Assembly: GCF_029952525.1 (NCBI RefSeq)
Contig: NZ_JASAOF010000003.1
Location: 248,001 to 312,000, forward strand
Direction of reading: 5' to 3'
DNA length: 64,000 nucleotides
DNA from: Saccharopolyspora ipomoeae
Lineage (GTDB): Bacteria; Actinomycetota; Actinomycetes; Mycobacteriales; Pseudonocardiaceae
Shown here in pieces: positions 1 to 64,000 of the stretch. Made by a program: the position numbers and the translations under genes. Position 1 is the first letter of the stretch. Each line of letters starts with the position of its first letter. Below the pieces are notes generated by a model. The model was not told the origin of the DNA. It saw only the letters and a program-made list of their open reading frames with translations, and did no database searches.

Positions 1-206
1 GACGCTCGTCGCAATCGATTCTCCGGTCAAGCATCGCCACGCGAATTCCGCTGTTTCCGAAGTCACGTTGCGAAATGATGCCATTACATGTTGTCACGAA
101 ATGCGCTGGGCACGACGACCGTCCATGCTGGAACTCGCTGATCGGAGTCGGTTCTCCCTTCCATTCCCCGGAATCCCTTTCATCGAGCTTTCATCCGTCT
201 TTCTCT
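1..206. other. Left-edge noncoding stretch
   Basis: This stretch lies downstream of the dprA stop. It is visibly less G+C-rich than the genes and has no reading frame with actinomycete-like codon use. I see no strong hairpin. It could hold the dprA 3' end and the promoter of a gene beyond the window; nothing more can be said. Confidence 0.4.
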
Positions 207-1367
207 TCACCTCTTTGTCGCAGTCCACCCGCTTTCCGTTCGTCGCGCGAAGCCGTCGAGTTCCAGTTCGGGCAGCACCGCGCGCACCCGGCCGAGCCGC
301 AGCCCGCAGTCGCGGGCCAGTTCCTCGTCGCTCGCCGAGTCCATTCCGGTCATCGCGTCGAGCACCCGCCGCGCGTCCGGGTGCAGCCGGTCCGTGGCGC
401 GCGAGCACCCCTCCCGCTCCTCGGCCGGCCGCACGCCCAGCGGGCTGAGCAGCTCCACGATCTCCTCGGTGCGCGTGACCAGCACCGCCTGCCCGGACCG
501 CACCATGCCGTGGCAGCCCACCGAGTTCTGCGAGGTCACCGGCCCCGGCACCGCCAGCAGCGGTCTCCCCAGCAGGTCCGCGGTGTTGGCCGTGTTCGCC
601 GCGCCGCTGCGCGCCCCCGCCTCCACCACCACGGTGGCCTGGCCCATCGCGGCGATCAACCGGTTGCGCACCAGGAACCGGTGTTTGCGCGGCGGCGTTC
701 CCGGCGGGTACTCGCTGACCACCGCGCCCTGATCGGCGATCGCGCGCAGCAGCCTGCCGTGCCCGGCCGGGTAGTCCAGGTCGGCGCCGCAGGCCAGGAA
801 CGCCACCGTGCGCCCGCCCGCCGACAGCGCGCCGCGATGCGCCGCCCCGTCGATGCCGTAGGCGGCCCCGGAGATCACCGCGAACCCAGCCTGCGACAGC
901 CCGTGCCCGAACTCGGCGGCCACGTGCTCGCCGTACCCGGACGCCGCGCGGGCGCCCACGACCGCCACCGCCCGCTCGGCGAGCTCGGAGAGCTCGACCC
1001 GGCCTCGCACCCACAGCGCCAGCGGCTCGGCCATGTCCGGCAGCTCCACCTCCCGCGCCCCGGCGAGCTCGGCGAACGCCTCCTGCGGCCAGCCAGGGCC
1101 CTCCGGGACCAGCAGCCGCAACCCGGCCTCCTCCCCGGCCCGCAGCACACGCTCACCGGAGAGCTCACCGCGCCGCGACTCCACCTCCGCCAGCACCTGC
1201 GCGGGCGCCCGCTCGCGCAGGATCGCGTCCACGGCACCGCGCGCCCCGCGCTCGGCGACGAACCCGGCCAGCGCCTGCGCCGGTGGCTCGGCCACCGCCG
1301 ACAGGAACGCCCTCGCGCGCAGCAGTTCCTGCCGGGTCTTCTCGCCCAGCGACGCCCACCTGCCCAT
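207..1367 (-). CDS. dprA: DNA-processing protein DprA
   Basis: DprA is the cytoplasmic recombination mediator that binds incoming single-stranded DNA and loads RecA during natural transformation; its role in most actinobacteria is less clear. The 386-residue protein has the Rossmann-type DprA core: VVGAR at about 136-140, SGAAYGID at about 166-173, KHRF at 228-231 followed by RNR, and VVVEAGARSG near 247. An N-terminal helical region and a C-terminal winged-helix-like segment (after about 320) flank the core. The ATG overlaps the comM stop by one base (TGATG), so the two are translationally coupled as the last genes of a yraN-comM-dprA operon. The long reading frame running from 207 to 3440 in this frame is open by chance; only this part is the gene. 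Confidence 0.95.
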   Translation of the reverse strand: MGRWASLGEKTRQELLRARAFLSAVAEPPAQALAGFVAERGARGAVDAILRERAPAQVLAEVESRRGELSGERVLRAGEEAGLRLLVPEGPGWPQEAFAELAGAREVELPDMAEPLALWVRGRVELSELAERAVAVVGARAASGYGEHVAAEFGHGLSQAGFAVISGAAYGIDGAAHRGALSAGGRTVAFLACGADLDYPAGHGRLLRAIADQGAVVSEYPPGTPPRKHRFLVRNRLIAAMGQATVVVEAGARSGAANTANTADLLGRPLLAVPGPVTSQNSVGCHGMVRSGQAVLVTRTEEIVELLSPLGVRPAEEREGCSRATDRLHPDARRVLDAMTGMDSASDEELARDCGLRLGRVRAVLPELELDGFARRTESGWTATKR

Positions 1368-2878
1368 CAGGCCGCCCTCCTGTCCCGGAACTCCAGCGCG
1401 GCGGCGACGTGGTCGGCCGCCGGCCGCGGACTGCCGTCGAGGTCGGCCAGCGTCCAGGCCACCCGCAGGCAGCGGTCGGCGCCGCGCGCGGTGATCGCCC
1501 CCGCTTCCAGACCTCGTTCCAGCAGGGCCGTGGTCTCCTCCGGCAGCGCGAACTCCTTGCGCAGCACCGGACCCGGCACCTCGGTGTTGGTCTGCCAGCC
1601 GTGGTCGGCCCACCGCTCGCGCGCCACCTCCCGCGCCCGCTCGACCCGCTCGCGGACCACCGCCGTGCTCTCCGGCTCGGCACCGACCGCGGTGCTCATC
1701 GCCGAGATCGGCCGGGTGCGCACCCGCAGGTCCACCCGGTCCAGCAGCGGACCGGACAGCTTGCCCAGGTAGCGCCGCCGCTGCTGCGGAGCGCACTGGC
1801 AGTCCAGCTCGCGCGCGGGCGCGCACGGGCACGGGTTGGTCGCCAGCACCAGCTGGAAGCGCGCCGGGTAGCGCAGCGTGCCGTCGCGGCGGGCCAGCCT
1901 GATCTCGCCCTCCTCCAGCGCCGTGCGCAACGCCTCCAGCCGCTTCGGCCCCAGCTCGCAGGCCTCGTCGAGCAGGAGGATGCCCCGGTGCGCGCGGCTG
2001 ACCGCGCCTGGGCGGGCCAGGCCGGTCCCGCCGCCGATCAGCGCCGGGATCGACAGCGACGGGTGCGGGGCGACGAACGGTGGTCGGCGGACCAGGAACT
2101 CGGTGGACTCGTCCCCCAGCGAGCGCAGAGCCGTGACCTCCAGCGACTCCGCTCTCGTCAGCTCCGGCAGCAGCCCGCACAGCCGCTTGGCCAGCATCGT
2201 CTTGCCCGTCCCGGGCGGCCCCACCATGAGCAGGTGGTGCCCGCCGGCGGCGGCGACCTCCAGCGCCCACCGGGCCTCCGGCTGGCCGAGCACGTCGGCC
2301 AGGTCCGGCACCTCCTCTACCCGTGCCTCGGTCGGCGGCGGCGCGTCCTCGCGCAGGTCGGCGAGCTCGCGCAGCCAGGCGATCACCTCCCGCAGGTGGT
2401 CGGCGCCGAGGATCTCGATGCCGTCCACCAGGTGCGCCTCGGCCAGGCCCTCGACCGGCACCACCGCGCGCCGCACGCCGTAGCGGCGCGCCGCCAGCAG
2501 CGCGGGCAGCAGCCCGCACACCCGGCGCAGCCGTCCGTCCAGGGCGAGCTCGCCGAACAGGACCGTGCCCTGCAACCGGTGCGCGGGGACCTGCTCGCTG
2601 GCCGCCAGGACCGCGCACGCCAGCGCCAGGTCGTAGGTCGTGCCGCCCTTGGGCAGCGCGGCCGGGGACAGCGCGAGCGTGATGACCCGGTCCACGGGCC
2701 AGTCCTCCCGGCAGTTCTGGATCGCCGCCGCGACCCGGTTCTTGGCCTCCTTCAACGCGTTGTCCGGCAGGCCGATGAGCTGCACCGAGGGCAGCCCCGA
2801 GCGCACGTCGGCCTCGATCTCCACCAGCACGCCGTCGACCCCGAACAGCGCGATCGCCCACGTCTTGCGCAGCGCCAC
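1367..2878 (-). CDS. comM: YifB/ComM family Mg-chelatase-like AAA+ ATPase
   Basis: This AAA+ protein of the Mg-chelatase ChlI-like YifB/ComM family has 503 residues, the usual length. ComM is a hexameric helicase that promotes branch migration when DNA is integrated during transformation. An N-terminal Lon-protease-like domain covers about 1-180. The Walker A GPPGTGKT is at 220-227 and the Walker B GILLLDEA at 299-306, followed by the C-terminal Mg-chelatase domain. It starts with GTG immediately after the yraN TGA (TGAGTG, no gap) and is coupled to dprA downstream. The N-terminal region carries no recognisable Lon catalytic Ser/Lys dyad by eye, so proteolysis is not claimed. Confidence 0.95.
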   Translation of the reverse strand: MALRKTWAIALFGVDGVLVEIEADVRSGLPSVQLIGLPDNALKEAKNRVAAAIQNCREDWPVDRVITLALSPAALPKGGTTYDLALACAVLAASEQVPAHRLQGTVLFGELALDGRLRRVCGLLPALLAARRYGVRRAVVPVEGLAEAHLVDGIEILGADHLREVIAWLRELADLREDAPPPTEARVEEVPDLADVLGQPEARWALEVAAAGGHHLLMVGPPGTGKTMLAKRLCGLLPELTRAESLEVTALRSLGDESTEFLVRRPPFVAPHPSLSIPALIGGGTGLARPGAVSRAHRGILLLDEACELGPKRLEALRTALEEGEIRLARRDGTLRYPARFQLVLATNPCPCAPARELDCQCAPQQRRRYLGKLSGPLLDRVDLRVRTRPISAMSTAVGAEPESTAVVRERVERAREVARERWADHGWQTNTEVPGPVLRKEFALPEETTALLERGLEAGAITARGADRCLRVAWTLADLDGSPRPAADHVAAALEFRDRRAA

Positions 2879-3280
2879 TCAGAACACCCCCTCCAGGTGC
2901 TCGACGCGCGCGGGCTCGCCCGGTGGCCACAGCACCGACACGACGTCGAAGCGCACCCGGCAACCGACCAGGTCGCGCTCGGCCAGCCAGGCTCGCGCCA
3001 CGCTGCGGACGCGGGCAACCTTGTCCGGTCCGATCGCGCCCAGCGGGCCGCCGTAGTCCATCCCCGATCGGGCCTTGACCTCGCAGAACACCACCAGGTC
3101 GCCGTCGGTGGCGACGATGTCGAGCTCGCCGCGCGGACAGCTCCAGTTGCGGTCGAGCACGGTCAGCCCGGTGCTCTCCAGCAGCTCGGCGGCGATCCGC
3201 TCGCCGACCCTGCCCAGCTCGTGCCTGCGCCCGCCCACCAGGTGGTCGGACAGCGGCGCGGTGATCTTGTCGGTGCGCAC
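2879..3280 (-). CDS. YraN family putative endonuclease (UPF0102)
   Basis: This UPF0102/YraN protein has a predicted Holliday-junction-resolvase-like nuclease fold. Visible hallmarks are GERIAAELL, the [14 protein letters not shown] block (the E and D of GELDIVA are the family's putative metal ligands) and FCEVKARS (the ExK signature). The open frame extends upstream to 3517, but the GTG at 3280 is preceded by GGGGGAGG at ideal spacing and gives 133 residues, close to the family norm; the upstream part has no family similarity. It is the first gene of the yraN-comM-dprA operon, the same order as in mycobacteria. Its biological role is not established. Confidence 0.9.
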
Positions 3281-3518
3281 GAGAACCTCCCCCGGATTCG
3301 ACACGACTCCCGATCCCGGCGGCCGAAAGGAGTTCGGCACCAACGATTCCGGGAACGGGATGAGCACCACGCTGCCCACCAGGACCCGAAATGCCAAGCA
3401 GATTTCCGAATCTGTGGATGAATTCGTCTGCTGTGGACAAACACCACTCACACCTACGTGTGGTGGATTTCGTGTATCCGGGTATTCGTTCATCGAATCC
3501 GATCGCGCTGCGCGCACG
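3281..3518. other. Intergenic region upstream of yraN
   Basis: About 240 bp of lower-G+C DNA lies between the DUF2469 terminator and the yraN start. It must carry the promoter of the yraN-comM-dprA operon. A CACAC-ctac-GTGTG hairpin is visible near 3448-3465. I could not assign -35/-10 boxes. Confidence 0.35.
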
Positions 3519-3553
3519 AAAAAGCCCGGGCGGCCGAATTCGACCGCCCGGGC
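3519..3553 (-). terminator. Rho-independent terminator after the DUF2469 gene
   Basis: A perfect 10-bp stem, GCCCGGGCGG (3524-3533) with CCGCCCGGGC (3544-3553), is followed on the minus strand by five T residues (AAAAA at 3519-3523). It sits just past the stop of the DUF2469 gene and ends that transcript before yraN. Confidence 0.85.
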
Positions 3554-3577
3554 ATCACATCTCGTGATCCTCGTTCG

Positions 3578-3901
3578 TCAGGAACCGAAGGGACCGTTCT
3601 CCGGCAACCGGAGGTCCGGCTTGTCGAGCTCCTCGACGTTGACGTCCTTGAAGGTGATCACCCGGACGTTCTTGACGAACCGAGCCGGGCGGTACATGTC
3701 CCAGACCCAGGCGTCGGACATCGACACCTCGAAGTAGACCTCCGAGTCGGAGTTGCGCACCTGCACGTCGACGACGTTGGCCAGGTAGAAGCGCCGTTCG
3801 GTCTCCACGACGTAGGTGAACTGACCGACGATGTCGCGGTACTCCTTGTAGAGCTGCAGCTCCATCTCGGTCTCGTACTTTTCGAGATCCTCGGCGCTCA
3901 T
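3578..3901 (-). CDS. DUF2469 family protein
   Basis: This 107-residue acidic protein belongs to DUF2469, a small actinobacteria-restricted family. It begins MSAEDLEKYETEMEL and has a conserved core (YKEYRDIVGQF, ETERRFYLAN, EVYFEVSMSDAWVWDMYRPARFV). In mycobacteria the orthologue sits next to rnhB and lepB, as it does here. No function is known. It has no signal peptide, membrane segment or nucleotide-binding motif, so it is probably cytoplasmic. It is probably co-transcribed with lepB-rnhB, 34 bp downstream of rnhB's stop, and ends at the terminator at 3519-3553. Confidence 0.92.
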   Translation of the reverse strand: MSAEDLEKYETEMELQLYKEYRDIVGQFTYVVETERRFYLANVVDVQVRNSDSEVYFEVSMSDAWVWDMYRPARFVKNVRVITFKDVNVEELDKPDLRLPENGPFGS

Positions 3902-3934
3902 CGGTGTGCGAGCCCTTCTGCGTTTCCGGTCGGA

Positions 3935-4687
3935 CTACAAGGCCACATTGTCCACCACATCCCCCTCCGAGGCATCGAACAGACCGGGCTTGCTGGTCAC
4001 AGCGCGCGGCGAGCGCATCCCGTGCCGCGTCGCGGCGGCCACGACGTTGGCGTAGGACCAGCGGTGCTGGACCGACGGACCGTGCTCGGTCAACCGCGCC
4101 GAGTGCAGCGGCGTGCTGTAGCCCTTGTGCACGTCGAAGGCGTACTCGGGGAATCGTTCGTGCAGCTCACCGGCCATCAGCCGGTCCCGGGTGACCTTCG
4201 CCAGCACCGACGCCGCCGCCACGCAGGCCGCCACCAGGTCGCCCTTGACGACCGCGACGCTCGGCGTCGCCAGGCCCTGCACCTTGAAACCGTCGGTGAG
4301 CACGTAGCCGGGGTGCTCGGTCAGCTGCGCCACCGAGCGGCGCATGCCCTCCAGGTTGGCCACGTGGATGCCCAGCGCGTCGACGTCCTCGGCCGGGATG
4401 ACCACCGTCGACCAGCTCAGCGCGCGGGCGGTGATGCGGTCGTGGAGCCGATCCCGATCGGCCTCGCTGAGCACCTTGGAGTCGGTCAGACCGTCGAACC
4501 GCTTCCCGTCGCCCGGCTTGAGCACGCACGCGGCCACCACCAGCGGCCCGGCGCACGCGCCGCGCCCCGCCTCGTCGACGCCGGCGACCGGGCCCAGCCC
4601 CCGGCGGTCCAGGGCGCTCTGCAGCGCCCAGTTGCCGCTGCTGCGCCGGATCACCGACCGGGGTGGCCGGAACTCCGTCACCGTCAC
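3935..4687 (-). CDS. rnhB: Ribonuclease HII
   Basis: RNase HII cleaves RNA in RNA-DNA hybrids and starts the removal of single ribonucleotides from DNA. Family motifs are clear: [14 protein letters not shown] near the start (the D, E and G/R/G signature), [12 protein letters not shown], and [10 protein letters not shown] with the downstream catalytic Asp region. The frame is open to an ATG at 4726, which would overlap lepB by 32 bp. The GTG at 4687, with GGAG ten bases upstream across the lepB stop, is the likelier start (250 residues). A second GTG lies six bases further in. The gene is coupled closely to lepB upstream and DUF2469 downstream. Confidence 0.93.
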
Positions 4688-4694
4688 TTCGATG

Positions 4695-5600
4695 TCACTC
4701 CGAGTGCCGTCGCTTGCTCGCTGCACCGAGAAGCCTACGACCTGCCCAGACCGCGGGGAACGCCGCGGCGAAGCCCACGCCCAGCGGCAGCCCGTGCTGC
4801 CAGGCGGGCGCGCCCAGCGCCTGCGACTGCGGGTTGGGCTCCGGGATGCTCTGCCAGCGGGTCGGCGGCAGCACGATGACCTGCGCCTTGCCGATCACGT
4901 TGTCCACCGGGACGGCGCCGTTGGTGCCGCCGCCGCCCTGCACGCGGGAGTCGGCGGAGTCGTTGCGGTTGTCACCCATCACCCACAGGTGCCCCGGGGG
5001 CACCGTGACCGGCGCGAACTCGTCCTGGCCGACCCCGCGACCCGGCTCCCAGTAGACGTAGGGCTCGGTGAGCGGCTTGCCGTCGACCAGCACCCGGTTC
5101 TGCGCGTCGCAGCACTCGACGGTCTGGCCGCCGGTGGCGATGACGCGCTTGACGAAGTCCTTCTCGTCCGGGGCGCCGAAGCCCAGCAGCGAGGCCGCGC
5201 CCTGGAAGAAGCCGGCGACCGGGTTGGTGGACTCCTGGGCGGTGAACTCGTTCTGCACCCACGGCTGCGGGCCGCGGAAGACCACCACGTCGCCGGGTTC
5301 GGGGTCGGAGAACCGGTAGGAGACCTTGTCGACCAGCACCCGGTCGTTGCTGCACCCGGTGCAGCCGTGCAGGGTCTGCTCCATCGACTGCGACGGGATC
5401 ACGTACACCCGGGCGAGGAACGCCTGGATGAGCACGGTGAGCACCAGGGCGGTCACGATCAGGATGGGCAACTCCACCCAGAAGGAAGACTTCTTCTTCC
5501 CCTTCGGCTTCCGGTTCTGAGCCGCTTCGCCGGGAGCACCCTCACGGTGCTCCGAGTCGTGGGGCTCTTCCGCTGATCCGCTGCGCATGACGTCGGCCAC
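4695..5600 (-). CDS. lepB: Signal peptidase I
   Basis: This membrane-bound type I signal peptidase removes signal peptides from Sec/Tat-exported proteins. The 301-residue protein has a basic cytosolic N-terminus, one membrane segment at about 42-64, the catalytic serine in PSQSMEQTL (Ser72) and the general-base lysine in DFVKRVIA (Lys151). These are followed by the box D/E motif [13 protein letters not shown] hydrophobic C-terminal stretch (about 278-290) may be a second membrane anchor, as in other actinobacterial LepB proteins. A Gly/Cys-rich insertion follows the catalytic serine (HGCTGCSND). It lies between rplS and rnhB as in mycobacteria, and a hairpin at 5772-5806 separates it from rplS. 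Confidence 0.95.
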
Positions 5601-5771
5601 CCGGCCAGGCTACTCGAACCGCCTGCGGGCCCGTCGCGCTGCCCCGGCGCGGCGGGACGGAAAACCCGCCCGGTTACGACCCGATGACGTGCTCTTTTCC
5701 GCTTGATCCCGTTCCACCGGCACCTCCCGCATCCGTTGGGCCTGCATTGATCACCCGAAGGTGGAACAGCA

Positions 5772-5806
5772 GGAGGGCCCGAGCGCTGATCGCGCCCGGG
5801 CCCTCC
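5772..5806 (-). terminator. Terminator hairpin after rplS
   Basis: GGAGGGCCCG (5772-5781) pairs with CGGGCCCTCC (5797-5806), and the stem continues inward through GCGC. It lies 23 bp past the rplS stop. There is no T-run on the minus strand, so it is a G+C-rich actinomycete-type terminator. Confidence 0.7.
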
Positions 5807-5828
5807 GGTACTGCTCGTCTCGCGTCGA

Positions 5829-6185
5829 TCAGGACGCAGCGGTCTCCCGCTTCTCCTTGATCTTCGCCGCCTTGCCGCGCCGGTCGCGCAGGTAGTACAG
5901 CTTCGCCCGCCGGACATCGCCGCGCGAGACGACCTCGATCTGCGCGATGTTCGGGGTGTGCACCGGGAAAGTCCGCTCCACACCGACACCGAAGGAAACC
6001 TTGCGCACGGTGAAGGTCTCCCGGATGCCATCGCCCTGGCGGCGGATGACTGCGCCCTGGAAGACCTGAGTCCGCTCGCGCGAACCCTCGATGACGCGGA
6101 CGTGAACCTTCAGCGTGTCACCGGGCCGGAAGGCCGGGATGTCGGAACGCAGCGACTGGGCGTCCAACGCGTCCAGGGTGTTCAT
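5829..6185 (-). CDS. rplS: 50S ribosomal protein L19
   Basis: L19 sits at the 30S-50S interface of the ribosome. The 118-residue protein carries the family signature: [16 protein letters not shown], the [14 protein letters not shown] block, [17 protein letters not shown] and [20 protein letters not shown]. The frame stays open upstream to 6347 but the homologous part starts at the ATG at 6185, preceded by GAGGACGGACC; the upstream codons are unlike L19. The 209-bp gap to trmD suggests it has its own promoter. It ends at the hairpin at 5772-5806. Confidence 0.97.
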
Positions 6186-6394
6186 CGGTGGTCCGTCCTC
6201 ATCCGTGTCGAAGGCACCCGTGTTCTCACATGTCGATGACCCGACCTGGAAGGTGGGCACCGCCCGACACGGGGTGAACTTGCTCTTTGCGCATGTCGAA
6301 CCAGGTGGCTCGACTGCATCAACCTGTCCAGTGTGCCAGATCCGCATCTCGGCGCCTGATCCGGCCCCCAGCAGAGGGTCTCTGGAGAGGGCCG

Positions 6395-7186
6395 TCAGCG
6401 CGACGCGTCCCCGGTCTCACCGGAACCGCCGGAAGCTTCCGACTCCCGCAGTTTATCGAGCTGTTTCCGGTCGGCTTTATCCAGGTCCCCCTCCGGCAGC
6501 GCCGCGAGGAGCTCCGGCCGCCGGTGGAAGGTGCGCTCCAGCGCCTGATCGCGCCGCCAGCGGTCGATCGCCGCGTGGTTGCCGGAGCGCAGCACGTCCG
6601 GCACCGGCCGGCCGCGCCACACCTCGGGACGCGTGTAGCAGGGGCCTTCCAGCAGCCCGTCGGAGAAGGAGTCCTGCTCGGCCGACAGCGGGTTGCCCAG
6701 CACCCCGGGCAGCAGCCGCACCACGGCCTCGATCATGGTCAGCGCCGCGACCTCACCGCCGACCAGCACGTAGTCGCCGATCGAGACCTCCTCGACCGGC
6801 ATCCTGGCCGCGGCGTCGTCGATGACCCGCTGGTCGATGCCCTCGTAGCGGCCGCAGGCGAACACCAGCCACGGGTCCTTCGACCAGCGCACCGCGGTCT
6901 TCTGGTCGAACGGGCGGCCCGCCGGGGTCGGCACGACCAGCCGGGGCGTGGCCTCCTGGGGACTGCAGACCTCGTCGAGGGCCTCGCCCCAGACGTCGGG
7001 CTTCATCACCATGCCCGGGCCGCCGCCGTAGGGGCTGTCGTCGACCGCGCGGTGCACGTCGTGGGTCCAGTCGCGCAGGTCGTGCACGCCCACCGAGATG
7101 CGCTCGCGCTCGATGGCCTTGCCCAGCAGCGCTTCCCGCAGCGGGTTCAGGTAGTCGGGGAAGATCGTGATGACGTCGATGCGCAT
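6395..7186 (-). CDS. trmD: tRNA (guanine-N1-)-methyltransferase
   Basis: TrmD methylates G37 at N1 in tRNAs reading CNN, CGG and similar codons, using S-adenosylmethionine, and prevents frameshifting. This 263-residue SPOUT enzyme shows [41 protein letters not shown] and the SAM-binding trefoil-knot segment [16 protein letters not shown]. The start at 7186 is set by the conserved [10 protein letters not shown]-terminus; the frame is open further up to 7417 without homology. It is the last gene of rpsP-khpA-rimM-trmD, although 233 bp separate it from rimM. Confidence 0.96.
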
Positions 7187-7419
7187 GAGATGGCCTCGTC
7201 TGGAAGTGCCCGAAGACGTGTGTCCGGCGGTGGACCTTGCAAGCGGCGGAGCCGCTTTCTCCTCCACCACCCCAGCAGCTCGCACCGCCGCGGGTTCTGA
7301 GGTGGTTCTCCTGCGAGGACGCCGCGACGCCGTGCGGCCACACATCAGGAGTGGCGCCCGGAGCAGGAGGGCCGCCTCAGGTTCCGCAACCTGCGCCGCC
7401 CCGCAAGGCGACCACAACC

Positions 7420-7989
7420 TTATGCCTGGTCCAGCAGGCCTTCGGGCGGGTCCAGAACGACCCTGCCGTTGTCGAGGTCGACCTCGGGGACGATGGCGGA
7501 GACGAAGGGGACCAGGGCCTCCCGCTCGCCCTTGTCGGCCTCGGGATCGGGGATGGCGATCGCGAGGAGCTCGCCGGCGGGCGAGTGCAGCACGTCGCGC
7601 ACCACGCCCACCTCGTCACCGGAGACCAGCTGCGCGCGCAGCCCGATCAGCTCGGTGTCGTGGAACTCGTCGGGGTCCTCGGGGGACTCGGCCTCGTCGG
7701 AGGACACCGTGAGCAGGGCGCCGCGCAGCTCCTCGGCGGCGTCGCGACCGTCCACGCCCTCCGCGCGCACCAGCAGCCGCCCGGCGTGGTGCCGGGCGGC
7801 TGTCACGGTGAGGCTCTGCGCGCTGGACTTCCTGCCTTGACCGGATCGGCGCTTCAGCCCGAGCACCGATCCGGGAACGAACCGCAGCTCCGGGCTGTCG
7901 GTGAGCACCTCGACGACGAGCTCGCCCCGCACGCCGTGCGGCCGCACCACGCGCCCCACTGCGAGGGCCTCCGGCTGGAGTTCGTTCAT
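7420..7989 (-). CDS. rimM: Ribosome maturation factor RimM
   Basis: RimM assists maturation of the 30S head by binding S19. The 189-residue protein has the N-terminal RimM domain ([21 protein letters not shown], with the conserved GxxxxxHGVRGE pattern) and a C-terminal PRC-barrel ([22 protein letters not shown], ending near DPPEGLLD). An acidic linker ([12 protein letters not shown]) lies between the two. It lies five bases after khpA in the rpsP operon. Confidence 0.95.
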
Positions 7990-7994
7990 GCCGG

Positions 7995-8234
7995 TCAGCG
8001 GTCGGTGTCGACCACGTCGACCCGGATGCCGCGACCACCGATACCGGTCATCACGGTCCGCAGCGCGGTGGCGGTGCGCCCGCCCCGGCCGATGACCTTG
8101 CCCAGGTCATCCGGGTTGACGTGCACCTCGAGGGTGCGACCGCGCCGGGTCGTCAGCAGCTGGACGCGGACATCGTCGGGGTTGTCGACGATGCCGCGCA
8201 CCAGGTGTTCAAGCGCGTCCGAGAGGACCGTCAC
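7995..8234 (-). CDS. khpA: KH-domain RNA-binding protein KhpA
   Basis: This 79-residue single KH-domain protein belongs to the KhpA/YlqC family, a global RNA chaperone partner of KhpB in Gram-positives. The KH GXXG loop is [15 protein letters not shown]. The N-terminus [15 protein letters not shown] is typical of the family. It starts with GTG and overlaps the rpsP stop by four bases (GTGA), so it is translationally coupled to S16. The arrangement rpsP-khpA-rimM-trmD is conserved in actinobacteria and Firmicutes. Confidence 0.93.
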
Positions 8235-8728
8235 GCCTGACCGTCCTCGGACTTCTGCTCGTCGGCCTTCTCCTCGGCCTTGGCCTCGTCAGCCTTGGCG
8301 TCGTCGGCCTTGGCGTCGTCGGCCTTGGCCTCGGACTTCTTGCCACCCTTCTTCTTCGGGGTGGTGGCCTCGACGGTGGGCTCCTCGCCGGCGGCGGCCA
8401 GGGCCTCCTCGAACAGCTCCTGCTTGGACTTCTTGGCCTCGGCGACCTTGAGGGTGCCCTCGGCGCCCGGCAGGCCCTTGTACTTCTGCCAGTCGCCGGT
8501 GATCTCCAGGATGTTGCGCACCGGCTCGGTCGGCTGCGCGCCGACACCCAGCCAGTACTGCGCCCGCTCCGAGTCGACGATGATGCCGCTCGGGTTCTCC
8601 TTCGGGTGGTACTGGCCGATCGTCTCGATGACCCGGCCGTTGCGACGGGTGCGGGCGTCCGCGATGACGATGCGGTAGTGCGGCTCCCGGATCTTGCCGA
8701 TCCGCGCGAGCTTGATCTTCACAGCCAC
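8231..8728 (-). CDS. rpsP: 30S ribosomal protein S16 with long acidic-lysine tail
   Basis: S16 is a 30S assembly protein. The first 90 or so residues are canonical ([53 protein letters not shown]). Beyond them is an unusual low-complexity tail of about 70 residues rich in Lys, Ala, Asp and Glu ([17 protein letters not shown]). The tail is encoded by a 15-bp tandem repeat at about 8283-8330 and brings the protein to 165 residues, against about 80-90 in many bacteria; long tails are common in actinobacterial S16. It is the first gene of the rpsP-khpA-rimM-trmD operon. The 255 bp upstream hold its promoter, not resolved. Confidence 0.95.
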
Positions 8729-8983
8729 GGGTGCTGGTGCTCCTCAGACTCTCATTGATGCTCCGGTGAGCCATGCGCCAACGCGTGGGGCAGCGATCCG
8801 CAGGACTCCAGGTCAAATCGCCGGACGAGGAGTGAGAGGGACTCCTCGCAGCGAACAGCAACCCATTCTGCCAGACAGTTTTCCTCGATGACGACGGGGT
8901 CGGCTGCTCAGCGGTGCGGGTGGGGGAACCTCAGACGTCCTCCGGGTCCGGAGAAAGCGGCCGCCGCTTGCCTGACGATCGAC

Positions 8984-9733
8984 TCAGGTCGGCATCAGGC
9001 CCAGGGACACCAGCAGCAGGCCCAGGGCGGGCAGGAAGTTGTTGACCTGGTGGGCGATCACGCTGGCGGTGAGGCGGCCGGTGACCATGCGGGCCACGCC
9101 GATCGGGATGGTGATCACCAGCAGCAGCCAGGTGCGGGCCGGCTCCAGGTGACCGATCGCGAACACCGCCGTGCTCAGCACGAACACGTTGAGCTGGCTC
9201 CAGCCCAGCCGCTCCATCGCACCCCACAGCAGGCCGCGGTAGAGCAGCTCCTCGCACAGCGGTGCGATCAGCCAGATGTGCAGGAACACCAGCACCGCCA
9301 CCACCGGCGGCAACCGGACGCCGTCCAGGACGCTGCTGACCGTCGAGGTCTGACCGGGATCGGCCCACTGCGTCCACAGCATCGTGGCGATCGTGGTGGT
9401 GACCAGCCCGACACCGCCGATGGCCAGCCCGATCCGCACGTCCGACCATCGCCACTGCAACCCGAAGTCCAGCATCGGGCCGTTGCCCCGCACCACCGTG
9501 ATGAGCACCGCGAGCCCGCCGGCCAGCACGGTCGGCAGCACCAGCATCAGCACGATCGACCAGACCCCGGGCGCGCCGAAGGCCGCGGCCAGCACCACCG
9601 AGGTCAGCACGAACACGGCCTCGGCCAGGAAGAACGCGCCCAGCCCCCAGCGGTGCGTGCGAACCGGCGGCACGGCCACCCAGGTGCGGCCCGCGGGTTC
9701 CCCCGCGACGTCGGATTCTTGCGTTGAGTGCAC
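8984..9733 (-). CDS. CPBP family intramembrane metalloprotease (copy 1)
   Basis: This polytopic membrane protein of the CPBP (CAAX protease and bacteriocin-processing, Abi) family resembles the glutamate-dependent intramembrane protease Rce1. Counting from the GTG at 9733, the motifs are EELLYRGLLW (E161, E162, R166), H195 in GHLEPARTW, and H228/N232 in AHQVNN. Several hydrophobic helices surround them. The frame is open to a GTG at 9793, but the GTG at 9733 has GGAGG five bases upstream, so it is preferred (249 residues). A paralogue lies 178 bp upstream. The substrate is unknown; such proteins are often linked to bacteriocin immunity or peptide maturation. Confidence 0.85.
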   Translation of the reverse strand: MHSTQESDVAGEPAGRTWVAVPPVRTHRWGLGAFFLAEAVFVLTSVVLAAAFGAPGVWSIVLMLVLPTVLAGGLAVLITVVRGNGPMLDFGLQWRWSDVRIGLAIGGVGLVTTTIATMLWTQWADPGQTSTVSSVLDGVRLPPVVAVLVFLHIWLIAPLCEELLYRGLLWGAMERLGWSQLNVFVLSTAVFAIGHLEPARTWLLLVITIPIGVARMVTGRLTASVIAHQVNNFLPALGLLLVSLGLMPT

Positions 9734-9911
9734 GAGCGCCTCCGTGATGCCGAGCAGCGGGTCGACGACCCGCGTGACGATGTCGGCGGACACCGGCGGA
9801 GCCGTCAGGCTATACCGGTCCCCCGCCCCACCACGATCAACACGAGGTGCGGCGGAGTGTTCATCGGGCCACAGCCGTTCCTCCGGCAGCAGCGATCCAT
9901 CGGGTGGCGTT

Positions 9912-10703
9912 TCATCTCGCGACGGCGAACAGCAGCAGGGCGGGCAGGAAGTTGTTGGTGGCGTGGGCGACCATGCTCGCCGAGACCCGTCCGGTGATCA
10001 TCCGGGCCATGCCGATGGCCAGGCCTCCCACGAACAGCACCGGCGTGCGCCAGACCTCCTGGTGGATCAGCGCGAAGATCACCGAGGTCAGGACGAGGAT
10101 CACCACGCGCGGGATCCGGTAGTGCTCCAGCGCTCCCCACAGGGCGCCGCGCATCAGCAGCTCCTCGGTCAGCGGGGCGCCGAGGAACGCGAACAGGGCG
10201 AACAGGAACAGCCAGACCGTCCGGTCGCCCTGCATGAGCCGGGCCAGGTCCGTCTCCGGTGGCGGGCCGGAGACCGCGATGATCACCAACGTCACCGTCC
10301 ACGACCCGACCAGCGCGCAGAGCCCGCAGATCAGGCCGATCTTGAGGTCGCGGCGGCGCGGCAGGATGCCGAAGTCGGCGCGCAGGCCGTGCCCACGCCA
10401 CCAGGAGAAGACCGCCGGGACGAGTCCGAGCAGGACGTTCGGGGCGAACGCGAGCAGCAGCAGCGGACCGGTGTTGGGCGGCTGCGACGGGTCGAATCCG
10501 CCGTGGGGGTGGGGGCGCAGGGCGCCGAGGACGACCACGGCCAGGTAGTAGCCGCCGTAGCCGACGAAGAAGGCCGCGAAACCCCAGGCCAGCGAACCGC
10601 GTCTGGCCGCCTCCAGCTGCGCCTCCCAGAACGGGGGGTGCGCGTCGACGGCGTCGTCCACCCGGCGCATCGGCTGAAGGTAAGGATCCCGCTTCTCCCC
10701 CAC
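9912..10703 (-). CDS. CPBP family intramembrane metalloprotease (copy 2)
   Basis: This is a second CPBP/Abi-family membrane protease, a paralogue of the gene at 8984-9733 (both share GARM-ITGR-SASxxAHxxNNFLPAL near the C-terminus). Motifs counted from the GTG at 10703 are EELLMRGALW (E180, E181, R185), H214 in IHQEVWRT, and H247/N251. The frame runs upstream to a TTG at 10727, but GGGGAG six bases before the GTG at 10703 marks a better start (263 residues). A soluble N-terminal segment of about 40 residues precedes the first membrane helix. The pair probably arose by tandem duplication. Confidence 0.85.
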   Translation of the reverse strand: MGEKRDPYLQPMRRVDDAVDAHPPFWEAQLEAARRGSLAWGFAAFFVGYGGYYLAVVVLGALRPHPHGGFDPSQPPNTGPLLLLAFAPNVLLGLVPAVFSWWRGHGLRADFGILPRRRDLKIGLICGLCALVGSWTVTLVIIAVSGPPPETDLARLMQGDRTVWLFLFALFAFLGAPLTEELLMRGALWGALEHYRIPRVVILVLTSVIFALIHQEVWRTPVLFVGGLAIGMARMITGRVSASMVAHATNNFLPALLLFAVAR

Positions 10704-10756
10704 AAGACGCTCCCCTCGACCCTTCAACCCTAAGGGGTCGCACAGGCCGACGCCGC

Positions 10757-10798
10757 TTTCACCGACGAGCGGTGAAAACGATTGCGAGAGCCGTTTTC
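10757..10798 (-). terminator. Overlapping hairpins after the amidohydrolase gene
   Basis: Two mutually overlapping stems lie here: TTTCACCG/CGGTGAAA (10757-10764 with 10770-10777) and GAAAACG/CGTTTTC (10774-10780 with 10792-10798). They start about 16 bp past the amidohydrolase stop on the minus strand and precede the second CPBP gene's upstream end. The likely role is termination; the overlap of the two stems would allow alternative folding. Confidence 0.5.
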
Positions 10799-10813
10799 AG
10801 CCTGTTCGAAGGG

Positions 10814-11884
10814 CTAGAAGACCCTGCCACCCAGCAGGATCCGCTCGGGGGCTCGCAGGACGTCGAGGTCCTTGCGGGGGTCGGCCTGGTAGCAGACCAG
10901 GTCGGCGACGGCGCCGTGCTCGACGCTCGACCAGCCCAGCCACTCGCGCGCGCCCCAGGAGGCGGCGGCCAGCGCCTGCTCGACCGACATGCCCACCCGG
11001 TGCAGCGCGGCGACCTCGTCGGCCAGCACACCGTGCGGGACGCCGCCGCCCGCGTCGGTGCCCGCGTAGACCGGGATGCCCGCCTCGATGGCCTTGCCGA
11101 CCGTGCGGTCGGCGCGCTCGTAGAGGTCGGTCATGTGGGTGGCGTAGTCCGGGTACTTCGTCGCGGCGGCCGCGAAGCCCGGGAAGTTCTCCACGTTGAC
11201 CAGGGTCGGGACCAGCGCGGTGCCGCGGGCGGCCATCAGTTCGACGGTCTCGTCGGTCAGGCCGGTGCCGTGCTCGATGCAGTCGATGCCCGCGTTGATC
11301 AGGCCCGGCAGCGCGTCCTCGCCGAACACGTGGGCGGTGACGCGGGCGCCGAGCCGGTGCGCGGTGTCGATGGCCTCGGCCAGCACCTCGTCGCTCCACA
11401 GCGGCGCGAGGTCCCCCACCGAGCGGTCGATCCAGTCTCCGACGAGCTTGATCCAGCCGTCGCCGTAGGCCGCCTGCTCGGCGACCGCGGCGGGCAGGTC
11501 CTGCTCGTCGTCGAGGTCGTCGGACAGCTTCGGGATGTAGCGCTTGGGCCGGGCCAGGTGCTTGCCCGCGCGGATGATGCGCGGCAGGTCGTCGCGCTGC
11601 TGCAGCGGCCGGGTGTCGATCGGCGCGCCGCAGTCGCGGATGAGCAGGGTGCCGGCGTCGCGGTCGGTCTCGGCCTGGGTGACGGCCTCGTCGAGCTCGA
11701 CCGGGCCCTGCGTGCCGATGCCGACGTGGCAGTGCGCGTCGACCAGGCCGGGCAGCACGTAGCCGCCGTCGAAGACGGTCTCAGCTCCGGCGACCGGCTC
11801 CAGGGAGATCCGGCCGTCGGCGATCCAGAGGTCCCGCTGCGCGCCGTCGGGCAGCACGGTGGCGCGCAGGTGCAGCGCCGTCAC
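10814..11884 (-). CDS. Metal-dependent amidohydrolase (imidazolonepropionase-like)
   Basis: This cytoplasmic TIM-barrel amidohydrolase of 356 residues resembles imidazolonepropionase/prolidase-type members. Metal-site residues are visible: H51 and H53 in DAHCHVG, K146 in GWIKLVGDW (the position of a carboxylated lysine in binuclear members), H185 in AHVFGED, H205 in IEHGTG and D277 in GTDAGGG. The GTG start overlaps the ffh stop by four bases (GTGA). In mycobacteria a homologous amidohydrolase also follows ffh, so the pairing is old. The substrate cannot be read from sequence. Hairpins at 10757-10798 follow the stop. Confidence 0.88.
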   Translation of the reverse strand: MTALHLRATVLPDGAQRDLWIADGRISLEPVAGAETVFDGGYVLPGLVDAHCHVGIGTQGPVELDEAVTQAETDRDAGTLLIRDCGAPIDTRPLQQRDDLPRIIRAGKHLARPKRYIPKLSDDLDDEQDLPAAVAEQAAYGDGWIKLVGDWIDRSVGDLAPLWSDEVLAEAIDTAHRLGARVTAHVFGEDALPGLINAGIDCIEHGTGLTDETVELMAARGTALVPTLVNVENFPGFAAAATKYPDYATHMTDLYERADRTVGKAIEAGIPVYAGTDAGGGVPHGVLADEVAALHRVGMSVEQALAAASWGAREWLGWSSVEHGAVADLVCYQADPRKDLDVLRAPERILLGGRVF

Positions 11885-13437
11885 TGGTCCTTCTTGCCGA
11901 AGTTGAGCTTGGACGGGTCGAAGCCGGGCGGCAGCTGGTTCGCCGTCGGGTCCAGTTTGGACAGGTCCGGGCCCGCGCCCATGCCGGGCATGCCGCCCGG
12001 GGGCAGGCCGGGGAAGCCGCCGGGCATGCCCTTCATGCCCTTCGGCGGGGTCGGGCCGCCCTTGCCCTTCTTCCCCTTCTTCCCCTTCTTGCCCTTGCGG
12101 TTCTTGGAACCGCCGCCTCCGCCGCCGAAGCCGCCGAACTGGCCGGCCATCCGCTGCATCATCTTGCGGGCCTCGAAGAACCGGTTGACCAGGTCGTTGA
12201 TGTCGCCGACGGTCACACCCGAACCGCGCGCGATGCGCTGGCGGCGGGAAGCGTTGATGATCTTCGGGTCGGCGCGCTCGGCGGGGGTCATGCCGCGGAT
12301 GATCGCCTGGATGCGGTCGAGCTGCTTCTCGTCGAAGTTGGCCAGCTGGTCCTTCATCTGGCCCGCGCCCGGCAGCATGCCCAGCAGGTTCTGCAGCGGA
12401 CCCATCCGCCGCACCGCCTGCATCTGCTCCAGGAAGTCCTCCAGGGTCAGCTGGCCGGTGCCCAGCTTCTCCGCGGCCTTCTCGGCCTGCTCCTGGTCGA
12501 AGGCCTGCTCGGCCTGCTCGATCAGGGTCAGCACGTCGCCCATGCCCAGGATCCGGTTCGCCATCCGGTCCGGGTGGAAGACGTCGAAGTCCTCCAGCTT
12601 CTCGCCGCTGGAGGCGAACATGATCGGCTGGCCGGTGACCTCGCGGACCGACAGCGCGGCACCACCGCGGGCGTCGCCGTCGAGCTTGGTCAGCACCACG
12701 CCGGAGAAGCCGACGCCGTCGCGGAAGGCCTCGGCGGTGGTCACCGCGTCCTGACCGATCATCGCGTCCAGGACGAACAGGATCTCGTCCGGCGAGACCG
12801 CGTCCCGGATGTCGGCGGCCTGCTTCATCATCTCCTCGTCGACGCCCAGCCGGCCGGCGGTGTCGACGATGACGATGTCGTGCTGCGCGCGCTTGGCCTC
12901 GTCGATGCTGTCGCGGGAGACCTGCACCGGGTCGCCGACGCCGTTGCCCGGCTCGGGCGCGAACACCGGGACCCCGGCGCGCTCACCGACGACCTGCAGC
13001 TGGTTGACGGCGTTGGGGCGCTGCAGGTCGCAGGCCACCAGCATCGGCGTGTGCCCCTGGCCGGAGAGCCACTTGGCGAGCTTGCCCGCCAGCGTCGTCT
13101 TACCGGCACCCTGCAGACCCGCGAGCATGATCACCGTCGGCGGGTTCTTGGCCAGCTCGATCCGCCGGGTCTCCCCGCCGAGGACGGTGACCAGTTCCTC
13201 GTTGACGATCTTGACGACCTGCTGGGCCGGGTTCAGCGCCTGCGAGACCTCGGCACCCTTGGCCCGCTCCTTGACACCCTTGATGAACCCGCGCACGACG
13301 GGGAGCGCCACGTCCGCTTCGAGCAGGGCGATGCGGATCTCCCGCGCGGTGGCGTCGATGTCGGCTTCGGACAGCCGCCCCTTGCCGCGCAGGTTCGTCA
13401 GGACCGAGGTGAGCCGGTCGGAGAGAGTGTCGAACAC
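11881..13437 (-). CDS. ffh: Signal recognition particle protein Ffh
   Basis: Ffh is the GTPase and signal-sequence-binding subunit of the signal recognition particle; with 4.5S RNA it targets nascent membrane proteins to FtsY. The 518-residue protein has the N domain, the G domain with LQGAGKTTLAGKLAKWL near residue 105, DTAGRL and LTKLDGDARGG, and the C-terminal Met-rich M domain (MRRMGPLQNLLGMLPG, MTPAERADP, RIARGSG). It ends in an extended Gly/Lys/Met/Pro tail (GGGGG, then KGKKGKKGKKG). The receptor gene ftsY lies about 6 kb upstream on the same strand. A 41-bp palindrome separates ffh from the helicase upstream. Confidence 0.97.
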   Translation of the reverse strand: MFDTLSDRLTSVLTNLRGKGRLSEADIDATAREIRIALLEADVALPVVRGFIKGVKERAKGAEVSQALNPAQQVVKIVNEELVTVLGGETRRIELAKNPPTVIMLAGLQGAGKTTLAGKLAKWLSGQGHTPMLVACDLQRPNAVNQLQVVGERAGVPVFAPEPGNGVGDPVQVSRDSIDEAKRAQHDIVIVDTAGRLGVDEEMMKQAADIRDAVSPDEILFVLDAMIGQDAVTTAEAFRDGVGFSGVVLTKLDGDARGGAALSVREVTGQPIMFASSGEKLEDFDVFHPDRMANRILGMGDVLTLIEQAEQAFDQEQAEKAAEKLGTGQLTLEDFLEQMQAVRRMGPLQNLLGMLPGAGQMKDQLANFDEKQLDRIQAIIRGMTPAERADPKIINASRRQRIARGSGVTVGDINDLVNRFFEARKMMQRMAGQFGGFGGGGGGSKNRKGKKGKKGKKGKGGPTPPKGMKGMPGGFPGLPPGGMPGMGAGPDLSKLDPTANQLPPGFDPSKLNFGKKDQ

Positions 13438-13487
13438 GGGTTCACGGGCTCCAGAGTCGAGAGGATGTACCTGGGTACCTGTGCGAG

Positions 13488-13528
13488 GGTAGCCGGTCCG
13501 CGCCAGGACCTGGCGCGGACCGGCTACC
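13488..13528 (-). terminator. 41-bp near-perfect palindrome between the DEAD-box helicase and ffh
   Basis: A 20-bp arm (13488-13507, starting GGTAGCCGGTCCGCGC) is followed by one base and the exact reverse complement (13509-13528). It lies 33 bp past the helicase stop and 50 bp before the ffh start on the minus strand. It is most simply a terminator for the helicase transcript. The nearly loopless form is unusual, because a cruciform would also be possible. Confidence 0.65.
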
Positions 13529-13561
13529 TCAGCAGGCCCCGATCAATTCAGAAGCGGTGCT

Positions 13562-15304
13562 TCACGCCCCGGTGTGCCGCATTTCGCGCTTGGGACCGCG
13601 GTGCTGCTGCGGGGAGCGCTGACCACCGGTGCCCTGGCCCTTGCGGTGCGGGCGCGGCTTGTCGCCGCGGTCCCGGTTCCCGGCGGGGCGGCGCGGGCGG
13701 CGGGAGATGATCTCGCCGTCGGCGCGGGTGATCTTCAGGCCGCGACCGGCGACCTGCGTGGTGCGCAGCTTGCTGAGCAGCTCCTCGGGCAGGTCCGCGG
13801 GCAGCTCGATGAGCGTGTGCTCGTTGCGGATGTCGATGTGCCCGATGTTCTTGCTGGGCACCCCGCCCTCGTTGGCCAGCGCGCCGACCAGCGCGCGCGG
13901 CGTGACCCGGTTCCGGCGGCCGACCTCGACCCGGTAGGTCTCGGTGTCGGCGCTGCTGGTGTGGAACATCGGGCCGTCCCGGCGCGCGGGCTCCGGCTCG
14001 GGCTCCAGCAGCAGCGGGCGGTCGCCCTGGGCCATCGCGGCCAGCGCGGCGGCGATCTCCGCGGCGGGCACGTCGTGGGTGCGCTCGTACTCGGCGACCA
14101 GCTCCTGGAAGACCTCCAGGCCGCCCTTGGCCAGCGTGTCGGTGATGCTCTGCGCGAACTTGGCGAGCCTGCGGTCGTTGACCGCGTCGATGCTCGGCAG
14201 CTCCATCTGCGGAATCTGCTGGCGGGTGGCCCGCTCGATGGCGCGCAGCAGGTGGCGCTCGCGCGGGGAGACGAACAGGATCGCCTCGCCGCTGCGACCG
14301 GCACGACCGGTGCGGCCCACGCGGTGCACGTAGGACTCGGTGTCGTGCGGGATGTCGTAGTTGAGCACGTGCGAGATGCGCTCGACGTCGAGACCGCGGG
14401 CGGCGACGTCGGTGGCCACCAGGATGTCGATCTTGCCGTCGCGGAGGTGCCCGATGGTGCGCTCGCGCTGGGCCTGGGCGATGTCGCCGTTGATGGCCGA
14501 GGCGCTGAACCCGCGCGCCTGCAGCTTCTCCGCGAGCTCCTCGGTGAGCTGCTTGGTGCGCACGAACACGATCATCGCGTCGAAGTCCTCGACCTCGAGG
14601 ATGCGGGTCATCGCGTCCAGCTTGTTGGACGCGCGCACCGGCACGTGCCGCTGGTTGATGTTGGTTGCCGTGGAGGTCTTGGTCTTGACCGAGATCTCCG
14701 CCGGGTTGTTCAGGTAGTTCTGCGTGATCTTGCGGATGCCCTGCGGCATGGTCGCCGAGAACAGCGCGACCTGGCGCTGGGAGGGCACCGACTGCAGGAT
14801 CTTCTCGACGTCCTCGATGAAGCCCATGCGCAGCATCTCGTCGGCCTCGTCGAGCACCAGGTTCTTCAGCCCGGTCAGGTCCAGCGAACCCTTCTCCAGG
14901 TGGTCGATCAGGCGGCCCGGGGTGCCGACGACGACCTGCGCGCCGCGGCGCAGACCGGCCAGCTGCGGGCCGTAGCCGGTGCCGCCGTAGATCGGCAGCA
15001 CGTGGAAGCCGGGCAGGTGCGAGGCGTAGCGCTGGAAGGCCTCGGAGACCTGGATCGCCAGCTCGCGCGTGGGCGCCAGCACCAGGGCCTGCGGCTTGGT
15101 GGCGTTGAGGTCCATCTTGGACAGGATCGGCAGCGCGAACGCGGCGGTCTTGCCGGTTCCGGTCTGCGCCAGGCCCAGCACGTCGCGGCCTTCCAGCAGC
15201 AGCGGGATCGTCTGCTCCTGGATCGGCGACGGGGCCTCGTACCCGATCTCGGCCAGCGTCTTCTGGACGCGCTCGTCGAGGTCGAGTTCAGCGAAAGTAG
15301 GCAT
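13562..15304 (-). CDS. DEAD-box ATP-dependent RNA helicase (DeaD/CsdA type)
   Basis: This RNA helicase has both RecA-like domains: Q-motif with TPSIQEQ-like SPIQEQTIPLLL, motif I AQTGTGKTAAFALP, DEAD-type motif II VLDEADEML, SAT (LFSATMP), motif VI YVHRVGRTGRAGRSG. It also has the C-terminal DbpA/CsdA-like RNA-binding domain (YRVEVGRRNRVTPRALVGAL to GRGLKI) and a basic Arg/Gly/His-rich tail. It probably acts in ribosome assembly, cold adaptation and mRNA turnover. The start is placed at the ATG at 15304 (MPTFAELDLDERV, 580 residues); the frame is open to 15370 without homology. It ends before the palindrome at 13488-13528. Confidence 0.94.
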   Translation of the reverse strand: MPTFAELDLDERVQKTLAEIGYEAPSPIQEQTIPLLLEGRDVLGLAQTGTGKTAAFALPILSKMDLNATKPQALVLAPTRELAIQVSEAFQRYASHLPGFHVLPIYGGTGYGPQLAGLRRGAQVVVGTPGRLIDHLEKGSLDLTGLKNLVLDEADEMLRMGFIEDVEKILQSVPSQRQVALFSATMPQGIRKITQNYLNNPAEISVKTKTSTATNINQRHVPVRASNKLDAMTRILEVEDFDAMIVFVRTKQLTEELAEKLQARGFSASAINGDIAQAQRERTIGHLRDGKIDILVATDVAARGLDVERISHVLNYDIPHDTESYVHRVGRTGRAGRSGEAILFVSPRERHLLRAIERATRQQIPQMELPSIDAVNDRRLAKFAQSITDTLAKGGLEVFQELVAEYERTHDVPAAEIAAALAAMAQGDRPLLLEPEPEPARRDGPMFHTSSADTETYRVEVGRRNRVTPRALVGALANEGGVPSKNIGHIDIRNEHTLIELPADLPEELLSKLRTTQVAGRGLKITRADGEIISRRPRRPAGNRDRGDKPRPHRKGQGTGGQRSPQQHRGPKREMRHTGA

Positions 15305-15603
15305 GCGGAACGCAGGTCTCCCTAGGTGGGTCGGCGGGGGGCTGATCGCGGAAAGAGGTCCGGCGCCCACCCCGCGCGTGCTGACGGGGCGTTGCGTCCA
15401 CTCGGCGGCGTGCGGCGAACCTGTGTCGACTCCGCTTGCGCTTGACGAACCGCGCGCTCCACCCGACGCACACCCTGTTGCCAGTGACCCGCAGCTCGAA
15501 AAATCTCAGCCTGGTACCACGACATCCGGCCGTGGCACCGGACATCCAGGGTAGTCATCGCGATCAGTTGATGTCGGGGCGCCCCCGCCCAACGGGACGC
15601 AGG
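15305..15603. other. Helicase upstream region
   Basis: About 300 bp without a gene lie between the helicase start and the P-loop kinase stop (both minus strand). It contains an imperfect hairpin, GGTACCACG with CGTGGCACC, at about 15512-15536. DEAD-box helicase genes of this type often have long regulated 5' leaders, so this may be leader plus promoter. That is an inference; no box was assigned. Confidence 0.35.
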
Positions 15604-16185
15604 TCACGTCTCGACGTCCAACCGCAGGCCACCGGCCACCTGCGCGCGGGTGAACAGGTGCACCCGGCGCCACCCGGGCAGCGTCTCCCCGGCCAGCAGC
15701 CTGCGGTGCATCCGCTCGGCGCGCAGCACGTGCCGCCGGAACGAACCGGAGCGGATCAGCCTGCCCCGCGCGCGCTGCCCGTCCAGCGCCGAGCCGGCGT
15801 CGGCGTGCAGCCACACCAGCACGGTGCGCCGCCCGGTGAGGCGGGCGAACACCAGCAGCAGCATCCGGGTGCTGGCCCGGGTGGCGGGCTCGTGCGCCAC
15901 CACCGGACCCCGCGCGACCAGGCAGGACCAGGCGATCCGGGAGCGGTGCGCGAGGTGCACCAGCGGCCGGTAGTAGCGGTAGGCGACGCCGGGCGAGAGC
16001 GCCCGCAACCGGGCGCGGACCTGCTCGGAGTCCAGCCGGACGACGTCGGAGCTCGCGCGCAGCTTGGCCAGCACCGTGCTCTTGCCCGCACCGGGCACGC
16101 CCGCGAGCACGACCAGCGTGCGACGGCCCACCCGCACCGAGGGCGTGGGGTGGGCGGAAACCGGGGATGCGTCCGAAATGTCCAC
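15604..16185 (-). CDS. AAA/P-loop kinase-like protein
   Basis: This 193-residue P-loop NTPase of the zeta-toxin/adenylylsulfate-kinase-like superfamily has Walker A GVPGAGKST at 29-37, followed by LDSEQVRARLR, a typical acceptor-binding region with D and R. Further basic segments follow (RRHVLRAERMHRRL), with a final HLFTRAQV. No partner antitoxin-like ORF is adjacent. It sits alone between hairpins at 16247-16280 and the helicase leader, so it is probably its own transcription unit. Its position downstream of amtB-glnB is where glnD lies in mycobacteria, but it has no resemblance to GlnD. The substrate is unknown. Confidence 0.7.
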   Translation of the reverse strand: MDISDASPVSAHPTPSVRVGRRTLVVLAGVPGAGKSTVLAKLRASSDVVRLDSEQVRARLRALSPGVAYRYYRPLVHLAHRSRIAWSCLVARGPVVAHEPATRASTRMLLLVFARLTGRRTVLVWLHADAGSALDGQRARGRLIRSGSFRRHVLRAERMHRRLLAGETLPGWRRVHLFTRAQVAGGLRLDVET

Positions 16186-16545
16186 GACCGCTCCAGATTA
16201 CGCGGAACCGATCATGGACGGGCGAGATCGTGATCACGCACGAGAAGAGGCGGCCCGCTCCCCCAAGGGCGGGCCGCCTCATCGGAACTCCCGGTGCGTT
16301 ACGGGGTCCCGCACCCGGTCACCGCGTGGGAGGCACGTTCCCACCGCCTCCCACGCTCCCCCGCGATCGCGGAGCCCCCGGAAAGCCCGCCCGACCCCCA
16401 GTGCGGGCGCGTTCCCCGGCTCCTCCCTGATCACCGCGTCGCACTGAAGAGTCTGCCCGGACCAGCGGCGATGCGAGACCGTGACAATGCCCGAGTAGGG
16501 CTGCGTAGTTGTACGCATTCCGCCCCCGGGAACCTGCTGAGAACG
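16186..16545. other. Gene-free region with hairpins
   Basis: The region between the P-loop kinase start and the glnB terminator has no convincing reading frame. It contains two further inverted repeats: a 12-bp stem at 16247-16280 and GCGTGGGAGGC (16324-16334) with GCCTCCCACGC (16346-16356). Promoters for the kinase must lie here. A small RNA is possible but not shown. Confidence 0.4.
16247..16280. terminator. G+C-rich hairpin upstream of the P-loop kinase gene
   Basis: GAGGCGGCCCGC (16247-16258) pairs perfectly with GCGGGCCGCCTC (16269-16280) around a 10-base loop. No T-run follows on either strand. It is 61 bp upstream of the kinase start, so if it terminates anything it would be a transcript from the right or an antisense one. 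Confidence 0.45.
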
Positions 16546-16590
16546 CGCGAAGGGGCGCCTCCCGACTCGATCGGGAGGCGCCCCTTCGCG
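16546..16590 (-). terminator. Terminator of amtB-glnB
   Basis: A perfect 20-bp stem (16546-16565 with 16571-16590, containing AGGGGCGCCTCCCGA) has a five-base loop. It begins 15 bp past the glnB stop on the minus strand. It is very stable and its position fits the end of the amtB-glnB operon. Confidence 0.8.
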
Positions 16591-16605
16591 GACTGCTCCG
16601 CGAGA

Positions 16606-18281
<1,676 letters not shown>

Positions 18282-18351
18282 ATTGCCTCCCCGTGCGGAC
18301 CGAGTTGCGCCGCATCTTGGGAAATGGCTGTTTCAGGCGCACCGTTCTGGT

Positions 18352-18418
18352 GTTACGGGGGCGTGAAAAGGGGCCTGCCCGCGGTTACGCCGATGTTGAC
18401 GCGTCAATTCCGTGTTAC
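18352..18418 (-). promoter_or_regulatory. Candidate GlnR-type operator upstream of amtB
   Basis: Three GTTAC motifs (18352-18356, 18384-18388, 18414-18418) are spaced 32 and 30 bp. The first is followed after six bases by GTGAA and the second after six by GTTGA. The known actinobacterial GlnR half-site is GTnAC-n6-GnAAC, so the match is partial. They lie 71-137 bp upstream of amtB, a sensible place for nitrogen control. Confidence 0.35.
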
Positions 18419-19624
18419 GCGGCCGATCACGGACGGGACCTGGACCGGTCGCCCGACCGATAGTCCGCACGCCAACCAGCCCGCTGAGCAGGCCAGGATC
18501 AGCACCAGCGGCACCGTCCAGGCATCGGTGAGGTCGTGCAGCAGACCGATCAGCAGCGGACCCGCCGCGGCGATGAGATATCCCCCACCTTGTGCCATAC
18601 CGGACAAGGCGGTCGTGGTGTCGCTGTCCGGGGAGCGCAGGCCCAGCAGCGTCAGCGCCAGACCGAACGCCGCGCCCTGCGCGAGGCCCAGCACGACCAC
18701 CGCGGGCCAGGCCAGCGACGGCGGGCCCAGCAGGATGCCGCCGAAACCGGCCATGAGCATCAGCGCCAGCACCACGATGATGCCCCGCTGGTCGCGCAGC
18801 CTCCGGCACAGCACCGGGATCGACATCGACCCGATCGCCTGGATCGCCGCCTGCACGCCCAGCGCCAGCCCCGCCAGCTCCGGGCTCATGCCGCGGCTCT
18901 GCAGCATCGTGGGCAGCCAGCCGAACACCACGTAGGCCAGCGAGGACTGCAGGCCCATGAAGAAGGTGACCTGCCAGGCCAGCGAGCTGCGCCAGAGGAT
19001 GCCCGGGCTCACCGGCTTCGGGGCGGCGACGGCGCTGCCGCGCACCGCGACAAGGCTGATCACCAGGGCGACGAGCACCGGTACGGCCAGCAGGCCCAGC
19101 GGCGCCCGCCACGCCGAGCCCAGCGCCTCCCCGATCGGCACCACGGCGGCCGCGGCCATCGCGCCGCCCAGCGTCAGGCACATCGTGTAGACGGCGGTGA
19201 CCACCGGGACCGTGTGCGGGAAGTCGCGCTTGATCAGGCCGGGAACGGCGACGTTGGCGACCGCGATGCCCGCGCCGACGACGACCGTGCCCGCCAGCAG
19301 CGTCGCGACGCTGCCGAAGGCGCGCAGCGAGTTGCCGATCAGCAGCACCACCAGGCAGCCCAGCAGCACCCGCTCGTCGCCGAAGCGCTGCCGCAGCTTC
19401 GGCGCGATGAACGCGAACGCGCCCAGGCACACCACCGGCAGCGTGGTCAGGACACCGCTGAACGTGCCGGACACGCCCAGGTCGTGCTGGATGCGCTCCA
19501 GCAGCGGCGCCACCGCGGTGAACGGCGGCCGCAACGCCAGCGCCACCAGCACCACCACGATCACGGTCACGATCGCGGTGACCCGCTGGGTCCGCGGCGT
19601 TCCCCCCTGGACTCCCGTGTCCAC
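18404..19624 (-). CDS. MFS transporter, CynX/NimT type
   Basis: This 12-helix major facilitator of the cyanate permease-like CynX/NimT (2-nitroimidazole transporter) group shows LRPPFTAVAPLLERIQHDLG near the start, FIAPKLRQRFGDERVL (loop 2-3) and GQ-type LALGVQAAIQAIGSMSIPVLCRRL after the central loop. The long frame opens at 19690, but GTG at 19624, with GAAGGGA about nine bases upstream, gives 406 residues and fits the family. It is a single gene between ftsY and amtB, an insertion relative to mycobacteria. The substrate is unknown. Confidence 0.85.
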   Translation of the reverse strand: MDTGVQGGTPRTQRVTAIVTVIVVVLVALALRPPFTAVAPLLERIQHDLGVSGTFSGVLTTLPVVCLGAFAFIAPKLRQRFGDERVLLGCLVVLLIGNSLRAFGSVATLLAGTVVVGAGIAVANVAVPGLIKRDFPHTVPVVTAVYTMCLTLGGAMAAAAVVPIGEALGSAWRAPLGLLAVPVLVALVISLVAVRGSAVAAPKPVSPGILWRSSLAWQVTFFMGLQSSLAYVVFGWLPTMLQSRGMSPELAGLALGVQAAIQAIGSMSIPVLCRRLRDQRGIIVVLALMLMAGFGGILLGPPSLAWPAVVVLGLAQGAAFGLALTLLGLRSPDSDTTTALSGMAQGGGYLIAAAGPLLIGLLHDLTDAWTVPLVLILACSAGWLACGLSVGRPVQVPSVIGRVTRN

Positions 19625-19817
19625 GCAACATCCCTTCGATGAAAAGAGCTGGTCCGCGACGAGATCCGCTCCCGGCGGCGTCGCGGGCACAACTCAACTA
19701 CATGGAACGGCCGTACCACAAACTCTCCCGCAGTGAACCTCTGCACACCTGCCGCGGGAATACCCCCGAACAGCCCAAAACCCCCTCACCAGCCACGACG
19801 CGTCGTCCCCCGGGCAC

Positions 19818-19855
19818 GAGCGAGCCCCCGGCGACGGGTCGCCGGGGGCTCGCTC
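19818..19855 (-). terminator. Terminator after ftsY
   Basis: An 18-bp perfect stem, left arm 19818-19835 (GAGCGAGCCCCCGGCGAC) and right arm 19838-19855, has minimal loop. It begins 12 bp past the ftsY stop on the minus strand. Confidence 0.8.
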
Positions 19856-19866
19856 CGGAAGCGGGA

Positions 19867-21333
19867 TCAGTTCAGCAGGGCGTCGACGAAGGCACCCGGC
19901 TCGAACGGGGCCAGGTCGTCCGGCCCCTCGCCGAGGCCGACGAGCTTGACCGGGACGCCGAGCTCGCGCTGCACCTGGAAGACGATGCCGCCCTTGGCGG
20001 TGCCGTCGAGCTTGGTCAGCACGATCCCGGTGACGTCGACGACCTCGGAGAACACCCGGGCCTGCATGAGCCCGTTCTGGCCGGTCGTCGCGTCCAGCAC
20101 CAGCAGGACCTCGTCGACCTGCGCCTTCTTCTCCACGACGCGCTTGACCTTGCCGAGCTCGTCCATCAGACCGGTCTTGGTGTGCAGCCGCCCGGCCGTG
20201 TCGACCAGGACCGCGTCCACGGCGCTGTCGCTGCCCCGGCTGACCGCCTCGAACGCCACGCTGGCCGGGTCGGCGCCCTCGTTGCCGCGGACCACCTCGG
20301 CACCGACGCGCTCGCCCCAGGTCGCCAGCTGCTCGACCGCGGCGGCGCGGAAGGTGTCGGCCGCGCCCAGCAGCACCGTGCGGCCGTCGGCGACCAGCAC
20401 GCGGGCCAGCTTGCCGGTGGTGGTGGTCTTGCCGGTGCCGTTGACGCCCACGACCAGCAGCACCGCGGGCTTGCCGCCGTCGGCGGGGTCGCCGTGCGGC
20501 AGGGCCCGAACCGAGCGCTCCATGTCCTGGCCGAGCGCGTCGACGAGCACCTCGCGCAGGACCGCGCGGGCCTCCTCCGGGCTGCGGACGGCGCGGGAGG
20601 CGATCTCGCCGCGCAGCCGCTCGATGATCTCGGTGGTGGTGGCCGCGCCCAGGTCGGCCATCAGCAGGGTGTCCTCGATCTCCTCCCAGGAGTCCTCGTC
20701 GAGGTCACCCGCGCCGAGCAGGCCCAGCAGGCTCTGCCCGAAGGTCGTGCGGGAGCGGGAGAGCCGTCCGCGCAGCCGCTCCAGGCGACCGCTGGTGGGC
20801 TCGATCTCCTCCGGCTCGACCGCGGGTTTCTCCGGCTCCGGCGGCGCGACCGGTTCGGCGGCCGGCTCGGTCCCGGTGGGCTCGGGTGCCGCGGGCTGGG
20901 CCGGGACCTCGGGCTCGGTGAGCGGCTCGGCCGTCGCGGTGTCACCGGAACCGGCGGGCTCCTCGGGGAGCTCGACGTCGACGATGCCGCGCCGCTCGGT
21001 GTCGCGCGGGACCGCCGCGTCGTCACCGACGCCCGGCTGCCCCTCCACCTCGGTGCGCTCCTCGACCGGGTGCTCGGGCGCAGCTGTCTCGGCAGGCCCA
21101 GCTGTTTCAGCAGGCCCGGCGGTCTCGGGTTCGGCGGTGGCGGCGCCGCTGGCGAAGCTGATGCCCCCGCCCGCCTGGTAACCGCCGCCCTTGACCTCGG
21201 GGCGGGCTTCGGCTTCGTCCTTCTCGCGGAGGCTGATCCGCCGACGGCGGTTGAGCACCACACCGGCGACCACGGCGAGAGCCAGCACCAGCGCGACAAC
21301 GACGACGATCGCAATCAGGGTTGAGGTGGTCAC
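19867..21333 (-). CDS. ftsY: Signal recognition particle receptor FtsY
   Basis: FtsY is the membrane-associated SRP receptor GTPase. The 488-residue protein has one N-terminal membrane segment (TSTLIAIVVVVALVLALAV, about 2-28), common in actinobacterial FtsY. A long acidic Pro/Glu-rich linker (A domain, about 40-180) follows, then the NG domain with GVNGTGKTTTTGKLARVL, LGAADTFRAAAVEQL, DTAGRLHTK and LTKLDGTAKGG. It interacts with Ffh (ffh about 6 kb downstream). Divergent from anmK across a 126-bp gap. The terminator at 19818-19855 follows. Confidence 0.96.
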   Translation of the reverse strand: MTTSTLIAIVVVVALVLALAVVAGVVLNRRRRISLREKDEAEARPEVKGGGYQAGGGISFASGAATAEPETAGPAETAGPAETAAPEHPVEERTEVEGQPGVGDDAAVPRDTERRGIVDVELPEEPAGSGDTATAEPLTEPEVPAQPAAPEPTGTEPAAEPVAPPEPEKPAVEPEEIEPTSGRLERLRGRLSRSRTTFGQSLLGLLGAGDLDEDSWEEIEDTLLMADLGAATTTEIIERLRGEIASRAVRSPEEARAVLREVLVDALGQDMERSVRALPHGDPADGGKPAVLLVVGVNGTGKTTTTGKLARVLVADGRTVLLGAADTFRAAAVEQLATWGERVGAEVVRGNEGADPASVAFEAVSRGSDSAVDAVLVDTAGRLHTKTGLMDELGKVKRVVEKKAQVDEVLLVLDATTGQNGLMQARVFSEVVDVTGIVLTKLDGTAKGGIVFQVQRELGVPVKLVGLGEGPDDLAPFEPGAFVDALLN

Positions 21334-21459
21334 CCGGCCATCCTCCCACCTGCTCTAACCGCCTCGACCAGGCACCTGCCAGGCGGTTCCGTGAGCAATT
21401 CACCAACAATGCGTGCCAAGTGCTTGCTTTTTCATGTCCGTGTGCAATACACCACAGGT

Positions 21460-22635
21460 ATGCGCTGGTGGCGAGTGGTGGGACTGCTCTCGGGGACCTC
21501 GATGGACGGCATCGACGTGGTCGCCGCCGAGATGGCCCTCGACGGCGAGGCGATCCTGCTCCGGCCGCTCGGCGACACCACCCTCGACTACCCCGCCGAC
21601 CTGCGCGAACAGCTGCGCGACGCGCTGCCGCCCGGTGACGTCGACGCCGCGACCCTCTGCCGCCTCGACACGCACGTCGGCCAGGCCTTCGCCGACGCCG
21701 CCCGCCTCGGCGTCGAGCTCGCCGGTGGCGAGGCCGATTTCATCGCCTCGCTCGGCCAGACGCTCTACCACTGGGTCGAGGGCGACCGCGCCCTCGGCAC
21801 CCTGCAGATCGGCCAGCCCTCCTGGATCGCCGAGGCCACCGGGCTGCCGGTGATCTCCGACCTGCGGACCCGCGACGTCGCCGCCTCCGGCCACGGCGCG
21901 CCGCTGGCCGGAGTCCTCGACGCCCTCTGGCTCGGCGGAGCGGAAACCCAGGTCGCGGTGAACATCGGCGGGATCGCGAACATCACGGTGGTCGGCGGGC
22001 CCGAACCGCTGGCCTACGACACCGGGCCCGGCAACGCGCTCATCGACCTCGCCGCGCACCAGCGGACCGGCCGCGCGCAGGACACCGACGGAGCCCTGGC
22101 CGCCTCCGGAACACCCGACGAGGACCTGCTCAAGCTCCTGCTCGACGAGCCCTACTACGCGCTGCCCGCGCCGAAGTCGACCGGCAAGGAGCACTTCAAC
22201 GCCGCCCACCTCGACCGCGCCCTCACCGAGCTCGGCAGGCCGATCGACGACGGCGACCTGCTGGCGACCCTCACCGAGCTGACCGCGGCCACCGTCGCCG
22301 ACGCCTGCCGCGCCGAGGGCGCCCACCGCGTCGTCGTCTCCGGCGGCGGCGTGCACAACCCCGTGCTGCTGGCGGCACTGCGCCGACGGCTGGACGTCCC
22401 GGTGCTGGTCAGCAACGATCTCGGGATGCCCGCCGACAGCAAGGAGGCCCTGCTGACCGCGCTGCTCGGCTTCCTCACCTGGCACGGCCTGCCCGGCAAC
22501 ACGCCCGGGACCACCGGAGCGGCCGGCCCCCGAATCCTCGGCAGCATCACCCCCGGCCGCACCGCACTGCGGCTGCCGGAACCCGCCACCACCCCGCCCC
22601 GGCGGCTGATCGTGCGATCAGCCGCGACGAACTAG
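21460..22635 (+). CDS. anmK: Anhydro-N-acetylmuramic acid kinase
   Basis: AnmK phosphorylates and hydrolyses 1,6-anhydro-N-acetylmuramate to MurNAc-6-phosphate in peptidoglycan recycling. It is a sugar kinase of the ASKHA fold: LLSGTSMDGIDVV at the N-terminus, QTLYHW, DLRTRDVAASGHGAPL, NIGGIANIT, YDTGPGNALID, and GGGVHNPVLLAAL. The length of 391 residues fits. The homologous start is the ATG at 21460; the frame is open to 21391. Its stop overlaps the RBS of the symporter gene, so the two are one unit. A MurQ etherase is not present here. The C-terminal segment after about 360 is variable. Confidence 0.93.
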   Translation: MRWWRVVGLLSGTSMDGIDVVAAEMALDGEAILLRPLGDTTLDYPADLREQLRDALPPGDVDAATLCRLDTHVGQAFADAARLGVELAGGEADFIASLGQTLYHWVEGDRALGTLQIGQPSWIAEATGLPVISDLRTRDVAASGHGAPLAGVLDALWLGGAETQVAVNIGGIANITVVGGPEPLAYDTGPGNALIDLAAHQRTGRAQDTDGALAASGTPDEDLLKLLLDEPYYALPAPKSTGKEHFNAAHLDRALTELGRPIDDGDLLATLTELTAATVADACRAEGAHRVVVSGGGVHNPVLLAALRRRLDVPVLVSNDLGMPADSKEALLTALLGFLTWHGLPGNTPGTTGAAGPRILGSITPGRTALRLPEPATTPPRRLIVRSAATN

Positions 22636-22643
22636 GAGGCCAG

Positions 22644-24140
22644 ATGCGATCGCTCGACCTCGTCGTGATCGGCTTGTACCTGATCGCGATGCCGGCGCTG
22701 GGATTGCTGCTCAGCGGCAAGCAGAGGAGTTCGCAGGACTACTTCGTCGGCGGCAGGCGACTGCCCTGGTGGGCGGTGTGCTTCTCGGTGGTGGCCACCG
22801 AGACCTCCACGCTGACCGTGATCAGCGTGCCGACGGTGGCCTACCTCGGCAGCTTCACCTACCTGCAGCTGGCGATCGGCTACCTCATCGGCCGCATCAT
22901 CGTCTCGTTCGTGCTGCTGCCCCGGTACTTCGCCGGGAACCTGGTCAGCGCCTACGCGTTCCTCGGGCAGCGCTTCGGCAACGGGCTGCAGGGCACGGCG
23001 TCGGTGACGTTCCTGATCACCCGGCTGCTGGCCGACGGTCTGCGGCTGTTCGCCACCGCCATCCCGGTCAAGGTGATGCTGGCGGCCTTCGACGTCCACC
23101 TGGCGTACTGGCAGATCATCGCGCTGCTGTCGGTGCTCACCGTCGTCTACACCTACTTCGGCGGCATCCGGGCCGTGGTGTGGGTCGACGCGATCCAGAT
23201 GATCGTCTACGTCGGCGGCGCCGTCGTCGCCGGGATCATCCTGTTCGGCGAGCTGCCCGGCGACTGGTTCTCCACGGCGATGGCCGAGGGCAAGCTCCAG
23301 CTCTTCGACTTCTCCTCGTCGATCATCACCGACCAGTACGCGTTCTTCACCGCCGTGATCGGTGGCGCGGTGTTCGCGATGGCCTCGCACGGCGCCGATC
23401 AGCTCATGGTGCAGCGGCTGCTGGCCTGCAAGGACCTCAAGGACGGTCGCCGCGCGCTGATCACCAGCGGTGTCGTGGTCGCGCTGCAGTTCGCGCTGTT
23501 CCTGTTCATCGGCACGATGCTGTGGGCCTTCTACAAGGGCGCCACCCCGGACTCGATGGGCCTGTCCAGCTCCGACGAGCTGTTCCCGCAGTTCATCGTC
23601 AACGACCTGCCGCCGGGCGTCTCGGGCCTGTTCATCGCGGGCATCCTCGCCGCCGCGATGAGCACCCTCGCGTCGTCGCTGAACTCGCTGTCGACCTCCA
23701 CGGTCAGCGACCTCTACCAGCGGCTCTCGAAGAAGCCGCTCGACGACGCCTCGGTGCTGAGGATGGGCAAGTTGTGGACCCTGGTGTGGGCGGTCGTGTT
23801 CGTGGCGTTCGCGTCGATGTTCACCAGCACCGAGAACCCGGTCGTCGAGGTCGGTCTCAGCATCGCCAGCTACACCTACGGCGCGCTGCTGGGCTCGTTC
23901 CTGCTGGGATTGCTGGTCAAGCGGGCCCGGCAGGCGGACGCGATCATCGCGTTCGTCGCGACCCTCGCGGTGGTGCTGTACTTCGTCATCGGGGTGAGCT
24001 TCCCCGACGGCGAAGGAGGCGAGACGTCGCTGGCGTTCCCCTGGTACACGCCGCTCGGCGTGATCGTCACCCTCGTCGTCGGCGGCCTGCTGTCGCTGCG
24101 CCACAGCGACGAGGAGGAGCGGACGCCGGAAACCGTCTGA
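22644..24140 (+). CDS. Sodium:solute symporter family transporter
   Basis: This 498-residue SSS-family Na+/solute symporter has about 13 membrane helices. The N-terminus DLVVIGLYLIAMPALGLLLSGKQ and RSSQDYFVGGRRLPWW carries the typical SSSxxFxGGRxLP signature. Helix 8 contains AGILAAAMSTLASSLNSLST (Na+-site helix of the family). AGGAGG overlaps the anmK stop eight bases before the ATG, so it is translationally linked to anmK. Uptake of an amino sugar or of anhydro-sugars can be inferred from context only; the family also carries sialic acid, glucose and proline. The bidirectional hairpin at 24148-24187 ends it. Confidence 0.9.
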   Translation: MRSLDLVVIGLYLIAMPALGLLLSGKQRSSQDYFVGGRRLPWWAVCFSVVATETSTLTVISVPTVAYLGSFTYLQLAIGYLIGRIIVSFVLLPRYFAGNLVSAYAFLGQRFGNGLQGTASVTFLITRLLADGLRLFATAIPVKVMLAAFDVHLAYWQIIALLSVLTVVYTYFGGIRAVVWVDAIQMIVYVGGAVVAGIILFGELPGDWFSTAMAEGKLQLFDFSSSIITDQYAFFTAVIGGAVFAMASHGADQLMVQRLLACKDLKDGRRALITSGVVVALQFALFLFIGTMLWAFYKGATPDSMGLSSSDELFPQFIVNDLPPGVSGLFIAGILAAAMSTLASSLNSLSTSTVSDLYQRLSKKPLDDASVLRMGKLWTLVWAVVFVAFASMFTSTENPVVEVGLSIASYTYGALLGSFLLGLLVKRARQADAIIAFVATLAVVLYFVIGVSFPDGEGGETSLAFPWYTPLGVIVTLVVGGLLSLRHSDEEERTPETV

Positions 24141-24147
24141 CCACGAC

Positions 24148-24187
24148 GCGGAACGGCCCCCGGTGCGATCACCGGGGGCCGTTCCGC
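24148..24187. terminator. Bidirectional terminator between convergent genes
   Basis: An 18-bp perfect stem (24148-24165 with 24170-24187; GCGGAACGGCCCCCGGTG) has the loop CGAT. It lies between the symporter stop (24140, plus strand) and the stop of the minus-strand gene at 24195. It can end both. Confidence 0.8.
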
Positions 24188-24194
24188 TCGTGCG

Positions 24195-24860
24195 TCAGAG
24201 GGCCAGCGGGAGCAGGCCGACGAGCAGGACCAGGACGAACACGGCGATGCTGACGCCGATGGTCAGGCCCATGCCCGGGGTCGCCTGCGGGGTCGGGCCG
24301 ATCGCGCCGTCGACGAAGACCATCGCGGGCGCCCGGTAGAAGACGTCGAGCTGCTGACCCGCGCCGACCGGGATCACCGCGGTCGCGTGGCCGATCTTCC
24401 ACAGGTAGTTCACGTGCACCTGGATCTGGTGCTGTCCCGGCGGCAGGTCGATCGGGTTCTTGCCCCAGGTCAGCACCGGCCCCGGCTGGCCGTTGATCGT
24501 CACCTGCGGCTTGAACAGCAGGAACGCCCAGCCCAGCCAGTGGAACGAGCAGTCGATCAGCAACCGGCCCATGCCCGGCGGGGGCGGCGGGAACTGCGGC
24601 GGCATCTGCTGCTGCGGGGGCATCTGCTGGGGCGGCGGCTGCTGGGGCATCGGGCCGGACTGCGGGTAGCCCTGCAGCTGGGGGTATCCCTGCGGCGGCG
24701 ACGGCGGCTGCTGCGGGTACCCCTGCTGCGGATAGCCCTGCTGGGGGTACCCGGGCGGCTGCTGCTGGGGCATCGGCCCGGACTGCGGGTAGCCGGGCGG
24801 CACGCCCTGCTGCGGGTATGGCGACTGCCCTGGCGGCGGGCCGTACGGGTTGGTCATCAC
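24195..24860 (-). CDS. Pro/Gln-rich membrane-anchored protein
   Basis: A 221-residue protein of unknown function. The first 90 or so residues are Pro/Gln/Gly/Tyr repeats ([23 protein letters not shown]; two QSGPMPQQ copies). A compact region follows with hydrophobic beta-like segments ([25 protein letters not shown] to QLDVFYRAP), then one C-terminal membrane helix ([19 protein letters not shown]). The Pro/Gln-rich N-terminus is expected in the cytosol or outside depending on topology. The low-complexity N-terminus is prone to length variation. It ends at the bidirectional terminator at 24148-24187. No conserved domain can be assigned by eye. Confidence 0.75.
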
Positions 24861-24996
24861 GATCTCCTAGTGCCACGACGCCTCGCGGGATGCCGGATCG
24901 AACCCATCTTCGCGCATGCGTTCGGCGGTTCCCGCACCCCCGTCCGCTACAGCTCTTCAGGTTCGCGGTTCGGAAGCCGATCAAGGGGCAATGGGG

Positions 24997-25317
24997 ATGT
25001 TCGTCCGCAGGCGGATCGGAGCGGGGACCGACCACGGGGAGTTCCAGCGCAGGCTCGACGCCTACGCGGCCGGTGAGCTCGACGACGTCGACTGGCTGAT
25101 GATGCGCACGCACCTCGCCGAGTGCGCGCACTGCCGATCCCAGCTGTGCCGGCCCGCGCTGCTCAACCGCGCCGCACCGCAGCGCATCCTCGCCGACCAC
25201 GCGCCCGGTCGGAGAACCATGCGCGACACCGCCCCCGGCTGGACCATCGTGCTCGGCGTCGTCCTGGTCGCGGCCCTGGTCGCCTTCAGCATCGGGTACG
25301 CCCTCGGCGGCGTCTAG
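24997..25317 (+). CDS. Small anti-sigma-like zinc-finger membrane protein
   Basis: A 106-residue protein with a putative-zinc-finger (zf-HC2-like) anti-sigma motif: H39, C43 and C46 in HLAECAHCRSQ, plus C51, and the preceding LDAYAAGELDDVDWLMMRTHL typical of such N-terminal domains. A C-terminal membrane helix follows (TIVLGVVLVAALVAFSIG, about 83-100). ATG at 24997 has AAGGGG eight bases upstream; an ATG two codons earlier and the frame start at 24916 are alternatives. No sigma factor gene is next to it, so its partner, if any, lies elsewhere. It is convergent with smc. Confidence 0.65.
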   Translation: MFVRRRIGAGTDHGEFQRRLDAYAAGELDDVDWLMMRTHLAECAHCRSQLCRPALLNRAAPQRILADHAPGRRTMRDTAPGWTIVLGVVLVAALVAFSIGYALGGV

Positions 25318-25367
25318 TCATGCGGCGGAAGCCCTCGGGGTCCGCCCCCCGACCCACGAACCGGTTC

Positions 25368-28300
25368 TTAGTCCAGAACCGCTGCGACGTCGCCTTCTTC
25401 CGGGGTGCCTTCTTCCGGGGCGCCTTCGGGTTTCGGTTCGCCGTCCGACTTGCCCTTGAGGCGTTGTGAGATGACCTGGGTGATGCCGTCGCCGCGCATG
25501 GTGACGCCGTAGAGCGCGTCGGCGATCTCCATCGTCGGCTTCTGGTGCGTGATGATGATCAGCTGCGAGGTCGTGCGCAGCTGGTCCAGCAAGGTGATCA
25601 GGCGGCGCAGGTTGGTGTCGTCCAGCGCGGCCTCGACCTCGTCCATCACGTAGAACGGCGAGGGCCGGGCGCGGAAGATCGCCACCAGCATCGCCACCGC
25701 CGTCAGCGACTTCTCGCCACCGGACAGCAGCGACAGCCGCTTGACCTTCTTGCCCGGGGGACGCGCCTCGACCTCGACGCCGGTGGTCAGCATGTCCTCG
25801 GGATCGGTGAGCGTCAGGCGCCCGTCACCGCCGGGGAACAGGACCTTGAAGACGACCTCGAACTCCTTGGCCACGTCCTCGAACGCCGACGAGAAGACCT
25901 CCAGGATCTTCTCGTCGACCTCCTTGACGACGCTGAGCAGGTCGCGGCGGCTGTCCTTGAGGTCTTCGAGCTGGGTGGACAGGAACTTGTAGCGCTCCTC
26001 CAGCGCCGCGAACTCCTCCAGCGCCAGCGGGTTCACCTTGCCCAGCAGCGACAGGTCCTTCTCGGCGCGCTTGGCGCGGCGCTCCTGGGTGGCGCGGTCG
26101 TAGGGCACCGGCGGCGGGGCGCTGACCTCGTCGCCGCGCTCCTTGGCGGCCTCGTACTCGGCGACCTCGGCGGGGCTCGGCGGGACCGGGACGGTCGGGC
26201 CGTACTCGTCGACCAGGTCGTCCAAGCCGATGCCGAAGTCCTCGATGATCTTGGTTTCGAGCTGCTCGATGCGCAACCGCTGCTCGGCCCGCACGACCTC
26301 GTCGCGGTGCACGGCGTCGGTGAGCTTCTCCAGCTCGCCGGACAGCTCGCGCACCCGCGCGCGGATCACGCCGAGCGCCTGCTCGTGCTCGCTCTGCTTG
26401 GCCTGCGCGACGTCGCGCTCCTCGGTCGCGGCCTGCAGCGACACCGTGATCCGCTCCAGCGCGGTCTCGGCCCCGTCGACGACGACGCGGGTGACGCGGG
26501 CGGCGCGCTCGCGGGCCTCGCGAGCCGCTTCGGCGCGGGCGCGGGCCTCCCGCTCGTGGCGAGCGGCGCGGCGCAGCTGGTCGGCGCGGCCCTGCACGGC
26601 GCGGGCGCGTTCCTCCGCTGTCCGCTGCGTCAGCCGCGCGTCCATCTCCTGCTGCCGCACGCCGGTGAGCTCGGTGGAGAGCCGGTCGCGCTCATCGGTG
26701 TCGGGCTCGGCGGCCTCCTCCTGCTCGTTCTTGACCGCGTCGAGCCGCTCCTCCAGCTCGGCGAGCTTGGTCAGCGACTGGTCGCGGGTCTGCTCGACCT
26801 TGACGCGCTGCTCGGAGATCCGCTCGACCTCGGACGTGGCGTTGCGGGCGGCGCGCTGCAGGCTGGAGAGCCGCTCGGTGCTGCGGGCGCGGGCGACCTT
26901 GGCCTCGTTGATCTGCTCCTGCGCGGCGCGGGCCTCGGCCCGGCGCGATTCCTCCTCGGCGCGAGCGCCTTCCAACGCCGCCGAGTGCTGCTCAAGGCGC
27001 CGCTCGGCGGCGGCGAGCTCGGCCTCGGCCTCGTCGACGGCGGCCCGGACCTCGATGACGCTCTGCTCGTCGTCGGAACCACCGGTGGCCCAGTGCGCGC
27101 CGAGCACGTCACCCGCCGAGGTCACCGCCCGCACGCTGGGCTGGGCCTGCACCAGGTCCTTCGCCGCGTCCAGGGTGTCGACCACCGCGACCCGGTCCAG
27201 CGCGCTGAGCACCGCTCCGCGCAGCTCGTCCGGCGCGCTGACCAGGTCGACCGCCCAGCGGGCGGACCCGGTCAGCTGCGGCCATTGCGAGCGGTCGACG
27301 TCGGCGTCCGACCCGACGACCACGCCGGACCGCCCGGCGTCGTCGGACTTGAGCAGTTCCAGCGCGGTAACCGCGTCGGTGACGCCGCGGACCACGACGG
27401 CGTCGGCGACCGAGCCCAGCGCCGCGGCGAGCGCCGCCTCGGCACCGGTCTCGACGGTGAGCAGCGCGGCGACCGACCCGAGCAGACCGGGCACCCGGTC
27501 CCCGGCCGCGAGCAGGGCGCCCGCGCCGTCCTTGCGCTGCAAGCCCATCGACAGCGCTTCGACGCGGGCCTTCCAGGACGCGATCTCCCGCTCGGCGGCC
27601 CGCTCCTGCTTGACCAGCTCCTCCACCCGGGCTCGGGCGGCGTCGCGGGCCTGCGCGGCGGCCTCGCGGCGCTCCTGCAGGCCGGCGTCGTCGGAGTCCT
27701 GGCCGCCGCTCTCCTCCTCGGCGTCGGCGAGCGCGCTGTGCGCCTCCTCCGCGCGGGCGGTGGCCTCCTCCAGGGACTCGGAGAGCCGCTCGATCTCGTC
27801 GGCGCTGTCGCTGACCTTGCCGCGCAACGACTCGACCTGACCGGACAGCCGCGCGGCGCCCTCGCGCCGGTCGGCGATGGCCCGGACCGCGGCCATGTGG
27901 GCCTGCTCGGCCTGCTTGAGCTGCGATTCCAGCTCGGAGCGGCGCTGCACCACCTCCTGGAGGGCTTCGCGCGCCTCCTCGACCTGCTCGCGGAGCTCGA
28001 TCTCCTGCTCGGCGGCCTCCTCGGCCTCGGCGTCGAGCTGGTCGGGGTCCCGGCCGGAGCGCTGCTCCTCGCCCTGCTCGGTGAGGTGCTTGTGCCGCTC
28101 GGCGGCCAGCCGCAGCGTGCCGCGCAGGCGCTCTTCCAGCGCGGACAGGCGGTACCAGGTCTCCTGCGCCTTGTTCAGGCGCGGCGCGTCGGCGGCGACG
28201 GCCTCTTCGAGGGTCTTCTCCTCGGACTGGGCGAACTGCAGGGCACGCTCGACCTCGGTGCGCTTGGCGCGCGCGGTCTCCTGGTCCGCCTCGTCGCGGG

Positions 28301-29024
28301 CCAGGTCGGCGCGGGCGGTGACCAGGTCGTCGGCGATCAGCCGCAGCCGCGCGTCGCGCAGGTCGGCTTGCACGGTCTGCGCCTTGCGGGCGATCTCGGC
28401 CTGCTTGCCCAGCGGTTTGAGCTGCCGCCGCAGCTCGCTGGTGAGGTCGGTCAGACGCGTCAGGTTGGCCTGCATCGCGTCGAGCTTGCGGAGCGCCTTC
28501 TCCTTGCGCTTGCGGTGCTTGAGCACACCCGCGGCCTCCTCGATGAGGCGGCGGTTCTCGTCGGGCTTGGCCTGCAGGATCGACGCGAGCTGGCCCTGAC
28601 CGACGATGACGTGCATCTCGCGGCCGATGCCGGAGTCCGACAGCAGTTCCTGCACGTCCATCAACCGGCACGAGTTGCCGTTGATCTCGTACTCGCTGGC
28701 GCCGTCGCGGAACATCCGCCGCGTGATGGAGACCTCGGTGTACTCGATCGGCAGCGCGCCGTCGGCGTTGTCGATGGTCAGCGTGACCTCGGCGCGGCCC
28801 AGCGGGGCGCGACCCGCGGTGCCCGCGAAGATCACGTCCTCCATCTTGCCGCCGCGCAGGTCCTTGGCGCCCTGCTCGCCCATCACCCAGCGCAGCGCGT
28901 CGAGCACGTTGGACTTGCCCGAGCCGTTGGGGCCGACGACGCAGGTGATGCCGGGTTCGAAGCGCAGCGTGGTGGCCGAGGCGAAGGACTTGAACCCCTT
29001 CAGCGTCAGGCTCTTGAGATGCAC
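25368..29024 (-). CDS. smc: Chromosome segregation protein SMC
   Basis: SMC is the condensin ATPase that organises and segregates chromosomes with ScpA/ScpB. At 1218 residues it has the usual layout: N-terminal GPNGSGKS (31-38), two long coiled coils rich in Ala/Glu/Arg around a hinge in the middle (LGSVAALLTVETGAEAALAA and AALGSVADAVVVRGVT), and a C-terminal ABC signature LSLLSGGEKS near 1097-1106 with Walker B MDEVEAALDD near 1127. A Glu/Pro/Gly-rich tail follows. The antisense frame over it is open for 1288 codons, a codon-bias effect. It is preceded by acyP, as in mycobacteria. Confidence 0.97.
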   Translation of the reverse strand: MHLKSLTLKGFKSFASATTLRFEPGITCVVGPNGSGKSNVLDALRWVMGEQGAKDLRGGKMEDVIFAGTAGRAPLGRAEVTLTIDNADGALPIEYTEVSITRRMFRDGASEYEINGNSCRLMDVQELLSDSGIGREMHVIVGQGQLASILQAKPDENRRLIEEAAGVLKHRKRKEKALRKLDAMQANLTRLTDLTSELRRQLKPLGKQAEIARKAQTVQADLRDARLRLIADDLVTARADLARDEADQETARAKRTEVERALQFAQSEEKTLEEAVAADAPRLNKAQETWYRLSALEERLRGTLRLAAERHKHLTEQGEEQRSGRDPDQLDAEAEEAAEQEIELREQVEEAREALQEVVQRRSELESQLKQAEQAHMAAVRAIADRREGAARLSGQVESLRGKVSDSADEIERLSESLEEATARAEEAHSALADAEEESGGQDSDDAGLQERREAAAQARDAARARVEELVKQERAAEREIASWKARVEALSMGLQRKDGAGALLAAGDRVPGLLGSVAALLTVETGAEAALAAALGSVADAVVVRGVTDAVTALELLKSDDAGRSGVVVGSDADVDRSQWPQLTGSARWAVDLVSAPDELRGAVLSALDRVAVVDTLDAAKDLVQAQPSVRAVTSAGDVLGAHWATGGSDDEQSVIEVRAAVDEAEAELAAAERRLEQHSAALEGARAEEESRRAEARAAQEQINEAKVARARSTERLSSLQRAARNATSEVERISEQRVKVEQTRDQSLTKLAELEERLDAVKNEQEEAAEPDTDERDRLSTELTGVRQQEMDARLTQRTAEERARAVQGRADQLRRAARHEREARARAEAAREARERAARVTRVVVDGAETALERITVSLQAATEERDVAQAKQSEHEQALGVIRARVRELSGELEKLTDAVHRDEVVRAEQRLRIEQLETKIIEDFGIGLDDLVDEYGPTVPVPPSPAEVAEYEAAKERGDEVSAPPPVPYDRATQERRAKRAEKDLSLLGKVNPLALEEFAALEERYKFLSTQLEDLKDSRRDLLSVVKEVDEKILEVFSSAFEDVAKEFEVVFKVLFPGGDGRLTLTDPEDMLTTGVEVEARPPGKKVKRLSLLSGGEKSLTAVAMLVAIFRARPSPFYVMDEVEAALDDTNLRRLITLLDQLRTTSQLIIITHQKPTMEIADALYGVTMRGDGITQVISQRLKGKSDGEPKPEGAPEEGTPEEGDVAAVLD

Positions 29025-29114
29025 GGCTGCCGTCGACCTTTCCCGTCGGTTACGCGACCACGTCCGGGAGACTCTACCGTCGATCGACCTCGACTCGACG
29101 CAGAACCGCTGGTT

Positions 29115-29399
29115 CTAGCGCTCGACGAAGCCGTCCAAACCGCCCTTGGCTTCCATCCAGAGCTCGGCGACGTGGTCCACGCGGCCGGGCGTGCGACCGG
29201 AACGCAGGGCTTCCAGGAGCTTCTCGCAGTCCTCCCGGGGCCCCTCGGCGACGACCTCGACGCGGTTGGCGGGCAGGTTGGTGGCGCTGCCGACCAGCCC
29301 CAGCTCCAGCGCGCGCGAACGCGTCCACCAGCGAAAACCCACGCCCTGCACGTGTCCGTGCACGCGTGCGAGCAGTCGTACCGGCTCCTGTTCCGTCAC
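29115..29399 (-). CDS. acyP: Acylphosphatase
   Basis: A 94-residue acylphosphatase that hydrolyses carboxyl-phosphate bonds of acylphosphates. The signature VHGHVQGVGFRWWTRSRALELGLVGSATN includes the catalytic Arg (in VGFRWW) and Asn (in GSATNLPANRVEV, where N binds the substrate carbonyl). The remaining GREDCEKLL-like region is normal. It sits 90 bp upstream of smc on the same strand, the classical actinobacterial acyP-smc order. The next gene upstream in relatives is mutM, here displaced by about 25 kb. Confidence 0.93.
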   Translation of the reverse strand: MTEQEPVRLLARVHGHVQGVGFRWWTRSRALELGLVGSATNLPANRVEVVAEGPREDCEKLLEALRSGRTPGRVDHVAELWMEAKGGLDGFVER

Positions 29400-29542
29400 G
29401 GTCCCCGATGATGCCGCGCGCCCTCCGAGGTCACATCACCGGCTGTTGATCGGGGCGAATCCGGCCCCCGGTATGATCCGCCAGATCCCGGCGCGCCGGG
29501 ACACCGGGGGACGAGGACGAACCGACACGAGTTGGGGCACCG

Positions 29543-30022
29543 ATGGACCCGTTAGACGTGGAAGACCCGGACGCCCGGCCGAAGCGCCTGGTGATGCTCG
29601 CCGCGTCCGGCATCGCCGTCGCCACGATCTTCGCCACCACCGCCGTCGTCGTAGCCGGCTCCAGCCAGCAGCGGGAATCAGCCCAACCGGGCATCACGCT
29701 GCACCCCAGCACCTCTCGGACCACCACGTCGTGGACGACGGCGCCGCCGATGCCGCCGGGCCCGCCGATCACCGGCACCACCAGCTCGGAGACGACCAGC
29801 AGCGAGAGGACGTCGGCCACCCGCACGTCGACCTCCACCAGCCCGTCGTCGACGCTGCCGCCGCCTCCGCCGCCCACGACCACGACGCCGTCGTCGCCGC
29901 GCCCGACGCCGACCCGGCCGTCCCCGACGCGCCCGTCGCCGACGCCGACGTCCACGACCGAGCCCACGACGCCGGAGCCGACGCCCTCGCCCGGCCCGAG
30001 CGCGAGCACGACTTCCCACTGA
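29543..30022 (+). CDS. Thr/Pro/Ser-rich single-pass membrane protein
   Basis: A 159-residue protein with a short acidic-basic cytosolic N-terminus (DPLDVEDPDARPKR). One membrane segment follows (LVMLAASGIAVATIFATTAVVVAG, about 17-40), then a long Thr/Ser/Pro-only extracytoplasmic tail (SSTLPPPPPPTTTTPSS and PTPTRPSPTRPSPTP repeats). It resembles cell-wall-spanning stalks. Its TGA overlaps the ATG of the next gene by one base (TGATG). The function is unknown. The Thr/Pro-rich tail could be O-mannosylated, given the GT39 transferases in the window (inference). Confidence 0.7.
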   Translation: MDPLDVEDPDARPKRLVMLAASGIAVATIFATTAVVVAGSSQQRESAQPGITLHPSTSRTTTSWTTAPPMPPGPPITGTTSSETTSSERTSATRTSTSTSPSSTLPPPPPPTTTTPSSPRPTPTRPSPTRPSPTPTSTTEPTTPEPTPSPGPSASTTSH

Positions 30023-30210
30023 TGTCGCTGGCGGTGCACGCGTGCCGGTCGCTGTGCTCCTGGCACCGGACGCCCAAGGAGCTCAACGGTCTTCCGCTGC
30101 TGGCCTGCCGCGGCTGCGGTTCGCAGTGGATCCGCAGCGAGGCGTGGACGCCGATCGACCACACCGGCCGGATCCCCGACGACGTCCGCGCCGAGCTCCG
30201 CGAGCGCTGA
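30022..30210 (+). CDS. Small zinc-ribbon-like protein
   Basis: A 62-residue basic protein with two cysteine pairs: C8-x3-C12 (and H15) and C29-x2-C32 in LACRGCGSQWIRSE. The Cys spacing suggests a small treble-clef or zinc-ribbon. It begins with the ATG that overlaps the preceding gene's stop (TGATG), strongly suggesting coupled translation. Codon third positions are G/C-rich as in true genes. The frame has no stop back to 29146, so this ORF would be hidden inside a longer chance frame. The function is unknown. Confidence 0.6.
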   Translation: MSLAVHACRSLCSWHRTPKELNGLPLLACRGCGSQWIRSEAWTPIDHTGRIPDDVRAELRER

Positions 30211-30213
30211 GGT

Positions 30214-30828
<615 letters not shown>

Positions 30829-30872
30829 GCCCCCACCCTAGTTCGCGTCCCGTCCCCACCCGGGTCACCACA

Positions 30873-30942
30873 GGACAGTTTTAGCCACAACTGTCCAGAC
30901 AAAACGGACATTGATCATGGGTGATTATGGCTAAAACCGTCC
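30873..30942. repeat. 70-bp structured repeat element, copy A
   Basis: Inverted repeat arms GGACAGTTTTAGCCA (30873-30887) and TGGCTAAAACCGTCC (30928-30942) enclose two smaller hairpins: TGTCC/GGACA around AGACAAAAC, and ATCA/TGAT around TGGG. Same length and 55 of 70 bases identical to copy B at 46859-46928 (ungapped comparison by eye). It lies 45 bp upstream of the YggC-like kinase start. Confidence 0.85.
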
Positions 30943-30991
30943 CCTGCCCACCACCACTCCCACCGCCACCACGACCCCACTCCCCACCCCG

Positions 30992-31082
30992 CGCGCGAAA
31001 ACCCCGGTTTTCATCGCGCGAAAACCCCGGTTTTCGCGCGACGAATGTTGCGGTTTTCGCGCGACGAATGTTGCGGTTTTTG
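30992..31082. repeat. 23-bp tandem array with GAAAACC/GGTTTTC palindromes
   Basis: Four consecutive units of 22-23 bp occupy 30992-31014, 31015-31036, 31037-31059 and 31060-31082. Units 1 and 2 contain GAAAACCCCGGTTTTC (near-perfect palindrome). Units 3 and 4 share CGCGACGAATGTTGCGGTTTT and differ only at the second-last base. It follows the EspG stop (31106, minus strand) by 24 bp. Its meaning is unknown. Confidence 0.8.
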
Positions 31083-31105
31083 ACAGGGGGATGGGTGATC
31101 GGGTG

Positions 31106-31960
31106 TCAGGAGAAGGTGGGGGTGGTGAAGTCGTGGGGTGTTGTTGAGCCGTGGGTGGTGGGGTCGTCCCAGACTTCGGTGAGGAGTTCTCGGGTGTAGG
31201 TGGCCAGGCGGGCGTTGTCGGCCGGGGCGATGGTGCTCCAGGCGCGGCCGTCGCCGCTGGGGCGGACGACGTGCAGGTAGCGGCCTCGGTCGGTGTCGTG
31301 GAAGGCGACGACCCGACCGGCGCGGTCCGGTTTGCCGCGACCGGGGTTGCCCTCGGCGCCGAACTGGCCGCGAATCCCCATGTTGTCGGCCATGTTCGCG
31401 ACGTCCGCGGCGTCGTCGTGGCCGATACCCAGGATCCGCAGCTCGTCGGTGAGCACCAGGGGCCCGCTGGCACCCGCGACTTCGGATGCCTTGCGCAGCA
31501 CGTCGTGGGGCAGGCTCACCGCCCGTCCCGGCCCGGGCGGCACGTCGCCGGCCACCGACACGGCTGCCTCCGCCAGCGAGCCGCCGCGGATCGGGGTCAT
31601 CTCGACCACGTCGCCGTCGACGACCGTCAGCAGCCCCTCACCACCGTTGGCGCAGGCCAGCGCGCGGATCGAGCGGTCCGCCCAGATCCGGACGTCGACG
31701 CTGCGCTGCGGCCGGTCCAGCAGGCCGAGCAGGTCGGCGAACTCGACCTCCACCCGATCCCGCTTCGCCTCGGCAAGGCGCTTGTGCCGCAACGACTCCC
31801 ACGCCTGCGCGACCAGTTCAGCGCGCTCGGTGAAGGTCCTGCCGGGGCTGGGCACGTCGAGGACGATGTGCCGCCGCGCGTCGAGTCCCGCCGCCTCGCA
31901 GACGACGTCGAACTCCAGGACCGACAGGGTGATCGACTCGGATTCGGCTCCAGGGCGCAC
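31106..31960 (-). CDS. ESX secretion-associated protein EspG
   Basis: A 284-residue EspG-family chaperone. EspG proteins bind PPE tips in the cytosol and deliver PE-PPE pairs to type VII (ESX) secretion. The sequence shows LSVLEFDVVCEAAGLDARRHIVLDVPSPGRTFTER at the start and YLHVVRPSGDGRAWSTIAPADNARL near the C-terminus, both typical of the family in Pseudonocardiaceae. It lies two bases after the PPE gene stop, so it is the last gene of a PE-like/DUF3558/PPE/EspG operon. No ESX core genes (EccC, EccD) occur in this window. Confidence 0.85.
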   Translation of the reverse strand: MRPGAESESITLSVLEFDVVCEAAGLDARRHIVLDVPSPGRTFTERAELVAQAWESLRHKRLAEAKRDRVEVEFADLLGLLDRPQRSVDVRIWADRSIRALACANGGEGLLTVVDGDVVEMTPIRGGSLAEAAVSVAGDVPPGPGRAVSLPHDVLRKASEVAGASGPLVLTDELRILGIGHDDAADVANMADNMGIRGQFGAEGNPGRGKPDRAGRVVAFHDTDRGRYLHVVRPSGDGRAWSTIAPADNARLATYTRELLTEVWDDPTTHGSTTPHDFTTPTFS

Positions 31961-31962
31961 CG

Positions 31963-33273
31963 TCAGTCCCGCTTCTCCGGTTCGTCGTCCCCGTCCTCAG
32001 CCCCGTCGTCGGCGGCGTCCTCGGCCTTCGGCTCGACGTGCCCGAGCACGGCGGGAGCGACCAACCGGTCGTCGTCGAACGGGGTTTCCTCGGCGGTGTA
32101 CTTGTTCTCGTGCTCGGCGTCCTCACCGGGCTTCTCGCCGCGCGTGGCCGCCGGCGACATCATCGACCCCGGCGCGGGCCTGCTGCCCGGAGTCCCGCCC
32201 GCGGCCTTGCCCGCCACGGTGTCACCCGGACCGCCGCCGATCGTCCCGCCGCGCGTCGCGGGAGCCTTCGGCTCGGCCCCCGGGACGACCTTGGGCCCGG
32301 CGGTCGCGGGGGCGCGGCCGCCGAGGGCCCGGCTGGCGGCGTACGCGCCGATCCCGGCCACGGCCGCGCCACCGGCGGCGACGCCGAGTACGGTGCCGGT
32401 GCTGATCCCGCCACCGGTGTCCGCGCCCGCCTGCGGGTCCGGCTCGGTGTCGAACTCGGCGGCGTGCTCGTCCTCGCCGTGATCCGGACGCTCTTCACCC
32501 GGACGCCGCTCACCGGGTCGCTGACCGGAAGGTGGTTGTGCCACAGGGGTTTTCGGATCTACCGGACGTTCCCCGCTGACCCGGCCACCGCCGACGCTGC
32601 CACCGCCGACCCGGCCGCCGACCACGGACCCGGAGACGTCCCCGGACCCGCCCGGAGCGGATCCGAACGATCCGATCCCTGCCGAGGGGACCGATCCGGC
32701 CGACGCCGCGGGCGCGACCACGGCCGCGGGCATCGTCGGCAGCGGCTGGTAGGCCTGCGCCTGCTCGACCGAGGTGTCGCGGTAGTTCGACAGCGCCGCC
32801 TGCGCGGCCTGCTTCTGCGCCTCGATCTGCTTGGCCTCCTGGTCGTAGTCGCTCTCGTACCCGAAAGCGCCTCCGGCCCACTCGAAGACGTTCTCCGACC
32901 GGCTGTGCCGCAGCTCCTCGGCGTTGGGCAGCGTGTGCCGCGCCGACTCGTACCCACCGGCCTGCGCGTCGACGCTGCTCGCCGACACCGCGAGCGGGTC
33001 GGGCGCGTCGCCGAGGGCCACGCTCTGCTGCCGGGTCGCCTCAGTCGCGAGACTTCCCGCGCTGCCCTCCCACTCGACCTGCAGCTTCGCGAGTTCGCGG
33101 CGCAGCGTGTCGTCGAGGTCGACGACGACCTGCACGCACTTGTCGAGCGCGCGCACGGCCCCCTGCATCGCCTGGGTGCCCTGACCCTGCTTGATCTGGG
33201 CGATCCACTGCTGCAGCTCGGGGATGTCCATCCCCTTGAAGCGGATGTCGCGGATCGGATCGATGTAGGTCAC
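31963..33273 (-). CDS. PPE-like type VII secretion substrate
   Basis: A 436-residue protein with a helical WXG100/PPE-like N-terminal domain (about 1-180; DIPELQQWIAQIKQG, a WEG turn at about residues 68-70 in VEWEGSAGSLA, and long helices up to ALSNYRDTSVEQAQAYQPLP). A disordered Gly/Ser/Pro/Ala-rich middle and C-terminal region follows with an acidic end (EPKAEDAADDGAEDGDDEPEKRD). The N-terminus reads MTYIDPIRDIRFKGMD rather than PPE. It is flanked by DUF3558 and EspG genes, the usual partners. It is expected to be exported as a heterodimer by an ESX machine encoded elsewhere. Low-complexity DNA is present at 32560-32700. Confidence 0.8.
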   Translation of the reverse strand: MTYIDPIRDIRFKGMDIPELQQWIAQIKQGQGTQAMQGAVRALDKCVQVVVDLDDTLRRELAKLQVEWEGSAGSLATEATRQQSVALGDAPDPLAVSASSVDAQAGGYESARHTLPNAEELRHSRSENVFEWAGGAFGYESDYDQEAKQIEAQKQAAQAALSNYRDTSVEQAQAYQPLPTMPAAVVAPAASAGSVPSAGIGSFGSAPGGSGDVSGSVVGGRVGGGSVGGGRVSGERPVDPKTPVAQPPSGQRPGERRPGEERPDHGEDEHAAEFDTEPDPQAGADTGGGISTGTVLGVAAGGAAVAGIGAYAASRALGGRAPATAGPKVVPGAEPKAPATRGGTIGGGPGDTVAGKAAGGTPGSRPAPGSMMSPAATRGEKPGEDAEHENKYTAEETPFDDDRLVAPAVLGHVEPKAEDAADDGAEDGDDEPEKRD

Positions 33274-33282
33274 GCCAGCCCC

Positions 33283-33897
33283 CTAGCTCTGAGCCTGCAC
33301 CGTGCTGACGACGGAATGCGCCGCCGTCTGGGCCTTCTCGCACATCTGGTCGTTGTTCATGGCGTTCGGCGTCTGCAGCTGCATGTTGATCCACACCGTC
33401 TGGCCCTGCGCCGCGTCGACGAACGCATCGCACCCGAGGCTCTCGCCGCCGTTGATCTGGGACTGCACGGCGCTGAAACCGTTGAGCGCGTAGACCTGCC
33501 GGGAACCCGGACTGGAGTTGATCTTGTCGAGGAACAGATCGATCGGCTCCGGCACGATGCGCACGCCGATCGCGAACCGCGCCGGACCGGTATCACCGAG
33601 GAAACCGCACCCGTTGTAGTTGTCGCCGTCCTTGATGACCGGCTGACCGCCCGCGACCTGCAGCGATCGCTGCTGCTCAGCGCTCAGCCAAGTGCACACG
33701 TCGTCGTCCTGCTTGCCCGCGACCGCCAGGTCCTTCGGTCGCGGCGGCAGCTTCACGTCCTCGTCGGCGGCGGGAGCGCTGCTGGGTGCCGGAGCCGGAT
33801 CGGGACCGTTCACGGTGCAACCGGTCAGGATCAGCAGAGCCGCGGCGACCGTCGTCGCAGCGGACCAGGTACGCACTAGCACCGGGGTCGTCCTCAC
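33283..33897 (-). CDS. DUF3558 lipoprotein
   Basis: A 204-residue DUF3558 protein, a lipoprotein family common in ESX-linked loci of actinomycetes. The signal peptide RTWSAATTVAAALLILTGC ends in the lipobox LTGC (Cys at about residue 27), then a Pro/Ala-rich linker. The mature domain starts near PPRPKDLAVAGKQDDDVCTWL. Two cysteine pairs (VCTWL, NGCGFL, GCDAFV, MCEKA) probably form disulfides outside the membrane. GTG start overlaps the stop of the PE-like gene by four bases. It ends ten bp before the PPE gene. The function is unknown. Confidence 0.85.
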   Translation of the reverse strand: MRTTPVLVRTWSAATTVAAALLILTGCTVNGPDPAPAPSSAPAADEDVKLPPRPKDLAVAGKQDDDVCTWLSAEQQRSLQVAGGQPVIKDGDNYNGCGFLGDTGPARFAIGVRIVPEPIDLFLDKINSSPGSRQVYALNGFSAVQSQINGGESLGCDAFVDAAQGQTVWINMQLQTPNAMNNDQMCEKAQTAAHSVVSTVQAQS

Positions 33898-34268
33898 TTC
33901 GCTCCTCGCGTCAGCTGGAAGGAGGCGCTGATCTCCTCGTCGGTGTAGCCGTACTGCTTGGCGGCCTCACCGAGCTGCTCCCCGAGCTTCTCGACGTTGT
34001 CGACGTACTGCATGAGCCTGTTGAAGTGCGAATCCTGGTTGCCCAGCAGGTAAGCCGTCCAGGTCGTCGCGGCGTGCTTGCTGACCTCGTCATCCCCGGG
34101 CGGGGTGACCTGCAGGCTGGCGGCGAGGCCGTACAGCCGCTCGCGCGCGTCCTCGGCCGCGGACAGGATGGTCTTGCGGACCTCGAGGACGTTGTCCTCG
34201 TTGACCGTGATGGTCTGCGCGGCCGCTCCCGAATCCGGCGCGGGAGGCGGCGGCACTGGCGTCGTCAT
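33894..34268 (-). CDS. PE-like/WXG100-type small helical protein
   Basis: A 124-residue protein, first gene of the PE-like/DUF3558/PPE/EspG operon. It has an N-terminal Pro-rich segment (TTPVPPPPAPDSGAAAQ), a long helical region and a conserved NQDSHFNRLMQYVDNVEKLGEQL. Near the C-terminus KQYGYTDEEI contains two overlapping YxxxD/E motifs, the export signal of type VII substrates. The frame opens at 34304, but ATG 34268 fits better. It is likely the PE-like partner of the PPE gene downstream (inference). No WXG motif is visible in this protein. Confidence 0.7.
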   Translation of the reverse strand: MTTPVPPPPAPDSGAAAQTITVNEDNVLEVRKTILSAAEDARERLYGLAASLQVTPPGDDEVSKHAATTWTAYLLGNQDSHFNRLMQYVDNVEKLGEQLGEAAKQYGYTDEEISASFQLTRGAK

Positions 34269-34397
34269 CGCGGAAACCCCCAGGTCGCGGCGGCATCTGA
34301 TCACCGGGTCGGGACCGACAGTAGCAGCGCCCGAAGACGCCGAGCACCGGGTTCGGCGAACTTCCCACCCCTATTCGCAACCGCGCATGCGACGTCC

Positions 34398-35078
34398 TCA
34401 GGGCTCCAGCCGATACCCCATCCCGGGCTCGGTCAGCAGGTGGCGCGGGCGGCTCGGGTCGGGTTCCAGCTTCCGGCGGAGCTGGGCGAGGTAGACGCGC
34501 AGGTAGTGCGTCTCGTTGGCGTACTGCGGCCCCCAGACCTCGTGGAGCAGCTGCTTCTGCGCCACGAGACGACCCCGGTTGCGGGCCAGCAGTTCCAGCA
34601 TTCCCCACTCGGTCGGCGTGAGGTGGATCTCGATGCCGTCGCGGAGGACCTTCTTCGCCGACAGGTCGACGGTGAAGGTCGCCGTCTCGACCACCGGCTG
34701 ATCGGCGTCGCCGGTGGTGCTGGCCCGGCGGACCGCGGCGCGCAGCCGCGCCAGCAGCTCGTCCATCCCGAAGGGCTTGGTGACGTAGTCGTCGGCCCCG
34801 GCGTCGAGCGCGTGCACCTTGTCGGTCGAGTCGGTGCGCGCGGACAGCACGATGATGGGAACCGTCGTCCAACCGCGCAGCCCGGCGATCACCTCGCTGC
34901 CGTCGATGTCGGGGAGCCCCAGGTCGAGCACGACCACGTCGGGTTTGCCGTCCCCGGCGGCGCGCAGCGCCGAGGCGCCGTCGACGGCGGTGAGCACCTC
35001 GTACCCGCGTGCGGAGAGGTTGATGCGCAGGGCGCGCAGCAGCTGCGGTTCGTCGTCGACGACCAGCACCTTCGTCAT
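34398..35078 (-). CDS. kdpE: KDP operon response regulator KdpE
   Basis: OmpR-family response regulator of 226 residues, receiver domain with DD at 8-9, phospho-acceptor D52 (VLDLGLPDIDG) and K of TKPFG, followed by a winged-helix DNA-binding domain (VDLSAKKVLRDG, LTPTEWGMLELLARN, YLRVYLAQLRRKLEPDPSRP). Pairs with KdpD. Immediately follows kdpD: the ATG abuts the kdpD TAG. Downstream the PE-like gene lies 129 bp away. Confidence 0.95.
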   Translation of the reverse strand: MTKVLVVDDEPQLLRALRINLSARGYEVLTAVDGASALRAAGDGKPDVVVLDLGLPDIDGSEVIAGLRGWTTVPIIVLSARTDSTDKVHALDAGADDYVTKPFGMDELLARLRAAVRRASTTGDADQPVVETATFTVDLSAKKVLRDGIEIHLTPTEWGMLELLARNRGRLVAQKQLLHEVWGPQYANETHYLRVYLAQLRRKLEPDPSRPRHLLTEPGMGYRLEP

Positions 35079-37613
35079 CTATTCCCCCTGTTCCGCCGCG
35101 GGCAGCGCGACCACGATCGTCAATCCGCCGCCCGGGGTGTCCTCCGCGCGGATGGTTCCCCGCATCGCGTCCACGAAACCCTGCGCCACGTTCAACCCGA
35201 GCCCGACACCGGCCGGTCCGGAGTCGCCGCGCTCGCCGTGCTCGCCGAGCCGCTCGAAGGGAGCGAACGCGGTGTCGGCGGCCCCGGCGGGAAGTCCCGG
35301 ACCGTGGTCGACGACCCGCAGTTCCACTCGCGCGGCGTGCTCGCTGGCGCTGACCCGGATGCGCCCTTCTTCCGGCCGCCCGTACTTGAGCGCGTTCTGC
35401 ACGACGTTGGCCACCACCCGCTCCAGCAGCCCGGTGTCGGCCCGGACGCGCGGCAGGCGTTCGGAGATGTCGACGTCGACGAGGTGCCGTCCGTCGAGCC
35501 CGGCCAACGCGCGGGCCACGACCTCGTCGTAGCCGACGGGGTGCAGCTGCGGGGTGACGGCTCCGGTGGCCAGGCGCGAGGAATCCAGCAGGTTGTCGAC
35601 GAGCTCGGTGAGCCGGTCGGCGGATTCCTCCACTCCCGCCAGCAGTTCGGCGGTGTCGTCGGGCGAGAGCCGCAGGTCGGGGGCGCGCAGGCTGCTCACC
35701 GAGGCCTTGATCGAGGCCAGCGGGGTGCGCAGGTCGTGGCCGACGGCCGACAGCAGGGCGGTGCGCAGCTCGTTGGCGTCGGCGCGGCGCTGGGCTTCGC
35801 GCGCGTCGTCGGCCATCCGCTGCTGCCGCAGGGCCAGCAGAGCCTGCCCCGCCGCGCCTTCCAGGACCACGCGGTCGGCGGCGGGAAGCGGCCGCTCACC
35901 GGCGCGGCGCAACGACAGGTGGGCGTCCTCGGTCACCTCGATGTCCACATCGGACTCATCGGGTCGCAGGCACGGGTCGACGCCGGTGCTGGCCGCGACC
36001 ATCCAGCCGCCCTCGGTGCGCTCCAGCAGCGCGACCGAGGTGAGGTTGAAGTTCTCCGCGACCTTCTCCAGCAACCGCGCCAAGGGGTCGGGATGGGTCA
36101 GCACTGTGCGCGCGTAGGAGGCGAGCAAGGCCGCTTCCGTGCCGGCGCGCGCCGCCTGCTCGGCCAGCCGCGCGGCGCGGTCGACGGTGAAGGCCACCAG
36201 CACCCCGACCACCATCATCGCCACCAGCATGATCACGTTCTCCGGATCGGCCACCAGCAGCGTGTAACGGGGCTCGGTGAGGAAGAAGTTCAGCAGCCCG
36301 CCCGCCAGCAGCGCGGCCGCGATGGAGGGCGCCATCCCGCCCACCATCGCCACCACGATCGTGGCCAGGAAGTAGCCGACGACGTCGGTGGACAACGACA
36401 CGCTGCTCGACGCGGTGCCGAGAACGGTGACCAGCGAAGGCAGCAGCGCGGCCAGCGCCCACCCCCACAGCCGGCGGCCCGGCGACAGCGGGCTGCGGGC
36501 CGGGCTCTTGGCCAGCCGCCGGGTTCCCGCCTCGTCGTGGGTGACCATGTGCACGTCGATCGGCCCCGACTTCTGCACAGTGGTGGCCCCGATGCCCTCG
36601 TCGAGCACCCGCGCCCAGCGCGATCGGCGGGAGGTTCCCACCACCAGCTGGGTGGCGTCGGCGGCGCGGGCGAACTCCAGCAGCGCCTCCGGCACGTCGT
36701 CGCCCACGACGGTGTGGAAGCTGGCGCCGAGCGCGTCGGCGACCTCGCGGGCCTTGGCCAGCGCGCGCGGTGACGCCCCGGCCAGGCCGTCACCGCGCAG
36801 CACGTGCACGCACTGCAGCTCCGCCCCGGCGCGGGAGGCGATCCGGCGGGCCCGGCGGATCAGGGTCTCGCTCTCCGGTCCGCCGGTCACCGCGACGACC
36901 ACGCGCTCGCGGGCCTCCCAGGTGGCGGTGATCTGCTCCTCGGCCCGGTAGCGGCGCAGCGCCACGTCGACCTGGTCGGCCAGCCACAGCAGTGCCAGCT
37001 CGCGCAGCGCGGTGAGGTTGCCGGTGCGGAAGTAGTTGCCCAGCGCGGCGTCGACCCGCTCGGCCGGGTAGACGTTGCCGTGGGCCATGCGGCGGCGCAG
37101 CGCCTGCGGGGTGATGTCGACCAGCTCGATCTGCCCGGCGCGGCGGACGACCTCGTCGGGGACGGTTTCCCGCTGCCGCACGCCGGTGATGGTCTCCACG
37201 ACGTCGTTGAGACCTTCGAGGTGCTGGACGTTGACCGTGGAGAGCACGGTGATGCCGGCGTCGAGGAGCTCGTCGACGTCCTTCCAGCGCTTGTCGTTGC
37301 GGCTGCCGGGCGCGTTGGTGTGGGCGAGTTCGTCGACCACGGCGACCTCGGGGGCGCGCGCGAGCATCCCGTCCACGTCGAACTCGGTCAGCGCGACTCC
37401 GCGATGCGTCACGGTCGCCCTCGGCAGCTCGTCGAGGCCGTCGAGCAGTGCCGCGGTCTTGGGCCGCCCGTGGTCCTCGACGAACCCGACGACCACGTCG
37501 GTCCCGCGCGCGACCCTGCGGTGCGCCTCGTTGAGCATCGCGTAGGTCTTGCCGACCCCTGGCGCCGCCCCGAGGTAGATCCGCAGCTCACCGCGCTTGC
37601 GCCCCTGCTCCAC
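35079..37613 (-). CDS. kdpD: Sensor histidine kinase KdpD
   Basis: Membrane sensor kinase (844 residues) for potassium limitation and osmotic or ionic stress. Layout: N-terminal KdpD domain with Walker-like GAAPGVGKTYAML (15-27) and a USP-like domain, GTSRRSRWARVLDEGIGATT, four membrane helices in the middle, a GAF-like part, then DHp with HDLRTPLASIKAS (phospho-acceptor His) and the HATPase domain (NVVQNALKYGRPEEG, DHGPGLPAG, GVGLGLNVAQGF). Starts with GTG preceded by AGGAG. It is separated from kdpC by a 344-bp region full of palindromes, so it may form its own transcript with kdpE. Confidence 0.95.
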   Translation of the reverse strand: MEQGRKRGELRIYLGAAPGVGKTYAMLNEAHRRVARGTDVVVGFVEDHGRPKTAALLDGLDELPRATVTHRGVALTEFDVDGMLARAPEVAVVDELAHTNAPGSRNDKRWKDVDELLDAGITVLSTVNVQHLEGLNDVVETITGVRQRETVPDEVVRRAGQIELVDITPQALRRRMAHGNVYPAERVDAALGNYFRTGNLTALRELALLWLADQVDVALRRYRAEEQITATWEARERVVVAVTGGPESETLIRRARRIASRAGAELQCVHVLRGDGLAGASPRALAKAREVADALGASFHTVVGDDVPEALLEFARAADATQLVVGTSRRSRWARVLDEGIGATTVQKSGPIDVHMVTHDEAGTRRLAKSPARSPLSPGRRLWGWALAALLPSLVTVLGTASSSVSLSTDVVGYFLATIVVAMVGGMAPSIAAALLAGGLLNFFLTEPRYTLLVADPENVIMLVAMMVVGVLVAFTVDRAARLAEQAARAGTEAALLASYARTVLTHPDPLARLLEKVAENFNLTSVALLERTEGGWMVAASTGVDPCLRPDESDVDIEVTEDAHLSLRRAGERPLPAADRVVLEGAAGQALLALRQQRMADDAREAQRRADANELRTALLSAVGHDLRTPLASIKASVSSLRAPDLRLSPDDTAELLAGVEESADRLTELVDNLLDSSRLATGAVTPQLHPVGYDEVVARALAGLDGRHLVDVDISERLPRVRADTGLLERVVANVVQNALKYGRPEEGRIRVSASEHAARVELRVVDHGPGLPAGAADTAFAPFERLGEHGERGDSGPAGVGLGLNVAQGFVDAMRGTIRAEDTPGGGLTIVVALPAAEQGE

Positions 37614-37760
37614 GACTCCAGTCTCCTACTGCCCGCTGCTATTAACGACGATCATCACCCACTACCAACGCCCACGCCGCACCGGCACCGGCACCGGTAC
37701 CGGCACCGGGGAGGGATCCTCCCGACCTGGTGGGAGGAATCCTGTCACGACATGAGGAGC

Positions 37761-37780
37761 GAAGTTTTCATGAAAACTTC
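37761..37780. repeat. Palindrome GTTTTCATGAAAAC, copy 1
   Basis: Perfect 20-bp palindrome GAAGTTTTCATGAAAACTTC, centre between 37770 and 37771. It shares its core with two further copies at 37873-37886 and 37921-37952. Confidence 0.85.
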
Positions 37781-37872
37781 CCCACCCCGAAGGGGGAATC
37801 CCGTCCCGGGTCGAGGCGGAAGTTCCCACGACACCCCGATTCCGGAGGAACTCCTGTCCGGAGGTGGGGAAC

Positions 37873-37886
37873 GTTTTCATGAAAAC
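37873..37886. repeat. Palindrome GTTTTCATGAAAAC, copy 2
   Basis: 14-bp perfect palindrome. It is flanked by GGAAC on the left and, after a 5-base interruption (CTCCC), GTTCC on the right, so the arms are partly degenerate. Confidence 0.8.
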
Positions 37887-37920
37887 CTCCCGTTCCGGAG
37901 GGACCTCACGTCTGATAATG

Positions 37921-37952
37921 GGTGGGGAAGTTTTCATGAAAACTTCCCCACC
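37921..37952. repeat. 32-bp perfect palindrome abutting kdpC
   Basis: Left half GGTGGGGAAGTTTTCA (37921-37936) is followed directly by its reverse complement (37937-37952), no loop. It ends 5 bp before the kdpC stop at 37958, so it could act as the kdpFABC terminator or as a protein site. Copies 1 and 2 share its core. Confidence 0.85.
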
Positions 37953-37957
37953 TCAGG

Positions 37958-38569
37958 TCAGCGGGTGGCCGCGTGGACCGCTGCGTTGAGGGTGGTGACG
38001 TTGACGATCCGGGGTGAGAGGAAACCTCCCTCCTCGTTGTCGGAGACGAGGGCCTGGACCTGCGTGAAGGGGAGTCCCGTCACGCGGGCGACGCGCGGGG
38101 CTTGGAGGGCGGCGTAGGCGGAGCTGATGTGCGGGTCGACTCCGCTGGCGGAGGCGGTGACCGCGTCGGCCGGGACCGCGTCGAGGACGACTCCCTCGCG
38201 GGCCGCGATCGCCGCGCGGCGCTCCTGGACGACAGCGAGGAGCCCTTCGTCGAAGCCGCCGAGGTTGGTGCCGCCGGAGGTGGCCGGGTCGCCGGGACCG
38301 AGGGAACCTTCCGCCGACGCCGACGGGCGGGTGTGGAAGAAAGGATCCCTTGCTCCGCTCGCGGGCACGGGGTCGATCCCGATCAGCGACGAACCGACGA
38401 CGCGGCCGTCGGCGACGATCTGCGAGCCCTCGGCCCTCCCCGCCAGGCCCGGCAGGTGGCCGACTCCCCAGATCGCCAGCGGGTAGCCGACGCCGAGCAG
38501 GACCGTGGCCACCAGCAGGAGCCGGAGACCGGCCCAGGTCTGCCGCAACAACGCGTTCACTCCCTTCAC
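37958..38569 (-). CDS. kdpC: Potassium-transporting ATPase subunit KdpC
   Basis: Single-span KdpC subunit (203 residues) of the high-affinity K+ transporter. It has an N-terminal membrane helix ([22 protein letters not shown]) and the family region FHTRPSAS...SGGTNLG near 100. [22 protein letters not shown] near 145 is the typical C-terminal signature. GTG start overlaps the kdpB stop by four bases. A perfect palindrome lies 5 bp past the stop. Confidence 0.95.
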
Positions 38570-40620
38570 CCGATTCCGGGGACGAAACGGATCACCAGGT
38601 CGATCAGCCAGATCCCGGCGAACGGCGCGACCACCCCGCCCAGGCCGTAGACCAGCAGGTTCCGCCGCAGCAGGACGGCCGCGGTGGACGGGCGGTAGCG
38701 GACTCCGCGCAGCGCCAGCGGGATCAGCGCGACGATGATCAGCGCGTTGAACACCACCGCCGACAGCACCGCCGAGTCCGGGCTGGCCAGTCGCATCACG
38801 TTCAGCGCGTCGAGCTGCGGGTAGATCGCCACGAACAGCGCGGGCAGGATCGCGAAGTACTTGGCCAGGTCGTTGGCGATGCTGAAGGTCGTCAACGCAC
38901 CGCGGGTGATGAGCAGCTGCTTGCCGATCTCGACGATCTCGATCAGCTTCGTCGGATCCGAGTCGAGGTCGACCATGTTGCCGGCCTCCTTGGCGGCGGC
39001 CGTGCCCGTGTTCATCGCGACCCCGACGTCGGCTTGGGCGAGGGCGGGGGCGTCGTTGGTGCCGTCGCCGGTCATGGCCACCATCCGCCCACCGGCCTGC
39101 TCGGCCTTGATCAAGGCCATCTTGTCCTCGGGCCGGGCTTCGGCGAGGTAGTCGTCCACCCCGGCCTCGGCCGCGATCGCGCGGGCGGTGAGCTCGTTGT
39201 CCCCGGTGATCATCACCGTGCGGATGCCCATCGCGCGCAGCTCGGCGAAACGTTCCCGCATCCCCGGTTTGACCACGTCGGACAACCGGATCACGCCCAT
39301 CACCCGGTCGTCCTCGGCGATGACCAGCGGTGTCGCACCGGCCGCGGCGATCTCCTCGGCGCAGCGCACGACCTGATCGGGAAGTTCCCCGACCTGCTCC
39401 GCGACCGCGCCGGTGGCTCCCTTGCGGATGCGGCGGCCGTCGAGGTCGATGCCGCTCATCCGGGTCTGCGCGGTGAAGGGAACCTTCCGCGCACCGACCT
39501 CGGCACCGACGGGACCTTCGGGCAGTCCGAACTCGGCGGCGCAGAAGGCCACCACGCTGCTGCCCTCCGGCGTGGGGTCGGCGAGGCTCGACAGGCGGGC
39601 GACGTCCGCGAGCTGCGCGGGCGTGACGCCGTCGACGGGGACGATTTCGGTGCAGCGCCGGTTGCCGAAGGTGATGGTCCCGGTCTTGTCGAGCAGCAGC
39701 GTGTCCACGTCACCGGCGGCTTCCACCGCGCGACCGGACTTGGCCAGGACGTTGCGCTGCACGAGCCGGTCCATGCCCGCGATGCCGATCGCCGACAGCA
39801 GCGCACCGATCGTGGTGGGGATCAGGCACACCAGCAGCGCGGTCAGGGTGGTGACCTCGATGAGCGACCCGGAGTAGGCCGCCATCGGCTGCAGGGCGAC
39901 CACCGCGAGCAGGAAGATGATCGTCAACGTGGACAGCAGGATCGTCAGCGCGATCTCGTTGGGCGTCTTCTGCCGCTGCGCACCTTCGACGAGCGCGATC
40001 ATCCGGTCCACGAAGGTCTCGCCCGGCGCGGCGGTGATGCGCACGACGATCCGGTCCGACAGCACGGTGGTGCCCGCGGTGACGGCGGAGCGGTCGCCTC
40101 CTGATTCGCGGATGACGGGGGCGGATTCGCCGGTGATGGCCGACTCGTCGACGGTCGCGATGCCCTCGACGACGTCGCCGTCGCCGGGGATGGTCTCGCC
40201 CGCCTCGACCACGACGTGGTCGCCGACTGCCAGTGCGGTGCCGGGAACCTTCCGCTCACCGCCCTCGACGAGCTTGCGGGCGACGGCCTCGGTCCTGGTG
40301 CGCCGCAACGATTCCGCCTGCGCCCGACCGCGTCCCTCGGCGACGGCCTCGGCGAGGTTGGCGAACAGCACCGTGAACCACAGCCACGCGGCGACGGCGA
40401 TGGCGAAGGCGCTCGGGGAGAACGCGGCCAGCACTGTGGTGAGCACCGAACCGGCCCAGACCACGAACATCACCGGGTTGCGCAGCTGGTGCCGCGGGTC
40501 GAGCTTGCGCAGCGCCTCGGGCGCGGAGGTGAGCAGTTGTCGTGGCCGGAAGGTTCCCGCTGCGGCGCGCTTGGGCGTCGTGATGGGAACGTCGAGATCG
40601 GGTTCGAGGGTGGTGGTCAT
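38566..40620 (-). CDS. kdpB: Potassium-transporting P-type ATPase subunit KdpB
   Basis: Catalytic P-type ATPase subunit of KdpFABC, 684 residues. Phosphorylation site D311 in DKTGT (311-315), TGES at 163-166 (site of the inhibitory phosphoserine in E. coli KdpB), and [20 protein letters not shown] in the P-domain, all intact. Starts at the ATG at 40620 overlapping the kdpA stop by four bases; stop overlaps kdpC. The reading frame is open upstream into kdpA up to 41784 but that is antisense-like shadow of kdpA. Confidence 0.96.
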
Positions 40621-42263
40621 GCCAGGGCCTCCGCGATCGGGCCGAGAGCGAGCGCGGGCAGGAACGTCAGCGCCGCGACGAGAACGACCGTGCCGCCGAG
40701 CAGGCCGGCGAACAGCGGTCCGGTGGTGGGCAGGGTTCCGGCGGTGGCGGGAATCCGCTGCTGCTGCGCGACGCAGCCGGCGAGCATGAGCACCGCCAGG
40801 ATCGGCACGAACCTTCCCAGCAGCATCGCGATGCTCAGCGCGACCTGGAAGAACGGGCTGGTGACGGTGAGTCCGGCGAAGGCGCTGCCGTTGTTGTTGC
40901 CCGCTGAGGCGAACGCGTAGAGCACTTCGGAAAGACCGTGCGCGCCGGTGTTGTTCAGCGCGTCGCGGGTGGCGGGAAGCGCCATCGCGAGCCCGGCGCC
41001 GAGCAGCACGACCGTCGGCATCGCCAGCACCGACAGGGCGGCGGCCGTCACCTCGCGGCGGCCGAGCTTCTTGCCGAGGTACTCCGGTGTGCGGCCGACC
41101 ATGAGACCCGCGAGGAACACGGCGATCACCGCGAGCACGAGGATCCCGTAGAGCCCGGCTCCGACGCCTCCGGGCGCGACCTCGCCGAGGAGCATGGTGA
41201 GCAGCACGGTCCCGCCACCGAGCCCGGTGAAGCTGTCGTGCATGGCGTTGACCGCTCCGGTGGAGGTCCCGGTCGTGCTCACCGCCCACAGCACCGAGGC
41301 GTCGATGCCGAAGCGCGCCTCCTTGCCCTCCATCGCGGCTCCGGCGGCCAGGGCGGCGGGCCCGTTGGGGTGCGCCTCGGCCCACCAGGTCACCGCCAGC
41401 ATCGCCGACCACAGGGTTCCCATCACCGCGAGCAGCGCGTGGCCCTGCCTGCGGTCGCCGACCAGGACGCCGAAGGTGCGGGTCAGCGACACGGGGATGA
41501 CCAGCAGCAGGAAGTTCTCCAGCAGGTTGGACGCGCCGCCGGGGTTGGACAGCGGGTGCGCGGAGTTGGCGTTGAGCACACCGCCGCCGTTGGTGCCGAG
41601 CTCCTTGATCGCCTCCTGGCTCGCGATCGGCGCGGTGGCGATGGTGTGCGCCTGCCCGTCGAGCCCGGTGACCTCGATGCCGGGCGCGAAGCTCATCGCC
41701 ACGCCGAGCGCGATCAGCACGATCGCGGCCGCGGCGGCGACGGGCACCAGGACGCGGGTGCAGCCGCGGGTGATGTCGACCCACACGTTGCCGATCCGTC
41801 CGGTCCCGTCACCGGTGAAGCCGCGCACGAGGGCGACCGCCACGGCCATGCCGACCGCGGCCGACAGGAAGTTCTGCACGGTCAGCCCGGCCATCTGGAC
41901 GCCGTGGCCGAGGACTTCCTCGGGCGCGTAGGACTGCCAGTTGGTGTTGGTGACGAAGCTGACCGCCGTGTTGAAGGCCATCTCCGGCGGCACCGCGCCG
42001 CGCCCGAGGTTCAGCGGCAACAGCGGTTGCAGCCGCTGCATCGCGTGGAGCAGGGCGATGGAGGCCATCGAGAGACCGAGCACGCCGGCGGCGTAGCTGG
42101 TCCAGCGCTGGCGCGCGGTGGGGTCGACGCCGACCAGGCGGTAGACGATCTTCTCGATCCGCCAGTCGGTTTCGCTCGTGTAGACGCGAGCCATGTAGTC
42201 CCCGAAGGGCTTGTGCGCGATCGCGAGGGCGGCGACGAGCAGGCCCGCTTGCAGCAACAACAT
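40617..42263 (-). CDS. kdpA: Potassium-transporting ATPase subunit KdpA
   Basis: K+ channel-like subunit of KdpFABC, 548 residues, about ten membrane helices. Selectivity-filter and P-loop segments are recognisable: [32 protein letters not shown] and [15 protein letters not shown] (the last is the typical [10 protein letters not shown]). The ATG overlaps the kdpF stop by one base (TGATG), so the whole run kdpF-A-B-C is translationally coupled. Confidence 0.96.
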
Positions 42264-42358
42264 CAGAACCTCTCCGGGCGGACGAGCGCGACGAACAGGT
42301 ATCCGATGAGCAGCAGCGCCAGCACTCCGCCGGCGGCGTTGGCGATCACGACGCTCAC
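42263..42358 (-). CDS. kdpF: KdpF small membrane subunit
   Basis: 31-residue single-helix peptide (start GTG 42358) of the KdpFABC complex: SVVIANAAGGVLALLLIGYLF then VALVRPERF, with the conserved ALxxPERF end. GGAG lies about eight bases upstream of GTG. It stabilises the complex in E. coli. A longer frame upstream to 42490 has no homology. Its GTG overlaps the stop of a further tiny ORF (42355-42438) by four bases. Confidence 0.9.
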   Translation of the reverse strand: MSVVIANAAGGVLALLLIGYLFVALVRPERF

Positions 42359-42438
42359 AACCGCTCCAAACCGCGCAGCAGCAGCGCCAGGATCAGGAAT
42401 CCGCCGACCAGCAACGCCGCGAAGGCGAGATCGACCAC
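42355..42438 (-). CDS. Tiny membrane peptide upstream of kdpF
   Basis: A 27-codon ORF starting with GTG at 42438, with GAGGAG eight bases upstream. It encodes VDLAFAALLVGGFLILALLL and ends RGLERL. It has one hydrophobic helix of about 18 residues, acidic start and basic end like a single-span subunit. Its TGA overlaps the kdpF GTG (GTGA), so it is translationally linked to kdpFABC. Similar small ORFs are known in front of kdpF in some actinobacteria. A role in the Kdp complex or as a leader is an inference. Confidence 0.6.
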   Translation of the reverse strand: MVDLAFAALLVGGFLILALLLRGLERL

Positions 42439-42743
42439 GACCGGTTCTCCTCTCGGGTTTTCTTCCTCGTGGTCCAGCCAAGTCCTTCACGAGGTGCGCG
42501 GTCGAGGCCCATGACGAGTCCTTGACGCGGCGGTGGGAGGCCTTGACGCATTTTTGATGTGAGTCGCTTTTCTTCCGCTTTCGGTGAATCTGAACGATTT
42601 GTGAGTGGGTGACTTCACTCGGTTAGTTGGTTTCACCGATGCAACGATCTCGTTACTCTCGCTAACAAGCCGTGGCGCTGAAATCTTCTGGAAAAGCGCC
42701 TGAAAACGGTAGGAAACAAACGAGATTGGGGATACGTCCGGAA

Positions 42744-44570
42744 ATGTGCGGAATCTCCGGCTGGATCGACTTCCAGCGCGACCTGACCCAGCACCGCGCC
42801 ACCGTCGACGCCATGTGCGAGACCATGACCTGCCGCGGCCCGGACGCCGGGGACACCTGGGTCAGCGCGCACGCCGCGCTCGGGCACCGGCGACTGGCCA
42901 TCATCGACCTGCCCGGAGGCGCGCAGCCGATGGAGGCCGAGAGCGGCCAGGTCGCCATCGTCTACAGCGGTGAGGCCTACAACTTCACCGAGCTGCGCGA
43001 CGAACTCCGCCGCCGCGGCCACCGCTTCGACACCGACAGCGACACCGAGGTCGTGCTGCACGGCTACCTCGAATGGGGCGCGCAGGTCGCCGAGCACCTG
43101 AACGGCATGTTCGCCTTCGCCGTCTGGGATTCCCGCGAGGACAAGCTGCTGCTCATCCGCGACCGGATGGGCATCAAGCCGCTGTACTACTACCCGACCG
43201 AGGACGGCGTGCTCTTCGGCTCCGAGCCCAAGGCCATCCTCGCCAACCCGCTGGCCGAGAAGGTCGTCGACGCCGACGGCATGCGCGAGCTGTTCGGCAT
43301 GGTCAAGACCCCCGGCCAGGCCGTGTGGTCGGGCATGCGGGAGGTCGAGCCGGGCACGATCGTCACCCTCGACCGCAAGGGCCTGCGCGAGCAGGCCTAC
43401 TGGAAGCTGCAGGCCACCGAGCACACCGACGACCAGCAGTCCTCGGTGTCGCACGTCCGCGAGCTCCTCGACGACATCGTGCAGCGCCAGCTCGTCTCCG
43501 ACGTGCCGCGCTGCGTGCTGCTCTCCGGCGGCCTGGACTCCAGCGCCATCACCGCGCTGTCCGGACTTCACCTGGCCAAGAGCGGCGAGCAGGTGCGCAG
43601 CTTCGCGGTCGACTTCCTCGGCCAGACCGAGAACTTCGTCCCGGACCCGATGCGCGCCACCCCCGACGGGCCCTACGTGCGCGACGTCGCCGAGCACGTC
43701 GGCTCGCAGCACCAGGACATCGTGCTGGACCCCGACACCCTCGCCGACCCCGACGTGCGCCGCGCGACGGTGCAGGCGCGCGACTTCCCGATGGGCCTGG
43801 GCGACATGGACCAGTCGCTGTACCTGCTGTTCAAGGCGATCCGGCAGCACTCCACGGTGGCGCTGTCCGGTGAGTCCGCCGACGAGGTCTTCGGCGGCTA
43901 CAAGTGGTTCCACGACCCGGACGTGCGCGCGGCCGACACCTTCCCGTGGCTGGCCGCCGTGCAGAGCCAGGGCCAGGGCTACGACATGCTCGACCCCGAC
44001 GTCGCCGCCACGCTCGACATCCCGTCGTTCATCGCCGACGGCTACCGCACCGCGATCGGCGAGGTCCCGACCCTCGACGGGGAGAGCGACCTGGAGCGGC
44101 GGATGCGGGAGATCTGCTACCTGCACCTGACCCGCTTCGTGCGCATCCTGCTCGACCGCAAGGACCGGATGAGCATGGCCGTGGGCCTGGAGGTGCGCGT
44201 GCCCTTCTGCGACCACCGCCTGGTCGAGTACGTCTTCAACACCCCGTGGTCGCTGAAGACCTTCGACGGCCGCGAGAAGAGCCTGCTGCGCCACGCCACC
44301 GCCGACACGCTGCCCCGGTCGGTCGTCGAGCGCGTCAAGAGCCCGTACCCGTCGACCCAGGACCCCGAGTACGCGGCGGTGCTGCAGCGCCAGGTCCGCG
44401 ACCTGGTCAAGGCCGACAGCCCGGCGCTGTCGCTGCTCAACAAGCAGTGGGTCGCCGAGGCCGTGGAGCAGGACCCGGCCCACATCGAGATGGCCGCCCG
44501 CTACACCTTCGAGCGCGCCCTCGACCTGGCGATGTGGTTCGACATCCACAACCCCACGGTCAAGCTCTGA
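42744..44570 (+). CDS. asnB: Asparagine synthetase B (glutamine-hydrolysing)
   Basis: Class II glutamine amidotransferase that makes asparagine from aspartate, ATP and glutamine. 608 residues. Cys2 after Met is the nucleophile (MCGISGW). RGPD at 31-34, GHRRLAIIDL at 47-56; YSGEAYN at 74-80 has Ser where E. coli AsnB has Asn in NGEIYN. PP-loop SGGLDSS at 261-267 followed by SGESADEVFGGYKWF. Start at ATG 42744 fixed by MCGIS; the frame opens at 42672. It is divergent from the kdp operon across about 250 bp of low-G+C DNA that holds both promoters. Ends at the terminator at 44567-44622. Confidence 0.95.
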   Translation: MCGISGWIDFQRDLTQHRATVDAMCETMTCRGPDAGDTWVSAHAALGHRRLAIIDLPGGAQPMEAESGQVAIVYSGEAYNFTELRDELRRRGHRFDTDSDTEVVLHGYLEWGAQVAEHLNGMFAFAVWDSREDKLLLIRDRMGIKPLYYYPTEDGVLFGSEPKAILANPLAEKVVDADGMRELFGMVKTPGQAVWSGMREVEPGTIVTLDRKGLREQAYWKLQATEHTDDQQSSVSHVRELLDDIVQRQLVSDVPRCVLLSGGLDSSAITALSGLHLAKSGEQVRSFAVDFLGQTENFVPDPMRATPDGPYVRDVAEHVGSQHQDIVLDPDTLADPDVRRATVQARDFPMGLGDMDQSLYLLFKAIRQHSTVALSGESADEVFGGYKWFHDPDVRAADTFPWLAAVQSQGQGYDMLDPDVAATLDIPSFIADGYRTAIGEVPTLDGESDLERRMREICYLHLTRFVRILLDRKDRMSMAVGLEVRVPFCDHRLVEYVFNTPWSLKTFDGREKSLLRHATADTLPRSVVERVKSPYPSTQDPEYAAVLQRQVRDLVKADSPALSLLNKQWVAEAVEQDPAHIEMAARYTFERALDLAMWFDIHNPTVKL

Positions 44571-44622
44571 CCTGAAAAACCCAGGGGGAGCCGTCTTCCG
44601 CGACGGCTCCCCCTCAGGTCAG
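44567..44622. terminator. Bidirectional terminator between asnB and the histidine kinase gene
   Basis: Inner stem GGGGGAGCCGTC (44584-44595) with GACGGCTCCCCC (44602-44613) and outer arms CTGACCTGA (44567-44575) with TCAGGTCAG (44614-44622). The outer arms contain both genes' stop codons. A loop of 8 bases (AAAACCCA area) separates outer and inner stems on the left. Confidence 0.75.
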
Positions 44623-46056
44623 GGGGAGCAGCAGGCGGAACGTGCTGCCGCCGCCGGGCGCGGCGTGCAGTTCGAGGCGACCGTTGTGGGCCTGGGCGAG
44701 GGCCGCCGTGATGGCCAGGCCCAAGCCGCTGCCACCCGCCGCCCTCGTCCGGCCGTCGTCGACGCGGTAGAAGCGGTCGAAGATCCGCGCCGCGTGCTCC
44801 GGCGGGATGCCCGGGCCGCTGTCGCTCACCGACACCGCCGCCATCCGCGTTCCCGGGCCCGGCTCGGCGCCGACTGCCGCGATCGCCCGGTCGCTCGCGG
44901 CTTTGTGGCCGACGTCGACGGTGATCGGCGAGCCCGCGGGCGTGTGCACCAGAGCGTTGTTGACCAGGTTGGTCAGCACCTGCCGCAACCGCGCCCCGTC
45001 ACCGAGAACGCGCAGGTCATCAGGGCTGTTCAAGGTGATCTCGCGCTCCGGGTCGCGAGCCCGGGCGTCGTGCACCACGTCGTCGGCCAGCGGCACCAGA
45101 TCCAGCTCGACCAGGTCCGCGGTGCGCTCCCGGTCCAGCCGGGCCAGCAGCAGCATGTCCTCGACCAGGCCGCCCATCCGCACCGACTCCGACTCGATGC
45201 GGCCCATCATCATCCGCACGTCCTCCGGCCGGTGCTCCTCGCTGCGCCGGTAGAGCTCGGCGAAACCGCGGATCGAGGTCAGCGGCGTGCGCAGCTCGTG
45301 CGAGGCGTCGGCGACGAACCGGCGCAACCGGTCCTCGGAGCGCTCCCGCTGCTGCAGCGCGTCGGTGAGCCTGCCCAGCATCGTGTTCAGCGCCTCGCCC
45401 AACCGGCCCGTCTCCGTGCTCGGATCCTGATCCGGCACTCGACGATCCAGCTGACCTGCGGCGATGGCGTCGGCGGTGTCCTCGATGCGCGCCAGCGGGC
45501 GCAGGCTCAGCCGCACCGTGACCGCCGCGGCCAGCGCCAGCACCAGCAGCACGGCCCCGCCCACGGCCAGTTCGATGACCACCAGCTGGTGCACGGTGGC
45601 CTGGGCGGTGCCCAGCGACAGCGCCAGCACAGCGGTCCGCCCGTCCGGCAGCGCCACCCGGCGCACCCGCCAGTCGGTGCCGCCCGCCTTGTCCGGCACG
45701 GTGCCCACCTCCGGGCCCCGCTCGGGGTTGAGCACCACCGGGCCGCCGGCCTCGCCGTCCTCGGCACCGATCATGCCGCCCAGCTGCGCACCGGAGGAGT
45801 CGAAGATCAGCACCCGGAACTCGGTCGGCAGCTCGCCGCGCGTCGGCCCGTCGGGATGCCTGCGCGCCGGGTCAGGAGGCGGCATGCGCCCCTCCTCCCA
45901 GGGCATCGACATCTCGGCCAGCCGGTCGTCGGTGCGCTCCACCAGCGACCGGTTGAGCAGCGCGACGCTGGTGAAGCCCATCAGCAGCAGGCCGACGACC
46001 AGGGCGCCGACCAGCACGAGCACCAGCCGCCCGCGGAGCGTGCGCAGGAACGTCAT
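44614..46056 (-). CDS. Two-component sensor histidine kinase
   Basis: 480-residue membrane sensor: N-terminal helix (LVLVLVGALVVGLLLMGFTS, about 11-30), a 120-residue extracytoplasmic domain with PEEGRMPPPDPARRHP-type disordered part, second helix (about 158-182), HAMP (SLRPLARIEDTADAIAAG), DHp with H253 in FVADASHELRTPLTSIRG and the HATPase (NLVNNALVHTPAGSP, DSGPGIPPEHAARIFDRFY, GGSGLGLAI). Similar to MprB/CutS-type kinases. The frame opens at 46209 but MTFLRTLRGRL at 46056 is the sensible start. Forms an operon with the response regulator upstream, five bases apart. Signal unknown. Confidence 0.92.
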   Translation of the reverse strand: MTFLRTLRGRLVLVLVGALVVGLLLMGFTSVALLNRSLVERTDDRLAEMSMPWEEGRMPPPDPARRHPDGPTRGELPTEFRVLIFDSSGAQLGGMIGAEDGEAGGPVVLNPERGPEVGTVPDKAGGTDWRVRRVALPDGRTAVLALSLGTAQATVHQLVVIELAVGGAVLLVLALAAAVTVRLSLRPLARIEDTADAIAAGQLDRRVPDQDPSTETGRLGEALNTMLGRLTDALQQRERSEDRLRRFVADASHELRTPLTSIRGFAELYRRSEEHRPEDVRMMMGRIESESVRMGGLVEDMLLLARLDRERTADLVELDLVPLADDVVHDARARDPEREITLNSPDDLRVLGDGARLRQVLTNLVNNALVHTPAGSPITVDVGHKAASDRAIAAVGAEPGPGTRMAAVSVSDSGPGIPPEHAARIFDRFYRVDDGRTRAAGGSGLGLAITAALAQAHNGRLELHAAPGGGSTFRLLLPLT

Positions 46057-46061
46057 CGGCC

Positions 46062-46778
46062 TCACCGGTTCTCGGGAGGCAGTCGCAGGACGTAGCCGAC
46101 CCCGCGGATGGTGTGGATCAGCGGCGGCGACACCGAGTCGATCTTGCGCCGCAGGTAGCTGATGTAGGACTCGACGATCCGGGAATCCCCGCCGAACTCG
46201 TAGTTCCACACCCGGTCGAGGATCTGCACCTTGCTGACCACCTTCTCGGCGTTGATGAGCAGGTAGCGCAGCAGCTTGAACTCCGTCGGCGAGAGGCTGA
46301 CCAGCTGCCCGGCCCGGCGGACCTCGTAGGTGTCCTCGTCGAGCTCCAGGTCCTGGTAGCGCAGCGTCGCGCCGTCGTCCTGCTCGGGACGGACCCGGCG
46401 CAGGATCGCGCGCAGCCGCAGCACCACCTCGTCCAGGCTGAACGGCTTGGTGACGTAGTCGTCGCCACCGGCGGTCAAACCGGCGATGCGGTCCTCCACC
46501 GCGTCGCGCGCGGTGAGGAACAGCACCGGGACGGTGTTGCCGCCGCCGCGCAGCTCGGTGGCCACGGAGAAGCCGTCGCGGTCCGGCAGCATCACGTCCA
46601 GCACCACGATGTCGGGGTGGAACTCGGCGGCCGCCCGCAACGCCTCCGCGCCCGTGGCCGCGCTGCGGACCTCGAAGCCGCTCAGGCGCAGCGCCGCGGC
46701 CAGCAGTTCCAGGATGTTCGGCTCGTCGTCGACGACGAGCACTCGCGCTCCGTTGCTCTCCACCACGCCCTCCAGCAT
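46062..46778 (-). CDS. OmpR-family response regulator
   Basis: 238-residue regulator paired with the kinase at 44614-46056: DD 17-18, phospho-acceptor D61 (VVLDVMLPDRDGF), K of TKPF, and a winged-helix DNA-binding domain (YEVRRAGQLVSLSPTEFKLLRYLL, RIVESYISYLRRKID). The ATG at 46778 has AGGGAG seven bases upstream; the frame runs to 46838. Similar to MprA/TcrA type regulators. Its upstream spacer holds repeat element B. The adjacent GT39/GT2 genes may be part of its regulon (inference). Confidence 0.92.
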   Translation of the reverse strand: MLEGVVESNGARVLVVDDEPNILELLAAALRLSGFEVRSAATGAEALRAAAEFHPDIVVLDVMLPDRDGFSVATELRGGGNTVPVLFLTARDAVEDRIAGLTAGGDDYVTKPFSLDEVVLRLRAILRRVRPEQDDGATLRYQDLELDEDTYEVRRAGQLVSLSPTEFKLLRYLLINAEKVVSKVQILDRVWNYEFGGDSRIVESYISYLRRKIDSVSPPLIHTIRGVGYVLRLPPENR

Positions 46779-46858
46779 CCCCGAGCTCCCTGGGAAAACC
46801 CTGGAAACCCGCTGAACACCTCGCCCCGTGTCGCCCATCGCTCGAAGGGGTGAACCGT

Positions 46859-46928
46859 GGACGGTTTTAGCCAGAATTGACCGGACAAAACGGTCACTCG
46901 CCCCGGGCGATTCTGGCTAAAACTGTCC
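46859..46928. repeat. 70-bp structured repeat element, copy B
   Basis: Arms GGACGGTTTTAGCCAGAAT and ATTCTGGCTAAAACTGTCC, extended by CCGTGG/CCACGG to 46855-46932 (23-bp arms with one mismatch). Inner hairpins TGACC/GGTCA around GGACAAAAC and TCGCCC/GGGCGA. Same length as copy A at 30873-30942. Located 81 bp upstream of the response regulator start and 95 bp after the GT39 stop on the minus strand. Confidence 0.85.
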
Positions 46929-47023
46929 ACGGCCCCCGAAACGTCCCTCCCGGAAGCCCCGGGGTGGCCGGATTGCCGCCGCAATCCGCTGACCGGAATA
47001 CGGCGGCAATCCGCCTCACCGGC

Positions 47024-49201
47024 TCACCCGCAGACGTAGAGCTGCTGGGAGGAGTCCGTCGAACCGCCGTAGGCGGCGGGGTCGACGAGGGTGCAGTTCT
47101 GCTTCACCCAGTTCTCCCTCACAGTGGACTCCTGGCCACCGGGGCCACCGCCCTGCATTCCAGGACCGCCCTGCATTCCAGGACCGCCCTGGGCCTGCCC
47201 GTCCTGGGCCTGCCCGTCCTGGGCCTGCCCGTCCTGGGCCTGCCCGTTCTGGGCCTGGCTCCGCATCCCACCCGGGCCGCCGCCCAGCAGGACGAAGCCG
47301 AGCCGGCCGCTCTGCTTCCACTCGGTGAGCTGAGCGACCGACGGCGCATCATCGGACCCCGTGAAGCCGCCCATGCCGACCACCGTCAGATCGGTGTTGA
47401 TGATGTAGCTCGCCGCGCCGTTGGCACCGCCCGACACCGCCAGCGGGATCTCCTTGCCGCCCGCGTTGGCCTCGACGTAGTCGACGAGCTTCTGCTGGTC
47501 GGAGCTGAGCGCGGCACCGCCCATGCCGCCAGGCCCGCCGCCCATCCGACCTTGATCACCGGAGCCCGAGGACGCCTGACCCGACATGCCGGGCGGCATC
47601 TGGCCGGACATGCCCGGCGGCATCCCGTTCATCCGACCCGCGCGGTCGCCGTCCTGGCGGCCTCCGGGGCCGCCCATCGACGTCTGCGGCCCGGCCATCG
47701 GGTTCGTTCCGCCCATCATCCCGGTCGACCCGCCGACCGCGCCGATCGCGGACCAGGCCGTGGGCACCGCGAGCATCGCTGCGAGCGCGAGGGCGAACCC
47801 GGTCTTGGCCAGGCCCGCACGACCGCGGCGGCCGAGCAGCAGCACCACCAGCGCCAGCACGCCGAGCCCGACCGCGAGATAACCGGCCCACGCGTTCCAG
47901 CTCAGGTCCCGCGCGACCAGGACCATCGCCCAGGCCACGGTGATCGCGACCCCGACGGGCAGCAGCAACCACGCCTTGCCGCCCGGCTGCCGGTACCACT
48001 GCCAGAACCGCACCAGCCCGGCACCGACCACCGCGCCGATCGCGGGTGCCAGCATCGTCGTGTAGTAGGGGTGCATGGTGCCCTGCGCGAAGCTGAACAT
48101 CACGCCGATGACGACCAGCCATCCTCCCCACAGCACCCAGCCCGCCGTCCGCTCGCGCTGCAGCGCACCACCGGACCGCCAGTGCCGGACGCCCAGCACG
48201 AGCATCGCGACCAGGATCAACGCGCACAGCGGCAACAACCAGCTGATCTGACCGGCCAGCTGTTCGTTGAACAGCCGCAGCACCCCGGCGGTCCCGGAGA
48301 AACCCCCGCCCCCGCCAGGTCCGCCCCCGCCACCGGGTCCTCCGCCGCCGGGTCCTCCGCCACCGTTGCCCTCGCTGTTGCCGAGGATCCGGCCGAAGCC
48401 GTTGTACCCGAAGATCAGGTCCAGAGCCGTGCCGTCGGTGCTGCCACCGATGTAGGGCTTGGGGGAAGGCCACAGCATGGTCGCCACCACCCACCAGAAC
48501 GAGCTGACCAGCAGCACCACGGCCGCCACGCCGAGATCGAGAACCTTGCGCCCCCAACCGTTGCGGCTGCCGATCAAGTAGGCGGCGATGAACGCCGGCA
48601 GCACCATCCAGGCCTGCAGCATCTTGGTCATGAAGCCGCAGCCGACCAGGAACGCGGCGAGCGCGATCCAGCCGGTCGAGCGGCGGTCGGAACTCGCCCG
48701 CGTCATCGCGTAGGCGGCGGCCACCACCAGCAGCACCAGCAAGGTGTCCGGGTTGTTGTCGCGGTTGATCAGCACCGTGATCGGGCTCAGCGCCAGCACC
48801 AGCGACGCGATCAGCGCAGCGTTCTCCCCCGCCCACCGGCGCACCGCGCGGTGCAGCAGGAACACCGCGGCAACCCCGCACACGACCTGCGGGAACAGCA
48901 CCGCGAACTGGTTGAACCCGAAGATCTTCACCGAGATGACCTGCAACCACAGGGCCATCGGGGGCTTGTCGACGGTGATCACGCCGGCCGCGTCGAACGA
49001 TCCGAAGAAGAACGCCTCGAAGTTCGAGGCCATCGACTTCACGGCCGCCGTGTAGTAGCTGTTGCCCCAGGAACTCCCGATGCCCCACAGGTAGAGCACG
49101 GCCGCGAGCGCGCAGGTCCCGGCCAGTGCGAGGCGCCGCCACATCGGGGGGCTGCCGCCGCTCTCCGCCGTCCGCGGCGCAGCCTCTTCGACTGCGATCA
49201 T
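47024..49201 (-). CDS. GT39 family glycosyltransferase (PMT/ArnT-like), copy 1
   Basis: 725-residue membrane glycosyltransferase of the dolichyl-phosphate-mannose:protein mannosyltransferase type (GT39/ArnT-like). Motifs FFFGSFDAAGVITVDKPPMALW (D70 and DKP 78-80) and an N-terminal helix pair. There are about a dozen membrane helices; low-complexity Gly-rich stretches (GGGGPGGGGPGGGGGPGG) and a Met/Gly/Gln-rich extracytoplasmic C-terminal domain. Four QAQDG repeats are coded by 15-bp tandem repeats at 47191-47250. The ATG overlaps the GT2-GtrA stop (ATGA). It probably uses a polyprenyl-phosphate sugar from the GT2 enzyme. The longer frame to 50464 is a shadow of the GT2 gene. Confidence 0.85.
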   Translation of the reverse strand: MIAVEEAAPRTAESGGSPPMWRRLALAGTCALAAVLYLWGIGSSWGNSYYTAAVKSMASNFEAFFFGSFDAAGVITVDKPPMALWLQVISVKIFGFNQFAVLFPQVVCGVAAVFLLHRAVRRWAGENAALIASLVLALSPITVLINRDNNPDTLLVLLVVAAAYAMTRASSDRRSTGWIALAAFLVGCGFMTKMLQAWMVLPAFIAAYLIGSRNGWGRKVLDLGVAAVVLLVSSFWWVVATMLWPSPKPYIGGSTDGTALDLIFGYNGFGRILGNSEGNGGGGPGGGGPGGGGGPGGGGGFSGTAGVLRLFNEQLAGQISWLLPLCALILVAMLVLGVRHWRSGGALQRERTAGWVLWGGWLVVIGVMFSFAQGTMHPYYTTMLAPAIGAVVGAGLVRFWQWYRQPGGKAWLLLPVGVAITVAWAMVLVARDLSWNAWAGYLAVGLGVLALVVLLLGRRGRAGLAKTGFALALAAMLAVPTAWSAIGAVGGSTGMMGGTNPMAGPQTSMGGPGGRQDGDRAGRMNGMPPGMSGQMPPGMSGQASSGSGDQGRMGGGPGGMGGAALSSDQQKLVDYVEANAGGKEIPLAVSGGANGAASYIINTDLTVVGMGGFTGSDDAPSVAQLTEWKQSGRLGFVLLGGGPGGMRSQAQNGQAQDGQAQDGQAQDGQAQGGPGMQGGPGMQGGGPGGQESTVRENWVKQNCTLVDPAAYGGSTDSSQQLYVCG
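47191..47250. repeat. 15-bp tandem repeat in GT39 copy 1
   Basis: Four units of GGGCCTGCCCGTCCT (last with GTTCT), coding for QAQDG repeats on the minus strand. In-frame, so copy number variation would change length but not frame. Confidence 0.9.
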
Positions 49202-50454
49202 GACATTTCCTTTTCCTTGACCGGGGCCGCGAAGACCCACGAGCGGAGCAGTACGAACCGCAGAGCGGTACCGACCACAGAGGACAGAATCAGAACCAGG
49301 ACCTCCAGCCAGCGCGACGGATCCGCCGAGTAGGCCTGCAACCCGAGCAGCGCGCCGGAGGTGACGACGTAGTACAGCGCGAACACGATCAGCCCTTGCG
49401 CGTGCACCCGGCCGGACGAGCCGCGCTGCTGCAGGAACGTGTAGCGCCGGTTGGCCTCGGTGTTCCAGAGCGTGGTGACGGTCAGCGCCACCAGGTTCGC
49501 CAGCAGCGGCGGCCACCAACCGCGCAGCACCGCGTAGAGCACCGAGGTGAGCACTGTGGACACCAGGCCGATCGCGCCGAACGAGACCAGTTGCCACAGC
49601 AGGCCGTTCTCCCGCTTGGCCAGCACGGCCTGCGGGTGCGCGGCGCGCGGCTCCGGGCGTTGCGGAAGACCCTCGACCCGCGCGGTACCGGTGATCTTCG
49701 CGCGCGCCACCCGCACCAGTCCGGCGATGTCGTCGGTGGCGGTGCGCACCACGTTCACCCGCGTGTCGACGTCCTCGACCCAGTCCACCGGCACCTCGTG
49801 CACCCGCAGGCCGTTGTGCTCGGCCAGCAGCAGCAGTTCGGTGTCGAAGAACCACGAGTCGTCGCGCACCTGCCGCAGCAGCGGGCGGATGACGTCGGTG
49901 CGCGCCGCCTTGAACCCGCACTGGGCGTCGGTGAACCGCGCGCCGTGGCTCCACCGGATCATCTTGTTGTAGCCGCGGGAGATCATCTCCCGCTTCCCGC
50001 CCCGCACGGTGCGCGCGCCTGGCGCCAGCCGGGAACCGATGGCCAGGTCGGAGTGCCCGTTGACCAGCGGCGCGACCAGCGGCAGCAGGGCGTCCAGCCC
50101 CGTCGACAGGTCGACGTCCATGTAGACCACGACGTCGGCGTCGCTGTAGCCCCACGCGGTGCGCAGCGCCAGACCGCGTCCCTTGCGGTCCAGGTGGAGC
50201 ACCCGCACGTTCGGGATCGACCGGGCCATCCCGTGCGCCACGTCCAGCGTCGCGTCGGTGCTCGCGTTGTCGACGACGGTGATCGACCACGAGAAGGGGA
50301 ACCCCTCGCCCAGGTACCGGCTCAGCACCTCCAGGCACCCGGGAAGGGAACGTTCCTCGTTGTAGACCGGGATCACCACGTCGACCGTCGCGGTCCGGTT
50401 CGACCCGGCACCACCTCGCGCCGTCTCGGCGCCGAGCTGCGGCACGGCACTCAT
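49198..50454 (-). CDS. GT2 polyprenyl-phosphate glycosyltransferase fused to GtrA domain
   Basis: 418-residue protein. N-terminal GT2 domain resembling dolichyl-phosphate mannose synthase: VDVVIPVYNEERSLPGC, ITVVDNASTDATLDVA, VYMDVDLSTGLDALLPLV (DxD-like), and FTDAQCGFKAARTDV. It is followed (after about 280) by a GtrA-like domain with four membrane helices (LLWQLVSFGAIGLVSTVLTS to VGTALRFVLLRSWVF). It probably makes polyprenyl-phosphate-linked sugar for flipping, used by the GT39 enzymes next to it. ATG at 50454 has GAGGTGGTGGAAG upstream; the frame opens at 50490. Coupled to GT39 copy 1. Confidence 0.88.
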   Translation of the reverse strand: MSAVPQLGAETARGGAGSNRTATVDVVIPVYNEERSLPGCLEVLSRYLGEGFPFSWSITVVDNASTDATLDVAHGMARSIPNVRVLHLDRKGRGLALRTAWGYSDADVVVYMDVDLSTGLDALLPLVAPLVNGHSDLAIGSRLAPGARTVRGGKREMISRGYNKMIRWSHGARFTDAQCGFKAARTDVIRPLLRQVRDDSWFFDTELLLLAEHNGLRVHEVPVDWVEDVDTRVNVVRTATDDIAGLVRVARAKITGTARVEGLPQRPEPRAAHPQAVLAKRENGLLWQLVSFGAIGLVSTVLTSVLYAVLRGWWPPLLANLVALTVTTLWNTEANRRYTFLQQRGSSGRVHAQGLIVFALYYVVTSGALLGLQAYSADPSRWLEVLVLILSSVVGTALRFVLLRSWVFAAPVKEKEMS

Positions 50455-50636
50455 CTTCCACCACCTCTCATCCGGTTCCGCATCCATCAAGCCGGACGCA
50501 GGTGCGAGCCCCGTTGACGGAACCTGGGAATCGGCTGGGAGTCGGCACTCGGCGGACGTGCAGCGGACTCACACGGTCCTCCCAGCCGGAGCCGCCACCC
50601 TCGTCGCGGGAAGGTCCGCTCCGGAGAGGAATTCGC

Positions 50637-52745
50637 ATGTCCGCTGCTCCACCGCCCGCCCGCGCCGGGGAACCGAGGTGGTCGCGTCCCGCTCGCTGGG
50701 CGGTCCTGGCGCTGGCCGCTTTCCTCAACACGTGGGCGCTGTCGATCAACGAGTGGGCCAACACCTACTACTCGGCCGCGGTGCTGGGGATGACGCAGAG
50801 CTGGAAGGCGTTCTTCTACGGCGCGATGGACGCGGGCTCGTTCATCACGGTCGACAAGCCGCCGCTGGCCCTGTGGGTGCAGGCGCTGTCGGCGCGGGTC
50901 TTCGGGTTCAACACCTGGAGCCTGCTGGTGCCGCAGGCCGTCGCGGGCGTGGCCGCGGTGTGGGTGGTGCAGCACGTGGTGCGCCGCGGCTTCGGGCCCG
51001 TGGCCGGCGTGCTGGCGGGCTCGGCGCTGGCGGTGACGCCGATCGCGGTGGTGATGGCCCGGCACAACAACCCGGACATGCTGCTGACCCTGCTGCTGGC
51101 GCTGTCGCTGTGGGCAGCCTCCAACGCGATCCGGTCGGGAAAGCTGATGCCGCTGGTGTGGTGCGCGGTCGCGACCGGTCTGGCGTTCAACGTCAAGATG
51201 CTGCAGGCGTTCTTCGCGGTCCCGGTGATCGTCCTGGTCTACCTGGTGGCGGCCCGTCCGGCGTGGCCGCGGAAGCTGCTCAACCTGGTCGTGGCGGGCG
51301 TCGCGCTGGCGGCGGTGAGCCTGTGGTGGCTGGTGGTGGTCGACCTCGTGCCGAGCTCGGCACGGCCGTACGTGGGCGGCAGCAGGGACAACACGGTCCT
51401 CGACCTGCTGCTGGGTTACAACGGCCTCGGCCGCGTGGAAGGGCAGGCCCAAATCATGTCGCCCGGGATGATGGGCGGCGGCGGATCGCCCGGCGGCGGG
51501 ATGCCCAATGGTGGAATGCCCAGTGGCGGGATGCCAAGTGGCGGGACACCTCCGGCCGGTGGCGTGCCCCCGGGTGGTGGCGGACCCGGCGGTGGCGGGA
51601 TGGACGGCGCCGGCCTGGCACGGCTGTTCAGCGGCGAGGTCGCCCCTCAGATCGGCTGGCTGTACCCGCTGGCGCTGTTCGGCGCGATCGCCGTGATCGT
51701 GCACCTCCGGCGCCGACCCCGGCACGACGCCCAGCGCGCCGATTTCCTGCTGTGGGCCGGAACCCTGCTGGTCACCGCAGGTGTGTTCACCTTCGCCTCC
51801 GGCATCTGGCACACCTACTACACGGTCGCCCTGGCCGCCCCGCTGGCCGCGGTCGTCGGCACGGGCGTGATCGCGATGTGGCGCCTGACCCGCGACACCG
51901 AGTGGTGGGGTCTGCTGCTCCCGGCCTCGATCATCACCACCGGCCTCTGGAGCGCCCACCTGCTCGGCCAGGACGAGGACTTCCTGCCGTGGATGGGAAC
52001 CTTCGTCGCAGTCGTCTCGGTGATCGCCGGTGTTGCGATGACGGTTCCCCTGCTCCTGCCCCGCGAGCGGCGCGCTGGGAAGAACCGTGTCATCGCCGCC
52101 GGTGCGCTGGTGGGAATCCTCGCGTCACTGGCGGGACCGACTGCCTACGCGGTGACTCCGCTGTCGACCCCCGTGCAAGCAACGTTCCCCTCCGCCGGTC
52201 CCGGCAACAGCGGTCCCGGCGGCGGTCCGGGTGGAGGTCCGGGCGGCGGCGGCCGCGGGATGCCCGACGGCACAAGGCAAGCGGGCGGGATGCCGCCGGA
52301 CGGCATGAGCGGGAACCGGCCGGACGGAACGCGGGGCGAACGCGGAGAGCGGTCGAGCGGCGAGCAGGTCAGCCCGCAGCTCATGCGCTATCTCACCGAC
52401 CACCAGGAGAACGAGACGTGGCTGGTCGCGGTGGTGGGATCGATGGTCGCGGCCCCGGTGATCCTGGAGACGGGTCGGCCGGTGATGGCCGTCGGCGGCT
52501 ACAACGGCAACGACCCCACCCCGACGGTCGAGCAGCTCGAGCAGCACATCGCCGACGGGGAGCTCCGCTACGTCTGGACCAGCGGCTCCTCAGGAGTCCA
52601 GAGCATGGGCGGCGACGTCGACACAGCGGTCGTCGACACCACGATGTCCTGGGTCGCCCACCACTGCCCAGTCGTCAACCCCACCGACTACGGCGGCAAC
52701 CCCACAACCACCACCCAACTCCACGACTGCCGCGGCGCGGTGTGA
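50637..52745 (+). CDS. GT39 family glycosyltransferase (PMT/ArnT-like), copy 2
   Basis: 702-residue paralogue of the enzyme at 47024-49201, divergent from the GT2-GtrA gene (182-bp gap). D65 in YGAMDAGSFITVDKPPLALW (DKP 73-75), many membrane helices, a PNGGMPSGGMPSGGTPP low-complexity segment in the middle and an extracytoplasmic C-terminal domain after about 540 with DGMSGNRPDGTRGERGE. Start ATG 50637 has GGAGAGGA upstream; the frame opens at 50502. It probably adds the same type of sugar to cell-surface acceptors; the acceptor is unknown. Confidence 0.85.
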   Translation: MSAAPPPARAGEPRWSRPARWAVLALAAFLNTWALSINEWANTYYSAAVLGMTQSWKAFFYGAMDAGSFITVDKPPLALWVQALSARVFGFNTWSLLVPQAVAGVAAVWVVQHVVRRGFGPVAGVLAGSALAVTPIAVVMARHNNPDMLLTLLLALSLWAASNAIRSGKLMPLVWCAVATGLAFNVKMLQAFFAVPVIVLVYLVAARPAWPRKLLNLVVAGVALAAVSLWWLVVVDLVPSSARPYVGGSRDNTVLDLLLGYNGLGRVEGQAQIMSPGMMGGGGSPGGGMPNGGMPSGGMPSGGTPPAGGVPPGGGGPGGGGMDGAGLARLFSGEVAPQIGWLYPLALFGAIAVIVHLRRRPRHDAQRADFLLWAGTLLVTAGVFTFASGIWHTYYTVALAAPLAAVVGTGVIAMWRLTRDTEWWGLLLPASIITTGLWSAHLLGQDEDFLPWMGTFVAVVSVIAGVAMTVPLLLPRERRAGKNRVIAAGALVGILASLAGPTAYAVTPLSTPVQATFPSAGPGNSGPGGGPGGGPGGGGRGMPDGTRQAGGMPPDGMSGNRPDGTRGERGERSSGEQVSPQLMRYLTDHQENETWLVAVVGSMVAAPVILETGRPVMAVGGYNGNDPTPTVEQLEQHIADGELRYVWTSGSSGVQSMGGDVDTAVVDTTMSWVAHHCPVVNPTDYGGNPTTTTQLHDCRGAV

Positions 52746-52794
52746 GGTCACACGCGGGCCGCGAGGGGTGCAACCGCCTCTCGCAGCCCTGCTC

Positions 52795-53391
52795 TCACCG
52801 ATCCGAGAGCAGGTCGACGAGGACCGGCATCGCCGAGGACGGGTCCGGCCCCACTCGTCCGGCCCGCAACTCGGGGTCCGCGCGGTATCCGATCTCGCAC
52901 GCTTCGCCGACCTGGTGGAACGGGAAGCTCAGCGACAGCATCTTGTTGTTGACCAAACCCAGCTTGGCGGTGCGCTGATCGAGCTGCGCGGAGGTCAGCG
53001 CAGATCGATTCCCCTCGGCATGCCATCGCAGCCACATCTCGAACTTCACGTTGGAGACCAGCAGCAGGATCGACTCGCGCTGAGCGCGTTCGCAGGCACT
53101 CGGCAGCGCCTCGTGCCGATCGACGTCCACCAAGCAGACGCAGATGTCGAAGGGCTTGTCATCCCTCACCGCCTTGTCCCGGATCTCGATGCACTTCCGG
53201 ACGACTCGGAGCGGATCCCTCCCCACACCGACGGGTTTGACGACCGCCGTCGAACCTCTGCTGCGCAGAAAGCTGTTCAGGCGCTCGACGTACTGCGGCT
53301 CGGTGAGAGTTCCTTCGGTGACGACGAGGATCCGCTTGGCGAGCTGCCTCGCCGGACGCCCCCGACGCCGCCTGTTCGGACGATCGGCCAC
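52795..53391 (-). CDS. RloB-family TOPRIM-like protein (AbiLii type)
   Basis: 198-residue RloB-domain protein. N-terminal basic PNRRRRGRPARQLAKRI, TOPRIM-like ILVVTEGTLTEPQYVE (E26), acidic DVDRHEAL (D89, D91), and the family hallmark SNVKFEMWLRWH (113-124; usually SNPCFELWL). Starts at GTG 53391, two bases past the ATPase stop. The longer frame to 53565 overlaps the ATPase and is not used. With the AAA15 ATPase upstream it resembles the AbiL (AbiLi/AbiLii) and RloA/RloB phage-defence modules, in which the RloB part is a predicted nuclease. Confidence 0.8.
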   Translation of the reverse strand: MADRPNRRRRGRPARQLAKRILVVTEGTLTEPQYVERLNSFLRSRGSTAVVKPVGVGRDPLRVVRKCIEIRDKAVRDDKPFDICVCLVDVDRHEALPSACERAQRESILLLVSNVKFEMWLRWHAEGNRSALTSAQLDQRTAKLGLVNNKMLSLSFPFHQVGEACEIGYRADPELRAGRVGPDPSSAMPVLVDLLSDR

Positions 53392-53393
53392 CG

Positions 53394-54734
53394 TCAGCCC
53401 GCCTCGGATCCCACGAGCACGGCCAGAGAGCTCGGCGAGAGCCGCGGTGTCCCGCCGTACCGCCCTGTCAGGTACCGCTTGGCCACGTTCGCGTCCGGAT
53501 GTCTCGGGAAGTCGGCGAGGCAGGACAGCTCGGTGACGCCCTCCCAGGACTTGTCGGTGAACCACACCTGCTCGGGCTCGAGCGCGACCTCGCTCAGGGG
53601 CGAGAGGAGGTATGACTCGTGACTGGTGAACACGAGTTGCGCCTGCTCGGTGTTGACCACCGGATCCGCGAACGCGCCGAGCAGCACGTCCAGCAGATGC
53701 GGGTGCAGGCTCGCGTCGATCTCGTCGACCACGAGCAATCCCCCGCCGCGCAAGGCTTCCAGCGCGGGCACCGCGATGGAGAGCCAGGCGATGGTCCCAT
53801 CGCTCTCGTCGTGGATCGAGAACGAGGGGCGTTCCTCTGCAGTGCCGCGATGGGTGAACACGAGGTGCCGGATGACCTGCGCGAGCTGGTCGTCGTCCAG
53901 CTCGTCCTGCTCCTCGCGGTCGCCCTCAGCACCACCGGTCGAAGCGGCGTCCGCATCGTCGCCGCCTTGAACGTCTCGCACCCATCGACGAAGCGCCCGG
54001 CGGATGTGCTCCGGAATCTTGGTCTCCTCGATGTCGACCTTCACGACACCGATGTCGGCGACTTGGAGCAGCGCCTCGAGGTCGGCGAAGGTGATCGCCC
54101 CTTCTGCGAGCGAATCGGCGATGTTGGTCAGCCGCGCTTCGCGGTGGGAGTCCTTCACGAGGACGTAGTCGAAGCTCGACGTCAGGTCCTGCGCGATGGC
54201 GTGCAGCGGGGAGTCGTGCAGGAGGAGCGAGCGGCTGAGCACGAGCTCGCGCTTCGTCACCTCGATTCTGCGGAGGCTCGGGTGGAACGTCAGGACGTCA
54301 CCGTCTCGGTCACGGTCCAGCAGCGTGCGCCATCGCGAACTCGGTACATCGCGCAACCACTCGCGTTTGATGCCCTCAACGTCGACTTCGAACCCGTACC
54401 GGTGACGGCGTCCCTCGTGGACGAAGTCGAGCTCGTAGGTGCTCGACGACGTGCGCGCGTCCCCGTCCAGCAGGAACGGTGCGCGCCGCATCCCCTTCGC
54501 CGCCTGCCAGGTCGTCGCCGAGTGGCCGATCGCCGCGAAGGCGTACCGGATCGCATCGAGCACCGCCGACTTGCCGGTGGCGTTACCTCCGAAGACACCT
54601 GCGAGCGGATACGTCGCTCCGGCCCAGTCATCGCCCCGGGGCCGGAGCGTGCGCAGCGACGGGTGAGCGAGGTCGATGGTGACCTCGTCGCGGATGCTGT
54701 TGTGGTTCCGCACCGTGAAGCTCAGCAGGAGCAT
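53394..54734 (-). CDS. AAA15-family ATP-binding protein (AbiLi/RloA type)
   Basis: 446-residue ABC/OLD-like ATPase: LLLSFTVRNHNSIRDEVTIDL at the N-terminus, Walker A GGNATGKS at 49-56, a central variable helical segment with an acidic stretch GDREEQDELDDDQLAQ, then GGGLLVVDEIDASLHPHLLD (Walker B 333-340, His switch) and VFTSHESYLL. No TOPRIM domain of its own, so it pairs with the RloB protein. Together they resemble AbiL abortive-infection modules. It starts with ATG at 54734 after 95 bp of lower-G+C sequence following mutM, which may hold the promoter. Confidence 0.82.
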   Translation of the reverse strand: MLLLSFTVRNHNSIRDEVTIDLAHPSLRTLRPRGDDWAGATYPLAGVFGGNATGKSAVLDAIRYAFAAIGHSATTWQAAKGMRRAPFLLDGDARTSSSTYELDFVHEGRRHRYGFEVDVEGIKREWLRDVPSSRWRTLLDRDRDGDVLTFHPSLRRIEVTKRELVLSRSLLLHDSPLHAIAQDLTSSFDYVLVKDSHREARLTNIADSLAEGAITFADLEALLQVADIGVVKVDIEETKIPEHIRRALRRWVRDVQGGDDADAASTGGAEGDREEQDELDDDQLAQVIRHLVFTHRGTAEERPSFSIHDESDGTIAWLSIAVPALEALRGGGLLVVDEIDASLHPHLLDVLLGAFADPVVNTEQAQLVFTSHESYLLSPLSEVALEPEQVWFTDKSWEGVTELSCLADFPRHPDANVAKRYLTGRYGGTPRLSPSSLAVLVGSEAG

Positions 54735-54829
54735 GGCGCAACCATAGCATCTGAGCTAGGAGATATTTGCGATTTCCGAATGAGGGGCATCGCTCAGCAT
54801 GAGGTTGCGACCCGAGAGAGACGCGAAGA

Positions 54830-55714
54830 CTACAGGTGGGCGTTGCGGGGTTTGGGTTGGCAGTGGGGGCAGGTGTAGGCGGAGCGGTTCATCCACGGGT
54901 CTCGGCGGATCGAGGTGCCGCATCGCGGGCAGGGGCAGCCGCCTTGGCCGTAGACCGCCAGCGAGCGGTCGAAGTAGCCCGACTCGCCGTTGACGTTGAC
55001 GTAGAGGGCGTCGAAGGAGGTCCCGCCGGCGTGCAGCGCTTCACCGATGACGTCGGTGACAGCCTCCATCAGCTCGCGCACCTTGGGGCGGGTCATGGTC
55101 GAGGTCGGGCGGGCCCAGTGCAGCTTGGCGCGCCACAGGGCCTCGTCGGCGTAGATGTTGCCGATGCCGGAGACCAGGCTCTGGTCCAGCAGCGCGCGCT
55201 TGATGCCGGTCCGGCGAGCGCGGAGCCGCTCCGTCAGCCGCGCCAGGTCGAACACCGGCTCCAGCGGGTCCGGGGCGATGTGGGCCACCGGCTCCGGCAG
55301 CAGCACGCCGTCGACCTCGACCAGGTCGGCCAGCTGCAGGCCCCCGAACGTGCGCTGGTCGACGAACCGCAGCTCAGGACCGCCGTCGGCGAAGCGCATC
55401 CGCACCCGCAGGTGCTTCTCGTCGGGCGCGTCGACGGGCTGCACGAGCAGCTGCCCGCTCATGCCGAGGTGCACGACGAGACCTTCGCCGTCGGGGTGCC
55501 CCGAGCTGTCGCCGAGCTCGATCCACAGGTACTTGCCGCGCCGCCGGGCGGCGGTGAGCACCCGCCCGGCCAGCCTGGCCGCCAGGTCCTGGGCGCCGAG
55601 GACGTGGCGGCGCACGGCGCGCGGGTGCAGGACTTCGACGCTGGAGAGCTTCCGGCTCACGGCGTGTTCGGCGACACCGCGGCGGACCACCTCGACCTCG
55701 GGCAACTCGGGCAC
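54830..55714 (-). CDS. mutM: Formamidopyrimidine-DNA glycosylase
   Basis: Fpg/MutM removes 8-oxoguanine and formamidopyrimidines and nicks the abasic site. N-terminal [13 protein letters not shown] after the initiator (Pro catalytic), [11 protein letters not shown] with Lys of the active site, [18 protein letters not shown], and zinc finger [18 protein letters not shown] (two Cys) with TCPHCQPK. The GTG at 55714 is the start that places Pro second; the frame opens at 55732. The next genes upstream are rnc, rpmF and yceD. A terminator with T-tract at 55785-55843 lies between rnc and mutM. Downstream follows the accessory region. Confidence 0.95.
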
Positions 55715-55784
55715 GAGCACATCCTGTCCCACGCCCCGAACGCCCTCGACACCGGGAGGGACGTGAAACCCGCTCCAGGACGCG

Positions 55785-55843
55785 AAAAAGGGACATGATC
55801 AGGGGCCGGGCGGTTCTGCGAACCGGTCCCTGATCATGTCCCT
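55785..55843 (-). terminator. Rho-independent terminator after rnc
   Basis: 16-bp stem AGGGACATGATCAGGG (55789-55804) with CCCTGATCATGTCCCT (55828-55843), with an inner CGGTT/AACCG stem. On the minus strand the stem is followed by TTTT (AAAA at 55785-55788), a classical terminator. It lies 22 bp past the rnc stop. Confidence 0.85.
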
Positions 55844-55864
55844 CTCAGGCGTTGCCGCCCGACC

Positions 55865-56629
55865 TCACGACGAGGCGTCCGCCGAGCCCTCTTCCGCCGC
55901 CTTGGCGGCGTTGACCTGCTCGTCGAGCTGGCGCCAGGCCGCCTCGGCGGCCTTCTGCTCGGCTTCCTTCTTGGTGCTGCCGTCGCCGCGACCGTAGGTC
56001 TGCCCGCCGACGGAGACGAAGGCGCTGAACTCCTTGCGGTGGTCCGGCCCCTCCTCCTCGACGCGGTACTCGGGCACGCCGAGCGCCGCGGAGGCGGTGA
56101 GCTCCTGCAGGCTGGTCTTCCAGTCCAGGCCGGCACCGCGCCGCGGCGCCTCGGCCAGCAACGGCTGGAAGAGCTTGTGCACGACGGCGCGTGCGACGTC
56201 GATGCCCTCGGCCAGGTAGACGGCGCCGAGCACCGCTTCCAGACCGTCCGCGAGGATGCTCGCCTTGTCCCGGCCCCCCGTGAGCTCCTCGCCGCGCCCC
56301 AGCAGCAAGTACTCGCCGAGACCGCCCTCACCGAGCCCGCGCGCCACTCCGGCCAGCGCGTGCATGTTGACCACGCTGGCGCGCAGCTTCGCGAGCTGCC
56401 CCTCCGGCAGGTCGGGGTGCTCGTTGTAGAGGTGATCGGTGATCACCAGTCCGAGCACCGCGTCGCCGAGGAACTCAAGCCGCTCGTTCGGCGGAAGCCC
56501 GCCGTTCTCGTACGCGTACGAACGGTGGGTGAGGGCAAGGGTGAGCAGCTCGGCGTCCAACTCGACGCCGAGCGCTGCCAACAACGGGGCCCGGTCGATC
56601 TGACGGGCCCTCGACTGCTTTCCCCCCAC
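55865..56629 (-). CDS. rnc: Ribonuclease III
   Basis: RNase III cleaves double-stranded RNA in rRNA and mRNA maturation. 254 residues: N-terminal catalytic domain with [14 protein letters not shown] (Glu/Asp metal ligands), [29 protein letters not shown], followed by a C-terminal dsRNA-binding domain ([22 protein letters not shown] to [18 protein letters not shown]). The frame is open to 56896 but the homologous part starts near GTG 56629. Last but one of yceD-rpmF-rnc. Confidence 0.95.
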
Positions 56630-56643
56630 TACGTGACCGCCGC

Positions 56644-56826
56644 TCAGGCGGGCTGGACGACCTGACGGCCGTCGTACTGACCGCAGGCCGGGCAGACGAC
56701 GTGCGGCAGCTTCTGCTCGCGGCAGGAGCGGTTCGAGCACTCGGTCAGCGTCGGCGCCGAGGTCTTCCACGACGAACGGCGGTGACGGGTGTTGGCCCGG
56801 GACATCTTGCGCTTCGGGACGGCCAC
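56644..56826 (-). CDS. rpmF: 50S ribosomal protein L32, zinc-binding form
   Basis: L32 of 60 residues: [19 protein letters not shown] at the start, then four Cys (C30, C35, C45, C48 in [16 protein letters not shown]) that bind zinc. It is followed by rnc 14 bp downstream and lies two bp after yceD. It is a C+ form, in contrast to the zinc-free L32 paralogues induced by zinc limitation. Confidence 0.96.
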
Positions 56827-56828
56827 GA

Positions 56829-57431
56829 CTACTTCTCCTCTTCGGTACCGCCGAACCGCTCTTGAAGCGCGGCCCAGCGAGGATCAATGGTCTCATGCGT
56901 GTGCTCGGGGGCGAGTTCGGCCCACTTCACGCCGCACCCGGAGCACAGCCCCTGGCAGTCCGGCGAGCACAACGGTGCCGAGGGAAGCGACAGCAGCATC
57001 GCGTCCCGCACCACCGGTTCGAGGTCGATCAGGTCGTCCACGACCCGCTCCACCTCGTCGTCATCGGTGCTGGTGTCGGTGGCGCTGTCCGGGTAGGCGA
57101 ACAGCTCGCGGACCTCGACCTCGATCTCCTCGGAGACCGGGTCCAGGCAGCGGGAGCATTCGCCGGACAGCTCGGCCGAAGCAGTGCCGGACACCAGCAC
57201 GCCCTCCACCACGGACTCGGCCAGCAGATCGAGTTCGACCGGCTCGCCTTCCGGCACCTTGATCATGTCCAGCCCGAAGCCGGCCGGTGCCGGGGCGTTG
57301 CGCGTGTAGGCACGGCTGCTGCCGGCCCGGTGGCCGATTTCCCGGGTGTCGATCACCCAAGGGCCGGCTTGCGCGGTGCGCGTTTCATGGCTCTGAGACA
57401 TCACGAGTTTCGGTGCTTGATGAACGGGCAT
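56829..57431 (-). CDS. YceD family protein (DUF177), metal-binding
   Basis: 200-residue YceD/DUF177 protein, linked to 23S rRNA and L32 metabolism by its conserved neighbourhood with rpm[21 protein letters not shown] at the start, [20 protein letters not shown] in the middle and [20 protein letters not shown] near the C-terminus, with several Cys that could bind a metal. A second ATG (MSQSHETR, residue 11) is an alternative start. Leads the yceD-rpmF-rnc operon; gap to the divergent membrane gene about 250 bp. Confidence 0.9.
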
Positions 57432-57680
57432 GGGGCCGACGTTGGGAACGACCCCCGACAGGATCGGGCACTGCGCCCCAAGTCAGCCCTCCCAGCGTAC
57501 GTGACGCCCGGCCGCGAACGACACCAACCCCTGTTCAGCGCACCGCCACCCCACCCGAGCGGTTGGACCGTTCAGCGGAGTCCCTCGACCGGCGGGCAGA
57601 ACTTCCCCTCCCGCCATCAGCGGATTAGGGTGCTGGGAAATCCATCGGTCGGGGAATTTCACGAGGCATGGACTGACCCC

Positions 57681-58226
57681 ATGAACGAGGACGGATCCCG
57701 ACTCACCACGCCCGTCTACCGGTTCGTCGACCTCACGCCCGAGGAATTGCGGCGGATCCGGAGCCAGTGCACGTGGCTGGGCTCGATCGCGACCGCGCTG
57801 AGCACCGCGGTCGGCGCGCTGATCCTGACCTGCGGCTACGGCGTGCCGAGCGCCACGGTCGCCACCCAGATCCTCACCGTCGGCCTGGGCACCGTGGCCA
57901 CCGTCATGTGCCTGCTGAGCGCGCTGACCCTGCTCACCGGCGGGCGCAACGTCCGCACCGGCCGCTTCAACGCGGGCGAGGCCGCGCAGGCGCGTCAGGT
58001 GACCGTGGCCTACTGGATGATGACGCTGCTGACCTCGACGGTCTCGGCGCTGTCGTTCCACAGCGCGGTCCGGGTCGACGGCATCGCCTACGGCCACCAC
58101 CTGGAGTACACGGCACCGGTGATGGCCTACCTGATGCTGCTGATCTCCCCGCTGCTGGTGGCCACCGCCACCACCGTCGCGGCCCACCAGGTCCTCAGGG
58201 CGCCGACCTCAGTTGGCACCCGCTGA
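57681..58226 (+). CDS. Tetraspan membrane protein of unknown function
   Basis: A 181-residue protein with about four membrane helices (around 32-52, 60-86, 108-128 and 144-168), short loops, and an N-terminal TPVYRFVDLTPEELRRI cytosolic segment. No family recognised. ATG at 57681 follows a moderate RBS (GAGGCATGGACTG region). Its last 18 bp overlap the 3' end of sepIVA on the other strand. Codon use is normal for the window. Confidence 0.7.
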   Translation: MNEDGSRLTTPVYRFVDLTPEELRRIRSQCTWLGSIATALSTAVGALILTCGYGVPSATVATQILTVGLGTVATVMCLLSALTLLTGGRNVRTGRFNAGEAAQARQVTVAYWMMTLLTSTVSALSFHSAVRVDGIAYGHHLEYTAPVMAYLMLLISPLLVATATTVAAHQVLRAPTSVGTR

Positions 58227-58940
58227 GGGCTGCCACTCCTCGTAGTCGAACGGGGCGCCCATCGGGCTGCGGAGCTGCTGGCGACCCTTGCCGACGGTGC
58301 GCAGCGTGCGGCCGAGCAGGTCCTCGAAGTCGGCCAGCCGGGAGTCGACGTAGGCGTCGCACTCGCTGCGCAGCCGCTCCGCCTCCTCGCCGGCCTCCTC
58401 CGCGATGCGCTTGGCCTCGTTGTTCGCGGCCTGCACGACCTCGGTGTCGGTGACCAGGCGGGCCTGCTCGGTCTTGCCCTCGTGCACCGACTGCTCGTAG
58501 GCGGCGCGCCCGGCCTGCACCATGCGGTCCGCCTCGGACTGGGCCCGGCTCACGTAGTCCTCGTACTCGCGACGACCGGCGGTGACGGCCTGCTCGGCCT
58601 GACCGCGCGCGTCCGACAGCAGGTGGTCGGCCTGCTCCCGGGCCTCGGCCAGCAGCTGCTCGGCTTCCGCGCGGGCCTCGGCCAGCGTGCGCTGCGCCTC
58701 GGACTGGGCCTCCGCGACCGACTTGTCGGCCTCGGTCTGCGCCTTGGTGACCACCTCGTCGCGGTGGTCCAGGACGTCCTGCGCGTCGTCGAGCTCCTGC
58801 GGGATCGCGTCCCGCACGTCGTCGAGCAGCTCCAGCACGTCACCGCGGGGCACCACACAACCCGAGGTCATGGGGACGCCACGCGCCTCTTCGACGATCG
58901 TCACGAGCTCGTCGAGGGCCTCGAACACCCGGTACACCAT
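58209..58940 (-). CDS. SepIVA-like cell division coiled-coil protein
   Basis: A 243-residue DivIVA-domain-like protein (orthologue of mycobacterial SepIVA/Rv2927c by position and composition). It begins with MVYRVFEALDELVTIVEEARGVPM, then a long Ala/Glu/Gln/Arg coiled coil (EAQSEAQRTLAEARAEAEQL, ARGQAEQAVTAGR). It ends MGAPFDYEEWQPSAGAN. SepIVA helps place the septum and regulates polar growth. ATG at 58940 preferred; the frame opens at 58976. Next to yceD-rpmF-rnc as in mycobacteria. Confidence 0.85.
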   Translation of the reverse strand: MVYRVFEALDELVTIVEEARGVPMTSGCVVPRGDVLELLDDVRDAIPQELDDAQDVLDHRDEVVTKAQTEADKSVAEAQSEAQRTLAEARAEAEQLLAEAREQADHLLSDARGQAEQAVTAGRREYEDYVSRAQSEADRMVQAGRAAYEQSVHEGKTEQARLVTDTEVVQAANNEAKRIAEEAGEEAERLRSECDAYVDSRLADFEDLLGRTLRTVGKGRQQLRSPMGAPFDYEEWQPSAGAN

Positions 58941-59092
58941 GATCTCCCTGCAGTCGTCCAGCGCCGCGCCGCTCAAGCATCTCAGAACACCGCGCGATGC
59001 CGATCACGGGCCGTTCCCCGTCCAGTCTGCCTGCACGACCCCCGTACCCGGCGGAAATCCACCATCCGCGTGTCAAGCCCCGGACGCGAGGA

Positions 59093-59132
59093 GGGGAACC
59101 TCCCCGCCACCGAGGTGGCGGGGAGGTTCCCC
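59093..59132 (-). terminator. Terminator after the secreted ribonuclease gene
   Basis: A 19-bp perfect stem, GGGGAACCTCCCCGCCACC (59093-59111) with its complement at 59114-59132, with a two-base centre. It lies 16 bp past the ribonuclease stop (59149, minus strand). It also stands upstream of sepIVA. Confidence 0.8.
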
Positions 59133-59148
59133 CGCTGCGGTCACGACC

Positions 59149-59565
59149 TCACGCGTTGATGTCGGTGATGGAGAAGCTCTCGTAGTGGTCGTCGGTCCAG
59201 AAGAACTCCCCGTTCTCGCCCACGACGAAGCGGCGGGCACCGCGGTCGTCGCTGCCGGGGGTCTCGACGGTGTACTCCTTGTAGTAGCCCTCCGCGCAAT
59301 CGGGCAGCAGCCCCTCGCGGTTGCCGAAGGTCTGCCCGTCCTCCGGGTACGGGAACGGCCCTCCGGCCTGGATGAGCTCGACCGTCTCCGCGGCCTCCGG
59401 CGGCAGCGACGACAGCGCGACCTGCTCGAAACCGGTGGTGTCGCCGCACTCGGCCTGCGCGACGGCAGCAGGGGCGGGTGCGACGGAGAAGGCGCTGGAC
59501 TGGAAGCCGACGAGCCCCGCCACGGCGAGCAGGGCGGCCAGCAGGATCTGCATGGACTTCTTCAT
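59149..59565 (-). CDS. Secreted guanyl-specific ribonuclease (RNase Sa/barnase family)
   Basis: A 138-residue exported ribonuclease of the N1/T1/Sa family. Signal peptide to about residue 37 (AALLAVAGLVGFQSSAFSVA), then the mature domain: FEQVALSSLPPEAAETVELI, AGGPFPYPEDGQTFGNREG, then YYKEYTVETP with catalytic E97, RGARRFVVG with R108, and DHYESFSI with H127, matching RNase Sa E54, R65 and H85. C40 and C90 may form a disulfide. It cleaves RNA after guanosine. No barstar-like inhibitor gene is adjacent. Terminator at 59093-59132. Confidence 0.9.
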   Translation of the reverse strand: MKKSMQILLAALLAVAGLVGFQSSAFSVAPAPAAVAQAECGDTTGFEQVALSSLPPEAAETVELIQAGGPFPYPEDGQTFGNREGLLPDCAEGYYKEYTVETPGSDDRGARRFVVGENGEFFWTDDHYESFSITDINA

Positions 59566-59674
59566 GCCGGTGACGCTAACGGCGCCGACCCACCCACCAG
59601 CGGAAATGGCGGGAATGCGAAGGGATCACCGCACGATCAGCGGAAGTTCGCGCGACCGGCGGACGTCGCGGAGG

Positions 59675-60157
59675 TTAACCGTTCTCGGCGAGGCGCTCGC
59701 GCAGCCGCTGCTCGATCGTCGCCGGGAGCAGGTTGGAGACGTCACCACCGTAGGTGGCGACCTCCTTGACCAGCGACGACGCCAGGAAGCTGTAGAGCGG
59801 GTTGGTCGACATGAACATCGTCTCGACCCCGGACAGCTGCTGGTTCATCTGCGCCATCTGCAGCTCGTAGTCGAAGTCGCTGACCGCGCGCAGACCCTTG
59901 ACGATCGCGCCGATCTCGTTGGCCTTGCAGTAGTCGACCAGCAGACCGTGCCAGGAGTCGATGCGCACGTTCGGCCACGGGGCCGTGACCTCGCGCAGCA
60001 TGTCGAGCCGCTCGTCGACCGAGAACAGGCCCTTCTTGCTCTTGTTGATCAGCACCGCGACGACGACCTCGTCGAACAGGCCGGACGCTCGCTCGATGAT
60101 GTCCAGATGACCGTTGGTGACGGGGTCGTAGGAACCTGGACATACCGCACGCCTCAT
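59675..60157 (-). CDS. coaD: Phosphopantetheine adenylyltransferase
   Basis: CoaD makes dephospho-CoA from 4'-phosphopantetheine and ATP. 160 residues; CPGSYDPVTNGHLDIIERAS with the TxGH nucleotidyltransferase signature, then VLINKSKKGLFSVDERLDML, LLVDYCKANEIGAIVKGLR and FMSTNPLYSFLASSLVKEVA. Follows rsmD (54 bp), the classic rsmD-coaD order in actinobacteria. Confidence 0.96.
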   Translation of the reverse strand: MRRAVCPGSYDPVTNGHLDIIERASGLFDEVVVAVLINKSKKGLFSVDERLDMLREVTAPWPNVRIDSWHGLLVDYCKANEIGAIVKGLRAVSDFDYELQMAQMNQQLSGVETMFMSTNPLYSFLASSLVKEVATYGGDVSNLLPATIEQRLRERLAENG

Positions 60158-60211
60158 GGCCAGGGACGTTAGCAGCCGGATCAGCGAACCCCCAGGATGA
60201 CGTGGCCCGCC

Positions 60212-60772
60212 TCACCGCTGTTCGATCACGGCCCAGTGCACCGCCGTGTCGCCGTAGCGCTTCGAACGCAACCCCTCAAGGGGAGCCGGCCAGTCCGGAT
60301 CCCCGCTGCGGACCGCGCGCTCGACGATCACCACGCTGCCCGGTTCCACCCAGCCGTTCTCGACGAGCCCGTCCAGCACCCGCTGCAGCAGCTCGGCCGA
60401 GAGGTCGTAGGGCGGATCGGCCAGCACCACGTCGAACGGCTCGGCCGCAGGCGAGGCCGTCAGCGTCTCGGCCTTGGCCTGCTCCACCCGCACGTCGCGA
60501 AAACCCAGCGAAGCCGCGTTGCGCTTGAGGATCTGCGCCGCGCGGCGATCCGACTCGACGAACGTGGCGTGCCCGGCACCGCGCGAGAGCGCCTCCAGAC
60601 CGAGCGCCCCCGAACCGCCGTAGAGGTCGAGCACCCGCACCCCGTCGATGTCGAGCATCGTCTCCAGCGAGTTGAACAGCGCCTCGCGCACCCGCTCCGA
60701 GGTCGGCCTGGTTCCCTTCGGGGGCACGTCCAGGCGTCGTCCGCCCGCGCTGCCCGCCACGATCCGAGTCAC
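60212..60772 (-). CDS. rsmD: 16S rRNA (guanine-966-N2)-methyltransferase RsmD
   Basis: RsmD methylates G966 of 16S rRNA. 186 residues; TRIVAGSAGGRRLDVPPKGT, RPTSERVREALFNSLE, VLDLYGGSGALGLEALSRGA (SAM site) and the catalytic VLADPPYDLSAE (DPPY). Start at GTG 60772; the frame opens at 60955 and a GTG two codons earlier is possible. First gene of rsmD-coaD; divergent from the helD-like gene. Confidence 0.95.
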   Translation of the reverse strand: MTRIVAGSAGGRRLDVPPKGTRPTSERVREALFNSLETMLDIDGVRVLDLYGGSGALGLEALSRGAGHATFVESDRRAAQILKRNAASLGFRDVRVEQAKAETLTASPAAEPFDVVLADPPYDLSAELLQRVLDGLVENGWVEPGSVVIVERAVRSGDPDWPAPLEGLRSKRYGDTAVHWAVIEQR

Positions 60773-60942
60773 CGTCACATCGTCGCGCACCGCCGGTGGG
60801 CAGGTGTTTCGCGGGTGGTGAGCCACCGCGGATTCTACGCCCGGCGGCCTCCCCCGACGGCAGGCGGGACGCGTGGGGCCGCCCGGGATCGCGCGTAGTC
60901 TGTTAGGTCTGCCCACCGCGCCAGACCGGGAGAAAGTCACAG

Positions 60943-63006
60943 GTGTCCGAAGCATCCGAAAAGCAGGCCGAGATCGCGGTCGAGCAGGAGCACGTGGACC
61001 GCGTCTACGCCCGGCTCGACGAGCTGCGCTCCGACGCCGAGGCGATGCGCGACAAGAGCTACGAGTACGGCAAGGAGGCCACGCCCGAAGCGCTCAACGA
61101 GCGGGACGTGATGCTCCACCACGCCAACCGGACGCTGCAGGCCCTCAACGCCGAGTCCGAGGGCCTGGTGTTCGGCCGGCTGGACCTGGGAACCGGCGAC
61201 GCGGTGCACATCGGCCGCCTGGGCATCCGCGACCAGCGCTTCGACAACCTGCTGGTGGACTGGCGCGCCCCGCTGGCCGCCGCCTTCTACCAGGCCACCC
61301 CCGAACACCCGCAGGACGTGATCCGGCGCCGCGTGATCCGCTGCTCCCGGGAGAACGTCGTCGACGTCTCCGACGACCTGCTCGACCCCGACCGCGCGCC
61401 GTCGGACATGCGCGTGATCGGCGACGGCGCGCTGATGGCGGCTCTGACCCGCTCGCGCGGCGAGACGATGCGCAACATCGTCGCCACCATCCAGAAGGAG
61501 CAGGACGAGGCGATCCGCGCTCCCGAGAGCGGCGTCACCGAGATCACCGGCGGACCGGGCACCGGCAAGACCGCCGTCGCGCTGCACCGCGCCGCCTACC
61601 TGCTCTACCGGGAGCAGCGCAAGCTCGGCGGGCCGGGCGTGCTGGTCATCGGCCCGTCACCGGTGTTCATGAGCTACATCTCGCGGGTGCTGCCGTCGAT
61701 GGGTGAGCACAACGTGGAGCTGCGCGCGCTCGGCGAGGTGCTCGACGGCATCAGCACCGCCCGGATCGACGACCCGCGCACCGCCGAGATCAAGGGTTCC
61801 TCCCGGATGGTCAAGGTGCTGCGCCGCGCGCTGCGCCTGCCCCCGCCGGAAGCCCCCGAGGCGCTGCAGCTGTTCTACCGGGGCGCGGTGCTCAAGCTGG
61901 AGGCCGACGAGCTCAAGCGGATCCGCCGCACCCTGCACAACAAGGGTGGCCAGCCCAACAAGTTCCGGATGAAGGCCGCCGACGCGCTGCTGGAAGCCCT
62001 GTGGCAGCAGGCCAAGGGCCTGGCGGGCGGCGACTTCCAGCCCGACCGGGACCGGCTGATCAGCGAGATCGGCGAGCGCATCGAGTTCCACCGCTTCCTC
62101 GTCGCCTGGTGGCCCGCGCTGTACCCGATGCAGGTGCTGCGCTGGCTGTCGGACCCGGAGCGCCTGTCCCGCGCGGCCCGGCGGCTGCTGGCCGCCGAGG
62201 AGGTCGAGCTGCTGGCGAAGTCCTGGGCTTCCCTCAGCGATTCGGACGTCACCGAGTGGACGGTCGCCGACATCGCGCTGATCGACGAGCTGCGGACGAT
62301 GATCGGACCGCCGCCGAAGCGCCCCGTCCGCACCGAGCCGGACGCCGAGCAGCCGCGCCGCGCCGTCAACTACGACGAGTACGCCCACGTCGTCATCGAC
62401 GAGGCCCAGGACCTCTCGCCGATGCAGTGGCGGATGGTCGGCCGCCGCGGCAGGCACGCGAGCTGGACGATCGTCGGCGACCCGGTGCAGTCGTCGTGGC
62501 CGGACCCGGCCGAGGCGGCGACCGCGCGCGAGGAGGCGCTCAGCGCCCAGCGCACCCACCGCACGTTCACGCTGCGCACGAACTACCGGAACTCGGCGGA
62601 GATCTTCGAGCACGCCTGCGACGCGGTCCGCGACCTGGTCGACCCGGACGACCTGCCGACGGCGGTGCGCGCCACCGGCGTCGAGCCCGACGTCCGCGAG
62701 GTCGAGGCGGAGGAGCTGCCGGCCGCGGCCCGCGAGGCCGCGCTCGACCTGCTGCAGCGGGCGGAGGGCACGATCGGCGTCATCACCACGATGTCGCGCC
62801 GGGACGAGGTCCGCGCCTGGTTGTCCGATGTGGACGACCCGAGGCTGCGGGTGGTGGGCAGCCTCGATTCCAAGGGCATGGAGTACGACGCGGTCGCCGT
62901 CGTCGACCCCGACGGTCTGGCCACCGAGTCGACCACCGGCCGCAGGGCGCTCTACGTCGCCCTCAGCCGCGCCACGCAGTTCCTGACCGTGCTCAAACCC
63001 GCCTGA
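60943..63006 (+). CDS. HelD-like RNA polymerase recycling ATPase
   Basis: 687-residue UvrD/Rep-like ATPase of the actinobacterial HelD type (HelR). N-terminal coiled-coil (IAVEQEHVDRVYARLDELRS, about 10-70) that enters the RNA polymerase secondary channel in HelD proteins. Then GGPGTGKTAVAL (Walker A 203-210), VVIDEAQDLSPMQWRMVGRR (motif II), LRTNYRNSAEIF (motif IV region) and ALYVALSRATQFLTVL near the C-terminus. HelD displaces stalled RNA polymerase, and some confer rifampicin tolerance. GTG start at 60943 with GGGAGAAAG upstream. No recognisable rifamycin-associated element upstream. Terminator at 63014-63045. Confidence 0.88.
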   Translation: MSEASEKQAEIAVEQEHVDRVYARLDELRSDAEAMRDKSYEYGKEATPEALNERDVMLHHANRTLQALNAESEGLVFGRLDLGTGDAVHIGRLGIRDQRFDNLLVDWRAPLAAAFYQATPEHPQDVIRRRVIRCSRENVVDVSDDLLDPDRAPSDMRVIGDGALMAALTRSRGETMRNIVATIQKEQDEAIRAPESGVTEITGGPGTGKTAVALHRAAYLLYREQRKLGGPGVLVIGPSPVFMSYISRVLPSMGEHNVELRALGEVLDGISTARIDDPRTAEIKGSSRMVKVLRRALRLPPPEAPEALQLFYRGAVLKLEADELKRIRRTLHNKGGQPNKFRMKAADALLEALWQQAKGLAGGDFQPDRDRLISEIGERIEFHRFLVAWWPALYPMQVLRWLSDPERLSRAARRLLAAEEVELLAKSWASLSDSDVTEWTVADIALIDELRTMIGPPPKRPVRTEPDAEQPRRAVNYDEYAHVVIDEAQDLSPMQWRMVGRRGRHASWTIVGDPVQSSWPDPAEAATAREEALSAQRTHRTFTLRTNYRNSAEIFEHACDAVRDLVDPDDLPTAVRATGVEPDVREVEAEELPAAAREAALDLLQRAEGTIGVITTMSRRDEVRAWLSDVDDPRLRVVGSLDSKGMEYDAVAVVDPDGLATESTTGRRALYVALSRATQFLTVLKPA

Positions 63007-63013
63007 CCTCGTC

Positions 63014-63045
63014 GGCTTCGAGTCGGTTCCCACCGGCTCGAAGCC
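63014..63045 (+). terminator. Terminator after the helD-like gene
   Basis: GGCTTCGAG (63014-63022) pairs with CTCGAAGCC (63037-63045), with an inner CGG/CCG. It begins eight bp after the stop at 63006. Confidence 0.7.
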
Positions 63046-63087
63046 GCCACCCCGTTGACCGCGCACGATGCGGCCACCTACTTTGGA

Positions 63088-63098
63088 ATATCAGATAT
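63088..63098 (+). promoter_or_regulatory. Candidate operator ATATCAGATAT
   Basis: An 11-bp palindrome (ATATC-A-GATAT) in a short A+T-rich island 25 bp before the ATG of the ACS-type MFS gene. Such sites are typical of GntR-family regulators of sugar-acid uptake. No regulator is in the window, so the assignment is an inference. Confidence 0.35.
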
Positions 63099-63122
63099 CA
63101 TGCGGCACGACGGGGTGGTTGC

Positions 63123-64000
63123 ATGCACGAACCCGTTCCCACCGCTTCCGGCGTGGAGGAGAAGCGGTCCGCGGGCAAGCGTTCCCAGATCCGCTGGTTG
63201 ATGGTCGTCCTCGTCGCCCTGGCGACGGCCATCGCCTACATCGACCGGGCGAACCTCAGCGTCGCCAGCGATTCCATGCAGCAGGAGCTCCAGTTCTCCG
63301 ACGAGCTCAAGGGAATCATGCTGTCGTCCTTCTTCTGGACCTACGCGATCTTCCAGCTGCCCGGCGGCTGGCTGGTGGACCGCTACGGACCGCGCGTGCT
63401 CTACGCGATCGCGGTGGTGTGGTGGTCGATCGGCACCGCGGCGACCGCGTTGACCAGGGGGTTCGCCGGGGTGATCGGGTGCAGGCTGGCGCTGGGCGTC
63501 GGCGAGGCACCCGTGCAGTCGGCCAACGCCCGCGTGGTCTCGGAGTGGTTCCCGCGCAAGGAGCGGGCCTTCGCGTCCTCGATCTTCGACACCGGTTCGG
63601 AGTTCGGCAGCGCGCTGTCGGTGCCGCTGGTGACGTTGCTGATCGCGCTCGTCGGCTGGCGCGGCTCCTTCGTGGTCACCGGTGCGCTCGGGCTGGTCTG
63701 GGTCGCGGTGTGGCTGCTGGTCTACCGCTCGCCGCGCAAGCAGCGCTGGGCCAACCGGGCCGAGATCGACTACATCGAGCAGGGCGGTGGCCGCACCGAG
63801 GAGAAGGAGCTCGAGGAGGGCGGCAAGGAACCGATGAAGTGGCGCGACCTGTTCCGCTACTCCACCACCTGGGCGCTGGTCGCGGGCTACACCTGTCGCG
63901 GTGTGATCATCTACTTCTTCATCACGTGGTACCCGGATTTCCTGGTCGACCAGCAGGGTTTCTCGCTGCTGGAGCTCGGATTGTTCGGCGCCATCCCCGG
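63123..64000 (+). CDS. ACS-family MFS transporter (truncated by window end)
   Basis: The first 292 codons of a major facilitator of the anion:cation symporter family (sugar-acid/dicarboxylate transporters). Visible: basic N-terminus, first helix WLMVVLVALATAIAYIDRAN (IDRANLSVA signature), SSFFWTYAIFQLPGGWLVDR (loop 2-3 with DR), GEAPVQSANARVVSEWFP and a central acidic loop EEKELEEGG. ATG at 63123 follows GGGGTGG. The sequence runs past base 64000. The possible operator at 63088-63098 lies just upstream. Confidence 0.85.
   Translation, partial: MHEPVPTASGVEEKRSAGKRSQIRWLMVVLVALATAIAYIDRANLSVASDSMQQELQFSDELKGIMLSSFFWTYAIFQLPGGWLVDRYGPRVLYAIAVVWWSIGTAATALTRGFAGVIGCRLALGVGEAPVQSANARVVSEWFPRKERAFASSIFDTGSEFGSALSVPLVTLLIALVGWRGSFVVTGALGLVWVAVWLLVYRSPRKQRWANRAEIDYIEQGGGRTEEKELEEGGKEPMKWRDLFRYSTTWALVAGYTCRGVIIYFFITWYPDFLVDQQGFSLLELGLFGAIP

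Follow-up and report, generated by a model that had tools for sequence, protein, structure and literature searches.

A dispersed 70-bp intergenic palindrome of Saccharopolyspora is probably a non-autonomous mobile element

The window that we analysed is a stretch of 64,000 nucleotides from the genome of Saccharopolyspora ipomoeae. It contains two 70-bp palindromes, which we call copies A and B; the first-pass annotation had described both stretches and their arms, and we found them at the same positions. The features around them are as follows.

30214 to 30828, minus strand: gene for a PRK/uridine kinase-like P-loop protein (PF00485), left of copy A, with about 44 bp between its start and the element
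30863 to 30872, no strand assigned: left flank of copy A, GGTCACCACA, matching 6 of 8 positions of a weak motif (TCRSCAGK/TSRSCAGK)
30873 to 30942, plus strand: copy A of the palindromic element (24-nt arms at 30873-30896 and 30919-30942, loop at 30897-30918; 86.9 bits with model R1)
30943 to 30952, no strand assigned: right flank of copy A, CCTGCCCACC, matching the weak motif MCTGSYGA over its first part
31106 to 31960, minus strand: gene for an EspG-family protein (PF14011), right of copy A, with about 163 bp between its stop and the element
46062 to 46778, minus strand: response regulator gene (PF00072, PF00486), left of copy B; the start at 46778 is our choice, and the listed open reading frame starts at 46838
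46859 to 46928, plus strand: copy B of the palindromic element (arms at 46859-46882 and 46905-46928, loop at 46883-46904; 80.1 bits with model R1)
47024 to 50464, minus strand: gene for a mannosyltransferase-like protein (PF13231, PF24878), right of copy B, with about 95 bp between its stop and the element

Model R1 was built from 84 sequences that include copies A and B (the latter is locus L001), so these bit scores are self-inclusive. The arm core GTTTTAGCCA, allowing one mismatch, occurs four times in the window, where 0.33 occurrences would be expected; no shuffle out of 100 gave as many. Also, when we folded both copies on both strands, all four folds beat all 200 shuffles (z from -4.6 to -9.3).

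These hairpins are members of a dispersed family of intergenic palindromes with about 80 or more copies in the S. ipomoeae genome. Exact arms occur at 77 places in this genome, while the reversed pattern, which served as a control, occurs at none, so the genome-wide search for further copies that the first-pass annotation had proposed does find them. The arm-to-arm length is identical in all 50 of the 77 places that were listed. The sister genome of S. flava (G350) has 87 exact-arm copies, and the other 388 of 390 genomes of the taxonomic family have none. A search with a hairpin model found relatives with different arms in further members of Saccharopolyspora and none outside the genus among 140 genomes of the taxonomic family. 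(Match counts from this search include both strands of each palindrome, with at most 150 candidates scored, and are not copy numbers.) Related species hold their own versions of the element, often at identical chromosomal sites. Matches to the arm pattern in viral contigs (3 stretches) and in other organisms (12 of 71, among the matches listed) appear by eye to be due to chance, as their inner sequence varies and their spacing is mostly different.

The fold that is kept is a single 24-bp hairpin with a 22-nt loop. In our alignment of 84 copies (A2), which was selected by exact arms so that columns 6-15 are invariant by selection, the stem is paired in 95.4% of cells. A2 includes copy A and omits 4 of 87 distinct copies that have unusual inner sequence (L031, L050, L072, and L073). 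Across species (alignment A3, 18 copies), 94.2% of stem cells are paired, although these loci were drawn from the hairpin model, which favours paired copies. Half of the stem pairs (12/24) have changed on both sides, and there are 54 cells with both sides changed, versus 15.8 in shuffles. A3 comprises 14 of the 32 loci L143-L174, L175, and 3 copies from S. ipomoeae, and it omits 3 of the 5 loci of genome G346 along with 15 loci of other genomes. The proposal that pairing is maintained through base changes is borne out.

The first-pass annotation attributed this pairing to selection on a three-way junction, with two helices inside the outer stem. These inner helices are paired in 88.8% and 79.8% of the 84 copies, but across species (18 copies) in just 72.2% and 66.7%, and on the pair counts of the stem versus the inner helices we reject a three-way junction as the structure of the family. 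Copy B does have the compensatory change that had been noticed in its first inner stem (T to A and A to T), but this change is exceptional: among the 84 distinct copies, the pair is U-A in 50, U-G in 3, A-U in just 1, and C-G in 1, and the remaining 29 leave it unpaired. It had also been suggested that inner stems that do not stay paired would count against the whole proposal, and in part this is what we see, as the inner helices are poorly kept. That the element is a regulatory RNA built as a three-way junction thus seems extremely improbable, even though the plus-strand folds of both copies contain two inner hairpins and there is one compensatory inner change between them. Copies in tandem spacers show no orientation bias (21 lie with the genes and 18 against), which argues against a strand-specific RNA. 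No Rfam family matches the window at its gathering score; copy B has matches only to microRNA hairpins, all below that score. Like the first-pass annotation, which knew of no named family, we found none for the element.

Where do the copies lie? Of 95 that we classified, 47 are in convergent, 39 in tandem, and 9 in divergent spacers, and none are inside genes (as judged with a crude gene caller). So the position upstream of minus-strand gene starts, which had been remarked on for copies A and B, is not general. Relative to background spacers, convergent spacers are enriched (47/95 versus 100/406, odds ratio 3.0, p = 5e-6) and divergent spacers are depleted (9/95 versus 100/406, p = 8e-4); these p-values are optimistic because orthologues in S. 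ipomoeae and S. flava were counted twice among the 95 and because the gene caller was crude. In convergent or tandem spacers, 83 of 86 copies are within 100 bp of the 3' end of a gene, a distance for which there was no control.

These positions, along with the sharing of sites between S. flava and G347 that we describe below and the way that arms change in sequence while remaining paired, could be explained if the hairpins were host transcription terminators or 3'-UTR stabilisers. The sites would be kept for their function, while recombination among the copies and template switching from arm to arm would keep the sequences alike. However, a bias towards 3' ends is also common among mobile elements that are tolerated by their hosts. 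Scans of 30700-31200 and 46700-47100 found no U-tract terminator at copy A or B, and the sole terminator-like site in both scans (31060-31075) lies outside of the copies and is at chance level. Furthermore, selection for pairing alone would not be expected to yield exact identity over 70 bp with sharp borders at unrelated flanks, or to amplify a variant whose arms are mismatched (18 copies in G347). We consider this explanation unlikely, but it deserves to be taken seriously.

Identical copies with exact borders and mostly unrelated flanks are seen in G347. The pattern of one subfamily occurs at 59 places. By our count from the listing, 22 of these share all 70 nt, and another 18 are identical to each other despite their mismatched arms, which implies that the whole unit is copied and not just its arms corrected. 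For 41 of 58 G347 copies, no 330-nt flank resembles that of another copy (E 1e-5). Together with the 77 and 87 exact-arm copies in S. ipomoeae and S. flava, these copies support the earlier suggestion of a mobile palindromic element akin to MITEs or REPs. There is no sign of target duplication: among 58 G347 copies, we found 0 at widths of 2 and of 4-9 and 1 at a width of 3. A weak palindromic motif lies beside the element (TCRSCAGK on the left and MCTGSYGA on the right), and it is similar in S. ipomoeae/S. flava and in G347 although the outermost bases of the element differ. Complementarity between the flanks, which would be a signal of a hairpin target, is not in excess in G347 (p at least 0.11 at each of 15 positions); in S. 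ipomoeae/S. flava it is slightly in excess at several positions, for which we give no p-values. Two S. ipomoeae copies that are 1 kb apart (C46:167156 and 168228) have the same left flank and nearly identical loops, which is the pattern that gene conversion would yield.

Larger units with nearly identical ends also spread. Ten of these start with the arm itself or with a close variant and end with a 70-bp element; no outer flank matches that of any other, and the junctions beside the left arm are similar. Two G347 units encode an IS4/5-family DDE transposase (PF13340, PF01609) and are bounded by element ends. So the 70-bp elements might be MITEs of an IS5-type insertion sequence, derived by deletion from an autonomous parent, the 975-bp G347 unit (transposase plus the same ends), and the similar junctions of the ten larger units would fit with this. 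However, the transposase block has inverted ends of its own (GGGGTC.TTTCA), with a short TTA/TTAG repeat flanking it inside the arm. Also, both units carry an identical block in elements that otherwise differ from each other, as expected if an insertion sequence entered two different elements. The transposase has no match at E 1e-20 in S. ipomoeae, S. flava, G349, G352, or G354, and just three weaker and partly fragmentary matches in G346. We read this as an insertion sequence that landed in the palindrome, and descent from an IS5-type parent seems improbable.

Arms that lack a partner did not lead us to an autonomous element either, among 15 such arms in S. ipomoeae and 4 in G347. The 15 are from the first 100 arm places listed for S. 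ipomoeae: 5 of them are matches to the model, 9 look like decayed 70-bp copies, and 1 meets the end of a contig. The 4 in the G347 DNA that we examined are insertion sequences or larger units.

Element sites are often old. Over 224 kb, S. ipomoeae and S. flava have 7 of 8 sites in common. S. flava and G347 share 7 spacers, as compared to about 2.4 expected, and at least 7 arose in about 1 of 1,000 draws (this estimate used 14 G347 sites and 11 S. flava sites, counting every model match). The elements in these shared spacers have different arms. In the stretch that we compared, S. flava also has an element at 7 of the 14 G347 sites, so what looks like recent movement may consist of old sites having their copies replaced, and recombination could have this effect too. 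We saw no clean empty site in the 224 kb of S. ipomoeae and S. flava or at the differences between S. flava and G347, whose spacers align poorly. These comparisons of whole stretches are less biased than our comparison of 17 pairs, which were picked for having copies on both sides (two, L003/L057 and L024/L119, have no anchor). Elements can also lie in opposite orientation at the same site: this holds for 3 of 25 S. ipomoeae/S. flava pairs, one of which is identical at 70/70 positions. (L002/L122 have the same orientation and were one base off register in the 25-pair comparison.)

Our favoured explanation, which we think is probably correct, is that copies A and B belong to a palindromic mobile element of Saccharopolyspora, non-autonomous and without a name, which is similar to MITEs or REPINs and biased towards the 3' ends of genes. 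The unit is a near-perfect inverted repeat of two 24-nt arms and a 22-nt loop, and it would spread as an exact unit without target duplication. Its targets would be spacers that carry the weak motif TCRSCAGK/MCTGSYGA, most of them at gene 3' ends, and it would then be retained for a long time at many sites. Copies would be homogenised within each species and could flip in place. Presumably, an enzyme that acts on the ends of the element moves these units, but we found no transposase that depends on those ends. As a likely side effect, transcripts from neighbouring genes would have a strong RNA hairpin at their 3' end.

A more speculative variant is that the docking sites at gene 3' ends are stable and that a dedicated recombinase, distinct from RAYTs and from any known MITE parent, exchanges, flips, and renews the 70-bp cassette across the species. 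The ends would then change in concert while the sites and the hairpin persist. This seems quite unlikely, but such an enzyme, if there is one, would be a new inserter that places a 70-bp cassette at gene ends without duplicating the target. In any case, the mobile element that we propose adds an abundant family of palindromic repeats in an actinomycete genus whose three richest genomes have no RAYT, and it is a tractable case of repeats whose sites persist while their sequence and orientation change.

Among known systems, REPINs and REPs, which are moved by RAYTs (Y1 tyrosine transposases), are also short, palindromic, intergenic, hairpin-forming elements with many copies and species-specific populations. 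The size, palindromy, intergenic position, species-specific sequences, and lack of target duplication of our element resemble those described in PMC3116915 and PMC3733652, and the latter also describes some REP families that sit within palindromic targets. Nevertheless, it is very improbable that our element is a REPIN or REP moved by a RAYT. The Y1 transposase domain (PF01797) is absent from G000, G350, and G347, the copy-richest genomes, so we reject a resident RAYT for these three; the same search found matches in 5 of 14 control genomes. The domain is present in 9 of 22 genomes of the genus, with one match each in G349 and G354 (which have 42 and 14 element matches, counting both strands), but the Y1-richest genome, G351 (19 matches), has no element match. 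There is no conserved GTAG or CGTC tag at the repeat end in the 84-copy alignment: the ends are mostly of the form N3-CAGTTTT, or mostly GGACA...TGTCC in A2, with CGTCC at the right end in a minority only. Also, a REPIN is two REPs and a spacer, while our element is one continuous palindrome of 70 bp. A RAYT that was lost or has diverged is possible.

The element meets the usual description of a MITE in that it has terminal inverted repeats, many dispersed copies, and, at 70 bp, too little room to encode a transposase. Like Correia, RUP, and other bacterial MITEs, as described in PMC10969869, it is non-autonomous and prefers spacers and gene 3' ends, and both include nested insertions and variants of several lengths with common ends. 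Unlike them, it lacks target duplication (58 G347 copies), has no parent that we could find among the copies that we inspected, and is palindromic throughout. Like our element, ERIC sequences have a fixed length, in their case about 127 bp, and are not known to have a mobiliser. PMC10969869 describes ERIC as an imperfect, intergenic palindrome with taxon-dependent copy numbers, as in our family. However, ERIC is unrelated in sequence and length and is found in Enterobacteriaceae and Vibrionaceae, and in our element, unlike ERIC, the arms at shared sites differ from species to species. Finally, plastid hairpin loops undergo minute inversions, in which the sequence between the paired arms flips in place. 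The flip that we observed is unlike these in that it occurs within a dispersed family of bacterial repeats.

The 70-bp elements are a real palindromic family, and we found no description of them in the open-licence literature. As judged from titles and the start of abstracts, that literature yielded no account of a palindromic, intergenic or MITE repeat family in Saccharopolyspora, and a wider look at MITEs in Actinobacteria, palindromic repeats in Streptomyces and concerted evolution turned up no description either. The two elements in the window are where the first-pass annotation placed them:

30873-30942: copy A, 70-bp palindromic element
46859-46928: copy B, 70-bp palindromic element

Both strands of both copies fold much better than shuffled sequences. 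The annotation had proposed a genome-wide search for more copies, and that search bore it out: 77 places in the S. ipomoeae genome fit the arm pattern when 26-56 nt are allowed between the arms, as against none for a reversed-pattern control. The spacing between the ten-base arm cores was exactly 40 nt in all 50 of the places listed. Among 390 family genomes, the exact-arm pattern is present only in S. ipomoeae (77) and S. flava (87), whose aligned blocks are 85-97% identical, mostly 93-96%.

The 70-bp core is delimited by column conservation, and positions outside it are conserved weakly. S. flava has further exact-arm forms, 49 and 71 bp long on the measure used for the 60-bp form, and the ten-base ends occur at further spacings of 24, 61, 98 and 125. 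A covariance model built from 84 copies has matches at E 0.01 in 12 of the 22 genus genomes, four of which have a single weak match; a search of 140 family genomes under stricter filters gave no match beyond the genus. Three further genomes of the genus (G347, G349 and G346) have relatives with different arms (TCCCAGTTTTAGTC..., GGGCGGTTCTGGTCC...), and most of those fetched are 70 bp.

A three-way junction with two inner helices had been proposed, held together by pairing that is maintained despite base changes. What holds up is one hairpin, a 24-bp stem around a loop of 22 nt: 95.4% of its cells are paired across 84 distinct copies, while the inner helices are less well kept (88.8% and 79.8%). 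Similarly, in 18 chosen sequences from across species, pairing was 94.2% in the stem but 72.2% and 66.7% in the inner helices. In these sequences, 12 of the 24 stem pairs have changed on both sides, and there were 54 such cells, versus 15.8 in shuffles. The rows of this alignment came from the hairpin model, which favours pairing, but this selection does not account for the variety of pair types in the stem.

The sites of the elements are often old. Across 224 kb of S. ipomoeae (window included), seven of eight model-detected places were matched in the same spacer of S. flava, where one of the seven consists of clustered copies of a shorter palindrome. At the S. flava site shared with copy A, the element is inverted and has a different loop; 3 of 25 site pairs between these species are inverted. 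Copy B was not found in S. flava, where its spacer has no alignment, and its spacer in G347 holds an element. The matching stretch has 14 model places in G347 (including a weak one, one interrupted by an IS and one at the edge) and 11 in S. flava (three weak), and seven spacers have an element in both. If 14 and 11 sites are placed randomly among 111 spacers, with weights for length alone or for length plus gene context, then 2.3-2.5 shared spacers are expected, and at least seven arose in 36 and 53 of 50,000 draws. At six shared sites that were drawn out, the S. flava and G347 copies are identical at 34-45 of 70 positions, and four of the six G347 copies have TCCC-type ends. By our own reading of the sequences, the S. 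flava and G347 copies at L194/L071 and at L208:5337/L209:13824 likewise point in opposite directions.

We placed 95 copies relative to genes called by a crude GC-based method: 47 lie in convergent, 39 in tandem and 9 in divergent spacers, and none lies inside a gene. Relative to background spacers (100, 206 and 100, respectively), the odds ratios are 3.0 for convergent and 0.32 for divergent spacers, with p-values that are optimistic because orthologues were counted twice. In tandem spacers, 21 elements are oriented with the genes and 18 against. Copies A and B have no U-tract terminator.

Other palindromes were noticed, two of them in the window. The shorter palindrome GTTTTCATGARAAC has three copies in the window (37764, 37873 and 37930), and some of its S. 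flava copies share the GGACAGTTTT end with the 70-bp family; we counted 11 in 224 kb of S. ipomoeae, 19 in 240 kb of S. flava and 2 in 260 kb of G347. A distinct palindromic repeat with an AAAACC..GGTTTT core adjoins copy A (30998-31085), and the same stretches contain 7, 12 and 0 of these cores. In G355, G345 and G352 (loci L150, L151, L161, L167 and L172), a palindrome with CAGTTTTGCC-like arms sits inside a repeat of ~228-263 bp and is perhaps a more distant branch of the family. Also, G347 has ten copies of a ~200-bp repeat with inner hairpins that is joined to the 70-bp element and has nearly the same outer ends throughout (L275 199-470, L284 185-470 and eight more loci).

The signs of mobility come from G347, where 59 places fit one subfamily pattern. 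Of these, 22 are identical across the full 70 nt, and another 18 are mutually identical despite an arm mismatch at the inner end. Identity ends at the 70-bp border in the 20 copies fetched first, and 41 of 58 copies have no flank resembling that of another copy. Among 58 flank pairs, a single one shows a 3-nt target duplication, and duplications of 2 nt or of 4-9 nt are absent. The flanks have a weak inverted motif in common (TCRSCAGG on the left, CYTGCYGAGG on the right), without left-right covariation in the 58 pairs; it closely resembles the TSRSCAGK around the S. ipomoeae and S. flava copies. In the ten units with the ~200-bp repeat, a 70-bp copy makes up one end of the larger repeat, and the element arm recurs at the opposite end (TCCCAGTTTTAG in six, near variants in four). 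The base four before the arm end is C in all ten (CA in six), matching the flank motif, and no outer flanks match between any of the ten. We regard these larger units with near-identical ends as the strongest indication that the moving unit is defined by its ends.

As to what moves them, RAYT, the Y1 tyrosine transposase (PF01797) that mobilises REPINs, is absent from the three genomes richest in copies. Nine of the 22 genus genomes do have it; among them are G349 and G354, where the element also has some matches. Among the arm places listed for S. ipomoeae, 15 arms are unpaired; five are model matches, and we read the other ten as probably decayed copies or a contig end.

Insertion sequences were also considered. 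In G347, an IS4/5-family element with a transposase (PF13340, PF01609) occurs twice inside arms, at the same point in two different 70-bp elements (L235 10365-11339, L299 and L301; L235 and L299 are one place). It looks like a target-specific insertion into the palindrome. Because the two copies are identical while their host elements differ, and because this IS has no match in S. ipomoeae or S. flava at E 1e-20, it is probably not the mobiliser of the copies in those two species. By eye, another G347 arm is interrupted by an IS481-like element, which lies inside a different 70-bp element (L208 ~5400-6500), apparently with a 6-bp ACTAAA duplication.

For comparison with known repeat systems we drew on parts of PMC3733652, PMC3116915, PMC10969869 and PMC3610266. 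The 70-bp family lacks the target duplication of MITEs, and it differs from REPINs in both the RAYT and the tag tests. So we file it as a variant that belongs to neither class, even though it works in a manner similar to a MITE or a REPIN.
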